The translations under genes and the position numbers were made by a program. The notes below the pieces were generated by a model. The model ran no database searches. It was not told where the DNA came from and saw nothing but the letters and a program-made list of their open reading frames with translations. Of a stretch of DNA of 64,000 nt, positions 1 through 64,000 are shown in pieces. Each line of letters begins with the position of its first letter. Position 1 is the stretch's first letter. Source of the DNA: Artocarpus heterophyllus (taxonomy: Eukaryota; Streptophyta; Magnoliopsida; Rosales; Moraceae); assembly GCA_025403435.1 (NCBI GenBank), contig CM046350.1, forward strand, positions 29,417,346 to 29,481,345, written 5' to 3'.

Positions 1-672
1 GGTTACACTTAAACAAACTGAGTATTGCACAAACCTACAAACGATGTTATATTGGCAAATGAAAAATATTATAACTAGGCCCGGATTAATTAGGGTGTCA
101 GATTTGCGACTTTGTCTTAGTTTGGAACGTCATGAACCCTTTAGATTGTCAACTATTAATATATATTTCTGTTGGCCTTCTGCATGTAGGGTTGGTTTTT
201 TTTTTTTTTTTTTTTTTTTTATGGCACTAAAAAAATAAAAGTACGTCAAAGAAAGCACTGATTTTTTTTGTGCCCCTGTCATGTTAATTATTCTAATGAT
301 AACCAAAAATCATTATAGTGCATTTGGTAATTACCTATAAATACATTTTATTTTTTTATTTTTTTTTTGCAAAGCTCATAATTGTTAGCATCAAAATATA
401 AGTTCTTTTTGCATTAAATTATGTATATATATATATATATATATTCACATGCTTGTTGTTCAAGCAATCGGTTTAGCTTAGATTTAAGATGAGTGAGTTT
501 TATCTGAATCATGTTTGGGATTTTGTCCAATGATAAGACTGTAATTTTATGTTTAATTTTCTTTCTCACTCTCTGGATGGACACTAAAAATAAGAGTCTC
601 TTAGAGCTAGCTAGGCTTGTTATGTCCATGTATATATATTTAGTACTCAAGAACATACATAAGAAGACATAC
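1..672 (-). other. start of intron 6 of the LIN-like gene, no exon seen
   Basis: After the donor at 672-671 no minus-strand segment resembles LIN C-terminal or WD40 sequence. The stretch is T-rich, with a 24-nt T run near 196-220 and a (TA)n tract at 424-444. It is best read as intron sequence continuing past the left edge. An alternative is that the locus is truncated here. Confidence 0.5.
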
Positions 673-3600
673 CTGAAATCTTTGCGAGATGTAGTAACGA
701 GTATGATGCAAGCACTTTTCCCTCTACATCTTTATCATAAATAAATGATGCTACCAACGGCTGTACAAGAATTGAGCATGCCATTAACTGTAGATTTTCA
801 TCTCCAACTGAATTTAGAAAGATGCACATCCACGAAAGCGTAACAAGGCTTGCTCGGCTCAAGCTTGAAATGCCATTCGATATGGAAACCGAAAGGGCAT
901 CCAATAATCTCTTGTTGCCACTCTTAAACAAGATGGCAGCAGCTTTCCTCTGCCAGTTTTCTGCCGCTTCTTCATCCGCTTCCTAATCATGAACGAAGAC
1001 CACAGCAGCCAATCAGTCAGTCATTAGAAAATCGAAACTTTCAACTAGAGAGCAAAAGGGTGTAACAAAACAGAAAGGACTTGCATTATCAGGTCTCTCA
1101 TACGTGCTCCCTGCAAACTCATTGAAGCCTGCTTGTTCTAAAAGCCAGTTTTCTATTGTTGCCTCCCCGGTGTAAGAAAATCGACCTCCTAACATAAGAA
1201 GAGCTCTCGCAGATTGCTCTTGGACATTTTCACTGTATATTTGACAATCCAAGGCTGCTATAATTGCTTCAACCGCATCTTCTCTGTATACGCTGCACTT
1301 TGAAGGATCCTCCTGCAACAAAGCTGCTACTCCATGAGGGAGATGAAATATTATAAACTACTCAATTTGGGACCAACAATAAGGTTGACAAACTTTTGAG
1401 GCTTATAATTATCAATGTGTACTAGATGTTTCTTGGAGACTTAAAAAAAGGATTAATTCCTTATGGCCCACAAGAACACTGATATGAAATTACCAGGAGA
1501 TCAAGCTGTAACAATATGGCCGCAACTAGTGGGCGTTCTTCTGATGGAGCCTTTTGGAGATAGGCTAACAAGATGTGCATGGTGTTTAAACCATCCCAAC
1601 CTTCTTTTAGTCTGTTCAATATCGTATTTATTTGTGTTCTCCTGGGAAGATTTTCCTTAAGTTATAAGAAAAGAACTTCCAAAAGAAAGCAGAAGAGTTT
1701 ACAGTATATTGAGATTATAAGCTTACCTACTAAGGCAGAGTAATTCAATCAATAAAGCAAATGCCGACCTGGAATTTCTGTGATATTCCAGCACAACGAG
1801 CTCAACAAGCGAATCTATGCTCAAATTTTCAGCTAAGTAGTTTCTACAGCTTCCATCAGCTCGGATGCAACACAAGATGAACATAGCAGCATCGATCCTC
1901 TCAGTGGTATCTACCACCTTAATTTTATTCATCAGCATGCTCAACCCTCCAAGCGAAACCACTTGTCTTGCATTGTCTAAGTTTCTGTCTTCATCAAAAC
2001 CCGTAAGGAGTTGATCTAAAAGATAAAATGCTGCCACTAAAGGCCTGCATTGCACTGTGAATAGAGTCTGCAATTGGTCTCCAAACTCCATCACTCGAAG
2101 GACTAATGGGACCCACTCAACTGATATCATTTGCTTCGCCTTTGGCTTTGATAGGTAAAGCAGAACAGCAGCTTTTAGAAACAGACTGCTGCTTCTTAAA
2201 TGTCGTACGAAGATTTCAAGCTGAGGGTCTGAATTCAGTATGATCATTCTGTTTAGATTGCTCCTCGATACAAGTTCTGCCAAAATCGATATCACCAGTT
2301 CTAAAATTTCATCATCCTCAGAAGCAAACAGCACTTCGAGCATTCCCTCAATGATGGGTGCTTTTGATAATGCAGCTTCAATAACAGGATTGCCATGCGA
2401 ATCCAGCCAGGCTTTCGTAATTATACGAATGGCAACTTCACATTCATTTAGACTATCCGAGGAGCAAACAGATGCAATAGCCTTGCTTAAATTGCTCGAA
2501 AGATTTTTACTTTCTTCCTTTTTCCGAATCGAGCTATTTTTTGCCAAATGATTGCCACTCATCATGCATTCTAGCCGTAACGGCGCACTCTGCTGGCAGG
2601 TAAATAATTTAACATTGTCTGATTTCTGTGTCTCTGTCGACAAATCAGATTTCCAATTTCTTTCAAATTGGCTCGATGACCTTCCACGAGTAGGCTTTCT
2701 CTGTCAAAGAAAATAGCATATATTCTCAAAACAAACAAAGTTACAGGAGACCAAAAAAAAGAGGTTTGAGATGGAGACAGAATTACTCACATAAAGAAAA
2801 CTTCCATTGTTGTAGTTATCCTTCTCTGTGCCCGTATTTTCCTCTTTATTTACATCCCACATATCCCTCAAAGTTCGACTTTGATCAGCAAAATTCGCAG
2901 ATTTCCTCGCAAGCTTGGAGCCAAACACAGCTCGATATCTTTGACAGAAAGTGAAGGAAATTAATAAAACATAGAATCACAAGAGCTTAGATCCTTCGAA
3001 CATGCCGGTTATGATCATGAGTGAGGCATGAACATACCGGTTAGATAGAAAAATTAAACACCAAAATCTGACATAATAATTGAATTCCTTCTACAACATA
3101 AACGATTCATATAAAAGATTAGGTGTTTTAGCACTTACAGGTTGTTGTTAAGTGAGGACTGCGTGCTACATGTATCCATTGACCTTCTAGAAGCTCTGTA
3201 TGGTCGAACGGGCAAAGGAACTACAGGAACAACAATCGGAGCACTACCAACACCAACTTCGAGCCATTTTTTGTAGTACAAAGCGAACTCAAGGGTCCCT
3301 TTATCCATTTGCTCATTGTAAACCTTACTCAAGGCCCTCATTTGCGTCTCCTTTTCACCACAATCCAAGTTCGCAAGAAGCTCAAGCTCTTGGGTATACC
3401 AAACTTTAAGATGTAAAAGATGTGGGAGGAAGAAATGCTCCCAAAGATCAGTAATTAAATGGGTTCTTGCTAAAAAGGGTGAATCACAGAAAACTTGAAG
3501 CAAGTGTCTGGTAGAATTTCCGTCATTTCTCTCAATCTTGTAAACAATTGCCAAGTAGAGTTGAGCACAAGCAGAGAGACATGGATTATTTCCTTTCTCT

Positions 3601-4175
3601 GCGTTTGTAGAAACAACAACACTCAAAATCTTCATTGCATTATCTACTACTGTTTCCTTGTTAATCCCTTTCTCCTCCAATAACTTGTCCACACTTTCAA
3701 TACCCATTTGCAGCTTCTCAAAAATCCAATCATCCAAATCCGTTTTCCCTCTCGCCAAACATGAAACACACTTTTCCCGGACCGTTGCTCGGAAATTCTC
3801 ATCCTTTATGAACCTTCCAACATATCCGCTAAGTATAGAAACAACAGCTCGGACAGATACTTCATCAATTGCTGGGTCTTCTCTCCTTGAAAAGTCCGAT
3901 ACAGAGGACTTGTAATTTGATCTTCTGGAGACCGAACCGACCCTTTTCGACGAAAAAACCGACGACCCATTTGTCGTTAAAGATTTCTCTGTCCTCTGTT
4001 TGGAACAGCTGTGGTTCTTGCGGACACGGTTGTCGTGGCAAATGTACAGAGGAAGAGCTATGGAGTCTTTGTCTGGTGCAAATTTGTCTCTGTCTTTCAG
4101 TGATTTTTGCCTTGTTTGGAGTGATCTTTTGCGTTCAAGTCCTTCTTTGGCAAGCAGTTCTGAAAGGGAAGACAT
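673..4175 (-). CDS. CERBERUS/LIN-1-like armadillo-repeat protein, U-box not found, 3' part off window
   Basis: Six exons read leftward: 4175-3139, 2938-2791, 2700-1727, 1641-1494, 1312-1085 and 982-673. Phases agree across all junctions, giving 948 codons before a GTATGT donor at 672. The start is the first Met (SSLSELLAKEGLERKR follows). Residues about 1-105 are basic and Ser-rich. Residues about 106-320 form the helical N-terminal domain of the LIN family (VSILSGYVGRFIKDENF; LWEHFFLPHLLHLKVWY). RAVFGSK, typical of LIN, falls at about 348-354. Residues about 480-948 are ARM-like helices (VEAIIAALD, RALLMLGG). In legumes CERBERUS/LIN is a U-box/WD40 E3 ligase required for rhizobial infection. 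No U-box Cys-Pro-Ile signature occurs between the N-domain and the ARM region, so this matches the U-box-less LIN-1-like paralogues. The WD40 part should lie beyond position 1. Recognition by family memory, without database search. Confidence 0.88.
983..1084 (-). other. intron 5 of the LIN-like gene, apparent GC-AG intron
   Basis: The only junction that keeps the frame joins ...ERPDN to EADEEAAENW. The donor is then GCAAGT at 1084-1079 and the acceptor ATTAG ends at 983. The nearby GTATGA at 1103 would leave phase 2, which no acceptor here can accept. GC-AG introns are a known minority class in plants. The other four complete introns of this gene are GT-AG. Confidence 0.7.
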
Positions 4176-5149
4176 TTTTGGTTGTGGGCTGAGTTGGTTT
4201 TGGATGCGGAGAAGAAGAGAGAAAGATAATTGGAAGCCTCATCTAACATTCTGTAAAGGCCGAATGATAACAAAAGACAGCTTATTAGAAAAAAGAAGAG
4301 GAAGTGGGGGAAAAAATTTTGGGAAGAAAGTTAAAGAAAGACACGGATATGAGGACAATACAAAGGTTGGGTGGCTTCTTCAGCTTTGTTGTATTGGATT
4401 TTAACCGTCCGTTCATTGTGCTTGGTGCACTTTCACGTGTCCTGCCCATTCTTGGCAAAATAATAATAATAATAATAATAATAATAGAATTAAAAAAGGT
4501 TTTTTTTTTTTTAATTGTTGCTTCTTCAGCTTATCATACATTTACAATTTGTCAATTTTAAATCTATTAAGTTGCATTCTAAACTTATAAATATATAACA
4601 AAACACATTCTATTGATAGCAATATTATTTTTTTTATAAAACTAACAAAGTGATTCTTATATGGATTGTTAATTAAGACATGAACAGTCAATTTTCACTA
4701 CTATTAACCTAAATTTATATTTAAAACAAAATTAATTCAAAATTTTCTATTTTGACAAAAGCTTAATTAAAGATATTAATAACAATAAACAATGGTTAAA
4801 GTACATAAAAATGACCAACCACACTATGAATCAACTATTTATGTATAAGTTACGTTTCAATTTCAATTAAATAATTGACATCAACATTAGTGAGAGTAAT
4901 TTGATGGATTTGTAAAGGTGCAACCTACTAAAATTAAAAATTCAAAAGATAAATTATACGTTTACGATAAGTTAACGCAACAGCGCCAAAATCCCCCAAA
5001 AAAGGTACCATTTTCCAAAAGAATGCACCAAATTTATTTAACAATTCTCGATAACTAAAAATTTGATAAATCTAGCTGAATTCCACAAGCTATGCACATG
5101 AAAAACTCATTTTATAAGTTCCATCTATATTTTATTGTGTAGTTAAAAG
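4176..5149. other. 5' flank and promoter side of the LIN-like gene, no gene seen
   Basis: AT-rich spacer upstream of the minus-strand start codon. It carries a (TAA)n microsatellite at 4461-4486. Short open frames here overlap exon 1 antisense or are low complexity. I could not place a TATA box with confidence. Confidence 0.4.
4461..4486. repeat. (TAA)n microsatellite
   Basis: Eight to nine perfect TAA units, about 290 bp upstream of the LIN-like start codon. Confidence 0.9.
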
Positions 5150-6330
5150 AAGCGCATTAAAAAAGAATGACACTATAAAGGATCTTTGGCAAACCAAAAA
5201 TAAAAATAATAAACCAAAAAAATTAGACACTGACAGAGTACAAGAAGGGAAAAAAGCATTTCAATTCCCCAATATGAACAAATTAATATGAACAAATTAG
5301 AGAATGTGTTTATTAATAAAAAAAAGTTGGATGGATGATGTGAAAAAAAAAAAAAAAAAACTTTTAAAAGGAGACATGTTCTAGGGTGAAAAAATTGATG
5401 TAATTGGCCAATTAGAAAAATCTAACAACATATTTTAACAGAAGTTAGTGAAAGAAAAAATTATTGTAAAAAAGCATATAGAAAATGAAATTGTAAAATA
5501 ATTAGGGGTACATATTAAAATAACCTATTGTGATAAAAGGAATAATATTAATACAATGAAAAAACAAAAGACAAATAAAAGTCAGAACAGTGAAAAAATA
5601 AAAAATAAAAAATAAAAATATATATATTTCTCCAAAAGAAGGGGTATTATTAAATGAAATTATTACGTAGGAATAAATAAGATGAATTTTTTTGATGATA
5701 TATTTCAAAAAAAGTAAGATTAGAAAGAAAAAGCAAGAGAAAAATAAAACGAATATATGTATTAAAAAGTATAATTTAATGAGAACATGTTGAGGAAAAC
5801 TATTTAAAAGAATTACCTTATTAGCATGCAGAGGATCTTTTCGAAAAATAAAAATAAAAGAACCAAAAAAAATTAAACACGAACACAGATTAAAGAAATT
5901 ATGTTCACGAAAATAAAGCCAAAAAAAAACCTTTAAAATTACAATGATTGGAACACATTAGAGAAAATGAATTTATTAGAAAATAGCAATTGAAAGAGTT
6001 GCATGAAAAAACTTCCAAAAAGTGACACATTTTTGAGAAAAAAAATATTGTTGTAATGGGCCAATTAGAAAATTTGCAAAACATATTTTAATAAAAACAA
6101 GCAATGGAAAAAAAAAATCCAAAAAAGCATATAGAAATGAAATTATACAATACATGTAGACACATTTAAAAGAAGTTATTTTAACAGTCCAAAAGGACTA
6201 AACAATGAAAGTGGAAAAGAAAAAAATAAAAAATATTGCTCCAACAAAAAAAAGCAGGTTAGATAATGAGGATAAGTTAGAAGAAAGAATTATTTTGTTG
6301 ATATTTCAAAATAAAACAAATGAGTTCGAA
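5150..6330. repeat. old tandem duplication, unit about 650 bp
   Basis: Two adjacent AT-rich blocks share the same order of landmarks: GGATCTTT then AACCAAAAAAATTA, then a GGCCAATTAGAAAA block (5407 and 6060), then AGCATATAGAAA (5473 and 6126). The offset is about 650 bp. Identity is moderate with many indels in A-runs. No coding content is seen. Confidence 0.7.
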
Positions 6331-6804
6331 AAAAAGGGAAACTTATTCTCTTAGAAGGAAAAATAAAAAAAAAATAACAAATACGAGATTGTGAGGAGGA
6401 AAAAGGCAGGAAAAACAGTAGAGGAAAAAAGGAATAAGAAAAAGAAAAGAGAAAAGGACAAAAAGTAAAAGTTAAAAGGAAAAAAAAAAAGAACGTAAGC
6501 GCTCGAGACAGTATTATATATTGTTGAGATATTGTTAGAAATTGCCCCATCCTAGGTAAAGTAAAAGAACGAACCATAGTTAAGAATACATATAATGTAA
6601 TGCCCAAATTTTTTGACGTCATCGAACTTTAGTATTTGATTTTGTCGTAACAAAAGCAATCATCTTGATTTACGTACGAAAAAAAAAAAACAGAAATTTC
6701 AGTAATAATGCTGCTAAGACTATCAAACCAGGGTAATACTGTTATTCACAAACATATAATATTGCTAGCAGATTTGAGATACGAATATAATACTGTGGTA
6801 TTGC

Positions 6805-6809
<5 letters not shown>

Positions 6810-6840
<31 letters not shown>
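6810..6840. repeat. (TA)n microsatellite
   Basis: Perfect TA run of 31 nt about 140 bp before the element A insertion site. Confidence 0.9.
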
Positions 6841-6843
<3 letters not shown>

Positions 6844-7829
6844 TATTATCATTTTTTGTTGTGTGTTGTAAAAAAACATCACGTTGGTACAATATTTTTT
6901 TAAAAAATAAACAATACCCTGTAGTTTTTTTTTTTTTAAATCATTTTGGTATCCCGGGGAAAATTTACAATTGTGTGCTGTAACGCCCCGAAATTTATTT
7001 AATGTTAATGTACTATAAATGATGAATTTGTGTGTCATAATTAACGTTTTAACATTAATTAGATTATTGGGTTGGATTTTGAATTTTTGGTTGTTTTGTT
7101 AAATCAATGCATTTAAATGATTTCTTATTGTTTTAAAATGATGTTTTGAGTTTTAAAACACAACAATTTGTAAAATGTTAAAATACTCCGTTTTACAAAA
7201 CTGTGGGCGGCACATGGTTTTCGCACAGTAAAACCGCCCATCGATTTTCTCTATTTATTTCCTTTTTCTCTCTCTCTCCTCACTTCCACGCTCACTCTCT
7301 CTCTCTCTTCTCTCATCTCTCTCGGCAATCTCCCTCTCTCTCAATCTCTCTCTAAAATTTTTGAACTCCATTTCGAATCCAAGCTTCGGGACAGCAAGGA
7401 GGAAGCTCGGGGACGTGATTCGGCAACCGAGATCGTGGATTGAAGCTTCAATTTGAGGTTAGATTCGAAATTTCTAAACTTTTTACAAAATTTTCAATTT
7501 TGTGTATTTTTGAAATCTAGGGTTGTTTAAGCTTAGAAAACCGTGGATTTGAGTTAAATGAACTTAGAACAACTAGAATCTAAGCTTAGATTGAAGAAAA
7601 ACGGATTGAATTCAAGATTTTTCATTTTTCCCATCATTTTCTTATTTTCGGATTTTTGAGGATTTTGAGCTTAAATCTTGTTTAAATGATTCCAAACATG
7701 TTCTAGAATGTTTTTCTATCAAGTATAATTGTTTTTCATGCCTGGGAATTGAGAAAAACAGGTTAGAATCAAGATTTGGATTTTGGGGATCGAGAAACCC
7801 GTGGTTGAGATTTCTGGATTTTCCCAGTT

Positions 7830-7954
7830 CGGCAGGCCGGTGTTCTTCCGACCGGCAGGCCGAATATGGAGAAATGTTCGACAGGCCGAACCTTGCTTCC
7901 GGCAGGCCGAACTGTGCAGTTCGGCAGGCCGAAGCAGGGCGTCCGACAGGCCGA
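7830..7954 (+). repeat. phased GC-rich motif array in the A 5' LTR, six copies
   Basis: Six copies of CGRCAGGCCGR start at 7830, 7853, 7879, 7900, 7922 and 7944. Spacings are 23, 26, 21, 22 and 22 bp. The array is strikingly GC-rich in an AT-rich LTR. It lies before the putative splice donor, so it may be part of the leader RNA as well as DNA. Function unknown. Confidence 0.9.
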
Positions 7955-8205
7955 CCGAGGCATGGAAAATTTTGTGATTTTTACCCGTTTCCACTGTTTT
8001 GAACCCTGATTTAAACCCCAACCTTATAGGATGATTTTAAATGTACAAATGGCACACTAGGACATCATGAAGTGATTTAGTGACATAGAATGTCTCAAAC
8101 TAGATATTGATCGACTTAGTTTGTATCTTGGATCGTTCGTGGTTCCGCAGAGCTAACGTATAGCGGGCCGGGATTTCGGTGTGGGGCACCGGCACGAGTA
8201 TTGAG

Positions 8206-8730
8206 GTAGGACTTCTATCCTATTTCTTTGGTAGCCTGGTTTTGAAATGATTTGGCTTTGAAAATGATTTCTATCAAAATGTTTTCAACGGTTGTTTGAA
8301 AATGGTTTTATCGGTTATATTTTAATATACCGTGATTATGAAATGAATTTCATAATGAATGTAATTGACAACACTCGGTAATTGGGTTTTGAATGACAAT
8401 GATAATAAACACTAAGGCATGATGCCATATCAGAGATCGGGTCGTGTAGCGATCGACCTTGGGGGCAGGTTCCGAAACCCAGCTGGGCCACTACGGTGGT
8501 GATATCATGGTTTGCCTAGGTAAAAGTAAAATGGTGTTTTGATTTGACGAGTAGACTGTTCTGTGTCAGGACGGTTCTACTCAAATTTATTTATTCATTT
8601 ATATATTTAAGTTTTCCTTTGAGTAACTCCTAAACAATGACATGTTTCTTTGCATTAAATTATTTTATAAAATTTAGTCCTACTAAGCCTTTCGCTCACG
8701 TTTTATCTGTTTTAAATTTCCCCCCTCTAG
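8206..8730 (+). other. candidate intron inside the A 5' LTR
   Basis: Donor GAG|GTAGGA and a pyrimidine-rich acceptor CCCCCCTCTAG|G. The same pair recurs in the 3' LTR at 15097-15621 (also 525 bp), and in element B. Inference only; splicing is not shown by sequence. Confidence 0.5.
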
Positions 8731-9107
8731 GTGGTTTCCCTTTTAGGTTTGGAGAAGATTCTTCGGACCGAACTCAGGAGCAATAGGAGAATTTATTTAT
8801 ATTATGTATTATTTAATCAAGGCATGTAAGACTTTAACTTTATTTGTACTTGGACTGTAATTGTATTTATGATATTGTCAGAACCATGTGTGTGCACAAG
8901 TTGTGGGTTGTGGAACCCATACTCGCGGTTTTTATTTTATTATTATTATTTGCTTAATATTTACAAATTCTTTTTATCAAATGTGGTGGAAAATCTCTTT
9001 ATTTCTCACTTAATTGGATTTGTAAACCCTTAATTTCAATTAAATCCTCTTTTAATTAATCTAAATATTTCGCCACATCACCTCCCGTACTCCGGGGCGT
9101 GACAGAA

Positions 9108-9119
9108 TGGTATCAGAGC
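9108..9119 (+). other. primer-binding site of element A
   Basis: TGGTATCAGAGC lies three bases after the 5' LTR. It is the standard plant retrotransposon primer site complementary to the initiator tRNA-Met 3' end. Confidence 0.95.
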
Positions 9120-9209
9120 TCAAGGTTATGAACCTTGGGAATTGTGCACACATAGGTTTGACAATAAAATACCTCTGACAGTCCAAATTTTGTTTTCAGA
9201 AGTGAGAGA

Positions 9210-12200
9210 ATGGCACCTAGACGTCGTTCAACTGCTGACGTCGAGTTCGGAAATGATGAGAGCCTGATGAGGTCTATGTTTGCGGCTTTTCGGCAGATGG
9301 CAGCCAGGGCTAGACCAGATGACTCCAGTGTTGGTAGTCGGTATGCTTTCTTTAAGGAATTTCGGCGGGCGTCTATTCCGACTTTTGATGGTAATGGGGA
9401 CCCGCAGTTAGCTGAATATTGGTTGGATTCGATCTTGAAGCATCTAGATACTCTTGGTGTGCCTGAGGAGTATCGTGTGGAATTCGCGGCTTATAAGCTC
9501 GAGGGTGGCGCTAACACCTGGTGGAAACAAACTAAGCGTCTGGAGCGCGGTGAAGATATCGGTTGGGACAAGTTTGAGGAGCTATTCTATGATCGGTATT
9601 TTCCGCAGGGATATAGAGACCAGAAGGCAGCTGAGTTTTATAGATTGCAGCAGGGTGATATGTCAGTTCGGGAGTATGAGGCATAATTTAATGAGTTGGC
9701 TAGGTTTGCTCCATCAGCGGTGGCATCGGAGCGCGAGAAATGTATTAAGTTTCAGGAAGGACTCAAGGCTCCTATTCGACGGCAGTTGGTTGCTCTACGG
9801 CTTAGGAGTTTCGGAGAGCTTGTGTCATCGGCGATCTCCATGGAGAATGATTATGTGCAGTATTGTGACGACCGAGCCAAGGCTTCAGGAGGACCGCAGA
9901 GGAGTGGCAGGAAGAGCACCAGTAGTCGTCCAGCTCCGGGGAAAGGCAAGCAAGGCGGTGCGACCAGTGGCAGCAGCAGTTCGTCTGGCAGCGGGCGCAG
10001 CAATCCCTACAGCTTTCATTGTCATTTTTGTCAGCAGCCCCGACACATCAAGAGGAATTGCCCGATCAGGAGTGCTCATCTTGGATCGTAGACCGGGGAG
10101 GATGCCAGTCGTTCGTCTCAGCTTTAGCCTCAGACCCTACCTCCGCCTTCGCAGTACCCGCAGTTGCAGTATCCGTAGTTTTCTCCTCAGCAATTCTCAT
10201 ATCCGGCACGGGGGCAGCAGCCGCAATATATTCAGCGCAGTGTTCCTCAGTATAGAGCTCCGAGTACAGGTAGTGTGTAGTCGTCTCCATCTCAGCAGCA
10301 TCGCCCGAGTAATCCGGGACCCAGTAATGTCGGTAGAGGAAAAGGGAAAGCGCCAGTGCAGGTTCATGCAATGGCATCTGGAGGGTCAGATTCTCAGACT
10401 GGTAACGCGGTTGTCGATGGTATGATTTTGGTTTCTAGATCCTTAGCTAGTGTTTTATTCGATACCGGTGCCTCTCATTCTCTCATTTCGAGTTCTTTTG
10501 TACATGCCTTGGGATTAGAAATAGAAGAGTTTAATGAACCCCTAGTCATAACTTCTCCCTTGGGGCGGGTGTGTGTGAATTGTATGTGTAAATCATGTAA
10601 AATAAAGATTGGGGATGAGATTTTGAAAAGTGATTTGATTGTACTCCCTATGAGTTCCTATGATGTGATTTTAGGGATGGACTGGTTGTCCAGGTATAGT
10701 GCAGTCGTGGACTGCCAACTTAGAAAAGTGACCCTAGTGTCTGATAGGGGGACAGTAATCACTTACCAGGGTGGTGGTGATTGGCTAATGAGTGAGCGTC
10801 TTATGAAGTCGTGTTTAGGAGGGCGAAGGAATCTAGATTGTTTTGCTTTTCTTGCCAATCTAGATTGTGAGCCCTATGTTTCGGGTGGCAGTGTAGCGAT
10901 TTCGGTGGTTGATGAGTTCGAGGATGTTTTCCCCGATGAGTTGCCAGGATTACCACCGCATCGGGAGATTGAGTTTGGTATCGAGTTGTTTCCAAGGACA
11001 TCACCGATTTCTATGGCACCTTATCGGATGACGCCGGCAGAAATGAAGGAATTGAGGAGGCAACTTCAGGAGCTTGCTGATAAAGGATATATTCGAAATA
11101 GCACATCTCCGTGGGGAGCACCAGTTTTGTTTGCTAAGAAGTACGATGGGACTCTCAGGTTATGTGTGGATTATCGGCAGCTAAATCGTGTTACGGTGAA
11201 GAACAAGTATCCTTTGCCTAGGATTGATGAGCTATTTGATCAATTGGGAGGTTCGCGATACTTCTCGAAGATTGATTTGCGTTCAGGTTATCATCAGCTC
11301 AGGATCAAGGAAGGGGATATTCCCAAGACAATTTTTAGGACTCGGTATGGGCATTTCGAGTTTCTGGTCATGTCTTTTGGGTTGACGAATGCTCCAGCAG
11401 CTTTTATGGATCTGATAAACAGGGTATTTAGGCCGTATCTGGATCAGTTTGTGATCGTGTTCATCGATGATATTCTTGTGTATTCTAAGACTTGGGAGGA
11501 GCATGAGCAGCATCTTCAGATCGTGCTTCAGACTCTGCGGGAGCACCAGTTGTATGCTAAGAGGGAAAAATGTGAGTTCTGGTTGACTGAGGTCAAATTT
11601 CTGGGTCATGTTATCTCAGAGCATGGTATTTCAGTGGATCCGTCCAAAATTGAAGCTATATTGGGGTGGGAACGACCAAGGAATGTAGCAGAGATTTGCA
11701 GCTTCTTAGGTCTTGCTGGATATTACAGGAAGTTTGCAAAGGATTTTTCGAAGATTGTAGCTCCGTTGACGAGATTGATCAAGAAAAACGTCAGGTTTGA
11801 GTGGGATGAAGATTGTGAGTCTGCTTTTCAGGAATTGAAGAACCGGTTGACTTCAGCTCCAGTGTTGATTATTCCTAGCAATGACGAGCCGTATGAGGTT
11901 TATGCTGATGCTTCAGGGCGCGGACTTGGATGCGTGTTGATGTAGCATGGGCGTGTAGTTGCGTACGGATCAAGATAGCTACGACCTCACGAGCGAAATT
12001 ATCCTACTCACGATTTAGAGCTCGCGGCGGTGATTTACGCGCTGAAGATTTGGAGGTGTTATTTGTATGGAGCATCATTTCAGGTCTTCTCCGATCACAA
12101 GAGTTTGGGATATTTGTTCACTCAGAGGGATCTCAACTTGAGGCAGCGCAGATGGGTGGAGTACATGGAGGATTATGATTTCGCTTTGCAGTATCATCCC

Positions 12201-13802
12201 GGGAAAGCTAATGTGGTCGCGGACGCGCTTAGCAGGAAGTCTTCAGGGGTTCTCGCTTGTTTGATTTTTGAGGACTGGAGCAGGGATGCGACAGTGAGTG
12301 AGTATCGGCTACTGTATCATGAAGAGGGTGATCGAGTTTCGTTATATCATGTGGAAGCGACTCCAGCTCTTGTTCGGATGGTGAAGAAAAGTCAGTGGCA
12401 GGATCGGCATTTGCAGGGGATTTGGTCGCGGATTCGAAACGGGGAGCAGTTTGAAGAATGGAGCGTGCATGCAGATGGATCGTTGTACTTTCGGGAGCGC
12501 CTTGCAGTTCCAGTTATCGCCGAGGTGACGAAAGCCGTTCTAGACGAAGCTCATAGGTCCCAGTTCTCTATTCATCCGGGGAGCACCAAGATGTATCGTG
12601 ATTTGAAGAGGCAGTATTGGTGGAGAGGCATGAAGAAAGATGTTCGCGAGTACGTGGCCAAGTGTTCGACGTGTCTTCAGGTGAAAGCCGAGCATCAGAA
12701 GCCTGTAGGTCAGCTTCAGCCGCTTCCTATTCCAGGGTGGAAATGGGAGCATGTGACGATGGATTTCCTCACAGGTTTGCCGAGGACGGAGCAGCGGCAT
12801 GATGCAGTTTGGGTTGTGGTCGACAGGTTGACGAAATCGACGCATTTCATTCCATTTAGGTCGACGTGTTCGAGGAAGATTCTCGAGGAGTTGTATATGC
12901 AGAACATTGTGAGGTTGCATGGAGTTTCTTTGTCCATCACCTCTGATCGAGACACCAGGTTTAATGCTAAGTACTGGAGGAGTTTTCAAGAGGCTATGGG
13001 TACAGATTTGAACTTCTGTACGGCGTTTCATCCTCAGACTGATGGGCAGTCTGAGCGGGTTATCCAGGTTCTCGAGGATATGTTGCGTGCTTGTGCGTTG
13101 GACTTCGGCGGGAATTGGAAGCAATGTTTGCATTTGGCGGAGTTTGCGTACAACAACAGTTATCAGGCGAGTATCGGTATGGCACCATTTGAGGCATTGT
13201 ATGGGCGACCGTGTCGGTCACCTGTGTGTTGGGCCGAGCCAGAAGATAGGGTTATTCTTGGGCCGGATGAGATTCGTGATAGCAACGAGAAAGTTGAGGT
13301 GATTCGGGATCGGTTGAGAGCAGCTCAGAGTCGGCAGAAGAGTTACGCAGATAGGAGACGTAGACCCTTAGAGTTTGCGGTTGGAGATTTTGTTCTCTTG
13401 AGGGTGTCGCCTCGTAAGGGAACTATGCGGTTCGGGGTGAGTGGGAAGCTCACGTCGAGGTATATTGGGCCGTTCGAGATCACTCAGCGTGTTGGCGTGG
13501 TCGCTTATCGGCTTAATCTTCCGCCCGAACTTTCTCATGTGCACGATGTGTTTCATGTGTCGATGCTTAGGAAATGTCCACCTGGGCAGGATAAGATAGT
13601 TTCGTTTCGCGATGTACAGGTTCAAGAGGATACGACGTACGAAGAAGTGCCGATTCAGATTATCGACCAGAAAGTGATTAGTTTGCGTCGTCGTGAGATA
13701 CCGTTGGTGAAAGTCGTGTGGCAGCATCATGGGGTTGATGAAGCCACTTGGGAGCTAGAGTCGAGTATGCGGGAGCTGTATCCGCATTTGTTTTGTTTTT
13801 GA
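9210..13802 (+). pseudogene. gag-pol of element A with seven premature stops
   Basis: A single frame encodes, in order: Gag capsid-like region (from MAPRRRSTADVEF), CCHC zinc knuckle (nt 10020-10061), aspartic protease with DTGAS (Asp at 10461), reverse transcriptase with the catalytic FIDD (11460-11471), RNase H (YADASG at 11901), integrase with its HHCC finger (His from 12552, Cys at 12663 and 12672), DDE residues (Asp near 12762 and 12945, Glu at 13053), and a chromodomain-like C-terminus ending PHLFCF. There are no frameshifts. Stops interrupt at 9684 (TAA) and at 10089, 10125, 10176, 10278, 11943 and 11976 (all TAG). Element B reads CAG at five of these six TAG sites. From 12030 to the end the frame is intact. 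Without the stops this would be a typical Tekay/Del polyprotein. Confidence 0.95.
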
Positions 13803-13837
13803 AGTGAGTTGTAAATTTCGAGGGCGAAATTTCTTTT

Positions 13838-13850
13838 AGGGGTGGAGAGT
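13838..13850 (+). other. polypurine tract of element A
   Basis: AGGGGTGGAGAGT directly abuts the 3' LTR and would prime plus-strand synthesis. The same tract occurs in element B on the minus strand. Confidence 0.9.
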
Positions 13851-15995
13851 TGTAACGCCCTAAAATTTATTTAATGTTAATGTACTATAAATGATGAATT
13901 AGTGTGCCATAATTAACGTTTTAACATTAATTAGATTATTGGGTTGGATTTTGAATTTTTGGTTGTTTTGTTAAATCAATGCATTTAAATGATTTCTTAT
14001 TGTTTTAAAATGATGTTTTGAGTTTTAAAACACAACAATTTGTAAAATGTTAAAATACTCCGTTTTACAAAACCGTGGGCGGCACATGGTTTTCGCACAG
14101 TAAAATCGCCCACCGATTTTCTCTATTTATTTCCTTTTTCTCTCTCTCTCCTCACTTCCACGCTCACTCTCTCTCTCTCTTCTCTCATCTCTCTCGGCAA
14201 TCTCCCTCTCTCTCAATCTCTCTAAAATTTTTGAACTCCATTTCGAATCCAAGCTTCGGGACAGCAAGGAGGAAGCTCGGGGACGTGATTCGGCAACCGA
14301 GATCGCGGATTGAAGCTTCGATTCGAGGTTAGATTCGAAATTTCTAAACTTTCTACAAAATTTTCAATTTTGTGTATTTTTGAAATCTAGGGTTGTTTAA
14401 GCTTAGAAAACCATGGATTTGAGTTAAATGAACTTAGAACAACTAGAATCTAAGCTTAGATTGAAGAAAAACGGATTGAATTCAAGATTTTTCATTTTTC
14501 CCCTCATTTTCTTTTTTTTTCGGATTTTTGAGGATTTTGAGCTTAAATCTTGTTTAAATGATTCCAAACATGTTCTAGAATGTTTTTCTATCAAGTATAA
14601 TTGTTTTTCATGCCTGGGAATTGAGAAAAACAGGTTAGAATCAAGATTTGGATTTTGGGGATCGAGAAACCCGTGGTTGGGATTTCTGGATTTTCCCAGT
14701 TCGGCAGGCCGGAGTGATGATCGGCAGGCCGGTGTTCTTCCGACCGGCAGGCCGAATCTGGGGAAATGTTCGACAGGCCGAACCTTGCTTCCGGCAGGCC
14801 GAACTGTGCAGTTCGACAGGCCGAAGCAGGGCGTCCGATAGGCCGACCGAGGCATGGAAAATTTTGTGATTTTTACCCGTTTCCACTGTTTTGAACCCTG
14901 ATTTAAACCCCAACCTTATAGGATGATTTTAAATGTACAAATGGCACACTAGGACATCATGAAGTGATTTAGTGACATAGAATGTCTCAAACTAGATATT
15001 GATCGACTTAGTTTGTATCTTGGATCGTTCGTGGTTCCGCGAGCTAACGTATAGCGGGCCGGGATTACGGTGTGGGGCACCGGCACGAGTATTGAGGTAG
15101 GACTTCTATCCTATTTCTTTGGTAGCCTGGTTTTGAAATGATTTGGCTTTGAAAATGATTTCTATCAAAATATTTTCAACGGTTGTTTGAAAATGGTTTT
15201 ATCGGTTATATTTTAATATACCGTGATTATGAAATGAATTTCATAATGAATGTAATTGACAACACTCGGTAATTGGGTTTTGAATGACAATGATAATAAA
15301 CACTAAGGCATGATGCCATATCAGAGATCGGGTCGTGTAGCGATCGACCTTGGGGGCAGGTCCCGAAACCCAGCTGGGCCACTACGGTGGTGATATCATG
15401 GTTTGCCTAGGTAAAAGTAAAATGGTGTTTTGATTTAACGAGTAGACTGTTCTGTGTCAGGACGGTTCTACTCAAATTTATTTATTCATTTATTTATTTA
15501 AGTTTTCCTTTGAGTAACTCCTAAACAATGACATGTTTCTTTGCATTAAATTATTTTATAAAATTTAGTCCTACTAAGCCTTTCGCTCACGTTTTATCTG
15601 TTTTAAATTTCCCCCCTCTAGGTGGTTTCCCTTTTAGGTTTGGAGAAGATTCTTCGGACCGAACTCAGGAGCAATAGGAGAATTTATTTATATTCTGTAT
15701 TATTTAATCAAGGCATGTAAGACTTTAACTTTATTTGTACTTAGACTGTAATTGTATTTATGATATTGTCAGAACCATATGTGTGCACAAGTTGTGGGTT
15801 GTGGAACCCATACTCGCGGTTTTTATTTTATTATTATTATTTGCTTAATATTTACAAATTCTTTTTATCAAATGTGGTGGAAAATCTCTTTATTTCTCTC
15901 TTAATTGGATTTGTAAACCCTTAATTTCAATTAAATCCTCTTTTAATTAATCCAAATATTTCGTCACGTCACCTTCCATACTCCGGGACGTGACA
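13851..15995 (+). repeat. 3' LTR of element A
   Basis: 2,145 bp, TG...CA ends. It is longer than the 5' LTR mainly because of one extra array unit at 14712-14731. Candidate intron at 15097-15621. Differences from the 5' LTR are mostly transitions. Confidence 0.95.
14702..14846 (+). repeat. phased GC-rich motif array in the A 3' LTR, seven copies
   Basis: Copies start at 14702, 14722, 14745, 14771, 14792, 14814 and 14836. Compared with the 5' LTR array, one 20-bp unit has been gained or lost. The last copy carries CGATAGG where the 5' LTR has CGACAGG, a C-to-T change. Confidence 0.9.
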
Positions 15996-17832
15996 TGTGC
16001 ACTCTTTGAGCACTACCTATAGTGCCTAATCGTATGAGTCAGAGGAAATAAGAGGAGGAGGTGTGCGGCTGTAGATTGTGTTTGGGAAACAAACGAATTC
16101 CGTGGATTAGTTTTGGTGTCTCACAAAAGAAAGATTTACTGCAACATTAGTTAAGGGCAGCTTTGTCATCACACAATACATAATATTAGAAATCTTCGAC
16201 GTACACTTTGTTAAAAAAAGAAAAAAGAAGAAGAAGACAACGCTCGTGGTTTCTTTGCACTGGTTACCCATATTTATCTATTTTTTGCCATTATTCACGG
16301 GTGCTATGAATCCAAACCTCGCAAGCAGCTTGCAACTTGATCTTTCTGTTCCTGCTCTCTTTCCTGCTTTCGGTTAACGAGCTCACTTCAACAAACTCGA
16401 CCTTTTACTGCCCAAGGAAATTCGATTTTCTTCATTTTTTGCTGAAGAAAGTTTATTCCCTTTATTTCCTAACCTTTTTTTTGTTAAGCTTTTCTGTTTT
16501 GAATTTTTGTACCAGTGCGTAGAATCGTTATTGCCCATCAATCGTTAGATGCTTTACCAGTTTCATTAATTTCAGGTTAGTCTATTTACATTGTATTAAC
16601 TAAGAAATGCTTGATCACTCCACTTGGTAATTTTAAATTTGTCAACAAATCACCAGCGAAGCAAAGACCTTCAATTCATTTGATTTTCTTAAAGAAAAGA
16701 CCTCGCAAAATTCCCTTCTAAACGGCCTTCTGTGGAAACCTCCTGTATAAGATTTGAAATGGTAGATGCGTATATCGCCGGGAGTTTCAGACAGCTTTCT
16801 TCGACTGTGTTACCTCTCTCCTTCAAACGGGGTACTTTTCTCTCAGCGTTCTTCCCAAGCCTACCCTCCCCCGTTTCCGGCAAAAATCAGATGCGACACA
16901 CTCTCTAATATTTCAGGCTTTTTTAATAAGTAGCTGGCTATAAGAAGCGTACAGCTCAACACTCACATACCACTTGATACCCCTTTAACGGCAGTACGGG
17001 AACTGGAGTCATGCACACTTTTGCAGCGTTTCTTGGTTTCCCCAACTTTTTTTTTTAATGTGGAATTCCTTTTTTACCCTATCAATGGTGAACCCCTGAT
17101 TAATTAATGTGTAAAACTATAATAAAAACTCAAAACAAAAAATAAATTATACTTCTCAATAAAATCATATATGTGGATTTTTTTTCATTCTTTTGGTATT
17201 GCTTGTATTTATTTTCTTATACAGTCTTAACAAAAGGGAAACAAAATAAGTTGAGGTTTATTAATAACAAGATAAGTAAGAAATTTAAAGAACTAAAACA
17301 CGGCTCAATGTATCAAAATAATATTTTTAAAAACTATAAAGTACTATTTTGATATTTTGCATACAAAAGGGCATCAATATGATATTTTCTTAAAATATAA
17401 GGATCAAAAATAAAAAAACCTATATATATGGGTCTATTTACAGTATGTCAATATCCTTTTGTTGTTTTCAAACTAAACTTTTTTAGACCATCTAGATCAA
17501 ATTCAACTGTGTAGATTCATAGGTGAGTAAGAAGTAGAGAACTTACTTCCTGAATTGGTTATCTGTTTTTTTTTTTTTTGTGCGTGTGTAATTATTACAT
17601 CATTCGTTCGATAAGACACGTACAGGGAGCGGAAGAATGAATACACAGTAGAAGAACAAGTGCATGATTAAACTCAAGCTTTAAAAATTCTTTTTTATTC
17701 TAACTCCGATTAAGAAGATTCTTCTTCCTTTGCTTTCAGAGTGAAAAATTTAGCAAATCTAGATCTATATAGTCTAGGTAATTCTTTCATGAACATCATG
17801 TTGTTGTAAGATTTGTTATTACACATAGAAGG
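15996..17832. other. unique spacer between elements A and B, no gene recognised
   Basis: Mixed-composition DNA. A CT-rich stretch at 16320-16520 and a short minus-strand open frame at 16689-16883 look like possible leader or decayed exon sequence, but I recognise no protein. The rest is AT-rich. Confidence 0.4.
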
Positions 17833-18213
17833 AACATTTGGTCTATGGGTTCGAATCAATCTATTTTTGAATCTTGTGGTTTAAACTAGTAGTTTTAAAT
17901 GATGATTTTGAACTCGCTTTTGAAACGTAAAAGTTTGAACAAAGAATAAAACATCATATCATAGAATAGTTGGTTGGATAGTGAACGAATTGTGACAAAC
18001 ACTATAAATGTAGTCATGGGTTTGGGTGTTTCAAATTGTTCAAAACATAAGTTTTTTTTAGGAGTGGGTGCAAAGTTTTCAAAACTGGAGGTTTTGCTTG
18101 GTTTAAACCATTCTTATCTTTTTGAACTTTTATTTTATTTTGTTTACCAAACAACAATTTAACTTGAACCCATGGGTTCAAGCGATCAGAACCTATGTAC
18201 CAAACACTACCTA
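17833..18213. mobile_element. decayed non-autonomous DNA element (hAT-like guess)
   Basis: Shares landmarks in the same order with 31307-32055: ATCATAGA, AATTGTGA, GAGGTTTTG, TTCTTATC, TTTAACTTGA, and an end reading TACCAAACACTACC. The opposite end has a loosely inverted GGAACATTTGGTC. Target duplications are not clear, so the superfamily is uncertain. Confidence 0.5.
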
Positions 18214-18363
18214 AACTTTTTAAAATTTTGTTTCCACACGCTATATCTATACATAGATTTAGATTTTTTGCAATTGGACTGATATGTTGGGGCTACGTTT
18301 GGAGTTGGGGTTGGCATCCAACCGACGGGCTAAGGTTAGGGTTGAATCAATGAGATAGGGTTT

Positions 18364-20560
18364 TGTCACGCGCCTAGAGTACGGGAGGTGACGTGGCAGA
18401 TTATTTAAATCAATCAAAAGGAGAATTTGATTAAAACCAAGAAATTTAGGGATTAAATTAATTATAAAAAAATGTAAAAGTTCCAAAACAACATTGTATA
18501 AAAGAGTTCATAGACATTAAGCACGTGAAATCATTAAGCGAATAATAAATTAATAAAGACTACGAGTATGGGTCCCACCGACCCACAACTTGTGCATACA
18601 CATTGTACTGACAATATAATAATACAACTACAGTCCAAGTACAAAGAAAATTAAAAACATTACATGCCTTGGTTAAGTAATACAAAATGATCTACTAATC
18701 CTCCTACTGCTCCTGAGTTCGGTCCATTAAATCCTCTCTGAACCTAAATGGGAAACCACCTAGGAGGAAATTTAAAAACAAAGAAAATGTGAGTGAAAGG
18801 CTTAGTAGGGCTATGTTTTAATAAATCATTTAATTTAAAGGAAAATCTCATTATTCAGGGAATTATATAAAAGAAACATTAAATAAATAAATAAATTCAA
18901 ATAAAACTGTTCTCATCCAAAACAGTTTATTAGGTTGACCAGAAACATCATTTTCATTTTTCTAGGCAAACCATAGGAATATCACCACCGTAGTGGCCTA
19001 GCTGGGTTTCAGGACCTGCCCCCAAGATCGATCGCTATACGACCCGATCTCTAATATGGCATCATGCCTTTATGTTTATTCTCACCATTAATCAAAACCC
19101 ATTTATCGAGTTTTATCATTTACATTCATTATGAAGTTCATTTCATTTCACGGTTTATTAAAATATAACCGATAAATTCATTTTCAATCAACTGTTGGAA
19201 ACATTTTTATAGAAACCCCTTTTTAAAGCCAGATCATTTTGAAACTGGTTACCAAAGATAGGGTAGAAGTCCTACCTCGATACTCGTGCTGGTACCCCAC
19301 ACCGTAATCCTAGTCCGCTATACGTTAGCTCTGCGGAACCACGAACGACTCTAGATACACACTAAGTCAATCAATATCTAGTTCGAGACATTCTATGTTA
19401 CTAAACTATTCCATGATGTCCTAGTGTGCCATTTATATCTTTAAAATCATTTTACAAGATTGGAATTTAAATCGGGGTTCAAAACAGTAAAAATGGGTAA
19501 AAAATCACAAAATTTCCCATGCTCTGCTGGCCTACCGGACTTCCTGCTTCGGCCGGCCAAACTATGCAGTTCGGCCTGCCAAAAATCAGGTCCGGTCGGC
19601 CGAACATTTCCCAGGTTCGGCCTGTTGAACGGTGTAGTTTGGCCTGCCGATCCTTTGAATCCGGCCTGCCGAACACGTAGTTCGGCCTACCGAACTGGAA
19701 AAACCCAGAAATCCCAACCCCGGGTTTTGGTTCTCCCAAAATCTAAATCTTGATTTTAACCTGTTTTTCTCAAATCTCAGGCATGGAAAACAATCATAGA
19801 TGATAGAAAAACATACTAGAACACTTTTGGACTCATTTAAACAAGATTTAAACACAAAAATCTCAAAAATCCAAAAATGGGAAAAAATGAGGAAAAATGA
19901 AAAATCTTGAATCTAATCTGTTTTTCTTCAATCTAAGCTTGGATTCTAGGTGTTCTAAGTTCATTTAACTTAAACCAAGAGTTTTCTAAGCTCAAACAAA
20001 CTTAAATTTCAAAAATACACAAAAATTGAAAATTTTGAAAAAGTTTAGAAATTTTAAAACTAACATCAAATCGAAGCTTCAATCCACGTTATTGGTTGCA
20101 AAATCACGTTCCCGAGCTTCCTCCTTGCTAACCCGAAGCTTGGATTCAAATTTTGATTCAAAAATCTCAAAGAAATTTGAGAGGGAAGGAGGGAGACCGA
20201 GAGAGAAGGAGAGAGGGAGCCTCACGGGAGGAGAGAGAGAGATCAGAGAGAGTGAGAGAAAGAGAGTGAGAGAGAGAGAATAAATAGAGAAAAACGATGG
20301 GCAATTTTACTGTGCGAAAACCATGTGCCACCCACGGTTTTGTAAAACGGAATATTTTTAACATTTTACAAATTGTTGTGTTTTAAAACTCAAAACATCA
20401 TTTTAAAACAGCAAAAAATCATTTGATTTTATTAAATTAACAAAACAACCTAAAATTTAAAATTCAACCAAATAATCAAATTAATGTTGAAACATTAATT
20501 ATGGCACACTAATTCGTCATTTACATTACAATAACATTAAATAAATCTCGGGGCGTTACA
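18364..20560 (-). repeat. 3' LTR of element B
   Basis: 2,197 bp. On the plus strand it reads TGTCACGCG...CGTTACA. It contains an eight-copy phased motif array (19528-19692) and a candidate LTR intron at 19275-18760 (GAG|GTAGG ... CCTAG|G). Confidence 0.93.
19528..19692 (-). repeat. phased GC-rich motif array in the B 3' LTR, eight copies
   Basis: Copies of the GGCCTGCC-type core on the plus strand start at 19528, 19549, 19571, 19592, 19617, 19640, 19661 and 19682. Spacings are 21, 22, 21, 25, 23, 21 and 21 bp. This is the reverse complement of the motif in element A, as expected from the opposite orientation. Confidence 0.9.
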
Positions 20561-20574
20561 ACTCTCCACCCCTA
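20561..20574 (-). other. polypurine tract of element B
   Basis: The minus strand reads AGGGGTGGAGAGT next to the LTR, the same tract as in element A. Confidence 0.85.
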
Positions 20575-20608
20575 AAAGAAATTTCGCCCTCGAAATTTAC
20601 ATCTCATT

Positions 20609-23600
20609 TCAGAAACAAAACAAATGCGGATACAACTCCCGCATACTTGACTCTAGTTCCCAAGTGGCTTCATCAACCCCGTGATGCTGCCACACGACCT
20701 TTACCAATGATATCTCACGACGACGTAAACTGATCACTTTTCGATCGATGATCTGAATCGGTACTTCTTCGTACGTCGTATCTTCTTGAACATGTACATC
20801 GCGAAATGAAACTATCTTACCTTGCTCAGGCGGACACTTCCTAAGCATCGACACATGGAACACATCGTGAACATGAGAAAGTTTGGGCGGAAGGTCGAGC
20901 CGATATGCGACCACACCAACACGCTGAGTGATCTCGAACGGTCCAATATACCTCGGTGCAAGCTTTCCACTCACTGCGAACCGCATAGTTCCTTTATAAG
21001 GCGATACCTTTAAAAGAATGAAATCTCCTACCGTAAACTCTAAGGGTCTACATCTCCTATCCGCGTAACTCTTCTGTCGACTTTGAGCTGCCCTCACTCG
21101 ATCTTGAATCACAGCAACCTTCTCGTTGCTATCACGGATCTCATCCAGCCCAAGAATAACCCTGTCTTCTGGCTCTACCCAACACACCGGTGACCGACAC
21201 GGTTGCCCATAGAACACCTCAAACGGTGCCATACCAATACTCGCCTGATAGCTATTGTTGTATGTGAACTCCGCTAGATGCAAATATTTCTTCCAATTTT
21301 CGTCGAAGTCTAACACACAGGGACACAACCCGCTCAGACTACCCATCAGTCTGAGGATGAAACGCCGTATTGAAGTTCAAATCCGTACCTAAAGCCTCCT
21401 AAAAACTCCTCCAGTACTTAGCATTAAACCTGGTGTCTCAATCAAAAGTGATGGACAAAGAAACTCCATGCAACCTCACTATGTTCTGCAGATACAAATC
21501 CCCGAGAATCTTCCTCGAACACGTCGACCTGAATAGAATGAAATGCGTCGATTTTGTCAACCTGTCAACCACGACCTAAACTGCATCATGCCGCTGCTCT
21601 GTCCTCGGCAAACCTGTGAGAAAATCCATCGTCACATGCTTCCATTTCCACCCTGGAATAGGAAGCGGCTGAAGCTGACTTGCAGGCTTCTGATGCTCGG
21701 CTTTCACCTGAAGACACGTCATACACTTGGCCATGTATTCTAGAACATCTTTCTTCATGCCTCTCCACCAATATTGCCTCTTCAAATCACGGTACATCTT
21801 TGTGCTCCTCAGATGAATAGCAAACTGAGACCTATAAGCTTCGTCCAAAACGGCTTTCGTCACCTCGACGATAGCTGAAACTGCGAGATGCTCCCGGAAA
21901 TACAACGGTCCATCTACATGCACACTCCATTCTTCGAACTACTCCCAGTTCTAAATCCGCGACCAAATCCCCTGCAAATGCTGATCCTGCCACTGATTTT
22001 GCTTCACCATCTGAACAAGAGCTGGGGTCGCCTCCACATGATATACCGAAACTCGATCATAGTCTTCATGATACTGTAGCCCATACTCGCTCACTGTCGC
22101 ATCCCTGCTCCAGCCCTCAAAAGCCAAACAAGCGAGAATCCCTGAAGACTTCCTACTAAGTGCATCCGCGACCACATTAGCTTTCCCGGGATGATACTAC
22201 AACGCAAAATCATAATCCTCCATATACTGTATCCATCTACGCTGCCTCAAATTAAGATCCCTCTGAGTGAACAGATACCTCAAACTCTTATGATCAGAGA
22301 AGACCTGAATTGACGCTCCATACAAATAACACCTCCAAATCTTCAGTGCGTGAATCATAGCCACGAGCTCCAAATCATGAGTAGGATAATTCTGCTCGTG
22401 AGGTCGTAGCTGTCTCGATCTGTACGCAACCACGCGTCCATGCTGCATCAACACGCATCCAAGTCCGCGCCCTGAAGTATCTGCGTAAACCTCATACGGC
22501 TCGTCAGTGCTAGGAATAACCAACACTGGAGCTGAAGTCAACCGGTTCTTCAATTCCTGAAAAGCAAGCTCACATTCTTCATCCCACTCAAACCTGATAT
22601 TTTTCTTGATCAATCTCGTCAACGGAGCTGCAATCTTCAAAAAATCCTTTACGAATTTCCTATAATAACCAGCAAGACCTAAAAAGCTGTGAATCTTTGC
22701 TACATTCCTCGGTTGTTCGCACTCCACTATGGCTTCAACTTGGACAGATCCACAGAAATACCCTGCTCAGAGATGACATGACCCAGAAACTTGACCTCAG
22801 TCAACCAAAACTCGCACTTTTCCCTCTTGGCATACAACTGGTGCTCCCACAGAGTCTGAAGCATGATCCGGAGATGCTGCTCATGCTCCTCCCAAGTCTT
22901 AGAATACATAAGAATATCATCGATGAACACGATCATGAACTGATCCAGATACGGCCTGAATATCCTGTTCATCAAATCCATGAAAGCTGCCGGAGCATTT
23001 GTTAACCCAAATGACATAACCAAAAACTCAAAGTGTCCATACCGGGTTCTAAAAGCTGTCTTGGGAATATCCTCTTCCTTAATCCTGAGTTGATGGTAAC
23101 CCGACAGCAAATCAATCTTTGAGAAGTACCGCAAACCTCCCAACTGATCAAACAACTCGTCGATCCTAGGCAAGGGATACTTATTCTTCACTGTGATACG
23201 ATTCAGCTGCCGATAATCTACACACAACCTGAGAGTCCCATCATGTTTCTTAGCAAACAAAACCGGTGCTCTCCACGGAGATGTGCTATTCTGAATATAC
23301 CCTTTTATCAGCAAGCTCCTGAAGTTGGTTCCTCAATTCTTTCATTTTTGTCGGCGCCATCTGATAAGGTGCTATAGAAATCGGTGCTGTCCTTGGAAAC
23401 AACTCAATACCAAACTCGATTTCCCGATGCGGTGGTAATCCTGGCAACTCATTGGGGAGGACATCCTCAAACTCATTAACCACCGAAATCGCTACACTTC
23501 CTCTCAAAGCATAGGGCTCGCAATCTAGATTCGCAAGAAAAGCACAACAAACCAGATTTCTTAGCCCTCCTAGACACAACTTCATGAGACGCTCACTCAT

Positions 23601-25169
23601 TAACCAATCACCACCACCCTGGTAAGTGATCATCGTCCCCCTATCAGAAACTAGGGTCACTTTTCTAAGTTGACAGTCTACAACTGCATTATATCTGGAC
23701 AACCAGTCCATCCCTAGAATTACATCATAGGAGCTCATGGGGAGTATAATCAAATCACTTTTCAAAATCTCATCCCCAATCTTTATTTTGCAAGATTTAC
23801 ATACACAATTCACACACACCTGCCTCAAGGGAGAAGTTATGACTAAGGGTTCATTAAACTCTTCTATATCTAATCCCAAGGCATGTACAAAGGAACTCGA
23901 AATGAGAGAATGAGAGGCACCTGTATCAAATAAAACACGAGCTAAGGATCGAGAAACTAAGATCGTACCATCGACAACCGCGTTATTAGTCTGAGAATCT
24001 GAACCTCCAGATGCCATTGCATGAACCTGCACTGGTGCCTTTCCTTTTTCTCTACCAACATTGCTGGTTCTGGGATTATTTTGTCGATGCTGCTAGGATG
24101 GAGACGACTGCACGCTAGCTGTACTCGGTGCTCGATACTGAGGGACACTGCGCTGGAAATGCTGCGGCTGCTGCCCTCGTGCCGGATATGAAATCTACTG
24201 AGGGAAAAACTGAGGATACTGTAACTGTAGATACTGCTGAGGCTGAGGTAGGGTCTGAGGCTGACACTAACGACTGGCATCCTCCCTGGTCTGAGATCCA
24301 AGACTGGCACTCCTGATTGGGCAATTTCTCTTGATGTGTCTGGGCTGCTGATAGAAATGACAATGGAAGCTGTAGGGATTGTTGCGCCCGCTACCAGACG
24401 AACTACTGCTACCACTATTCACGCCACCTTGCTTGCTCTTCCCCAGAGTTGGATGGCTGTTGGTGCTCTTCCTACCGCTCCTCTGCGATCCTCTTGAAGC
24501 TTTTGCTCGATCCTCACAATACTGCGCATAGTCATTTTTCACTGATATTGCTGACAACATAAGCTCTCCAAAACTCCTAAGTCGCAGAGCAACCAACTGT
24601 CACCGAATAGGAGCCTTGAGCCCTTTCTGAAACTTAATGCACTTGTCACGCTCCGATGCCACAGCTGATGGAGCAAACCTAGCCAACTCATTACTTGCCT
24701 CATATTCCCGGACTGACAAATCACCCTGTTGCAACCTGTAGAACTCAGCTGCCTTCTGATCTCTATACCCTTGCAAAAAATATCGATCATAGAACAGCTC
24801 CTTGAATCTGTCCCAATTGATTTCACTACCGTGCTCCAAACGCTTAGCCTGTTTCCACCAAGTGTTAGCACCACCCTCAAGCTTATACGCAACAAACTCC
24901 ACACGATATTCCTCAGGCACACCAAGGGTATCCAAATGCTTCACGATCGAATCTAGCCAATATTCTGTCAACTACGGATCCCCATTACCGTCAAAAGTCA
25001 GAATAGACGCACGTAGAAATTCCTTAAAGTACGTATGCCGACGACCAACATCAGAATCCTCCGGTCTAGCCTTAGCTGCCATCTGCCAGAAAGCCGCAAA
25101 CAAAGATCTCATCATGCCCTCATCGTTTCCGAACTCAGCGTCAGCTATCGAACGACGTCTAGGCGCCAT
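20609..25169 (-). pseudogene. gag-pol of element B, degenerate
   Basis: Reads from MAPRRRSIADAEF (25169) to PHLFCF (20609) in the same domain order as element A. Recognisable parts are the Gag capsid, a zinc-knuckle region in which the second Cys is Tyr (HCHFYQQP), protease DTGAS, reverse transcriptase with FIDD intact, RNase H YAD, the integrase finger and core, and the chromodomain-like tail. Breaks include TAG at 24972, TGA at 24600, TAG at 24267 and 22197, and others near 24200, 24095, 21935-21950 and 21576. A one-base insertion near 23300 is balanced by a one-base deletion near 22727. Non-functional. Confidence 0.93.
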
Positions 25170-25259
25170 TCTCTCACTTCTGAAAACAAAATTTGGACTG
25201 TCAGAGGTATTTCAATGTCATACCTATATGTGCACAATTCCTAAGGTTCATAACCTTGA

Positions 25260-25271
25260 GCTCTGATACCA
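25260..25271 (-). other. primer-binding site of element B
   Basis: The minus strand reads TGGTATCAGAGC next to the LTR, identical to the site in element A. Confidence 0.92.
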
Positions 25272-25274
25272 TTC

Positions 25275-27647
25275 TGTCACGCCCCAGAGTACGAGAGGTG
25301 ACGTGACAGATTATTTAAATCAATCAAAAGGAGAATTTGATTAAAACCAAGAATTTTAGGGATTAAATTAATTATAAAAAAATGTAAAAGTTCCAAAACA
25401 ACATTGTATAAAAGAGTTTATAGACATTAAGCACATGAAATAATTAAGCGAATAATAAATTAATAAAGAACCGCGAGTATGGGTCCCACCGACCCACAAC
25501 TTGTGCACACACATTGTACTGACAATATAATAATACAACTACAGTCCAAGCACAAAGAAAATTAAAAACATTACATGCCTTGATTAAGTAATACAAAATG
25601 ATATACTAATCCTCCTACTGCTCCTGAGTTCGGTCCGTTGAATCCTCTCTGAACCTAAATGGGAAACCACCTAGGGGGAAATTTAAAAACAAAGAAAATG
25701 TGAGCGAAAGGCTCAGTAGGACTATGTTTTAACAAATCATTTAATTTAAAGAAAAATCTCATTATTTAGGGAATTATATAAAATAAACATTAAATAAATA
25801 AATAAATTCAAATAAAACCGCTCTCACCCAAAACAGTTTATTAGGTCAACCAGAAACATCATGTTTATTTTTCTAGGCAAACCATAAGAATATCACCACC
25901 GTAGTGGCCCAACTGGGTTTCGGACCTGCCCCCAAAGTCGATCACTACACGACCCGATCTCTGATATGGCATCATGCCTTTATGTTTATTCTCACCATTA
26001 ATCAAAACCCATTAACCGAGTTTTATCATTTACATTCATTATGAAGTTCATTTCATTTCACAGTTTATTAAAATATAACCGATAAATTCATTTTCAATCA
26101 ACCGTTGGAAACATTTTTATGAAAACCCCTTTTTAAAGCCAGATCATTTTGAAACTGGTTACCAAAGATAGGGTAGAAGTCCTACCTCGATACTCATGCT
26201 GGTACCCCACACCATAATCCTGGTCCCCTATACGTTAGCTCCGCGGAACCACGAACGACCCTAGATACACACTAAGTCGATCAATATCTAGTTCGAGACA
26301 TTCTATGTTACTAAACTATTCCATGATGTCCTAGTGTGCTATTTATATCTTTAAAATCATTTTACAAGATTGAAATTTAAATCGGGGGTTCAAAACAGTG
26401 AAAACGGGTGAAAAATCACAAAATTTTCCATGCTTTGTCGCCCTGCCGGACTCCCTGTTTCGGCCGGTCGAACTGTGTAGTTTGGCCTACCGAAAATCAG
26501 GTCCGGTCGGCCGGACATTTCTCAGGTTTGGCCTGCCGAACGGTGCAGTCCGGCCTATCTTTAAAATCATTTTACAAGATTGGAATTTAAATCAGGGTTC
26601 AAAACAGTAAAAACAAGTGAAAAATCATAAAATTTCCCAAGCTCTGTCGGTCTACCGGACTCCCTACTTCGGCCGGCCGAACTGTGCAGTTCGGCCTACC
26701 AAAAATCAGGTCCGGTCGGCCAGACATTTCTCAAGTTCGGCCTGCCGAACGGTGCAGTCCGGCCTATCGATCCTTTGAATCTGACCTGCCGAACTGAAAA
26801 AACCCAGAAATCCCAACCACGGGTTTTGGTTCTCCCAAAATCCAAATCTTGATTTTAACCTGTTTTTCTCAAATATCATGCATGAAAAACAATCATAGAT
26901 GATAGAAAAACATACTAGAACACTTTTGAACTCATTTAAACAAGATTTAAACACAAAAATTGAAAAAATTGAAAAATGGGAAAAATGAGGAAAAATAAAA
27001 AATCTTGAATCTAATCCATTTTTCTTCAATCTAAGCTTGGATTCTAGGTGTTCTAAGTTCATTTAACTCAAACCAAGAGTTTTCTAAGCTCAAACGAACT
27101 TAAATTTCAAAAATGTACAAAAATAAAAAAAATTTTGAAAAAGTTTAGAAATTTCAAATCTAACCTCGAATCGAAGCTTCAATCCGCATTATTGGTTGTC
27201 CAATCACGTTCCTGAGCTTCCTCCTTGCTAACCCGAAGCTTGGATTCAAATTTTGATTCAAAAATCTCAAAGAAATTTGAGAGGGAAAGAGGGAGACCGA
27301 GAGAGAAGGAGAGAGGGAGCCTCACGGGAGGAGAGAGAGAGATCAGAGAGAGTGAGAGAGAGGGAATAAATAGAGAAAAACGGTGGGCAGTTTTACTGTG
27401 CGAAAACCATGTGCCACCCACGGTTTTGTAAAACGGAATATTTTTAACATTTTACAAATTGTTGTGTTTTAAAACTCAAAACATCATTTTAAAACAGTAA
27501 GAAATCATTTGATTTTATTAAATTAACAAAACAACCTAAAATTCAAAATTCAACCAAATAATCAAATTAATATTGAAACATTAATTATGGCACACTAATT
27601 CATCATTTACATTACAATAACATTAAATAAATTTTAGGGACGTTACA
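25275..27647 (-). repeat. 5' LTR of element B
   Basis: 2,373 bp. It is about 176 bp longer than its partner because of an internal tandem duplication at 26351-26770. Confidence 0.93.
26351..26770 (-). repeat. 210-bp tandem duplication doubling the motif array in the B 5' LTR
   Basis: TTAAAATCATTTTACAAGAT begins at 26351 and again at 26561. Each unit carries several copies of the phased GC-rich motif. The junction shares TATCT with the sequence before the first unit, suggesting microhomology or slippage. The partner LTR lacks the duplication, so it arose after insertion or during replication. Confidence 0.85.
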
Positions 27648-28260
27648 GGTTTGGGGGAGAATCAAATGGAACAATGGGCAGGATTGGGTTCGACCAACTG
27701 GCCGAGTTGGTATCGAGTTCAAACTTATGGATTGGGGTTAGGTCCAATATTAGACTGACGAGATGCGGTCAACACCATGATCAAACTGACGAAACGAGGT
27801 AAAGGTTGGGATCAAGCTGACAGACTTGGAATAGGATGAGGATCAGATCATAGGACAAGATTAGGATCGAGGTCAGCATCAGATCGATGGGCCGAGGTTA
27901 GGGTCAGGATCAGGATTGAGACCTGATGACAAGCCATCTCTTTTCTAAAATATAAACAAACTAATAAAAATAATTTGTCGAGCTAACCCTAGTAGCGATT
28001 ACGATTCATCGACCAGACCTCGACAATGGTCTCGACCCTATCAACCATCTTGACCCGTTGACCCATTGACCTAATAGTGGTGGTGATCCCGAGCATCAAG
28101 TCGACCCCATGGCAATCTTGATCCAAGCTTGCCTGACCTCGACAACAATCCTAGTCAATAGGCGTGACCTTGACAGCGATCTTAACTTGACCAAGACGTT
28201 GATCTCGACTCGTCGGACCATCTTAATTTGTTGGCAATCTTCGTTATAGTAGTGACCACA
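27648..28260. repeat. degenerate GATC/TCGA-rich repeat, split by element B
   Basis: The left part (27660-27930) is rich in GGTTAGGATCGA-like purine units. The right part (27990-28245) is rich in the inverse TCGACCTTGATC-like units, suggesting a very decayed inverted array. Related sequence at 18280-18363 shows it was contiguous before element B landed. Confidence 0.5.
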
Positions 28261-29666
28261 AAATAAGATTTTTGTTTTAAAATATTTAAAAATAAGAAAT
28301 TTTTTGTTTCCATCATTTAAAAAATGATAATTTAAAAAAAAGAACCAAAAACAAGGTCACTAAAGGTGTTTTCACCAATTTATATATGTTTTTTGGGTTT
28401 TATTAAAATCGAAGGTAAAAAAACCATATCTAGTTATCTCTATAATTTTGGTCCACACTTGAATGCATTAGTGAACGTATTAGTCGACGCTATGGGTCCA
28501 CTTTTGTTTTGGTAGTCATAGTCCATTTGTAGTAGAATAATTGGTATATAGAACCATTAACTGAATATCTGGATGTCGTAGATTATGATCATTACAAACC
28601 ATTGGACAATATGGTGCTAGTAGACTGCTCATATATTCCAACAAGGAATTTGATATGAATGCTTCTTTGAAAATCCAATTTGAATTGAGGTGATTAGAAC
28701 AACAATTTGAACTAATGTTTGAATACGCAGATAAACTTTGCTTTGAACTTTAAATAAAAATTGAATCTATTTTTGGATAGAGTGTTGAAAACAATAATTT
28801 TAAAAAGTTAAATATTTTGTAACAAATCTTACAAAAACTCGATGATTATGGAAGAATTATCTTGGCTATATCAATACGAATTAGTTCTTTTTTTTTTTTT
28901 TCGCTTTGAATACATAAGAAGAAGAATCTTTTTAATTAGAATTGGAATGAAAAAGTAATGAATTTTTTAAGCCAAAATTTTCGAAGGACAAAAAAAAAAT
29001 ACAAAACTGGAATAACAACTGAGTATTAAAGTTACTATCAAATTCTTGTGGCTAATTATTTAAAAATATATTACTTTACCTTTTTTTAAAAAAAATACCT
29101 CTTTAACAGTACATAAATCATTTACTAATACTGATGGCCCAATTCTTTTAAAGATAAAATAGAGGTAGAATAAGGAAATCGGAGATAATTGTTGAAACTT
29201 TTTTAAAAAAATGGTAAGTATTAAAGATATTTGTAGTAAATAGCAGATGTACATATAAATAATTTACTTACTGTGTAAATAAGAATTATTTATATTGTAA
29301 ATAAAGGGTAAATAATATTTACTCCTTAACTTTATTTACTATATAAATAAGAAATATTTATACGATAAGTAATAAAGTAAATAAATTATTTACACTATAT
29401 ACATATTATTTATTATAAATATTTTCAAAACACACTATTTACTTATATCAATTTAAAAAATGTTATTTACTATAGATGAATTTCATCTAAAAGAAGAAGA
29501 TTGTCGTCCAACGTAAAAAAAAAGTCTGCTTTATAGAATTTTCTTAAATTCAAAATCCGCATCGCATTGACTATTGTGCACTTAGAAGTAAATGATTTTA
29601 CCAAAAAATATATTGTACAGGAGACAAACAACCGGAATACACAGGTAAAAGCAGTCAACAAACCTA
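28261..29666. other. AT-rich spacer, no gene seen
   Basis: Short open frames only. At 29215-29480 there is a cluster of mutually inverted GTAAATA/TATTTAC words that could fold locally. Confidence 0.5.
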
Positions 29667-30972
29667 GGCCAGCTTGCAAATCTTCACTTTTTTGCAACAG
29701 TTTCCCCCAAACTTATCATGTTTGGCAATTTGGTTCTTAAATTTTTTTAATTTTGACAACTTACACTTGTTGGGGTGCAATTTAGTTGGGCCCAAATTGC
29801 TGACAAGCCCAGGTGGCTTAATGTTGAAACTAATCGAATGGATCGAATGAAATCAATTGACTGAAGTTTGATCGAATTGATGATTCATACTGTTCGCTTG
29901 ATTCGATCATATTGCTTGTTTGGAGGCATTTGGTTTTCTCGCCCACTCGAGATAATTCGTAGTCGTTTCTAAGTCTTCGTCCGATTGGATCGATCGCCAC
30001 GAGTTAACGGTTATTAGCACAAACTGACGGTTATAACACGTCTAGTCATGGACCGAAACATGGGAAAGGCATGATTCTCTCAGCTTATTACCAACCAACA
30101 CGTGTTCCACTATTGTAGTTACTTAGTGCATTGTCTCACTCTATCAGACGGTTGGGAGCCACGATTCTTCTTTATTCTTTATATAAAGGGATGGGTTTTT
30201 TTATTGCGGGATATACAGAAATAGATATAGAAACTTTGCCCATTTTCTTTATCATCTATTTTTGCTCTCTTGTAATCTGTACCCAGAACATTCTAGTGAA
30301 TTACGGTAGACGTAGCACTTCATTAACAGAGTGAACCACTATAAACCTCGCGTGTTACTCTTGTTACAGCATTATTTAGTTTATTTCACTCTAATCTTGC
30401 ACTTTAATTTGAGCTAACAGGTCCATGTAACGGTGATTTGAGGGCCCAAGTTCTTGAACAACTTAGTACAAAATTTTAACATTTGATTGTAGATTCACCA
30501 TCTACAAAGCTTTGAACTTACAAATTAGTTACAAATCACTCCTAGTAGTAATTGTCTTAATTTTTTAATAGAAATGGATGTGTGATTTTCACATACGTTA
30601 TTCTTCAATTACGTAAATAATCATTTTTATGTATTTCAACACAAATTTATTGTGATTAAGATTTTTAATCAAATTTTACTAAATTATAAAGTTTTGAATT
30701 AACTTTGTTTTAAATACAAATTTAGATTAACAATCATAAGAAAAGACATTTAGTGGCCTTAACTAACAACACATTCAAAAATTACATATTAATTTTTGTC
30801 TTAAAAAACACAATAATCAATAAGGATGATTCGCAAAAAAAGTTAGTTTAGAAGGTAGATTGTAAAATTCAAAAATTTAAAGACCAAATTGTTAAAAGTG
30901 ATAAGTTTAGAGGGCACTGGTGCAAGAAGGCCACAAATTTTTAGAATCAAATCTGTAGGGTGCAAGCTGTCC
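29667..30972. mobile_element. foldback (MITE-like) element carrying a nested solo LTR
   Basis: Outer ends are inverted: GGCCAGCTTGCA at 29667 and TGCAAGCTGTCC ending at 30972. Inner arms 29706-29763 and 30858-30913 pair through ACTTATCA, CAATTTGGT and TTAAATTTTT. The middle is interrupted by the solo LTR at 29768-30419. I found no convincing target duplication. Confidence 0.6.
29768..30419 (+). mobile_element. solo LTR, TGTTG...AACA type (copia-like guess)
   Basis: 652 bp starting TGTTGGGGTGCAATTTAG and ending GAGCTAACA, with a TATATAAAG box near 30179-30187 and a T-rich downstream region. No open frame and no partner LTR nearby. Flanks ACACT and GGTCC do not match, so the target duplication has decayed or been lost. 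Confidence 0.65.
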
Positions 30973-31004
30973 AAACATATGTTTTACCTTATAAATATAT
31001 ACAA

Positions 31005-31026
31005 ATATATATATATATATATATTT
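31005..31026. repeat. (TA)n microsatellite
   Basis: TA run within AT-rich spacer. Confidence 0.8.
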
Positions 31027-31306
31027 ATACACACACACTACTCTTAGTAGTATTTACAAACGCACAATTTAATAAGTACTAACCTCCAAAAAAAAAAATT
31101 TAATAAGTACCTTTCTTGACTTTAATTAATTCATCATTGAGTTACCTTTGGAATTTGGGACTTTATCGGGAGATTCCTTCTTCAGTTTCTCATTTTTTCA
31201 GATAAATTATTTGATTCCTCTGAAACAAAAAGTTCGTGTTTTGCATGATGCGCACATTATCTTATATGGTACTTTTAAGCAAGCTTGGTGTCATGTATGT
31301 ACCTCA

Positions 31307-32055
31307 TTTGAAGGGTGTTTGGTATAGTAGTGAGAATTATTGGTTAGAACTGTTTTTATTATAGTATATGAGAGCTTTATATTGTAGCAATTTTTTTTTA
31401 ATTGTAGCATGTGAGAGCTTTACATTATTTATAACTGAGATAGCGGTTAAAACCACTATTGCCAAACAGCATATTGGAGTTTGATTCTCAGATCTCAGTT
31501 TGTTATGTCTTTCATTTCCATCCTCAATACACGTTTTCAAACCATTATATCTTGTAAAAATTATCTTCTCTTTTTTTTTTCCTTAAATGTATCAGCTAGA
31601 AGGCAAATATTTACCAATAGGTTATTTTTTTTAATATTCACTACGATCGTTTAATACGTGGATTCAAATTGATGTGGTTTTAAACATGGTCGTTAGAACA
31701 AGTGTTTTTGAACTTTTTTAGTTTGAGGAGTAAAGCATATCACATCATAGATTTGGTGATAGTGTAAAGAATTGTGAGAAAGCAAAAAATGGAGCCACGA
31801 GTTTAGATGGTTGAAATCGTTTAAACCATGAGAATTTAATAAGAGGGGTAAGTTCTCAAATTAGAGGTTTTGTCCACCTTAAAGTATTCTTATCATTTTA
31901 AACTTTTGTTGTATTTTGTACATTAAACACCAGTTTAACTATTTTAAAGTATTATTATCATTTTAAACTTTTGTTTTATTTTGTATATTAAACACCAGTT
32001 TAACTTGAGAATAGGAGCTCAAGCAGTCAAAACCCAGGTACCAAAAGCTGCCTTG
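31307..32055. mobile_element. decayed non-autonomous DNA element, relative of 17833-18213
   Basis: Ends GAAGGGTGTTTGGTA and TACCAAAAGCTGCCTT are imperfect inverted repeats. The internal order matches the copy at 17833. A 64-bp tandem duplication lies at about 31879-32006 (TTAAAGTATT...CAGTTTAAC twice). Confidence 0.55.
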
Positions 32056-33506
32056 CATAACGTTACAGTCATATAAATTTATGGTACTTCTAAACTTATA
32101 AAAGAGGAAGCTAAAAAGATGGAAAATGTCTCATTGTCTCTTTCAAAAGCCTATCATCATAAGATGCCAAACCAGTACTTCTAATTCAAATTGAGACCGG
32201 TAAAAGTATTTTCTACAGCAAAAAAAAATATGCAAATACTCTGATTGTCGATCACTTCAGTTCCCGCACCAAGAGGGCAGTTTTCATAAAATATTTACAG
32301 GCTACATTGTCTTTGGTTTGATTAAGAATAGCTAGAACCAAAGTATACGACAAGAGCAGCGGCGCATTTTGGAGTTGGAAGTTTTGGAACATGTGATGTG
32401 CTTAGCTGAAGTGGGACCCCCTCTTAGCTTAGCCTTTCCTAACAAGTTTCAAATATCTCATCCGTGAAAAATACGTCTAAATTTCTCTCCTTTCAAGTCT
32501 TTCTCAATCCTAGCACCGTTCAGTATAAAGAGTTTTTTTTTTTTTTTTTTAAAAAAAGGGAAGAAAAACCGTTCTCCATCTCCATGCCAAAAATTAAGAG
32601 TGAAAAAATTAGTATGATAGCATAAGAATCTTCTCACGTTAGCCAATGATTATAATATAATGATAATAATAATTAAAAAAAACGTACGAGGAAATTTCAA
32701 CAATGCAGTTGACTAAGCCACTTTAACTTAAAAATATTTGCTCAAATATAATTCTAATGTACAAACGGTTGTTCTCCAGATTATAAAAATAAACGAATAA
32801 ATAAACCCATTTTCCAAATATCCAGCTCCTAGTGAGCGTGATACAAACCGCAACAATTTCGGCTTTTTTTTCTTTTTTTTTTTTATCGGAATCGAGGAAT
32901 ATGTGGCAACTTCTTAATTATATATGAAAAAAAGCGTATACTTCCTTAGTATTCCCACTCATCCATATATATTTATATATATATATATATATGTTTATGT
33001 ATATATTGTTCGGTCAGAAAATAACAACACCAGTTGATAATGAACGTTAATTTTCCATCCCATCTCTCTTTACCTTGACAATGAGAATTATCTAATAGAG
33101 AAAAAAAATTCTATATTACGTTGTCGAATGCAACTCTAAACTGATGTAAATATATGAAATTTGATAAAGAGAAAAATTAGTTTTTCCAAACTTTATAGTG
33201 TAAATGTTACTTGTGAGTTTTGTTTTACCCTTGTTATAAAATTAACTCAGTAAATATTCTCCAAGCAATTAAATTCTCTTTGAATAAAATGAGAAATTTC
33301 TCTATAGGGCCGTGTATAAAGGGAATGGCGCTGACGTATAATAATTCTAGTATGTTAACTACTTTTCATTTGGTGGAGGTGATAATAAGTTTTCTTTTGT
33401 TCTTCTCCACAAGATTTTAGGTTCAACTCTATTCCATCATAATAGACGGGACATATGAGCATCCATTCCATGTGATGTACCGCCTTTTCGAGGTTATTTG
33501 GACAGG
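32056..33506. other. AT-rich spacer, no gene seen
   Basis: Contains T- and A-runs (32526-32550) and a (TA)n tract at 32975-32992. No frame resembles a known protein. Confidence 0.5.
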
Positions 33507-34112
33507 TTAATTTCACAAAAGTTTCTGAAATTTACTATCAATCTTATTTTAGTTCTTGACAATTCAAAAGTCTCGTTTTGATTTCTAATTTTTTAGTTTG
33601 TTTTAAATTTAGTCTCTTTGTCAGTTTGATGTTAAATATTTAATAAAATATTCTTAAAATGTCTCACTCTAGTTACTAATCTATTATTTTATTTCACTGT
33701 TGGTCCCTCTATAATAAGAGTTATTAGGGGCTACAATTTGAAAAATCTAAAGTGAAAAATTAAATATAATAATTTTGATACAAATAATTAAGAAACAATT
33801 TTTATCATTGTGTAAGTAAGATTAATTTTAATTTTGAAAAAAATAAGTTGAATTTTTATACCAGTATATAAGTATTAGATTAGGCACTAAATTTTAAACA
33901 ATGTAATACATTTGGGATTAAAACAAAACAAACTAATATATTAGGGACCAAAGTAGAATATTCTAAAAATGTTTCATTAAATATTTAACATCAAATTGAC
34001 AGACAGACCAAATCTGAAACAAACTAAAAGATAAGAATCAAAATGAGATTTTTTAAATGTCAAGAACTAAAATAAGACTGAGGATAAAACTCAAGGACCG
34101 TTTATGAAATTA
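33507..34112. mobile_element. 606-bp foldback (MITE-like) element
   Basis: Two arms of about 200 bp, 33507-33715 and 33920-34112, are inverted copies. Shared words include TCTTATTTTAGTTCTTGAC and TTTGATGTTAAATATTTAAT read from each end inwards. The spacer is about 200 bp. The RNA would form a long hairpin. Confidence 0.75.
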
Positions 34113-34249
34113 ATCATCTTCTTATATATATATATATGTTAAAATGAGATGTTTAGTTTAAACTGAGGATAAAACTCAGGACCGTTTATGAAATTAATCA
34201 TCTTCTTTTTATATATATATAGATATGTTAAAATGAGATGTTTAGTTAG
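34080..34249. repeat. 85-bp tandem duplication at the foldback edge
   Basis: GAGGATAAAACTC starts at 34080 and 34165. Both units run through TTTATGAAATTAATCATC, a TA tract and AAAATGAGATGTTTAG. The unit overlaps the right arm of the foldback element. Confidence 0.85.
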
Positions 34250-35038
34250 AATTTATAAGTATTATTATTCTCGTGGGGTAGGAATTTATAAATATTAAGC
34301 GAGGAAATTAATACTTCTTGAGGGAAAAAACATGAGGCATCCTTTCGATTTTTTACATTAAAAGTACAGCGGCTTTTTGCCTGGCAATTCTTGGGGTAGC
34401 TGAATTTTTTTTTTTTTTACTAACTTTGTTTTTTGGTAGTTGTTTTTGTGGAAGTGTTTTTCATTTTTATTCTTTGTTTTTGTTTTCCAGTTGTCCAGAT
34501 ATTCGACATAGGTTTATATATATATATATATATATATATGTAACAAATATAGAGCGGAGAATTAGCAGAGAAGGCTATTTAATGGGTGCAAAATTAGTTG
34601 GATGTTCTAATTGATGTTGATATTAATTACCTTCTATCCTTTTATTAAAAAAAAAAAAAGATGGCATCAAGTAAGCCACTCACGGGACATAGACATTATA
34701 TCTGCCTAAAGGTTAATGGGATCTTTTTCTCAACCTGTATTAAAAATTCTCGTTTTAACCTAATTTGTCACCATATTATCGCCCACTCTCCCAACTCCGT
34801 TTGCCATTTTTCCCTTATTTTCTTTTCTTCTTTTCATGCGCCGCCACCCTCCGCTCGGTTGGCTGTGGTCCTTTGACCCAAAGATGGTTTTGGGCCGGCA
34901 ACGCTCGCTTGGCGCTCGGTTGGTGCACAACTCTTAGATTACGTTTTTCTTGGGGTGGATTTCGACAAATAGAAGGGCAACTCCGTTGGATACTGGGGTT
35001 TCTCTCCTTGATTTTCATTGGCATTTAATGGTGTCACT
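34250..35038. other. spacer before solo LTR E, no gene recognised
   Basis: Includes a (TA)n tract at 34514-34539 and a less AT-rich block at 34750-35038 with short frames on both strands. This block was continuous with 38781-39483 before solo LTR E inserted. Confidence 0.45.
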
Positions 35039-35043
35039 GTTTT

Positions 35044-38000
35044 TGTGATGCCCTGTCTTTTCAGGTTGTCACTTAGTTTGTTTAAACATCATTACTTTAA
35101 CTTAATTTTACTTACTAATAAAAAAAATACTAGATAAATTCTTTTTCTTTAAAACAAACTTAAAATTTTTTTTGAAGCCGTTGCGACTTTCGTCGTAATA
35201 GAAATTGAAGCATGATTGTCAAACACAATTTTGCGATCATTTAAAATCTTTGATAAGGTAAATGTTTGAAAATGTTTTTGATAAAACATTTCAAACTTGT
35301 TTTCTTATAAGGTATTTCTTTAAATATGTACTTTCTTGAAACTCTTAAAATAATTTTTCAAGTAGTGAAAACTTTTTCTTAATATAGTGCAAGACTTTCT
35401 GGAGTGATATCTTTACCCAATCTTTGCATCTGTCTACTATGACACTAACCTCTTTAACCAATCATATTGGTCTCTCGTAGGACAACCTGTAACATGAAAG
35501 AACTTGTAATGCGCTTTCGCTTAGTAAGTTCAAACATAATCTCATAAAACAATAAAATTATAAAACATTGCTTTTAAACTTTTTCTCATAAAAATTTCTT
35601 CATAAACCTTTTCTTGTAAACATTTTTCATAAAATATTTTTCATAAACCTTTCTCATAAACATTTCTTAATTTGTTTTTTATAAACAATTTTCATAAACA
35701 TATCAAGGAAAGGAATATAAGCAGGACATAATGCATGATTCCATTGATGCTCATTTATGAACTTTTTGCTATCTTTCATAACTTACTTGAACTTCTTTAC
35801 ATCTTTATTATCTTTTCTTTATCTTGTGAACTTAAGTATTCTTAACAACATCATCAATTATGAGAACATAATGCTTCTCTTGTGGAAGATTTAAGACCGT
35901 TAAACAACGAGATCATAACTTTAACATAACTTGTAAACCTCACATCAAGTAGGCTGGTATGATATTTTAATTATCATCATTGATTTACCTTCTTGCAAAC
36001 TTTAGTTAACATATTTAATGATAAACATATCTCATGTTATAACTAGCATTAAAACATTATGCACATCATAACATAACAACTTAAAACATTATGCATAATA
36101 CTTGCAATACATTTCAAACATTTGTAAAGCTTTTGAAATTCATTTTCTTCATGCTATTGGTGAGGTCTAAGACTTACCCAGATTTAACTCTAGCGTTTCC
36201 ATTGCATTGCTTTTTCCTTTTATTAGTCAGCTTCTCTGTCCTATTTCAAGTGACACCTGCCTATTATCAATAACATAATATTAAACATTAACCATTCATT
36301 TCTTTTGCTTAACCTCATTCTTATCAATTTATTTCTCCGTTATTTATCTTGAATGTTCCTTAATCAAATTCAACATCTCACTAGATAATTTCATTACTTA
36401 ATGTGATGTAGAACATTTTCTGTCTAGTGACGTCTTGCTAATTTTAAGTGCTCGGGCTCTGTTTAGTGGTTTCTTTAGAAATGACGATTTTACACTTAAC
36501 AAGTTTTTCAGAAGTCTTGTAACTTACTAAACTTCTTGTTTTACTTTTACATTTTGGGTCCGTTTTGGCCTTTTTTATGAAAATGATCATTTTGTCCTTG
36601 ATGGGTATTGGAAAACTTCTAGAACCCGTTTTAAACCAAAACTTACATTTCTTTACTTCTTAGAAAATGAAACAATAGGTCTCCTTTTGATAAAATCTAT
36701 TTTATCAAAACTTTATAGTTTTGACCTGTAATTTGAAAATCTTAGCTATTACGTCCTTGGTGCGTTTTTCTTTCTTTTCATGATAAAAACTCTTAATCTT
36801 TTTAAACTTAGAACTTATGGTTACTCACTGCCCACAGTAGTGCAGAATACCATCATTTTCTCAGATAAAATTCAATTTTACACAACTTTACGGTTTTGAC
36901 TCAAAACATAAAAATCTTGACATTTTGCCCTCAGAACCAAAAATAATTGTTTTATGCCAAAACATTCATTTTTTTTGCAAGGATTAGAACTTTCTTAAAC
37001 TCTTTTTCTTAATCAAAACCATTTTATAACATTTTCTTATTTTACGAAATTTTGTGCTTAAACTTTCATAAAATTCATAACTCACAAACTATGTAAAATT
37101 TTCGTGAACCGTTCGCGACGCTTAGCAGTTTCAATGAGTTCTAAAACTTTTGTGTTTTGATTTTCCTAACATTCTAACTACACGGTGGGACTTTCTGCTA
37201 TTTTTCAATTTTGCCAAAATTTTCCAAATCTTTGTAATTTAATTTAGTCCTCTCAAAATTTTACAAAAGTCTGTTCATAAAAGTTTTTACCCTTACTGTT
37301 TTGGTAGATTCTATGCTTTGCTTGGAGAATAAATTGGCCTCTAAGACTACCAAAATGATCATTCTTTGAAAACTAGTCAAACTTTGTTATGGACAAAGTT
37401 TGCCAAATTTTCTCTTTTAAATTTTAAAGTCCTAATTTAAACTGCTCATCAATACCACTACCCATACAACACATAGTATAATCATCCCACATAGTTTTTT
37501 ACATGCTATAGCCAATAACTTGCATCAAACACTTGGTATGCATAACAAAATGCAAACTTTAACATAGCTTGTGGGACTAGGATTTTACCTAATCATTCCT
37601 AAGTGTTTGTCTTCACTTTTTGACACTTGAAAGCTTCCAAACTCCCTTGACATGAAGTCCAAATCATACCATAAAAATTCCTTTAAAAACTTATGAAAAA
37701 CATCAAACATGCATAAGGATAAGATTGAGAATTTTACCTCAAAAGTGATCAATCTTGATCTAGAATACTTTGACTTGATTTAAAGCTTGATTGGAGGTTA
37801 AATTTTTATGAAAGTTTTGGAAAAATCCTTGGCAGGGCTGCCGGTTTTTGAGAGAAAGACAATGGGTTATTTTTGCATGTTTCATGCAAAAATGATGGAG
37901 ACAAAAGCTTATTCCATCACTTAGGCCCTTATCCATAATAAAATTAAACTTAAGGATCAAATTGTGATTAAAACAATTGCTCCTATCCACTTATTAAAAC

Positions 38001-38775
38001 CAGCTACCAAGAGGAAAATGTGGCACATTTTCCATCTTTTGATGGAGATAACATTTTAGCTTCCTAAGCTCTTAATTGCAAAAACAATTAGTCTAGGGAC
38101 CAATTTACAAACTTAACTTAGTTTAGGGACCAAAATTGAAGTCAAAAACTTGTCCCCCGCCACATAATGAAAACCAGTTCTCGTAAGGAGTGTTGTGGAA
38201 ATTTTTCCACCATTTGAGTGTAACCAAGTGGTCTCATTTGTTTTCTATACAATCGAAGTTTATACTGACAGTATTTTTCTTTTGCTGCTAGTATATTTCC
38301 TATATTGTTCGTATTCTTTTCATATTGTTTATGAGGTTCCATAACCTTCTATAGTAATCCACACTCTCCAAACTGTACAATTCCTATACTGCTTAACTTT
38401 ACACAATCTAATTCCTATACTACATTACTTTATGCAGTATAATTTTCATACCGTATATTTCTTATACTGTATTTTTGTCTTAAAATTTACTACAAAACAT
38501 ACTGCAACAATTAAGTTTTTTAGCTTTTTTTTAATTATTCCTTCTTGGTTTAAGATTATGGCGTAATTTTTAACTTAAAATTTTCATTTTTACTTTTATG
38601 GAATTTATTATGAAAATCAGATTAAAACAATAATCCTTGTAACACTCTTTATGTTCTTAAAATATTTTACAAATTTTCAAGTATAAACTTTAGCTCACAA
38701 AATTTATACTTAAATTACTTTACATAATCCTTAATTATTGCATATTTAATGCATTATAAATTCTTATGTGTCACA
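35044..38775 (-). mobile_element. Solo LTR E, divergent member of the element C LTR superfamily
   Basis: 3,732 bp with TG...CA ends (TGTGATGCCC ... TGTGTCACA) and exact 5-bp target duplications GTTTT (35039-35043, 38776-38780). Shares blocks with LTRs C and F in minus orientation, for example GTGAACCGTTCGCGA at about 37108 and the TTCATGTTACAG acceptor-like block. Candidate LTR intron 37737-35487 on the minus strand. No coding capacity, so it is a recombination remnant. Confidence 0.88.
35575..35705 (-). repeat. minisatellite-like block in solo LTR E
   Basis: Five to six degenerate units of TTTTCATAAACATT type at about 20-22 bp spacing, close to the candidate splice acceptor of the LTR. Solo LTR F has a different repeat in the equivalent area. 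Confidence 0.6.
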
Positions 38776-38780
38776 GTTTT

Positions 38781-39483
38781 TCTCTTCTGTTGCTTTGGTT
38801 TGTGGGCAATGGCTCGTGTGGGTTGGTAGTCTTCATCGGTGCTTGGGTGGTCATCTCTGACATCACGTGAGTTTATAGGTTGTTGTACCTGTATGAAGGG
38901 TTTTCTTGCCTTGGTCATGCTACCTGATTCAGGAGTGTGTTTTGTCATGGTAGAGACACTGATTCGTTTGGCTATGACCCTCCCGCTTCTATCGCCATTT
39001 TCCTTCGTGGTGGCTATGTTTCCTACAAGTCTCCATTTTTAGCTTCAAGCATGGTGATTATGGAGTTTTGCCTTTCAGTGTATGCACGAGGCTGAGCCTC
39101 TTATTTGTGTGTTTTGTTTCAATAAGGACCTTTGGTCTTTGTGTTTGTGTTTGTAGGTTTTTTACTTGTAATTCAGTCTTTTTGTTGTTTTTTTTGTTGG
39201 AGTCTGTTCGTAAGAGTTTTCTTCGTATGATTTATTTGTAGTGATAACCTTTGTGCCATTGTTTTCTGACCCTCATTCGATTGGGTTTTCTGTTGATTTG
39301 TAGAGTTTTTAAAAGAGCACAATGTGTCGTTTATGGATGTTGCAATACTTTCATTTTCTTTTGGGCTTCTGCCACCACCCCTTCTAGTGAGTTATCATGT
39401 TTGTACTGATGGTCTTGCCAGGTTTGTCATATTATTTGTTCTGTTTTTCTATTTGAATGTATCTTCCCTTTCAAAAAAAAAAA
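38781..39483 (+). other. poly(A)-terminated, possibly retroposed sequence
   Basis: GT-rich sequence ending CCCTTTCAAAAAAAAAAAA at about 39466-39483, which looks like a LINE or other retroposon 3' end. It continues leftward across solo LTR E into 34750-35038. No reverse transcriptase remains and no target duplication was found. Confidence 0.35.
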
Positions 39484-41941
39484 ACTGACATTTTAACGTG
39501 TGCACGCACATTGACAGCGTCCATGATTGAGTGTACGTTCTTCCGTTTTCCTCTTTTTCTTCTTTTTTTTTTTTCTTTTTTTTTCTTTTTTTAAAATCAA
39601 GATGCAAAAGCTAGCAAATTGAAGCTTTACCTTATTGTTCATCGTGAAAACTTCATGATCTCCATCAAATGATTTTTAGAATCGTTATTTATTATTTGCT
39701 TACTTTTCTCTTAAATTTTAGATTTCGTAACCAAAAATCTAAAGGATGCATGCGCAGGATGTGTGCATCTAACTAGTGTAGTAAAAAGGTTCAAATTTTT
39801 ATTTTTTAAATATTTTTGTTTAGAGAAAGGCTCGCATTGGACGCAAGGCAAGTTAAACTAAAGGCTATTCTTTTTCTTTTTACTTATTTATTTAAAAGTT
39901 ATTCGAACAAACAAACAATATGAATGAGTCTGTAGTACAAAACATAACCCTCAATAGGGAGGATACCACCAATACAACGAATAAATGCCCATAGGGAGAG
40001 ACGCCTGCTAGAAGCCCAAGAAACTAGAGTACTTCGGCATAGCAAGCGAGAACCTACTTTATGATCTTTTTAAAACGCTCTACAAATCGATGGAATACTT
40101 CAATCAATTGAGAGTCACGTAGCACATCGGCCACCACCAGCACACAACACATGATTAGGAGGCCAAAACCAACACAACACAAGCACATATAAATTAACCG
40201 GCGAAAAAACGCCACTATTACAAACAAACAATTAACTCAAAACAGAAACAAAATCCCCTTCAAAAAAATAAATAACAAAAAAAAAAAAAAACCACAACAA
40301 CACGAAAGAAGATTCTGGGAACAACAAAACAGCACGAAAGGAGCAGCCATAAAGCACCATAGTTGTCACTGGCGGTAGCACGTGGTTTCCATGCTCTGAT
40401 GTGGTTTTCTCTGTGGATCTGAATTTATTTATTTAGTTTTTTGATAGATGGGTAAGGCTTTTCTTGATTCTTCTTTTATATGCTTTTGCTGATATTTTGA
40501 ATTTTTAACTCAAGAATAGAGATTCGAATTCTACAATTTATAGTGAAGTTAGGTGTGAAATTCTTGCATGTAACGACGATATCATTGAAATTAGATTAAT
40601 TATAAAATCAACTTCTTAGTGTTGCAACAAAATTAAGCAAGATATTTTTATGACGTGATATTTGTCATGTAATAAGCGTTCTTATATATGTGTGTGTGTA
40701 AGATAGTCCTTCATTCAATTACAACTGTCATAATAGTTATAAATCTTATAAAAATATGAAGATTAACATAACAAACAATTTATTACATAATAAACAAAAC
40801 AGTTTAAGCCATTGATTCAAATAAAGAATAGGTAGGATTTTTCAATATGCCATATCTTCTTATGAGACTATATTTTCGTTTGAAAGCGTCCATCCATGAC
40901 GAGGGTTTTGTCCTGTCAGTCTGACCCGATGCAAGTCCCGGCCTATTGGTCCGATCGTGACATAGGTCCAGTTTGACAATTTAATTTCGGCGCCAATTAT
41001 GGCCCGTGAAACAAATTATTGTTTTCTTGTTCTTAGAGAACACAAGAATTCGACCGTTGTTCTTTGTTCCCTAATTATTTAACTCAAAGGTTTTTAAAAA
41101 CAAAAACTTGTTTCAATGTCGATTCCTTTTCATCCTAGATTGGCATTAATAATGTACAACTGCTAACATGAAACACTGATCACAGTTCGTGAGACGTTAA
41201 ATGCAAGGGCAGAGCCACCTTAGTTGGCCTAAGGGGCACCCTATAACTTTTTTAAAAGTTCTCATCTAAATTTTAACTTTTAAGCGTACTTATAATCAAT
41301 AACTTTTGGAATGTTTCAATTATACCATGACTTTAGAAGTATTCACATTTGAAATTTTAAATATTATATAAATAAAAAAATCAACTATATTATTATATAA
41401 TTAAGTATTTTCCAGACCTTTGATTTTAAAAAGCGAATTGATTTCAATTTATTCGAAGACGAAAGGAATAATGCAAACATATTGACGTAGATTGAAAAGA
41501 AAAAAAAAAGAATAAAAAAGGGAAATTACACTAAATAGTAAATTTTATTAACTCTTTCGTAAATAATATCAGATGATTTAGAAATTTTCAAAAAATGGCA
41601 TATTTAAACAAATCAGAATTTTAAAGGAACCAAAACCCTCAAAATGCCCCTCAACCATAGATTTGGTTTTTCTTTTTCCTTTATTCCTCCCTCTTTCATT
41701 TCTCTCTCCTCTCTTTCTTCCTACTCTGAGTCCTGATTCTTTCTTTACTCTCCCTCTTTGTTGCACATGAACCAGACCTTCAAAGTGGGCATCTTTAATG
41801 TCACCGTCATTATTGTCGTCGTCTCTATCGCATTGACATTGCATGTCCTTGCTCCGTCGCGATCGAGGAAAAATAAAAGCCTAGCGAACCAGTTGAGATC
41901 CATTGAACTCTCCGTCGCAGATGATTTCAGCGATGGAATCG
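39484..41941. other. spacer left of element C, no gene recognised
   Basis: Poly-T/C runs near 39550-39590, an A-rich block with short homopolymers at 40200-40330, and a CT-rich block at 41640-41760 followed by a small open frame (41758-41946) that runs into the element C LTR. The CT-rich block could be a leader of a disrupted gene, but I cannot identify one. Confidence 0.4.
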
Positions 41942-42830
41942 TGTAATGACCAAGGGGAATTCATTAACAAAATTCGATATTTAATTAGATTTAATCAATG
42001 AATTTACCCTCATAAATAGTATTTTTGTAAAATAATGATAATGCATAATGAATGCTATTTATAGAAAATATCACTATAGATTTGATGCGATAATGGATAT
42101 GGTCCAAATACAGATTTTGTGAGCATAAATGCTCGAAAATTTGTGAAAAATAGCCATAAAATGAATTTTTATATCACAACTAAATACGGTATTGTGATAT
42201 AAATTAATGGATGATTAAGATATAGATAAGATAGAAAGGCATGCCAAAACCCTAAAATAGCGTAAAAAGGGGTTCAACGTAATGTAAGTATACTGCTAAG
42301 ATAAAAACACAAATACAAAAAATACTGTGTTTTGACTCCAAAAGTGGACTAAAGAATAGGTAAGATATTCTATATAGTATAAGAATATATTTTCCAATGG
42401 TTTCACCCCAACAATATAAGAAAAATACTATGTGGTAAAAAATTATACTGTGTAAAATTTTGGAGGCCCACTAAGTGGACACCCAATAGATTGTGATTGG
42501 GCCACCACATCATGAAATGTGGCCCAATCACCTAAAGCCACCCATTACCCATAATTATTGGTTAAGAGATGACTCATTACCTTTACCAAAAAAAAAAAAA
42601 TCTCATGAGATAAGCCTTAATTAAAGGCTTAAGAAATAATTTTTTTTTTCATTTTTTCCATCCCAAATTTGACAGATCCAAGCTCTCCCTCTCAAAATTT
42701 CCTCGAACCAAAAATTCTCAAAAAACCTTCTCCAACCGAGTTTCAAGCTTCAAAGATCAAGGTTTTACATATTTTTAAGGTAAAAATCTAAACTTTTCTC
42801 AAGTTTACCTACGGTTAATCTTGGTTTTTA

Positions 42831-42866
<36 letters not shown>

Positions 42867-44871
42867 GGGAATTTGACCTAAGATTTGCTCATGTGAAACA
42901 TGCTTAGAAAATTGCAAAGAAGCCCTTGGAAGGTCTAGGGTCACAAATTTTTCTTTTCGTAAGTTCAATTTTTTTTTTAAATCTAAAGTTTATTTGATTT
43001 TTTGTTTTGGTTTTGTTGTTTCAAAAAGGCATGTGATCCTTTATGTAAGTTGTGGTTTGATTTTCTTAATTTCATGGTTTATGTTGAGGTTTGTTGTTGA
43101 AATTTGGGTTTGAAAGTGAAAATTGTTATTTTGTGTAAAATAGGATAATTTTGTAAATTTTGACGTTAGTTTTTTTAAGGAATTGTGATTTAGCATGAAA
43201 ACCAATTGGAAAAGTCTTGAAATTGCATGAACAGTAGCTAGAATGCTGTCTTAAACAAATTTTTTGCTAAAATTATCCCAGGCACTAAATTGCAAAGAAA
43301 TTTTTTTTCTCAGCATAATTGGAAAAAGGCCAAAAAGACCCCTGTATAGTGCGAATTTTGAAAAAGTTAAAACACGAAAGTTGTAGATCTCAATGAAACT
43401 GTTAGAAATCACGTACGATTCATCAAAAATCGTCTTCGTTTGCGAGTTATGGATTTTACAAAATTTGTTAAAATTAAGAAAAAAAAGTTTAAGGGGGAAA
43501 AATGTCTTTTAAAAAATTTTAAGGGGCAAAAACATCTTTTTTACAAAAAAAATTTTGGTAGGGTACTTTCAGAAAATTTGATCCTCTTGAAAAATGGGGA
43601 CTAATGGTTTAAAAAGATTGTTTTTTGTCTTAGGGACAAAATCGTCAAAAATTTTTAAATTAGGGATAAAATTGCAAAGTTTTGATAAATTTGGATTTTC
43701 ACTGCAAATAAGTGACCCGATGCCTTGAACCTTTGTTTCCACATTAATAAGTGGTGTTTTGAATTAAATTAGCTAAAATGGACCTAGGAATTCACAATGA
43801 CCCATCAAGGGCAAAAATGTCATTTTTTATAAAATAGTCAGTGCGGACCCCGAACTGCTCAAGATAGAGGAAGACGACCCTAATAAGAATTTCCTTTTTT
43901 TTAGAAACTAGAAAATGGAAGGAAACAAGAGGGCGGTCGAACTTTACGAAATCAAAATAGTAATCTGAATTAGTAACCAATAAGTATACCTTATCGATAG
44001 TTAAACGGTGATGATTTGACTAATAATGATACACTTGGCCAAATAGGTCACTAGATGTGTAACAAAGAACCTGAAGACGGTCTGTGTAGTAGCAAAAACA
44101 AGTAAGTTTCAAAACCACCTACAGTATGAAATAGTAGTTTAAGGGTTTAGTATATCATGCAAATATACTGTGTTATGCAATTAAGAAAAATGTGTAGGTT
44201 TTGCACTTAGAAAATAAGTGTTCTGACATGCATGGTATGATGACCATAATAAAAGAACTGGTAAATATATTACCAAAAATAAAGAAAGTGTCATACCAGC
44301 TCCTGCAAAAAAGGGGAGTTTAAAGTTAAAGTTATAATATGGTCTCGGTGTTACGAAGACCGATGCGCACATATGATACTAGCACTTGGGCCCTAATTAA
44401 AAATAAAGCATGACAAGAATAAAAAATGTTCATAAAAAACATAAATGGATCATACATACTAACATTTGATACATGTGGACTATGTTCAAACTTATTGGGC
44501 ATAAGCTCACTTAGTCATTTTATGCTGTAGGAATTCCCACTAGGAGGTCAGACTGATTATATTGATGAGCTGGCGGTGGAATATGAGTGATGTACAGATC
44601 AAGGTATGGAGACTGCCACAGTAACGTTTCCGTTGTTATGTATAGGAAGTAATTTTGAAACTTGATGTATATAAAGAAGTATTATAGTTAAGTAAGACAA
44701 ATCTTCTCTTGGATATGTTAATTATAGAATGTTATGAAAAGAAAGTTTGATTATATATATATATATATATATGTAATAACAATAAGATGTTTGAATTTAT
44801 ATGTATGATCAATTATTGTTTAAAAGAAATATAAGAATTACATATATATGTAAGTAAGAAGGAATGAAAGC
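41942..44871 (+). repeat. 5' LTR of element C, first part
   Basis: 2,930 bp up to the CACTA insertion; the remaining 28 bp are at 52178-52205. Candidate LTR intron 42780-44530 (TTTTAAG|GTAAAA ... GCTGTAG|GAATTCC). Contains a 33-nt G run and a (TA)n tract at 44752-44772. Confidence 0.92.
42833..42865 (+). repeat. poly(G) tract, 33 consecutive G
   Basis: An uninterrupted G33 run in the candidate LTR intron. The matching site in the 3' LTR (61075-61081) has only seven G, so the run expanded after insertion or is a sequencing or assembly artefact. Confidence 0.85.
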
Positions 44872-44896
44872 CACTACAACAAATTCAAGATTATAC

Positions 44897-47800
44897 TATC
44901 ACAACCCGCCTTTTCGGGCTATGATAAAACTCTTTCTTACTTACTTTAGGGCAAAAACTTATTAAATTTTTTTTTTAATAAATACTTTACAAATACTGGT
45001 CTAATAACTTCTGAAATACAAACATATACTTGTATTTACATAATCATCTTTTCTTTGCAATATAGTTTATCAAACATTACTTTCAAAATATCTTTAAACA
45101 CAATACAACGGAAACATACTGTGGCAGAAACCATACCCAGTCTGCACACATCATCCGTCCGTCAGCTCATCATTACGATTTATTCTGACCTTCTTGTCGG
45201 AATACCTACAGCATGAAAAACTTAATGAGCTAACGCTTAGTAAGTCTCATAAATCCCACATGGACATTCAAATAAATGCATGAATCAATTATGCTTTCTT
45301 ATAAACTTTCCTTATCTTCATCATTTCTTATCTTTACTAGGGCCCAAGTGTTCGTACTATTGCGAAATTTCATTTAGGTCTACGTAACACCGTGACCATA
45401 CTATATCCTTTAAACTCCCTTTGAATCAGGAGTCGGTACGACACTTTTCTTAATTTCTGGTGACATATTTACCAGTCCATTTATTATGGTTAACATACCA
45501 TATATGATGTGATAATCACATGTTATCCATAACACATAAATTTACTTGCATAGCATAGTACACACAAGTACTTACTTTATATACATATAGGTATTCATTA
45601 TTGTACATACAGATACATAACATTCAATACACATAGGTATTCATCATTGTACACACAGGTACGTAATGTATTGTACATGTCGATACATAACATATTATAC
45701 CTTCAGGTATTTTAATCGTATACTCATAGGTATTCATACATGACTATACCCCTAAGTATTTATATCATGGCAAACATACAAGTTTACACCGTAATATACA
45801 CTCAAGTGTACATATACATACATCCTATACCTACATTTTCATACTGTAGGTGGGAAGGATACTTACTTGTGCTTGTGTACCGAAAAATCAACTTCGGTCT
45901 CCTTTCTCCTAGGCTCCTAGGATCCTATTGGCCAATTACAAAACTATTAGCCAATTCCACTACGTTTCGTTACAAAACATTCGTTACTTAACTAGTCGAG
46001 TTGCATAACCGTATACAACTCTGAAACCACTGGTTTCTTTCTTTCTACCTTACTTTACCCTACCGTTACTTACGAAGGGTGGATATCTTCCAAATCATCT
46101 TTTTATCTCATTGAAAACATTTATGAGCTGTTCTGGTTATTCGAGCAAAAATGACAATTTTGCCCTCTATAAGCCTACTGACTTACCTAAGCTTGATTTC
46201 GTTATTGTAATAAAAATAGCCACATATTAACTTTAAATTAATGCTCTAGTGGCTCGTATCTTGTGCCCATTTTCTATAAAACTTTACATTTTAGTCCCTA
46301 AACTGAAAATTTTTGACAATTTTGCCCCCCAGGCTAAAATTTTTCTCTTTGTATCAAAATTTCCTATTTTTCTTAAGGATTATTTTTGCTCAAAGTACCA
46401 TATTCAAAATCGTTTGGGAAGTGACCTTTTTTTTCTTTTTTAAAATTTTTCACAATTTTTGTAAATTCTTTGAAAAATCAAAATCTCACAAACGATTTAG
46501 TTTTTCGATGAACCGTTCGCAATGCCTAACAGTTTCATCGAGATCTACAACTTTTATGTTTTAACTTTTCCCAAATCTCACTGTACAGGATATTTTTGGC
46601 AATTTTTCAATTCTGCTGAGAGAAATCTTTTTCTTTCAATTTAGTCCCTACGGTATTTTTACAAAAATCCATTTCAAAATTATAAATCTACCCCTGCAGA
46701 AACCGTTCCATGCTTTATTCAAATCATTCTCATGGGCAAACATCATTTTTGCAAAGTCTAACATCAAAATTACAAAAATAATGCTTTTTGCAAAAATTAC
46801 CATTTTGCACCATAAATCAAAATTTCACAACTTACACATGCCATACCTCATATATGTATGAAATTTCATCAAGTACATGCTCAAGAACCCTTATGGGTTT
46901 AAAAGAATAGAAATCAAAACAAAATCCATAAAATTTCAAAAATTTAAAATTCAAAACTTACCAAAATAACACCCTTTTGGTTTCAAGCCTTCAAAATCCC
47001 TTTGAACTCCCTCCTAAGCTTCCTTTTCATGCAAAAATTTGATGGATTAATCTTTCTCTTCAACCCATGAAAAATCCCTTGAAAACTCATTAAAAAGTTT
47101 AGGATTTTACCTTAAAACTTGTGGAAAATCCTTGTACTTGCTTGTAAAACTTGTTTGGCTTTGAGAAATTTTTTTGAGAGCTTCCTTCAATGGCTGCCGG
47201 AGCTAAGGATGAAGAAAGAAATGATTTTTTTTGCTAAAATCACATTAATTTCACACTTATCCAAATGGGTGACTCATGGGGTAATCAAGTGGGTTACCCT
47301 AGGTGGCATCATGCTATTGGGCCACATTGCATGGCTTGTTGGCCCAATATAATTCAAGTAAGTGTCCACTTTATGGAGTTAAAAATTTACACTGTGTAAT
47401 TTTTCACCACATAGTATTTTTTCTATACTGTCGTAGTCAAATCAATCTACTTTCTATCTTTAGACTGTATAAACATATTTGACTTACTTTTTGTTCACTT
47501 TTGGAGGCCAATCGTGACATTTTCTGTATCTGCGTTTTCACTTAGTAGTATTCTTATACTGCTCTGGCATCTTTCTTCATTGGGTTAGGTCTCAGAGGAC
47601 TCTATATCATATTTATATTCTTTATACCCATGTGTTTATATCACAATTTTACAATTAATTGTGATATAAAATTTATTTTATGGATATTATTTATAATTTT
47701 TTGAGTAATTAAACTCATAAAATCTATATTTGACAATATCCAACATTGCATCACATTTGTCATGAAATTTGCAATCAATGCCGTTTATTCATACTTTATC

Positions 47801-47897
47801 GTAATTTTTACAAAAATTTATATTTTTAAAAGTAAATTCATTAATTAAACCTAATTGAATATTAGGTTTTATTAATGAAAATTTCTCAGTCATTACA
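44897..47897 (-). mobile_element. Solo LTR F, C-superfamily, inverted, inside the CACTA left end
   Basis: 3,001 bp with exact target duplications TATAC (44892-44896, 47898-47902). The reverse complement runs TGTAATGACTGAG ... GGGTTGTGATA; the terminal TG/CA is mutated to TA at one end. Candidate LTR intron 47110-45206 on the minus strand. It landed 25 bp inside the CACTA end, so it faces the C 5' LTR head-on. Confidence 0.92.
45585..45830 (-). repeat. minisatellite-like block in solo LTR F
   Basis: Degenerate units around CATAGGTATTCAT and TTGTACATACAG recur about every 22-27 bp. Absent from the element C LTRs. Confidence 0.65.
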
Positions 47898-47902
47898 TAT
47901 AC

Positions 47903-48619
47903 GACCTTTATTTAATGACCGTTTCTCAAAAACTGTCGTAATAAGAAAAAAAAAAAAGCAACGAGTTATGCCTGCTAAGACGAAAATCGTCATAGTATTG
48001 GTGGGAGCTACCACGATAGTTTTTTAAAAAACTGTCCTGTAAGATTAAACCTTTCACTACGATTTTTATAAAACCGTCGTGGAAGGTTTTAAAATCTTTA
48101 GAAAATTTAATCTTTCACGACGGTTTTTATAAAAACCATTGTGGAAGGTTTGGATGTTTGAAATTTTTAGTATCTTGCCTAATTAAACCTTTCACGACAG
48201 TTTTTATAAAAACCGTCGTGGAAGGTTCTGCATGTTTGAAATTTTTAGTAGCCCGCCAAAATTTAATCTTTCACGAAGGTTAAATTTGGGCGGGAAACTA
48301 AAAATTTCAAACATACAAACCTTCAACGATGGTTTTTATAAAAACCATCGTGAAAGGTTAAATTTGGCAACATTTTAAAATTTTCAAACAAGAGGACCTT
48401 CCACGACGGTTTTTGTGAAAGGCCTTTCACGACGATTTTTGTAAAAACCGTTGTGGAAGCCACTGGGCCTTTCACTTTCATGATGTTTTTTACAAAAACC
48501 GTCGTAGAAGGTCCTCATGTTTGAAATTTTTAGTATGTCGCCAAATTTAACCTTTCACGACGGTTTTTTGGAAGGTTTGTATGTTTGAAATTTTTAGTTT
48601 CCCGCCCAAATTTAACCTT
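47903..48619. repeat. left subterminal hairpin-repeat array of the CACTA element
   Basis: About eight copies of CACGACGGTTTTT, mostly paired with AAAAACCGTCGTG through a short TATA/TG spacer (e.g. 48054-48090, 48114-48152, 48190-48225, 48320-48355, 48480-48512). Subterminal repeats of this kind are where CACTA transposases are known to bind. Confidence 0.88.
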
Positions 48620-48624
48620 CGTGA

Positions 48625-50642
48625 GTTGGAAACAAAGTGCGCATTGGAATTTTAAAAATTTTTCATCAGAGTATTTTCCAAAACACAAGTTTGACATGAT
48701 ATATGTATAAATTAGACAGATCTTACTAACCTCAGTGTGCCGAAGAACCTCCGTAACCTGTGTAGAGAAGTAACGTTCCAGAAGAGCCTCAACCAACTGG
48801 TCTTCTTTGCTATTCTCTATCCACAACCGGAGTGAGTGTGGGCTCACACGTACAGCTCTTCCACCGGTGACTCTCCTTCCAACCAATAGAGAGAACCCAA
48901 AGCTAGTGTTCGTGATTTGTGAACAAAAGCTCTCAGGGAGTTTTTCAGATGCTCACTAGAAGAGTATCACTCTTAATCTCTCAATTGATCTGAGTAAATC
49001 ATGAGACTCACTCCCTTTTTATAGCTATTGGTCCTGGGGTCAGTCCATATCAGATTAGGTCTCAAAAACTCGAAACAGAATCAAGTTCGGATCAGTATCT
49101 GATAAGATCCGCATAAAAACGCGTAATCTTATCTCCCGCTGATCGGCAGGCCGAACAGGCCAGTTAGGCAGGCCGACCACGTCATTCGACAGGCCAAACT
49201 CCCGAGAAAAAATCTCCACGAATCTTTTATTTTCCACCCGAGATTCTAAAGGATAAAGTCTCAGTTTTGATTCAAATAACCCAATAGAGAAGATATCTGA
49301 TCAAAACAAACTTTGTCAAGATAATCTCTAAGAAAATAAATCAATTCACAATAATTCTACAAGTTTATCTTGATCTAATTTGTCCAAAATTAAATCAACC
49401 AATAAACAGACAAGAATTATCTGATCGCAATAATTCAACAAGTTTATCTTGAACTAATTTCTTACAAAATTAATTCAACCAATAAACAGACATGAATTAT
49501 TTGATTCTTACAAATTTTAAACCAATCTGATAAATCCGACATAAGTCACCAATTATTAGAAAAAGCACGCCGTGTCGTTACAGGATTTTGTGAGCTAGCA
49601 AAGGGGACCAAAATGGACCTATAAAGTTCAAGCTCATGATAATTATGAAACCCAATATCCCAGATATACATTTCACAATTATCAACTCCAACGCTACTCC
49701 ACTAAAAGCTTGGAGCTGCACTCTCGAACTTTATAGAATTACGAAGCTCGTGTAGCTAAGTCTCCATGACATATCATAATGCATCGTATCCCCATATGAC
49801 AATCCATAATCGGCTTAAGGACAAGTTCTGTCTTACCTTCCTGATTACTTTTTATCTTACGTTCCATTGTCTCACCATTAGAAAACTTACCATCCATAGA
49901 TAGTATACCATTCGGTTACACCTATGTATCCAAATGGTTGAGCGCTCCTAGTTTTCCAATTACAGGACAACGCATATAAGATGATATCATTACTCCTAAA
50001 GAGGAGCTATGGATTCCATATCTATGAATAACAAGTCTACGCTATCAAGAGTCATGCCTCCAACGTACCGGCATGCATACCACTATTGAGATGTGGGTGT
50101 CACCCTTTGGCACATCAAAAGACACAAGTCGAGACAACGGGCCCACTATTCATCTCAGGATTAAGATATAATACAAATGACTGTCTAAAGTGAATCGATT
50201 TGCCAAGATAGAATTATTAATCCAAATCAATTCACTTTATGTCCCGATCCAACACATCGTCGCCTATGACAACGTGCCAATGTTTCTATTCACGGAGTCC
50301 AACTCCGATGGCCAAGACAAACCATCTCCCCAAAAGGGATATAGACAACATAACAATCTTTACATGAATAAAGCGCCCAACTTTATTCCCTCGATTGCGG
50401 ATCATATGTTTTAGACCATCACCTTAAGAATCGTGTCTACTGCATAATCATCCCATCATATGCCCAATTCTTAAGGTTTAGACTGACAGTCTCAAACTAC
50501 TATTTGCTTATCATACATTCAACAAATATGAACGTAAAGAGGACAAGATTTGGTATATATATAAATGAATAAATTCTTTATTGATAAAAATGTCTCCAAA
50601 AACGTATTACATTTTCACTCCTTAGGGCATACATGTCTAACA
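48625..50642 (-). mobile_element. Solo LTR D1, unrelated LTR family, inside the CACTA element
   Basis: 2,018 bp in minus orientation with target duplications CGTGA (48620-48624, 50643-50647). In element sense it runs TGTTAGACATGTATGCC ... TTTCCAAC. Homologous along its length to D2. Carries a short phased GC-rich array at 49144-49197 and a GAG|GTTAGT donor-like site near its 3' end. Superfamily not certain; TGTT...AACA ends suggest copia. Confidence 0.88.
49144..49197 (-). repeat. phased GC-rich motif array in D1, three copies
   Basis: CGGCAGGCCGA at 49144, AGGCAGGCCGA at 49166 and CGACAGGCCAA at 49187. Spacings are 22 and 21 bp. This is the same motif and pitch as in gypsy elements A and B, although the rest of the LTR is unrelated to theirs. 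Confidence 0.88.
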
Positions 50643-50647
50643 CGTGA

Positions 50648-52174
50648 AACATTAAATTTTGACGGGCTATTAAAAATTTCAAACATGCGAAAACCTTCCA
50701 CGACGGTTTTTGTAAAAACCGTCGTGAAAGGTTTAATTAAGCAGGATACTAAAAATTTCAAACATGAGTACCTTCCATGATAGTTTTTGTAAAAACCATC
50801 GTGGAAGACCTTTCACGACGGTTTTTATAAAAACCATCGTGGAAGGAGACCTTTCACGATAGTTTTTGCTAAAAACCGTCATGAAATATTCTGCATGTTC
50901 AAAATTGTTAGTATCCTGCCAAAATTTAATCCAGCGCCAACGACATGGCCTTCCCTATTTATTCAAAATTTCTCTAACTCAAACCCACTAACTCTCAAAC
51001 CCCTTTCTCTCTCTAACTCCTCCCCCCATGACCTAGCCATTGACGAAACCAACCCCCACGGCATTCCACCGACTTTGACATTCATCTATCACTCTCTTCA
51101 CTACCCACCTAATAAACCCGACGCCATTCACCACCGTTCATCCTCGTCCCTTGACATTCTATCGACTCCACCATCGTTCGACTTGTCTTTTGCCGTTCCA
51201 CCGACTCCACCGCCGTTGGTAAATTTCAAACCATTACTTTTAGTTTTAGCGTTATTGTTAGTTCTAAACTTAGTATTATTTGGTTATTTTAGTGTTATGT
51301 AGCTTTAGTTTTAGTTTTAATATTAGTTATATTAATTTGTTATTTGCCATTTAGTATGTGTTACTTGTATTTGGTGTTTGAAAGAACTTTGAACAACATT
51401 TAGCATTTTGGTGTGAGAATATGTTACTTTTTATATGTCTGTGATGTCTAAGTATTATTGTGATGCCCACCACATGTTTGATGAAAAGCTTCTATGACTG
51501 TGCGTTTGTATTTGTGTTTGTGTTTTAGTTAATTAATTTTATTTTCATTATTTTTGTTAATTATATTTATCTTTGTTTTTCTTTCTTTAGCTCACACATG
51601 ATAGCATGCATGGACTTAGACACCAAAAATCCATCAACTGTTGTGCAAGCATGAAAATAGTATATGACTTTACAATGTAAATATATATATGATTTTGCCA
51701 AAATTTTATAGTTCAATATAATTATGTGATTATGAAGTTAGGTCATTGTATTAATGGTGAAAACACGGGACCATTCATCCCGTGGGAAACCAAAAATTTT
51801 GGTTATTTTTTTTAGCTTCAGACCAACTTTTTCACGACGATTTTTAGTGAAACGGTCGTGAAACAAGAGTCTTACACAACGGTTTTCATAAAAACCGTCG
51901 TGAAAGGGCTTCCACGACGGTTTTTGTAAAAACCGTCGTGGAAGCCTCGGGGCCTTACAGACAGTTTTCATAAAAACCATTGTGTAAGCTTAGCTTTTCA
52001 CGACAGTTTTTAATAAAAACCGTCGTGGTAGCCTCGTCCTTAGATCCCATAACCCTACCAAAATAAAGAATCCACGACGGTAAAAAACCGTCGTAAAAAG
52101 TCCCATTGGTACTATGACGGATGATTACACGACGGTTTAAAAAACCGTTGTGTAATCTACAATTTCTACTAGTG
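50648..52174. repeat. right part of the CACTA element with subterminal hairpin repeats
   Basis: Hairpin units at about 50695-50885 and 51828-52152 repeat CACGACGGTTTTT/AAAAACCGTCGTG, ending in the CACTA terminus. The 51909-51944 unit is close to a perfect 36-bp palindrome. Confidence 0.88.
50895..51670 (+). other. possible captured or residual exon pair inside the CACTA element
   Basis: An open frame from 50895 is rich in Pro and Ser. Its likely end is a donor CCGTTG|GTAAAT near 51220, with a possible acceptor TTTCTTTAG|CTCAC near 51591. The product is not recognised. It could be a captured host leader or exon or the remnant of the transposon's own gene. Confidence 0.3.
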
Positions 52175-52177
52175 AGC

Positions 52178-52205
52178 ACTACCCATAACAAGGTAGGTTG
52201 TGGCA
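52178..52205 (+). repeat. 5' LTR of element C, last 28 bp
   Basis: Continues the LTR after the CACTA insertion and ends TTGTGGCA. It matches the 3' LTR end and includes the terminal hairpin CTACC...GGTAG. Confidence 0.85.
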
Positions 52206-52207
52206 GT

Positions 52208-52220
52208 TGGTATTAGAACG
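52208..52220 (+). other. decayed primer-binding site of element C
   Basis: TGGTATTAGAACG differs from TGGTATCAGAGC mainly by C-to-T and G-to-A type changes. Position right after the LTR end supports the call. Confidence 0.75.
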
Positions 52221-52357
52221 GATATCCTGCCATCCCACTGCACATTGCCACATGTTCCTCTGCCATAGCTCAAGTAAGATAGTTTAATTTTAAATATAAT
52301 AATGTTAAGATTCTAGTTTATATGGAATTATTATATTAATTAAGATAAATGTAGTAA

Positions 52358-53169
52358 ATGGAGGCACCACCTAATGAACCCAATGCAGAAACAGACCAAA
52401 GGGCAAGCATTGCCTTCTAAGACATGATACCACCACGATATTATGGGTGTCGATAGACCATGGTTCTAACTAAGTGGCTTCATGCCATAGAAGTAATTTT
52501 TGCCACATGCCATACCCCACCTCACCTCCAGGTTTTACCAGCCTTGGGACGATTGCAGGGAGGAACGCTTGCATGGTGGCTTAGAATTGGTCCCGCCGAA
52601 CAACGTATGGATTGGCAAGGCTTTAAGGAACAAATCTTAGTAGAATTTGCACCTTTACCCCCTGCTGACGATATGCAAGTTCAAGTTAACCCATTTTTTG
52701 GGCAGATTGACGACATCGGCTTTACTTACATGTGGAGCCGAATTGGGGACAATATGTGGGTGAATCAGTTAGTCATTATATTATGAGGTTTCACCAGACG
52801 ATGATACCCTTAGTCCTGCCAAAAATACTATCGCGATGCATTTGCGATCTTATTTGGCGAGATCTACCTAAGGTGGTATAGCAACGGATTTAGTACCTTA
52901 GAGATTTCCCTAGTTTAGATGACTTCATTATGGAAATGTTGCATGTAGAGCAAAACATGATAGCACCCCTTGAAGATCCCCATGTAGGGATAAATGAGAA
53001 TGATGATGAAGAGGAAGAAGAGCCTGAGGAAGAACCTGATTTTGTACCGAAACCCCCTGAGCCCATTATTGCCAATGATGATGAGTCACTAACTCCAGTG
53101 AGGTGGAGGAGGAAGGACCCAGAGGAGGACCTGGAAAATAGTGACATGTCAGAGGTTGACTCGGATTAG
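52358..53169 (+). pseudogene. extra Gag-like ORF with acidic tail, upstream of gag-pol in element C
   Basis: Starts at ATG 52358 (MEAPPNEPNAE). Stops follow at about codons 21 and 31, then TKWLHAIEVIFATC and a GGTLAWWLRIG segment that resemble the capsid WLxxME...WW pattern. A frameshift near 52780 leads to FHQTMIPLVLPKILSR, then an acidic C-terminus (NDDEEEEEPEEEPD) ending near SEVDSD. It precedes the normal gag start by 1.2 kb, so the element appears to have had two Gag-like reading frames. Function unknown. Confidence 0.6.
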
Positions 53170-56100
53170 GAAGAAAAAGGGACACCTGATAACTTTTTTT
53201 TTTATATAATTTTGATACTATTAGTGTATATAATCGTGTGATTAGTGTAGTTGTGACATGCTTGATTTTGTACGTGAGTGTACCTCTGGTAAAGTGGTGT
53301 CCTTCTCGGCGATAATGTTCATGTTGGCCGAAAGAGATAACTACTCCTAGAAATGGAAAAAAAAATGTTTATGTAAGAAAGTCTACTAAGTGTGGATGTA
53401 AGCCACCTAAGTAAAGTCTTGATAATGAAAGATGTAAAAGAAAAGAAGAAAGTAATGAAATGATAAGTTCATGTTATTGCTTGCATTTATATGAATGTAT
53501 TTGACTTGAGAAAATTTTGATAATTTTTATTAAGTCAGTAATATGGGTGTTAATGTAATACTATAATTTTACGGTAAGACTGTAAATCGAAAGTAATGGC
53601 GGAAATACTTGGGGGACCAACAAACCCAGACTTGATGGCTCTGATCACTGAACTATAACAAAGGCTCCAACCTTAGGAGCAGGAGATGCGAGGGTTGTGA
53701 GAGCAGTTGGCTCATCAAAATCCCACACTCCTAACACATGTGGATTCTCCACCCTTGGCACCGCCAATACCGTAGGTGGAATCCACGGCTCCAATAGCTC
53801 CTGTCGTTCTTGTTACTGAATTTTACGAGAGATTTTGATGGATGAAAGTCCCAAAATTTGGCGGTTCTATAGATTTGTTGGTCTTTGACGACTGGCTTAT
53901 TGGCATAGAAAGAGTTTTGAAATTTATAGGACTTAGTGATTGTGAGAAAGTTTTGTATGCATCCTTTTCTTTCACTAAAGGCGGTAGGGATAGTGGGAAT
54001 TTGTTGAACATAGAAGAAACATGGATACAATGACCTAGTCTGAGTTCGTGGAGGAATTTGGAAGAGCTTATTTTAATGTGGAGACCATGGTTGCACAACA
54101 AGAAGAATTCAATAATTTTTGACAAGGGAATTTGTCGGTGGCTAATGCTGTGAGGAGATTTAATCAATTAGCACGTCTTTGTCTCGAACTAGTGCCTACC
54201 GATCGAGAAAGAATAAGAAGGTTAATGAGCATGTTTCAAACTGACATTGCCTTCATAGTTGACAGCGGAGGACAAGCCCCTAAGGACGTAGAAGATTGTA
54301 TTGAATGGGCAACTAAAGCTGAGTTTAGGATCTCCTATGACAAGGAAGAGAGGGCGAAGATCTTTAAGGCTCGAAGGGAGGAAAAGGCCTTGGCTAAGTA
54401 GAACCAAGCCTCACAAGTAAGAGGACAGGGAAGTAATTTGAGACAAGGCCATACTCAGAGCAATCAGACTGGGCGCAACTACAACAACAATAATAAGAGA
54501 AAGTGGATGTAAACAACCAAGGGAACCAGAAGGGACAACCCAGAGAAAGATAAATGATGGAGGAAATGACAAACCTCTCTATGGTCAATGTGGGAAAAGA
54601 CATGCAGGGGAGTGCAAAGCAGGCACTAATAAGTGTTATATCTGCGGTAAAGTGGGACATTATGCCCGAAACTACTACTCTATTTCTCATAATCAGAATA
54701 GTCAGAACTAGCAAAGGCCTCAAGGAACTCAGCTACACATAGTTAAGCATAGATTGAAGGTCCCAACATCAGTCAAGGCTGGTTGGAAGCCTCGAAACCT
54801 ATTGGATGAATTTACACTTACACCAAAAAAGAGGATGAAGTAGGGACCTCAATAGTGGTAACAGGTCAGCTCTTTGTTGCCAAAACTGATGCTAATGTTT
54901 TATTAGATTATGGAGCAAAATATTCGTTTGCATCACTTAAATTTGCAAAACGAATAGGATATGAAGGGGATAGGATAGAACGGACCTTTAGGACTACACT
55001 TCCCTTGGGGGAAGTATTAAGTTCTGATCATTAGTTACGCCATGTACCAATTATCATTTGCGGTAGAGAATTGTTTATCGATTTAATAATAATCGATATA
55101 CAAGATTTTGATGTTATCTTGGGTATGGATTTTCTAGGAAAATATGCTGCCAAGATTAATTGCCAACATCGCAAGGCCACGTTCCGACCTTCCGGAGGTG
55201 AGAAGTTTGTGTATTCGAGGAAGATTCCTAAGACTCCCAAGGCGTTGATATTGGCATTGAAAGCAAGGAAATTGTTGGAGAGCGAATGCACTGGTTATCT
55301 GGTGAATCTAGTAAATAAAGACCAAGAAGCTTAGTTAGGACCTATAGAACGTCCATATAGTGAAAGAATTTGTCGATGTGTTTCCAGATCAACTGCCTGG
55401 GTTGCCGCTGAAACAAGAAATTTTGTTCTAGATCGAGTTGACACCTGGTACCACTCTGATTTCAAAGACACTGTATCCCATGGCTCTAGGAGAACTTAAG
55501 AACTTCAAGTGTAGTTACAAGAATTGCTAGATAAAGGGTTTATCCAGCCAAGTCATTCCCCATGGGGAGCACCCATCGTGTTTGTGAAGAAGAAAGATGG
55601 AACTTTACGAATGTGTATTGACTACCGAGAATTGAACAAAGTCATAATTAAGAATAAGTATCCACTTTCGAGAATTAATCATCTATTTGATCAATTAAAG
55701 GGGGAAGTAGTATTCTCAAAGATTGATTTACGCTTTGGGTATCATAAGCTTCGGGTTAAGGAAGAGGATGTGCCAAAGACGGCGTTTCGAATGCATTATT
55801 GGCGTTACGAGTTTTACATCATGTTATTTGGACTGACTAACGCTCTGGCAACTTTCATGGATCTTATGAATTGGATTTTCAAGGACTACCTCGACAAATT
55901 TATCATCATTTTCGTCGACGCTATCTTGATTTATAAAAGAATACCAGAAGAGCATGAGGAACATTTGAGGCTTGCACTCTAGCTATTGAGAAAGCATCAA
56001 TTCTACGCCAAGTTCTCAAAATGTGAATTTTGGCTAGAAAAAGTTCACTTTTTAGGACATGTGGTCTCACGAGATGGAGTTTCTGTTGATCTTTCTAAAG

Positions 56101-59100
56101 TAGAAGTGGTAAATAAATGGTCTGCATTGAAAAGTGTTACCGAGATCAGGAGTTTTTTTAGGTTTAGCGGGCTATTATAAATGTTTCATGGAAGGATTCT
56201 TTAGACTCGTAGCACCGCTTATAGCCCTTACTCGAAAGCAGTGAATTATGAATGGACTAAGAAGTGTGAAGAGAGTTTCCAAGAGTTAAAAAGGTGACTC
56301 ATAAGTACACCTGTGCTAACCATACCAGACCCAAACCTAGGAAATTTCGTAATTTATAGCGATGCATCAAAAATAGGCTTGGGAGCCATACTCATGCAAA
56401 ATGGAAAGGTGATAGCATATGCATCTCGATAACTAAAGGATCATGAAAGAAACTACCCAACGCATGACTTAGAATTAGCAGCAGTAGTGTTCGCATTGAA
56501 GATCTAGCACTACTACCTATATGAAGCTAAATGTGAGATTTATATTGACCATCAAATAGCTGATGCACTCAGTCCTGGAACAACGTCTTCTCTTACCATC
56601 ATGTAGTTGATACCAAAATCTCTTAAAAAAGATTTAATGGAAGCAGGAGTAGAGGTGATCACAGGAAGATTAGTTGATTTGTCATTTCGACCAACCATCT
56701 TGGAAAGTTTGAAGGAACGACAAGAAGCGGATTCTTCACTACTAAAATATAAAAATGAAGTCCTTGAGAACAAAGAATCAGAATTTAACATTTTGGAAGA
56801 TGGTATTCTCCGCTATAGGGGTAGGTTATGCATTCCCAATGATGAATGGTTAAAGAGACAGATACTAGAAGAAGCTCATAAGGCACCATACGCTATTTAT
56901 CCAAGAGCTGCCAAAATGTACAAGGACCTGAAGGAGCATTATTGGTGGTATGGAATGAAGAATGATGTTACACGATTCATCAATAAATGTCTTACTTGTC
57001 AAAACGTGAAAGCTGAACACCAGTGATTGGCAGACGAGCTGCAAAAGATCGAAATTCCAGAGTGAAAATGGGACCAGATAACTATGGATCTGGTGACCGG
57101 TCTACCTAAAAATATGGGAGGATATGACACTATCTCGGTAATTATGGATAGATTGACCAAATCGGTGCACTTTTTTCCCATTAAACTTAGCAGTTCTATA
57201 GAATGACTGGCTGAATTATACATCACTCAAATAGTAAGATACCATGGAGTCCCAAAATCCATCATTTCTTATTGGGATGGTCGATTTACCTCCAAGTTTT
57301 AGAGAAGCGTTCACCAAGCAATGGGAACAAAGCTGACATTTAGTACAGCTTTCCATCCACAAACGGATGGCCAGTTTAAAAGGACCATTCAAACTCTGGA
57401 GGATATGTTGAGAGCCTGCATACTAGATTTCAAAGGAGGATGGGATAAAAGGCTTCCACTAATTGAGTTTGCATAGAAAACAGCTATCAAACCTCCATAG
57501 GTATGGGCCCATGCGAAGCTGTCTACATAAGGAAAAGTAGATCGCCATTGCATTGGTATGAAACCAGGGAAAAGGCGTTATCGACCACAGATTTTGTTCA
57601 AAGAACAACATAAGATGTAAAGTTAATCCATTAATGGATGGAAACTACTTTTAGTCGGTAGAAGAGTTATGCTGATCAGCATCAAAAACCCTTAGAATTT
57701 CAAGTGAGGGACTATTAGACATGTATGCCCTAAGGAGTAAAAATGTAACAAGTTTTTAGAGACATTTTTATCAATAAAGAGTCTATTTATTGTTCATATA
57801 CCAAATCTTGTCCTCTTTATATTCATATTTGTGAAATGTATGTTAAGCAAATAATAGTCTAAGACTGTCGGTTTAAACTTTAAGAATTGAGCATATGATG
57901 GATAGATTATGCAGAAGACACGATTCTTAAGGTGATGGTCTAAATCGTAAGATCCACAATCGAGGAAATAAAGTTGGGCGCTTTATTCATGTAAAGATTG
58001 TTATGTTGTCTATATCCCTATTGGGAGATAGTTTGTCTTGACCATCGGAGGTGGACTCTGTGAATAGAAACATTGGCACGTTATTATAGGTGACGATGTG
58101 TTGGATCGGGACATAAAGTGAATTGATTTGGATTAATAATTTTGTCTTGGTAAATCGATTCACTTTAGACAATCATTTGTATTGTATCTTAATCTTGAGA
58201 TGAATAGTGGGTCTGTTGTCTTGACTTATGTCTTTTGATGTACTAAAGGGTGACACCTATATCTTAATAGTAGTATGCATGCTAGTACATTGGAGGCATA
58301 ACTTTTGATAACATAAACCAGTTATTCATAGATATGGAATCCATAGCTCCTCTTTAGGAGTAGTGATATCCTCTTATATGCATTATCCTGTAATTGGAAA
58401 ACTGGAACGCTCAACCATTTGGATACATAGGTGTAACTAAATGGTATATAGTCTTTGGATAGTAAGTTTTCTGATGGTGAGATAATAGAACGTAAGATAA
58501 AAATAATCGGGAAGATAAGACAGAACTTTTCCTTAAGCCGATTATGGATTAGCATATGGGGATATGATACACGATGATATGTCATGAAGATTTAGCTATA
58601 CGGGCTTCGTAATTCTATATAGTTCGAGAGTGCAGCTCCAAGCTTTTAGTGGAGTAGTGTTGGAGTTGATAATTATGATATGTATATTTAGGATATTAGG
58701 TTTTGTAATTATCAGAAGCTTGAACCATATAGGTCTATTTGGTCCCTTTTGCTAGCTCACAACATCCTGTAACGATACGATGTGCTTTTCCACCAATTGG
58801 TGACTTATGTCAGATTTATTAGATTGGTTGAAATTCGAAAGAATCAAATAATTCATGTCTGTTTATCGGTTGAATAAAGTTTGTGATAAAATTAATTCAA
58901 GATAAACTTGTTGAATTGTTGGGATCGGATAATTCTTATTTGTTTATCGGTTGATTTAATTTTTAATAAATTAGGTCAAGATAAACTTGTAGAATTATTA
59001 GGAATTCATTTATTTTCCTTGAGATTATCTAGATAAAGTTGTTTTAATCAGATAACTTTTTTATTGGGTTATTTGAATTAAAACTGAGACTTTATCCTAT

Positions 59101-59148
59101 AGAATCTTGGGTGAAAAATAAAATATTCGCTGAGATTTTAATCGGCAG

Positions 59149-59225
59149 TTCGGCATGTCGATTGTCATGTTCGGCCTGTCGATAAAGCCTGTTTGGCCTG
59201 TCAGTCATCCTGATCAGCCTGTCAA
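59149..59225 (+). repeat. phased GC-rich motif array in D2, four copies
   Basis: TTCGGCATGTCGA at 59149, TTCGGCCTGTCGA at 59170, TTTGGCCTGTCAG at 59192 and ATCAGCCTGTCAA at 59213. Spacings are 21, 22 and 21 bp. It sits upstream of the TATA box, a typical enhancer position. Confidence 0.88.
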
Positions 59226-59340
59226 TGAGCGAAGGATAAGATCACACATTTTTACGCGGATCTTATCAGATATTGATCCAAATTTGATTCTGATTCGAAT
59301 TTTGAGACCTAATCTGATAAGGACTGACCGTAGACCCTAC

Positions 59341-59351
59341 CTCTATAAATA
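59341..59351 (+). promoter_or_regulatory. TATA box of solo LTR D2
   Basis: TCTATAAATAG is a good plant TATA context. The matching place in D1 (near 49015-49025, minus strand) is partly eroded. Confidence 0.6.
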
Positions 59352-60190
59352 GTAAGTAAGTCACATAAGTTATTTAGATCAATTGAGAGATTAAGAGTGA
59401 TACTCTGCTCGTGAGAATCTAAAAACTTCATGAGAGCTCTTGTTCACAAATCACGAACACTAGCTTTGGGTTTTCTTGATTGGTTGGAAGGAGAGTCACC
59501 TAGTGGAAGAGTTGTACATGTGAGCCCACACTCACTCCAATCGTGGATAGAGAATAGCAAAGAAGACTAATTAGTTGAGGCTCTTTTGGAACGTTACTTC
59601 TCTTCACAGATTGCGAGAGTTCTGTAGCATTCAAAGGTTAGTAAGATCTGGTTAATTTATACATATAGCATGTCAAACTTGTGTTTTGAAAAATACTCTG
59701 ATATAAAATTTTTAAAATTCCACCGCCTACTATTTTTCCAACAGGAACTTGGTTTTTTTTGAAGATGACACCCATGAAAAGGATAGTAAGGTTTGGGAAG
59801 AAAGGAAAACTTAGTCCAAGGTACATTGGACCATTTGAGATTCTAGAAAGAGTAAGCAATATGGCTTATAAGTTAGCTCTACCCCCTAAAATGGTATCAA
59901 TACATAACATATTCCATGTATCAATGCTAAAGAAATATGTACTTGATCCATCACATATACTTCAGCATGAGCCTATGAGGTACAAGAGAATTTGTCTTAT
60001 GAAGAGAAACTAATTCAAATTCTGGCTTGAGAATAAAAGGAGTTGAGGAACAAAAAGATGCCACTCATCAAAGTCTTATGACGAAATCAACAGGTGGAGG
60101 AAGCAACCTGGGAATGAGAGGATGAAATGGGAAAAATCTACCTTAAATTGTTCTAATTTTTGAGGAGGAAAATTTTTAAGGAGGGTAGGT

Positions 60191-63097
60191 TGTAATGACC
60201 AAGGGGAATTCATTAACAAAATCTGATATTTAATTGGGTTTAATTAATGAATTTACCCTCATAAATCGTATTTTTGTAAAAATTATGATAATACATAATG
60301 AATGCTGTTGATAGAAAATATTACTGTAGATTTGATGCGATGATGGATATGGTCCAAATACAGATTTTGTGAGCATAAATGCTCAAAAATTTGTGAAAAA
60401 TAGCCATAAAATGAATTTTTATATCACAAGTAAATACGATATTGTGAAATAAATTAATGGATGATTAAGGTATAGATATGATAGAAAGGCATGCCAAAAC
60501 CCTAAAACAACATAAAAAGGGGTTCAACGCAGTGTAAGTACACTGCTAACGTAAAAACACAGATACAAGAAATACTATGTTTTGACTCCAAAAGTGGACC
60601 AAAAAATAGGTAGGATATTCTATACAGTATAAGAATATGTTTTCCAATAGTTTCACCCCAACAGTATAAGAAAAATACTGTGTGGTAAAAAATTATACTA
60701 TGTAAAATTTTAAGGGCCCACCAAGTGGACACCCAATAGATTGTTATTAGGCCACCACATTATGAAATGTGGCCCAATCACCTAAAGCCACCCATTACCC
60801 ATAATTATGGGTTAAGAGATGACTCATTACCTTTAAAAAAAATCTCATGAGATAAGCCTTAATTAAAGGTTTAAGAAACAATTTTTTTTTTCATTTCTTC
60901 CTTCCCCAAATTCAGCAGCTCCAAGCCCTCCCTCTCAAAATTTTCTCAAATAAAAAATTCTCACAAAACCTTCTCCAACCAAGTTTCAAGCTTCAAAGAT
61001 CAAGGTTTTACATATTTTTAAGGTAAGAATCTAAACTTTTTTCTCAAGTTCACCTAGGGTTAATCTTGGTTTAAGGGGGGGAATTTGACCTAAGATTTGC
61101 TCATGTGAAACATGCTTAGGAAATTGCAAAGAAGCCCTTGGAAGGTCTAGGGTCACAAATTTTTCTTTTGGAAAGTTCAATTTTTTTTTTCAAATCTAAA
61201 GTTTATTTGATTTTTTGTTTTGGTTTTGTTGTTTCAAAAAGGCATGTGATCTTTTATGTAAGTTGTGGTTTGATTTTCTTAATTCCATGGTTTATGTTGA
61301 GGTTTCTTGTTGAAATTTGGGTTTGAAAGTGAAAATTGTTATTTGGTGTAAAATAGGATAATCTTGTAATTTTGATGTTAGTTTTTTTTTACGGAATTGT
61401 GATTTAGCATGAAAACCAATTGGGAAAGTCTTGAAATTGCATGAACAATAGCTGGAATGATGTCTTAAATGAATTTTTGCAAAACTTATCCCAGGGACTA
61501 AATTGCAAGGAAAATTGTTTTCTTGACATAATTGAAAAAAAGGCCAGAAGGCCCCTATACAGTGAGAATTTTGAAAAAGTTAAAACATGAAAGTTGTAGA
61601 TCTCAACAAAACTGTTAAAAATTGCGAACGGTTTGTTAAAAATCGCCTTCATTTGCCAGTTATGGATTTTAAAAAATTTGTTAAAATTAAGAAAAAGATT
61701 TTTAAGGGGCAAAAATGTCTTTTTTGCAAAAAAGAATTTTGGTAGGATACTTTTAGAAAATTTGATCCTCTTGAAAAATGGGGACTAATGGTTTAAAAAG
61801 ATTGTTTTTGGTTCTGGGGGCAAAATCGTCAAAATTTTTTAAATCAGGGATAAAATTGCAAAGTTTTGATTTGGGTTTTCAATGCAAATAAGCGACTTGA
61901 TGCCTTGAACCTTTGTTTCCATGTTAATAAGTGGTGTTTTGAATTAAATTAGCCAAAACAGACCTAGGAATTTAAAGTGGCCCATCGCAGGCAAAAATGT
62001 CATTTTTCATAAAATGTTTAGTGCGGATCCCGAGCCGCTCAAGATAGAGCAAAATGACCCTAATAAGAATTTCCTTTTTTAAAAAAAACTACAAAATAGA
62101 AGGAAATGAGAGGGCGTTTGAACTTTATGAAATCGAAATAGTAATCTGAATTAGTAACCGATAAGTATATACCTTATCGATATATAGTTAAACGGTGATG
62201 ATTTGACTAATAATGATATACTTGGCCAAACAGATCACTAGACGTGTAACAAAGAACCTGAAGATGGTCTGTGTAGCAGCAAAAACATGTAAGTTCTAAA
62301 CCTACCTATAGTATGAAATAGTAGGTTTAAGGGTTTAGTATACTCATGCAAATATACCTGTGTTATGCAATCAAGAAAAGTGTATAGGTTTTGCACTTAG
62401 AAAATAAGTGTTCTGACATGTATGGTATGATGACCACAATAAAAGGACTGGTAAATATATCATCAGAAATAAGAAAAGTGTCGTACTAGCTCTCGAAGAA
62501 AAGGGGAGTTTAAAGTTAAAGTTATGATATGGTCTCAGTGCTACGAAGACTGATGCGTACATATGGTATGAGCACTTGGGCACTAATTAAAGATAAAGTA
62601 TAACAAGAATAAAGAATGTTCATAAGAAAGCAAAATGGATCATGCATACTAGCATTTGATGCATGTGGACTATGTTTGGACTTACTGGGCATAAGCTCAC
62701 CTAGTTATTTCATGCTGTAGGAATTCCCACTAGGAGGTTAGACTAATCGTATTGATGAGCTTGTGGTGGAATATGAGTGATGTACAGATCAGGGTATGGA
62801 TACCGCCACAGTAACGTTTTCGTTGTTATATATATTAAGTAATTTTGAAAGTTGATGTATATAAAGAAGTAGTATAGTCAAGTAAGACAAATCTTCTCTT
62901 GGATATGTTAAGTATATAACGTTATAAAAAGAAAGTTTGATTATATATATATATATATATATATACATTTAAAATAACAATAAGACGTTTGAATTTATAT
63001 GTATGATCTATTATTGTTTAAAAAAAATTTAAGAATTCCATATATACGTAAGTAAGAAGGAATGAAAGCACGGCCTGTAACAAGACAGGTTGTGACA
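60191..63097 (+). repeat. 3' LTR of element C
   Basis: 2,907 bp, TGTAATGACC ... GTTGTGACA, preceded by a purine-rich tract (GGAGGGTAGGT). Candidate LTR intron 61023-62720 with a strong donor TTTTAAG|GTAAGA and acceptor GCTGTAG|G. Terminal hairpin CCTGT...ACAGG at 63075-63089. (TA)n at 62942-62965. Confidence 0.93.
61023..62720 (+). other. candidate intron inside the C 3' LTR
   Basis: The donor AAG|GTAAGA fits the plant consensus. The acceptor TTATTTCATGCTGTAG|G is pyrimidine-rich and is kept in LTRs F and E. Length 1,698 bp. Splicing is inferred, not shown. Confidence 0.5.
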
Positions 63098-63490
63098 AAT
63101 TGAAGGGTGATGCCTCAATTTTGCTTGTCACAACAGTCTAAGGCAATGTACAATGATGGTGGCTCATAATGTTCGACAAATGGAGACGCCAAAACTGTTG
63201 AACATGGATTGGAATTCTAGGTTGGCCTTGTTTTTGTCTATCTTTCCTTAAATCGTCATCATGGTTTTGTAGATCTTTAGAGCACAATGGAGTGAGTGGT
63301 GGCGACATACAGCAAAGCAAAGTTCTTTCTTTGTTTTTTTCGTCGACGTCTACTGGATTTTTTTTTCGTTAAGTGTGTATGTTCTTTTTTTATATTATTA
63401 TTATTACTATTATTTTTATATCTTTTTTTTTTAGTTTTTGGTGGTATTTACTGCCACCAATGACGTCGCCAGTGCTGGTGATGTCCGGTA
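63098..63490. other. right flank of element C, no gene recognised
   Basis: Continues the sequence interrupted at 41941. T-rich, short frames only. Confidence 0.4.
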
Positions 63491-63498
63491 ACATTTTT

Positions 63499-64000
63499 GG
63501 TAAATTTTTGTATTTATATGAAAATGCAATTTTTACATGTTAATATGGTATTTCTTGAGTCTAGTGAAATCGGTAGTAAATTTTTGTATTTATATGTAAA
63601 GACAATATTTATAAGTAAATACTGCATATTCCGGCTATCGGCGGTCTGGCGAAGTCATCATTAAATTTTTGTATTTACATATAAATACAGTGTTTATAGA
63701 TAAATACTATATTTCTCAGTTGCTGGTCAATTTTTGTATTTACATGTAAGTACAATATTTACATGTAAATATTATATTTCCAATTGTCGATGGTCTTGCG
63801 AAGTTGCCAACAAAACTTTTGTATTTACAGGTAAGTATTGTATTTCACAGCCACCAGCATCATAGTCAGTGTTGGTGATGTCTAGTGAAGCCACTAGTAA
63901 ATTTTTGTATTTACATAAAATACAGTATTTACATGTTACACCATATTTTTCTGGGTCCTGCGAGGTTTGCCGGTAAATTTTTTGTATTTACATGAAAATA
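63499..64000. repeat. tandem repeat array, units 65-86 bp, runs off the right edge
   Basis: TAAATTTTTGTATTTA-type cores start at about 63501, 63577, 63662, 63727, 63812, 63898 and 63974. Between them are GC-richer segments of GTCTGGCGAAGTCATC type and inverted words ACATGTAAATAC. At least six and a half units; the array continues past the window. Confidence 0.85.

Follow-up and report, generated by a model that had tools for sequence, protein, structure and literature searches.

Arrays of a near-palindromic 16-bp motif at 21-22 bp spacing in the LTRs of two retrotransposon families of Artocarpus heterophyllus

LTR elements and neighbouring features of the window

The window, i.e. the whole 64,000-nucleotide stretch of Artocarpus heterophyllus contig CM046350.1 that was analysed, contains an open frame at 3135-4175 (reverse strand) with 95 homologues at E <=0.001 (best 80%, to an unnamed protein), which carry the name E3 ubiquitin-protein ligase LIN and include LIN-type ubiquitin ligases of flowering plants; the frame at 1723-2643 on the same strand is, we assume, perhaps part of the same LIN gene. 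Two full-length elements, A and B, were delimited as follows (steps are copy-to-copy distances in bp):

6979-15995, forward strand: element A, full-length Ty3/gypsy, TSD TGTGC/TGTGC
6979..9104, forward strand: A 5' LTR, defined by self-blast, LTR ends, PBS and TSD, with Pfam gag-pol domains in the element
7827..7956, forward strand: array in the A 5' LTR, 6 copies, steps 23, 26, 21, 22, 22
13851..15995, forward strand: A 3' LTR, 97% identical to the A 5' LTR
14699..14848, forward strand: array in the A 3' LTR, 7 copies, steps 20, 23, 26, 21, 22, 22
18364-27647, reverse strand: element B, full length, same family as A, TSD GGTTT
18364..20560, reverse strand: B 3' LTR, defined by self-blast, LTR blastn and the TSD letters
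19525..19695, reverse strand: array in the B 3' LTR, 8 copies, steps 21-22 plus one of 25
25275..27647, reverse strand: B 5' LTR, with the array doubled by a 209-bp tandem duplication
26436..26563, reverse strand: second half of the B 5' array, 6 copies
26645..26794, reverse strand: first half of the B 5' array, 7 copies

Elements A and B are of the Ty3/gypsy type, as the sequence-only reading had stated: A contains gypsy-type Pfam domains with protease and reverse transcriptase (RT) at 10356-11945 preceding the integrase domains at 11979-13802, and B is assigned by its match to A. That reading had also listed A and B separately. They are 84.5% identical over 8.25 kb, with LTRs 80-82% identical, which rules out separate families; since they form a single family, two families in the window carry the array and not more. 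Among the 120 matches listed for the A RT frame, the named homologues are from flowering plants (46-69% identity), and among viral contigs encoding A's RT nine pattern matches were obtained, none of them confirmed. Pfam analysis of the A frames (six proteins, then 10 of 17 open frames) detected nothing beyond gag-pol and no candidate DNA-binding protein; this search for an element-encoded binder covered one frame of B, and the D family offers no internal region. The 209-bp duplication of the B 5' LTR lies at 26346-26768 (89% matches) and is absent from the B 3' LTR.

The second family that carries the array, D, is known here from two solo LTRs alone, i.e. with no internal region for a superfamily call. 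The two are 86% identical:

48625..50642, reverse strand: D1 solo LTR, TSD CGTGA/CGTGA
49141..49199, reverse strand: array in D1, 3 copies, steps 22, 21, ending 118 bp upstream of CTATAAAAAG (LTR nt 1619)
57713..59743, forward strand: D2 solo LTR, TSD GGGAC/GGAAC with one mismatch, inserted into pol of element C (broken frames judged by eye)
59148..59227, forward strand: array in D2, 4 copies (two degenerate), steps 21, 22, 21, ending about 117 bp upstream of CTATAAATAG (LTR nt 1631)

Both D LTRs also contain a two-copy tandem repeat of about 80 bp (49349-49505 and 58848-59003), roughly 150 bp from the array. Element C, the third LTR family, has large LTRs (41942-44871 and 60191-63069, 88% identical) and spans D1, D2 and other insertions in a nested cluster; its LTRs are without the array. 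Of the three LTR families compared, two thus carry it, represented by four insertions. Numerous CACGACGGTTTTT-TAAAAACCGTCGTGG-like palindromic repeats lie around D1 (48102-48620 and 50650-51944), which we take to resemble the subterminal repeats of a CACTA-type DNA transposon.

A 16-bp inverted repeat in LTR-borne arrays

The string CGRCAGGCCGA, allowing up to two mismatches on both strands, has 51 matches in the window (some near-palindromic copies being scored on both strands) versus 5.0 expected, and none of 100 shuffles gave as many. Forty-seven of the 51 are located inside the LTR arrays and the remaining four at 12821, 20888, 27695 and 27885; within the window the motif in array form is restricted to these LTRs. 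A total of 41 copies stand in register in seven arrays, in the LTRs of four insertions: six in the A 5' LTR, seven in A 3', eight in B 3', 7+6 in B 5', three in D1 and four in D2, with degenerate copies in the B and D2 arrays. These agree with the numbers counted in the sequence-only reading, which had noted the B 5' region as doubled, and its spacing of 21-22 bp is borne out by 26 of the 34 copy-to-copy steps (the other eight being 20, 23, 23, 25, 25, 25, 26 and 26).

Counted over the 41 copies, the unit is a near-symmetric 16-bp inverted repeat, GTTCGRC-NN-GYCGAAC, which extends the earlier 14-mer; its outer positions are G in 31 and C in 26 of the 41 copies. The symmetric consensus, with up to 3 mismatches allowed, gives six clusters in the window (at least 3 copies at 20-26 bp steps); D2, in which two of the four copies are detected at this stringency, is not among them. 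No such cluster was found in random sequence, whether it had the composition of the window (20 x 64 kb) or the dinucleotide composition of the array itself (20 x 64 kb). When the window was scanned for phased exact 8-mers (at least 3 different letters, at least 3 recurrences, 19-27 bp steps), only the array motif was returned, in A's two arrays; the B and D arrays are too degenerate for exact 8-mer detection. Shuffles, random-sequence controls and the 8-mer scan together rule out chance or G+C content as the origin of the arrays. Random DNA was the comparison that the sequence-only reading had set for itself, and composition-matched and shuffled DNA proved to be without arrays, so that a composition effect is excluded. 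The feature is an LTR-borne array of near-identical short sites, beyond chance.

A coding repeat is ruled out, as the alternation of 21- and 22-bp steps breaks the reading frame; an open frame of 143 aa that crosses the A 3' array had 11 word-sharing candidates, none at E <=1. No Rfam family reached its gathering score and no tRNA was found in the window. The window has another tandem repeat with a 22-bp period (TACATACAGGTATTCATCATTG, 3.5 copies), at 45582-45661, whose sequence bears no relation to that of the array. A three-copy pattern applied to viral contigs matched 119 stretches, none of which fits the 14-bp motif at <=8 summed mismatches; 122 of 150 matches span 49 bp, and the 119 stretches are read as chance.

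Conservation, phasing and position of the arrays

Within arrays, motif identity is 64-83% versus 29-38% for the spacers (six spacer columns on each side), i.e. a homogeneous motif is set in near-random spacers, and array G+C content is 0.51-0.65 versus 0.33-0.37 in the remaining LTR. Between orthologous arrays, identities in motif, spacer and rest of the LTR are 0.78, 0.66 and 0.82 for A3/B3, 0.77, 0.69 and 0.82 for A5/B3, and 0.75, 0.69 and 0.88 for D1/D2; in these three comparisons, conservation of the orthologous motif copies does not exceed that of the remaining LTR, which counts against selection on the motif. Methylation-driven deamination after insertion would be a likely cause of the missing extra conservation, since 42 of the 46 deviations at G/C positions, in copies that are not independent, are C>T or G>A.

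Comparing A/B with D, the motif is 71% identical and the spacer 29%, with 25% expected by composition. At E <=0.001, LTR blastn between A/B and D (best five rows per pair; weaker short matches exist) gave no more than the array, in opposite orientation, and an AT-rich match of 21 nt, in agreement with the earlier statement that D is unrelated to A/B; the best match, A5-D1, is 53 nt at 81% (E 1e-8, opposite strands). In a spacer-shuffle test, with motif and steps held fixed and spacers and 30-bp flanks shuffled, nine of the ten A/B-D pairs were equalled by 204-481 of 500 shuffles and A5-D1 by 19 of 500, versus 0 of 500 for three same-family controls. A/B and D therefore share the motif and its spacing, and no other homology that survives this test. 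The absence of common spacers and flanks fits the suggestion of the sequence-only reading that the arrays were acquired separately.

All copies had been thought to face the same side of the DNA, which holds in D, where vector strength at 10.5 bp per turn is 0.96, and fails in A (0.39 and 0.47) and B (0.18-0.27); a single helical face for every copy is retained for D and ruled out for A and B. Vector strength in A and B increases to 0.75-0.91 if 11.25 bp per turn is assumed, a pitch other than the usual one of B-DNA. Because vector strength at 10.5 bp is high in D alone, and higher in A and B at 11.25 bp, the spacing constraint looks local, acting between neighbours and not placing a whole array on one face.

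In D1 and D2 alike, about 117 bp separate the end of the array from a TATA box downstream of it; the sequence-only reading, too, had placed the D array upstream of a TATA box. In D1 the AG-centre strand of the array and the LTR strand are opposite, which is not so in A/B. In A/B the likeliest TATA is at LTR nt 274-277 in four of four LTRs, followed by pyrimidine-rich stretches, the promoter calls being made by eye among several other TATA-like strings in each LTR. The A/B array is located about 575-590 bp downstream of this TATA and may for that reason lie in the transcribed leader. A/B and D thus place the array differently with respect to the promoter, and a DNA element working from either side fits both placements. 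Folded as RNA and compared with shuffles, the arrays gave z -3.1 (A3), z -6.1 (B3) and z -1.25 (D1, for which 25 of 200 shuffles were as good).

Candidate function and comparison with known systems

We propose that the arrays are clustered cis-regulatory docking sites, most likely of enhancer type, which would recruit a transcription factor to the LTR and would have arisen separately in two LTR families of the same genome; we give this proposal about an even chance. Each 16-bp inverted repeat would be read by a dimeric, sequence-specific DNA-binding protein, and three to eight units at 21-22 bp spacing would allow neighbouring dimers to bind side by side, touching each other, so that the array could bring the factor to the LTR. 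Protein binding, the dimer, cooperativity, activation and independent gain are what we infer from sequence features. Two points favour an enhancer: the D array lies close to its promoter, and plant COPIA LTRs have gained activator sites on repeated occasions (PMC5059998). The lack of extra motif conservation in orthologues, and the different place of the array relative to the promoter in A/B and D, count against the proposal.

The main rival, less likely than an enhancer, is an anti-silencing target, in which a protein from another transposon would bind the arrays and remove DNA methylation, as VANC does for VANDAL elements, with the LTR families riding in trans. This we consider unlikely, with several points of agreement: the position of the array relative to the promoter is free here, as in VANC target arrays; in both A and B the two LTRs differ in unit number, as VANC arrays vary; and VANC6 motifs occur also outside VANDAL, in an unrelated element (PMC5735166 and PMC10398659). 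However, the A frames tested yielded no candidate binder, and the accessible text of PMC5735166 does not call VANC units palindromic. Recognition of CG- and CHG-rich palindromes by a host protein or siRNA pathway that would seed LTR methylation agrees with the high G+C content of the arrays and with deviations mostly of the deamination type. It is improbable, as elements exposed to selection should lose such sites rather than retain several in phase, and deamination marks are expected in any methylated LTR.

The better-than-shuffled folds of A3 and B3, and the possible leader position in A/B, would suit copies that pair within the transcript (packaging, dimerisation, stability); yet the D1 fold is unremarkable, the D array is upstream of its TATA box, DNA palindromes yield pairing RNA anyway and no Rfam family was found in the window, which makes an RNA element very improbable. 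We also see little likelihood in a transfer of the array between families by template switching or conversion, with spacers diverged since. The A5-D1 match would be its trace, but one pair in ten at 19 of 500 shuffles is about the expectation from ten tests and the other nine are no better than the null. Least probable of all is a functionless minisatellite grown by slippage, already disfavoured by the contrast of spacers and motif: units have been gained or lost between LTRs of one element and B has its 209-bp duplication, but slippage duplicates spacers together with motifs, whereas spacer identity is only 29-38%, and the same motif in two families would not result from it.

Beyond the enhancer proposal, it is conceivable, if doubtful, that one dimeric plant protein is a hub on which unrelated LTR families have independently converged, using the same 16-bp palindrome and 21-22 bp spacing with no fixed place relative to the promoter, as a shared code of activation or anti-silencing. 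LTR elements often carry factor sites; the same long palindrome and step, shared by two otherwise unlike LTR families, points to one protein that several elements would exploit or that would police them. The array is also a ready tag for finding further LTR families in the genome.

Literature retrieved with the motif letters was unrelated to plant LTRs, going by titles and abstract openings, and no description of the 16-bp motif or of the array in LTRs was found in literature whose coverage takes in few subscription papers; a LOB-domain factor, considered as the binder, led only to unrelated bacterial work. Repeated activator sites in plant LTRs are represented by the tandem activator boxes of Tnt1 and Tto1, described for one superfamily, from which the present motif differs. 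In HTLV-1 the distance between the 21-bp repeats is not equal to the repeat length. The Tax-responsive elements of this virus, 21-bp imperfect repeats serving as response elements in a retroelement promoter (PMC3287369), are a likeness in format; their sequence is different and the virus is an animal one.

Like the VANC target arrays of VANDAL, which have no fixed place and a variable unit number, the present arrays are dense short-motif arrays in non-coding transposon DNA with changing unit number (PMC5735166 and PMC10398659). VANDAL elements, by contrast, are MULE DNA transposons with their own VANC protein, no counterpart of which was detected in A, and with the motifs YAGTATTAY and AGTTGTMC; the 16-mer contains neither YAGTATTAY nor AGTTGTCC/AGTTGTAC, i.e. 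neither the VANC21 nor the VANC6 target motif as given in the available text of PMC5735166. Heat-response arrays differ in that HSF units are nGAAn at 5-bp steps, in contrast to a G+C-rich 16-bp palindrome at 21-22 bp; TTC and GAA of the 16-mer are 11 bp apart, off the 5-bp step, so that an HSF array is not what is found here. The LTRs of ONSEN/COPIA78, COPIA37 and TERESTRA gained their heat-response elements independently, partly via duplication of a proto-site, and resemble A/B and D in carrying clustered sites in plant LTRs of several families, there for a host factor and here for a predicted DNA-binding protein (PMC5059998).
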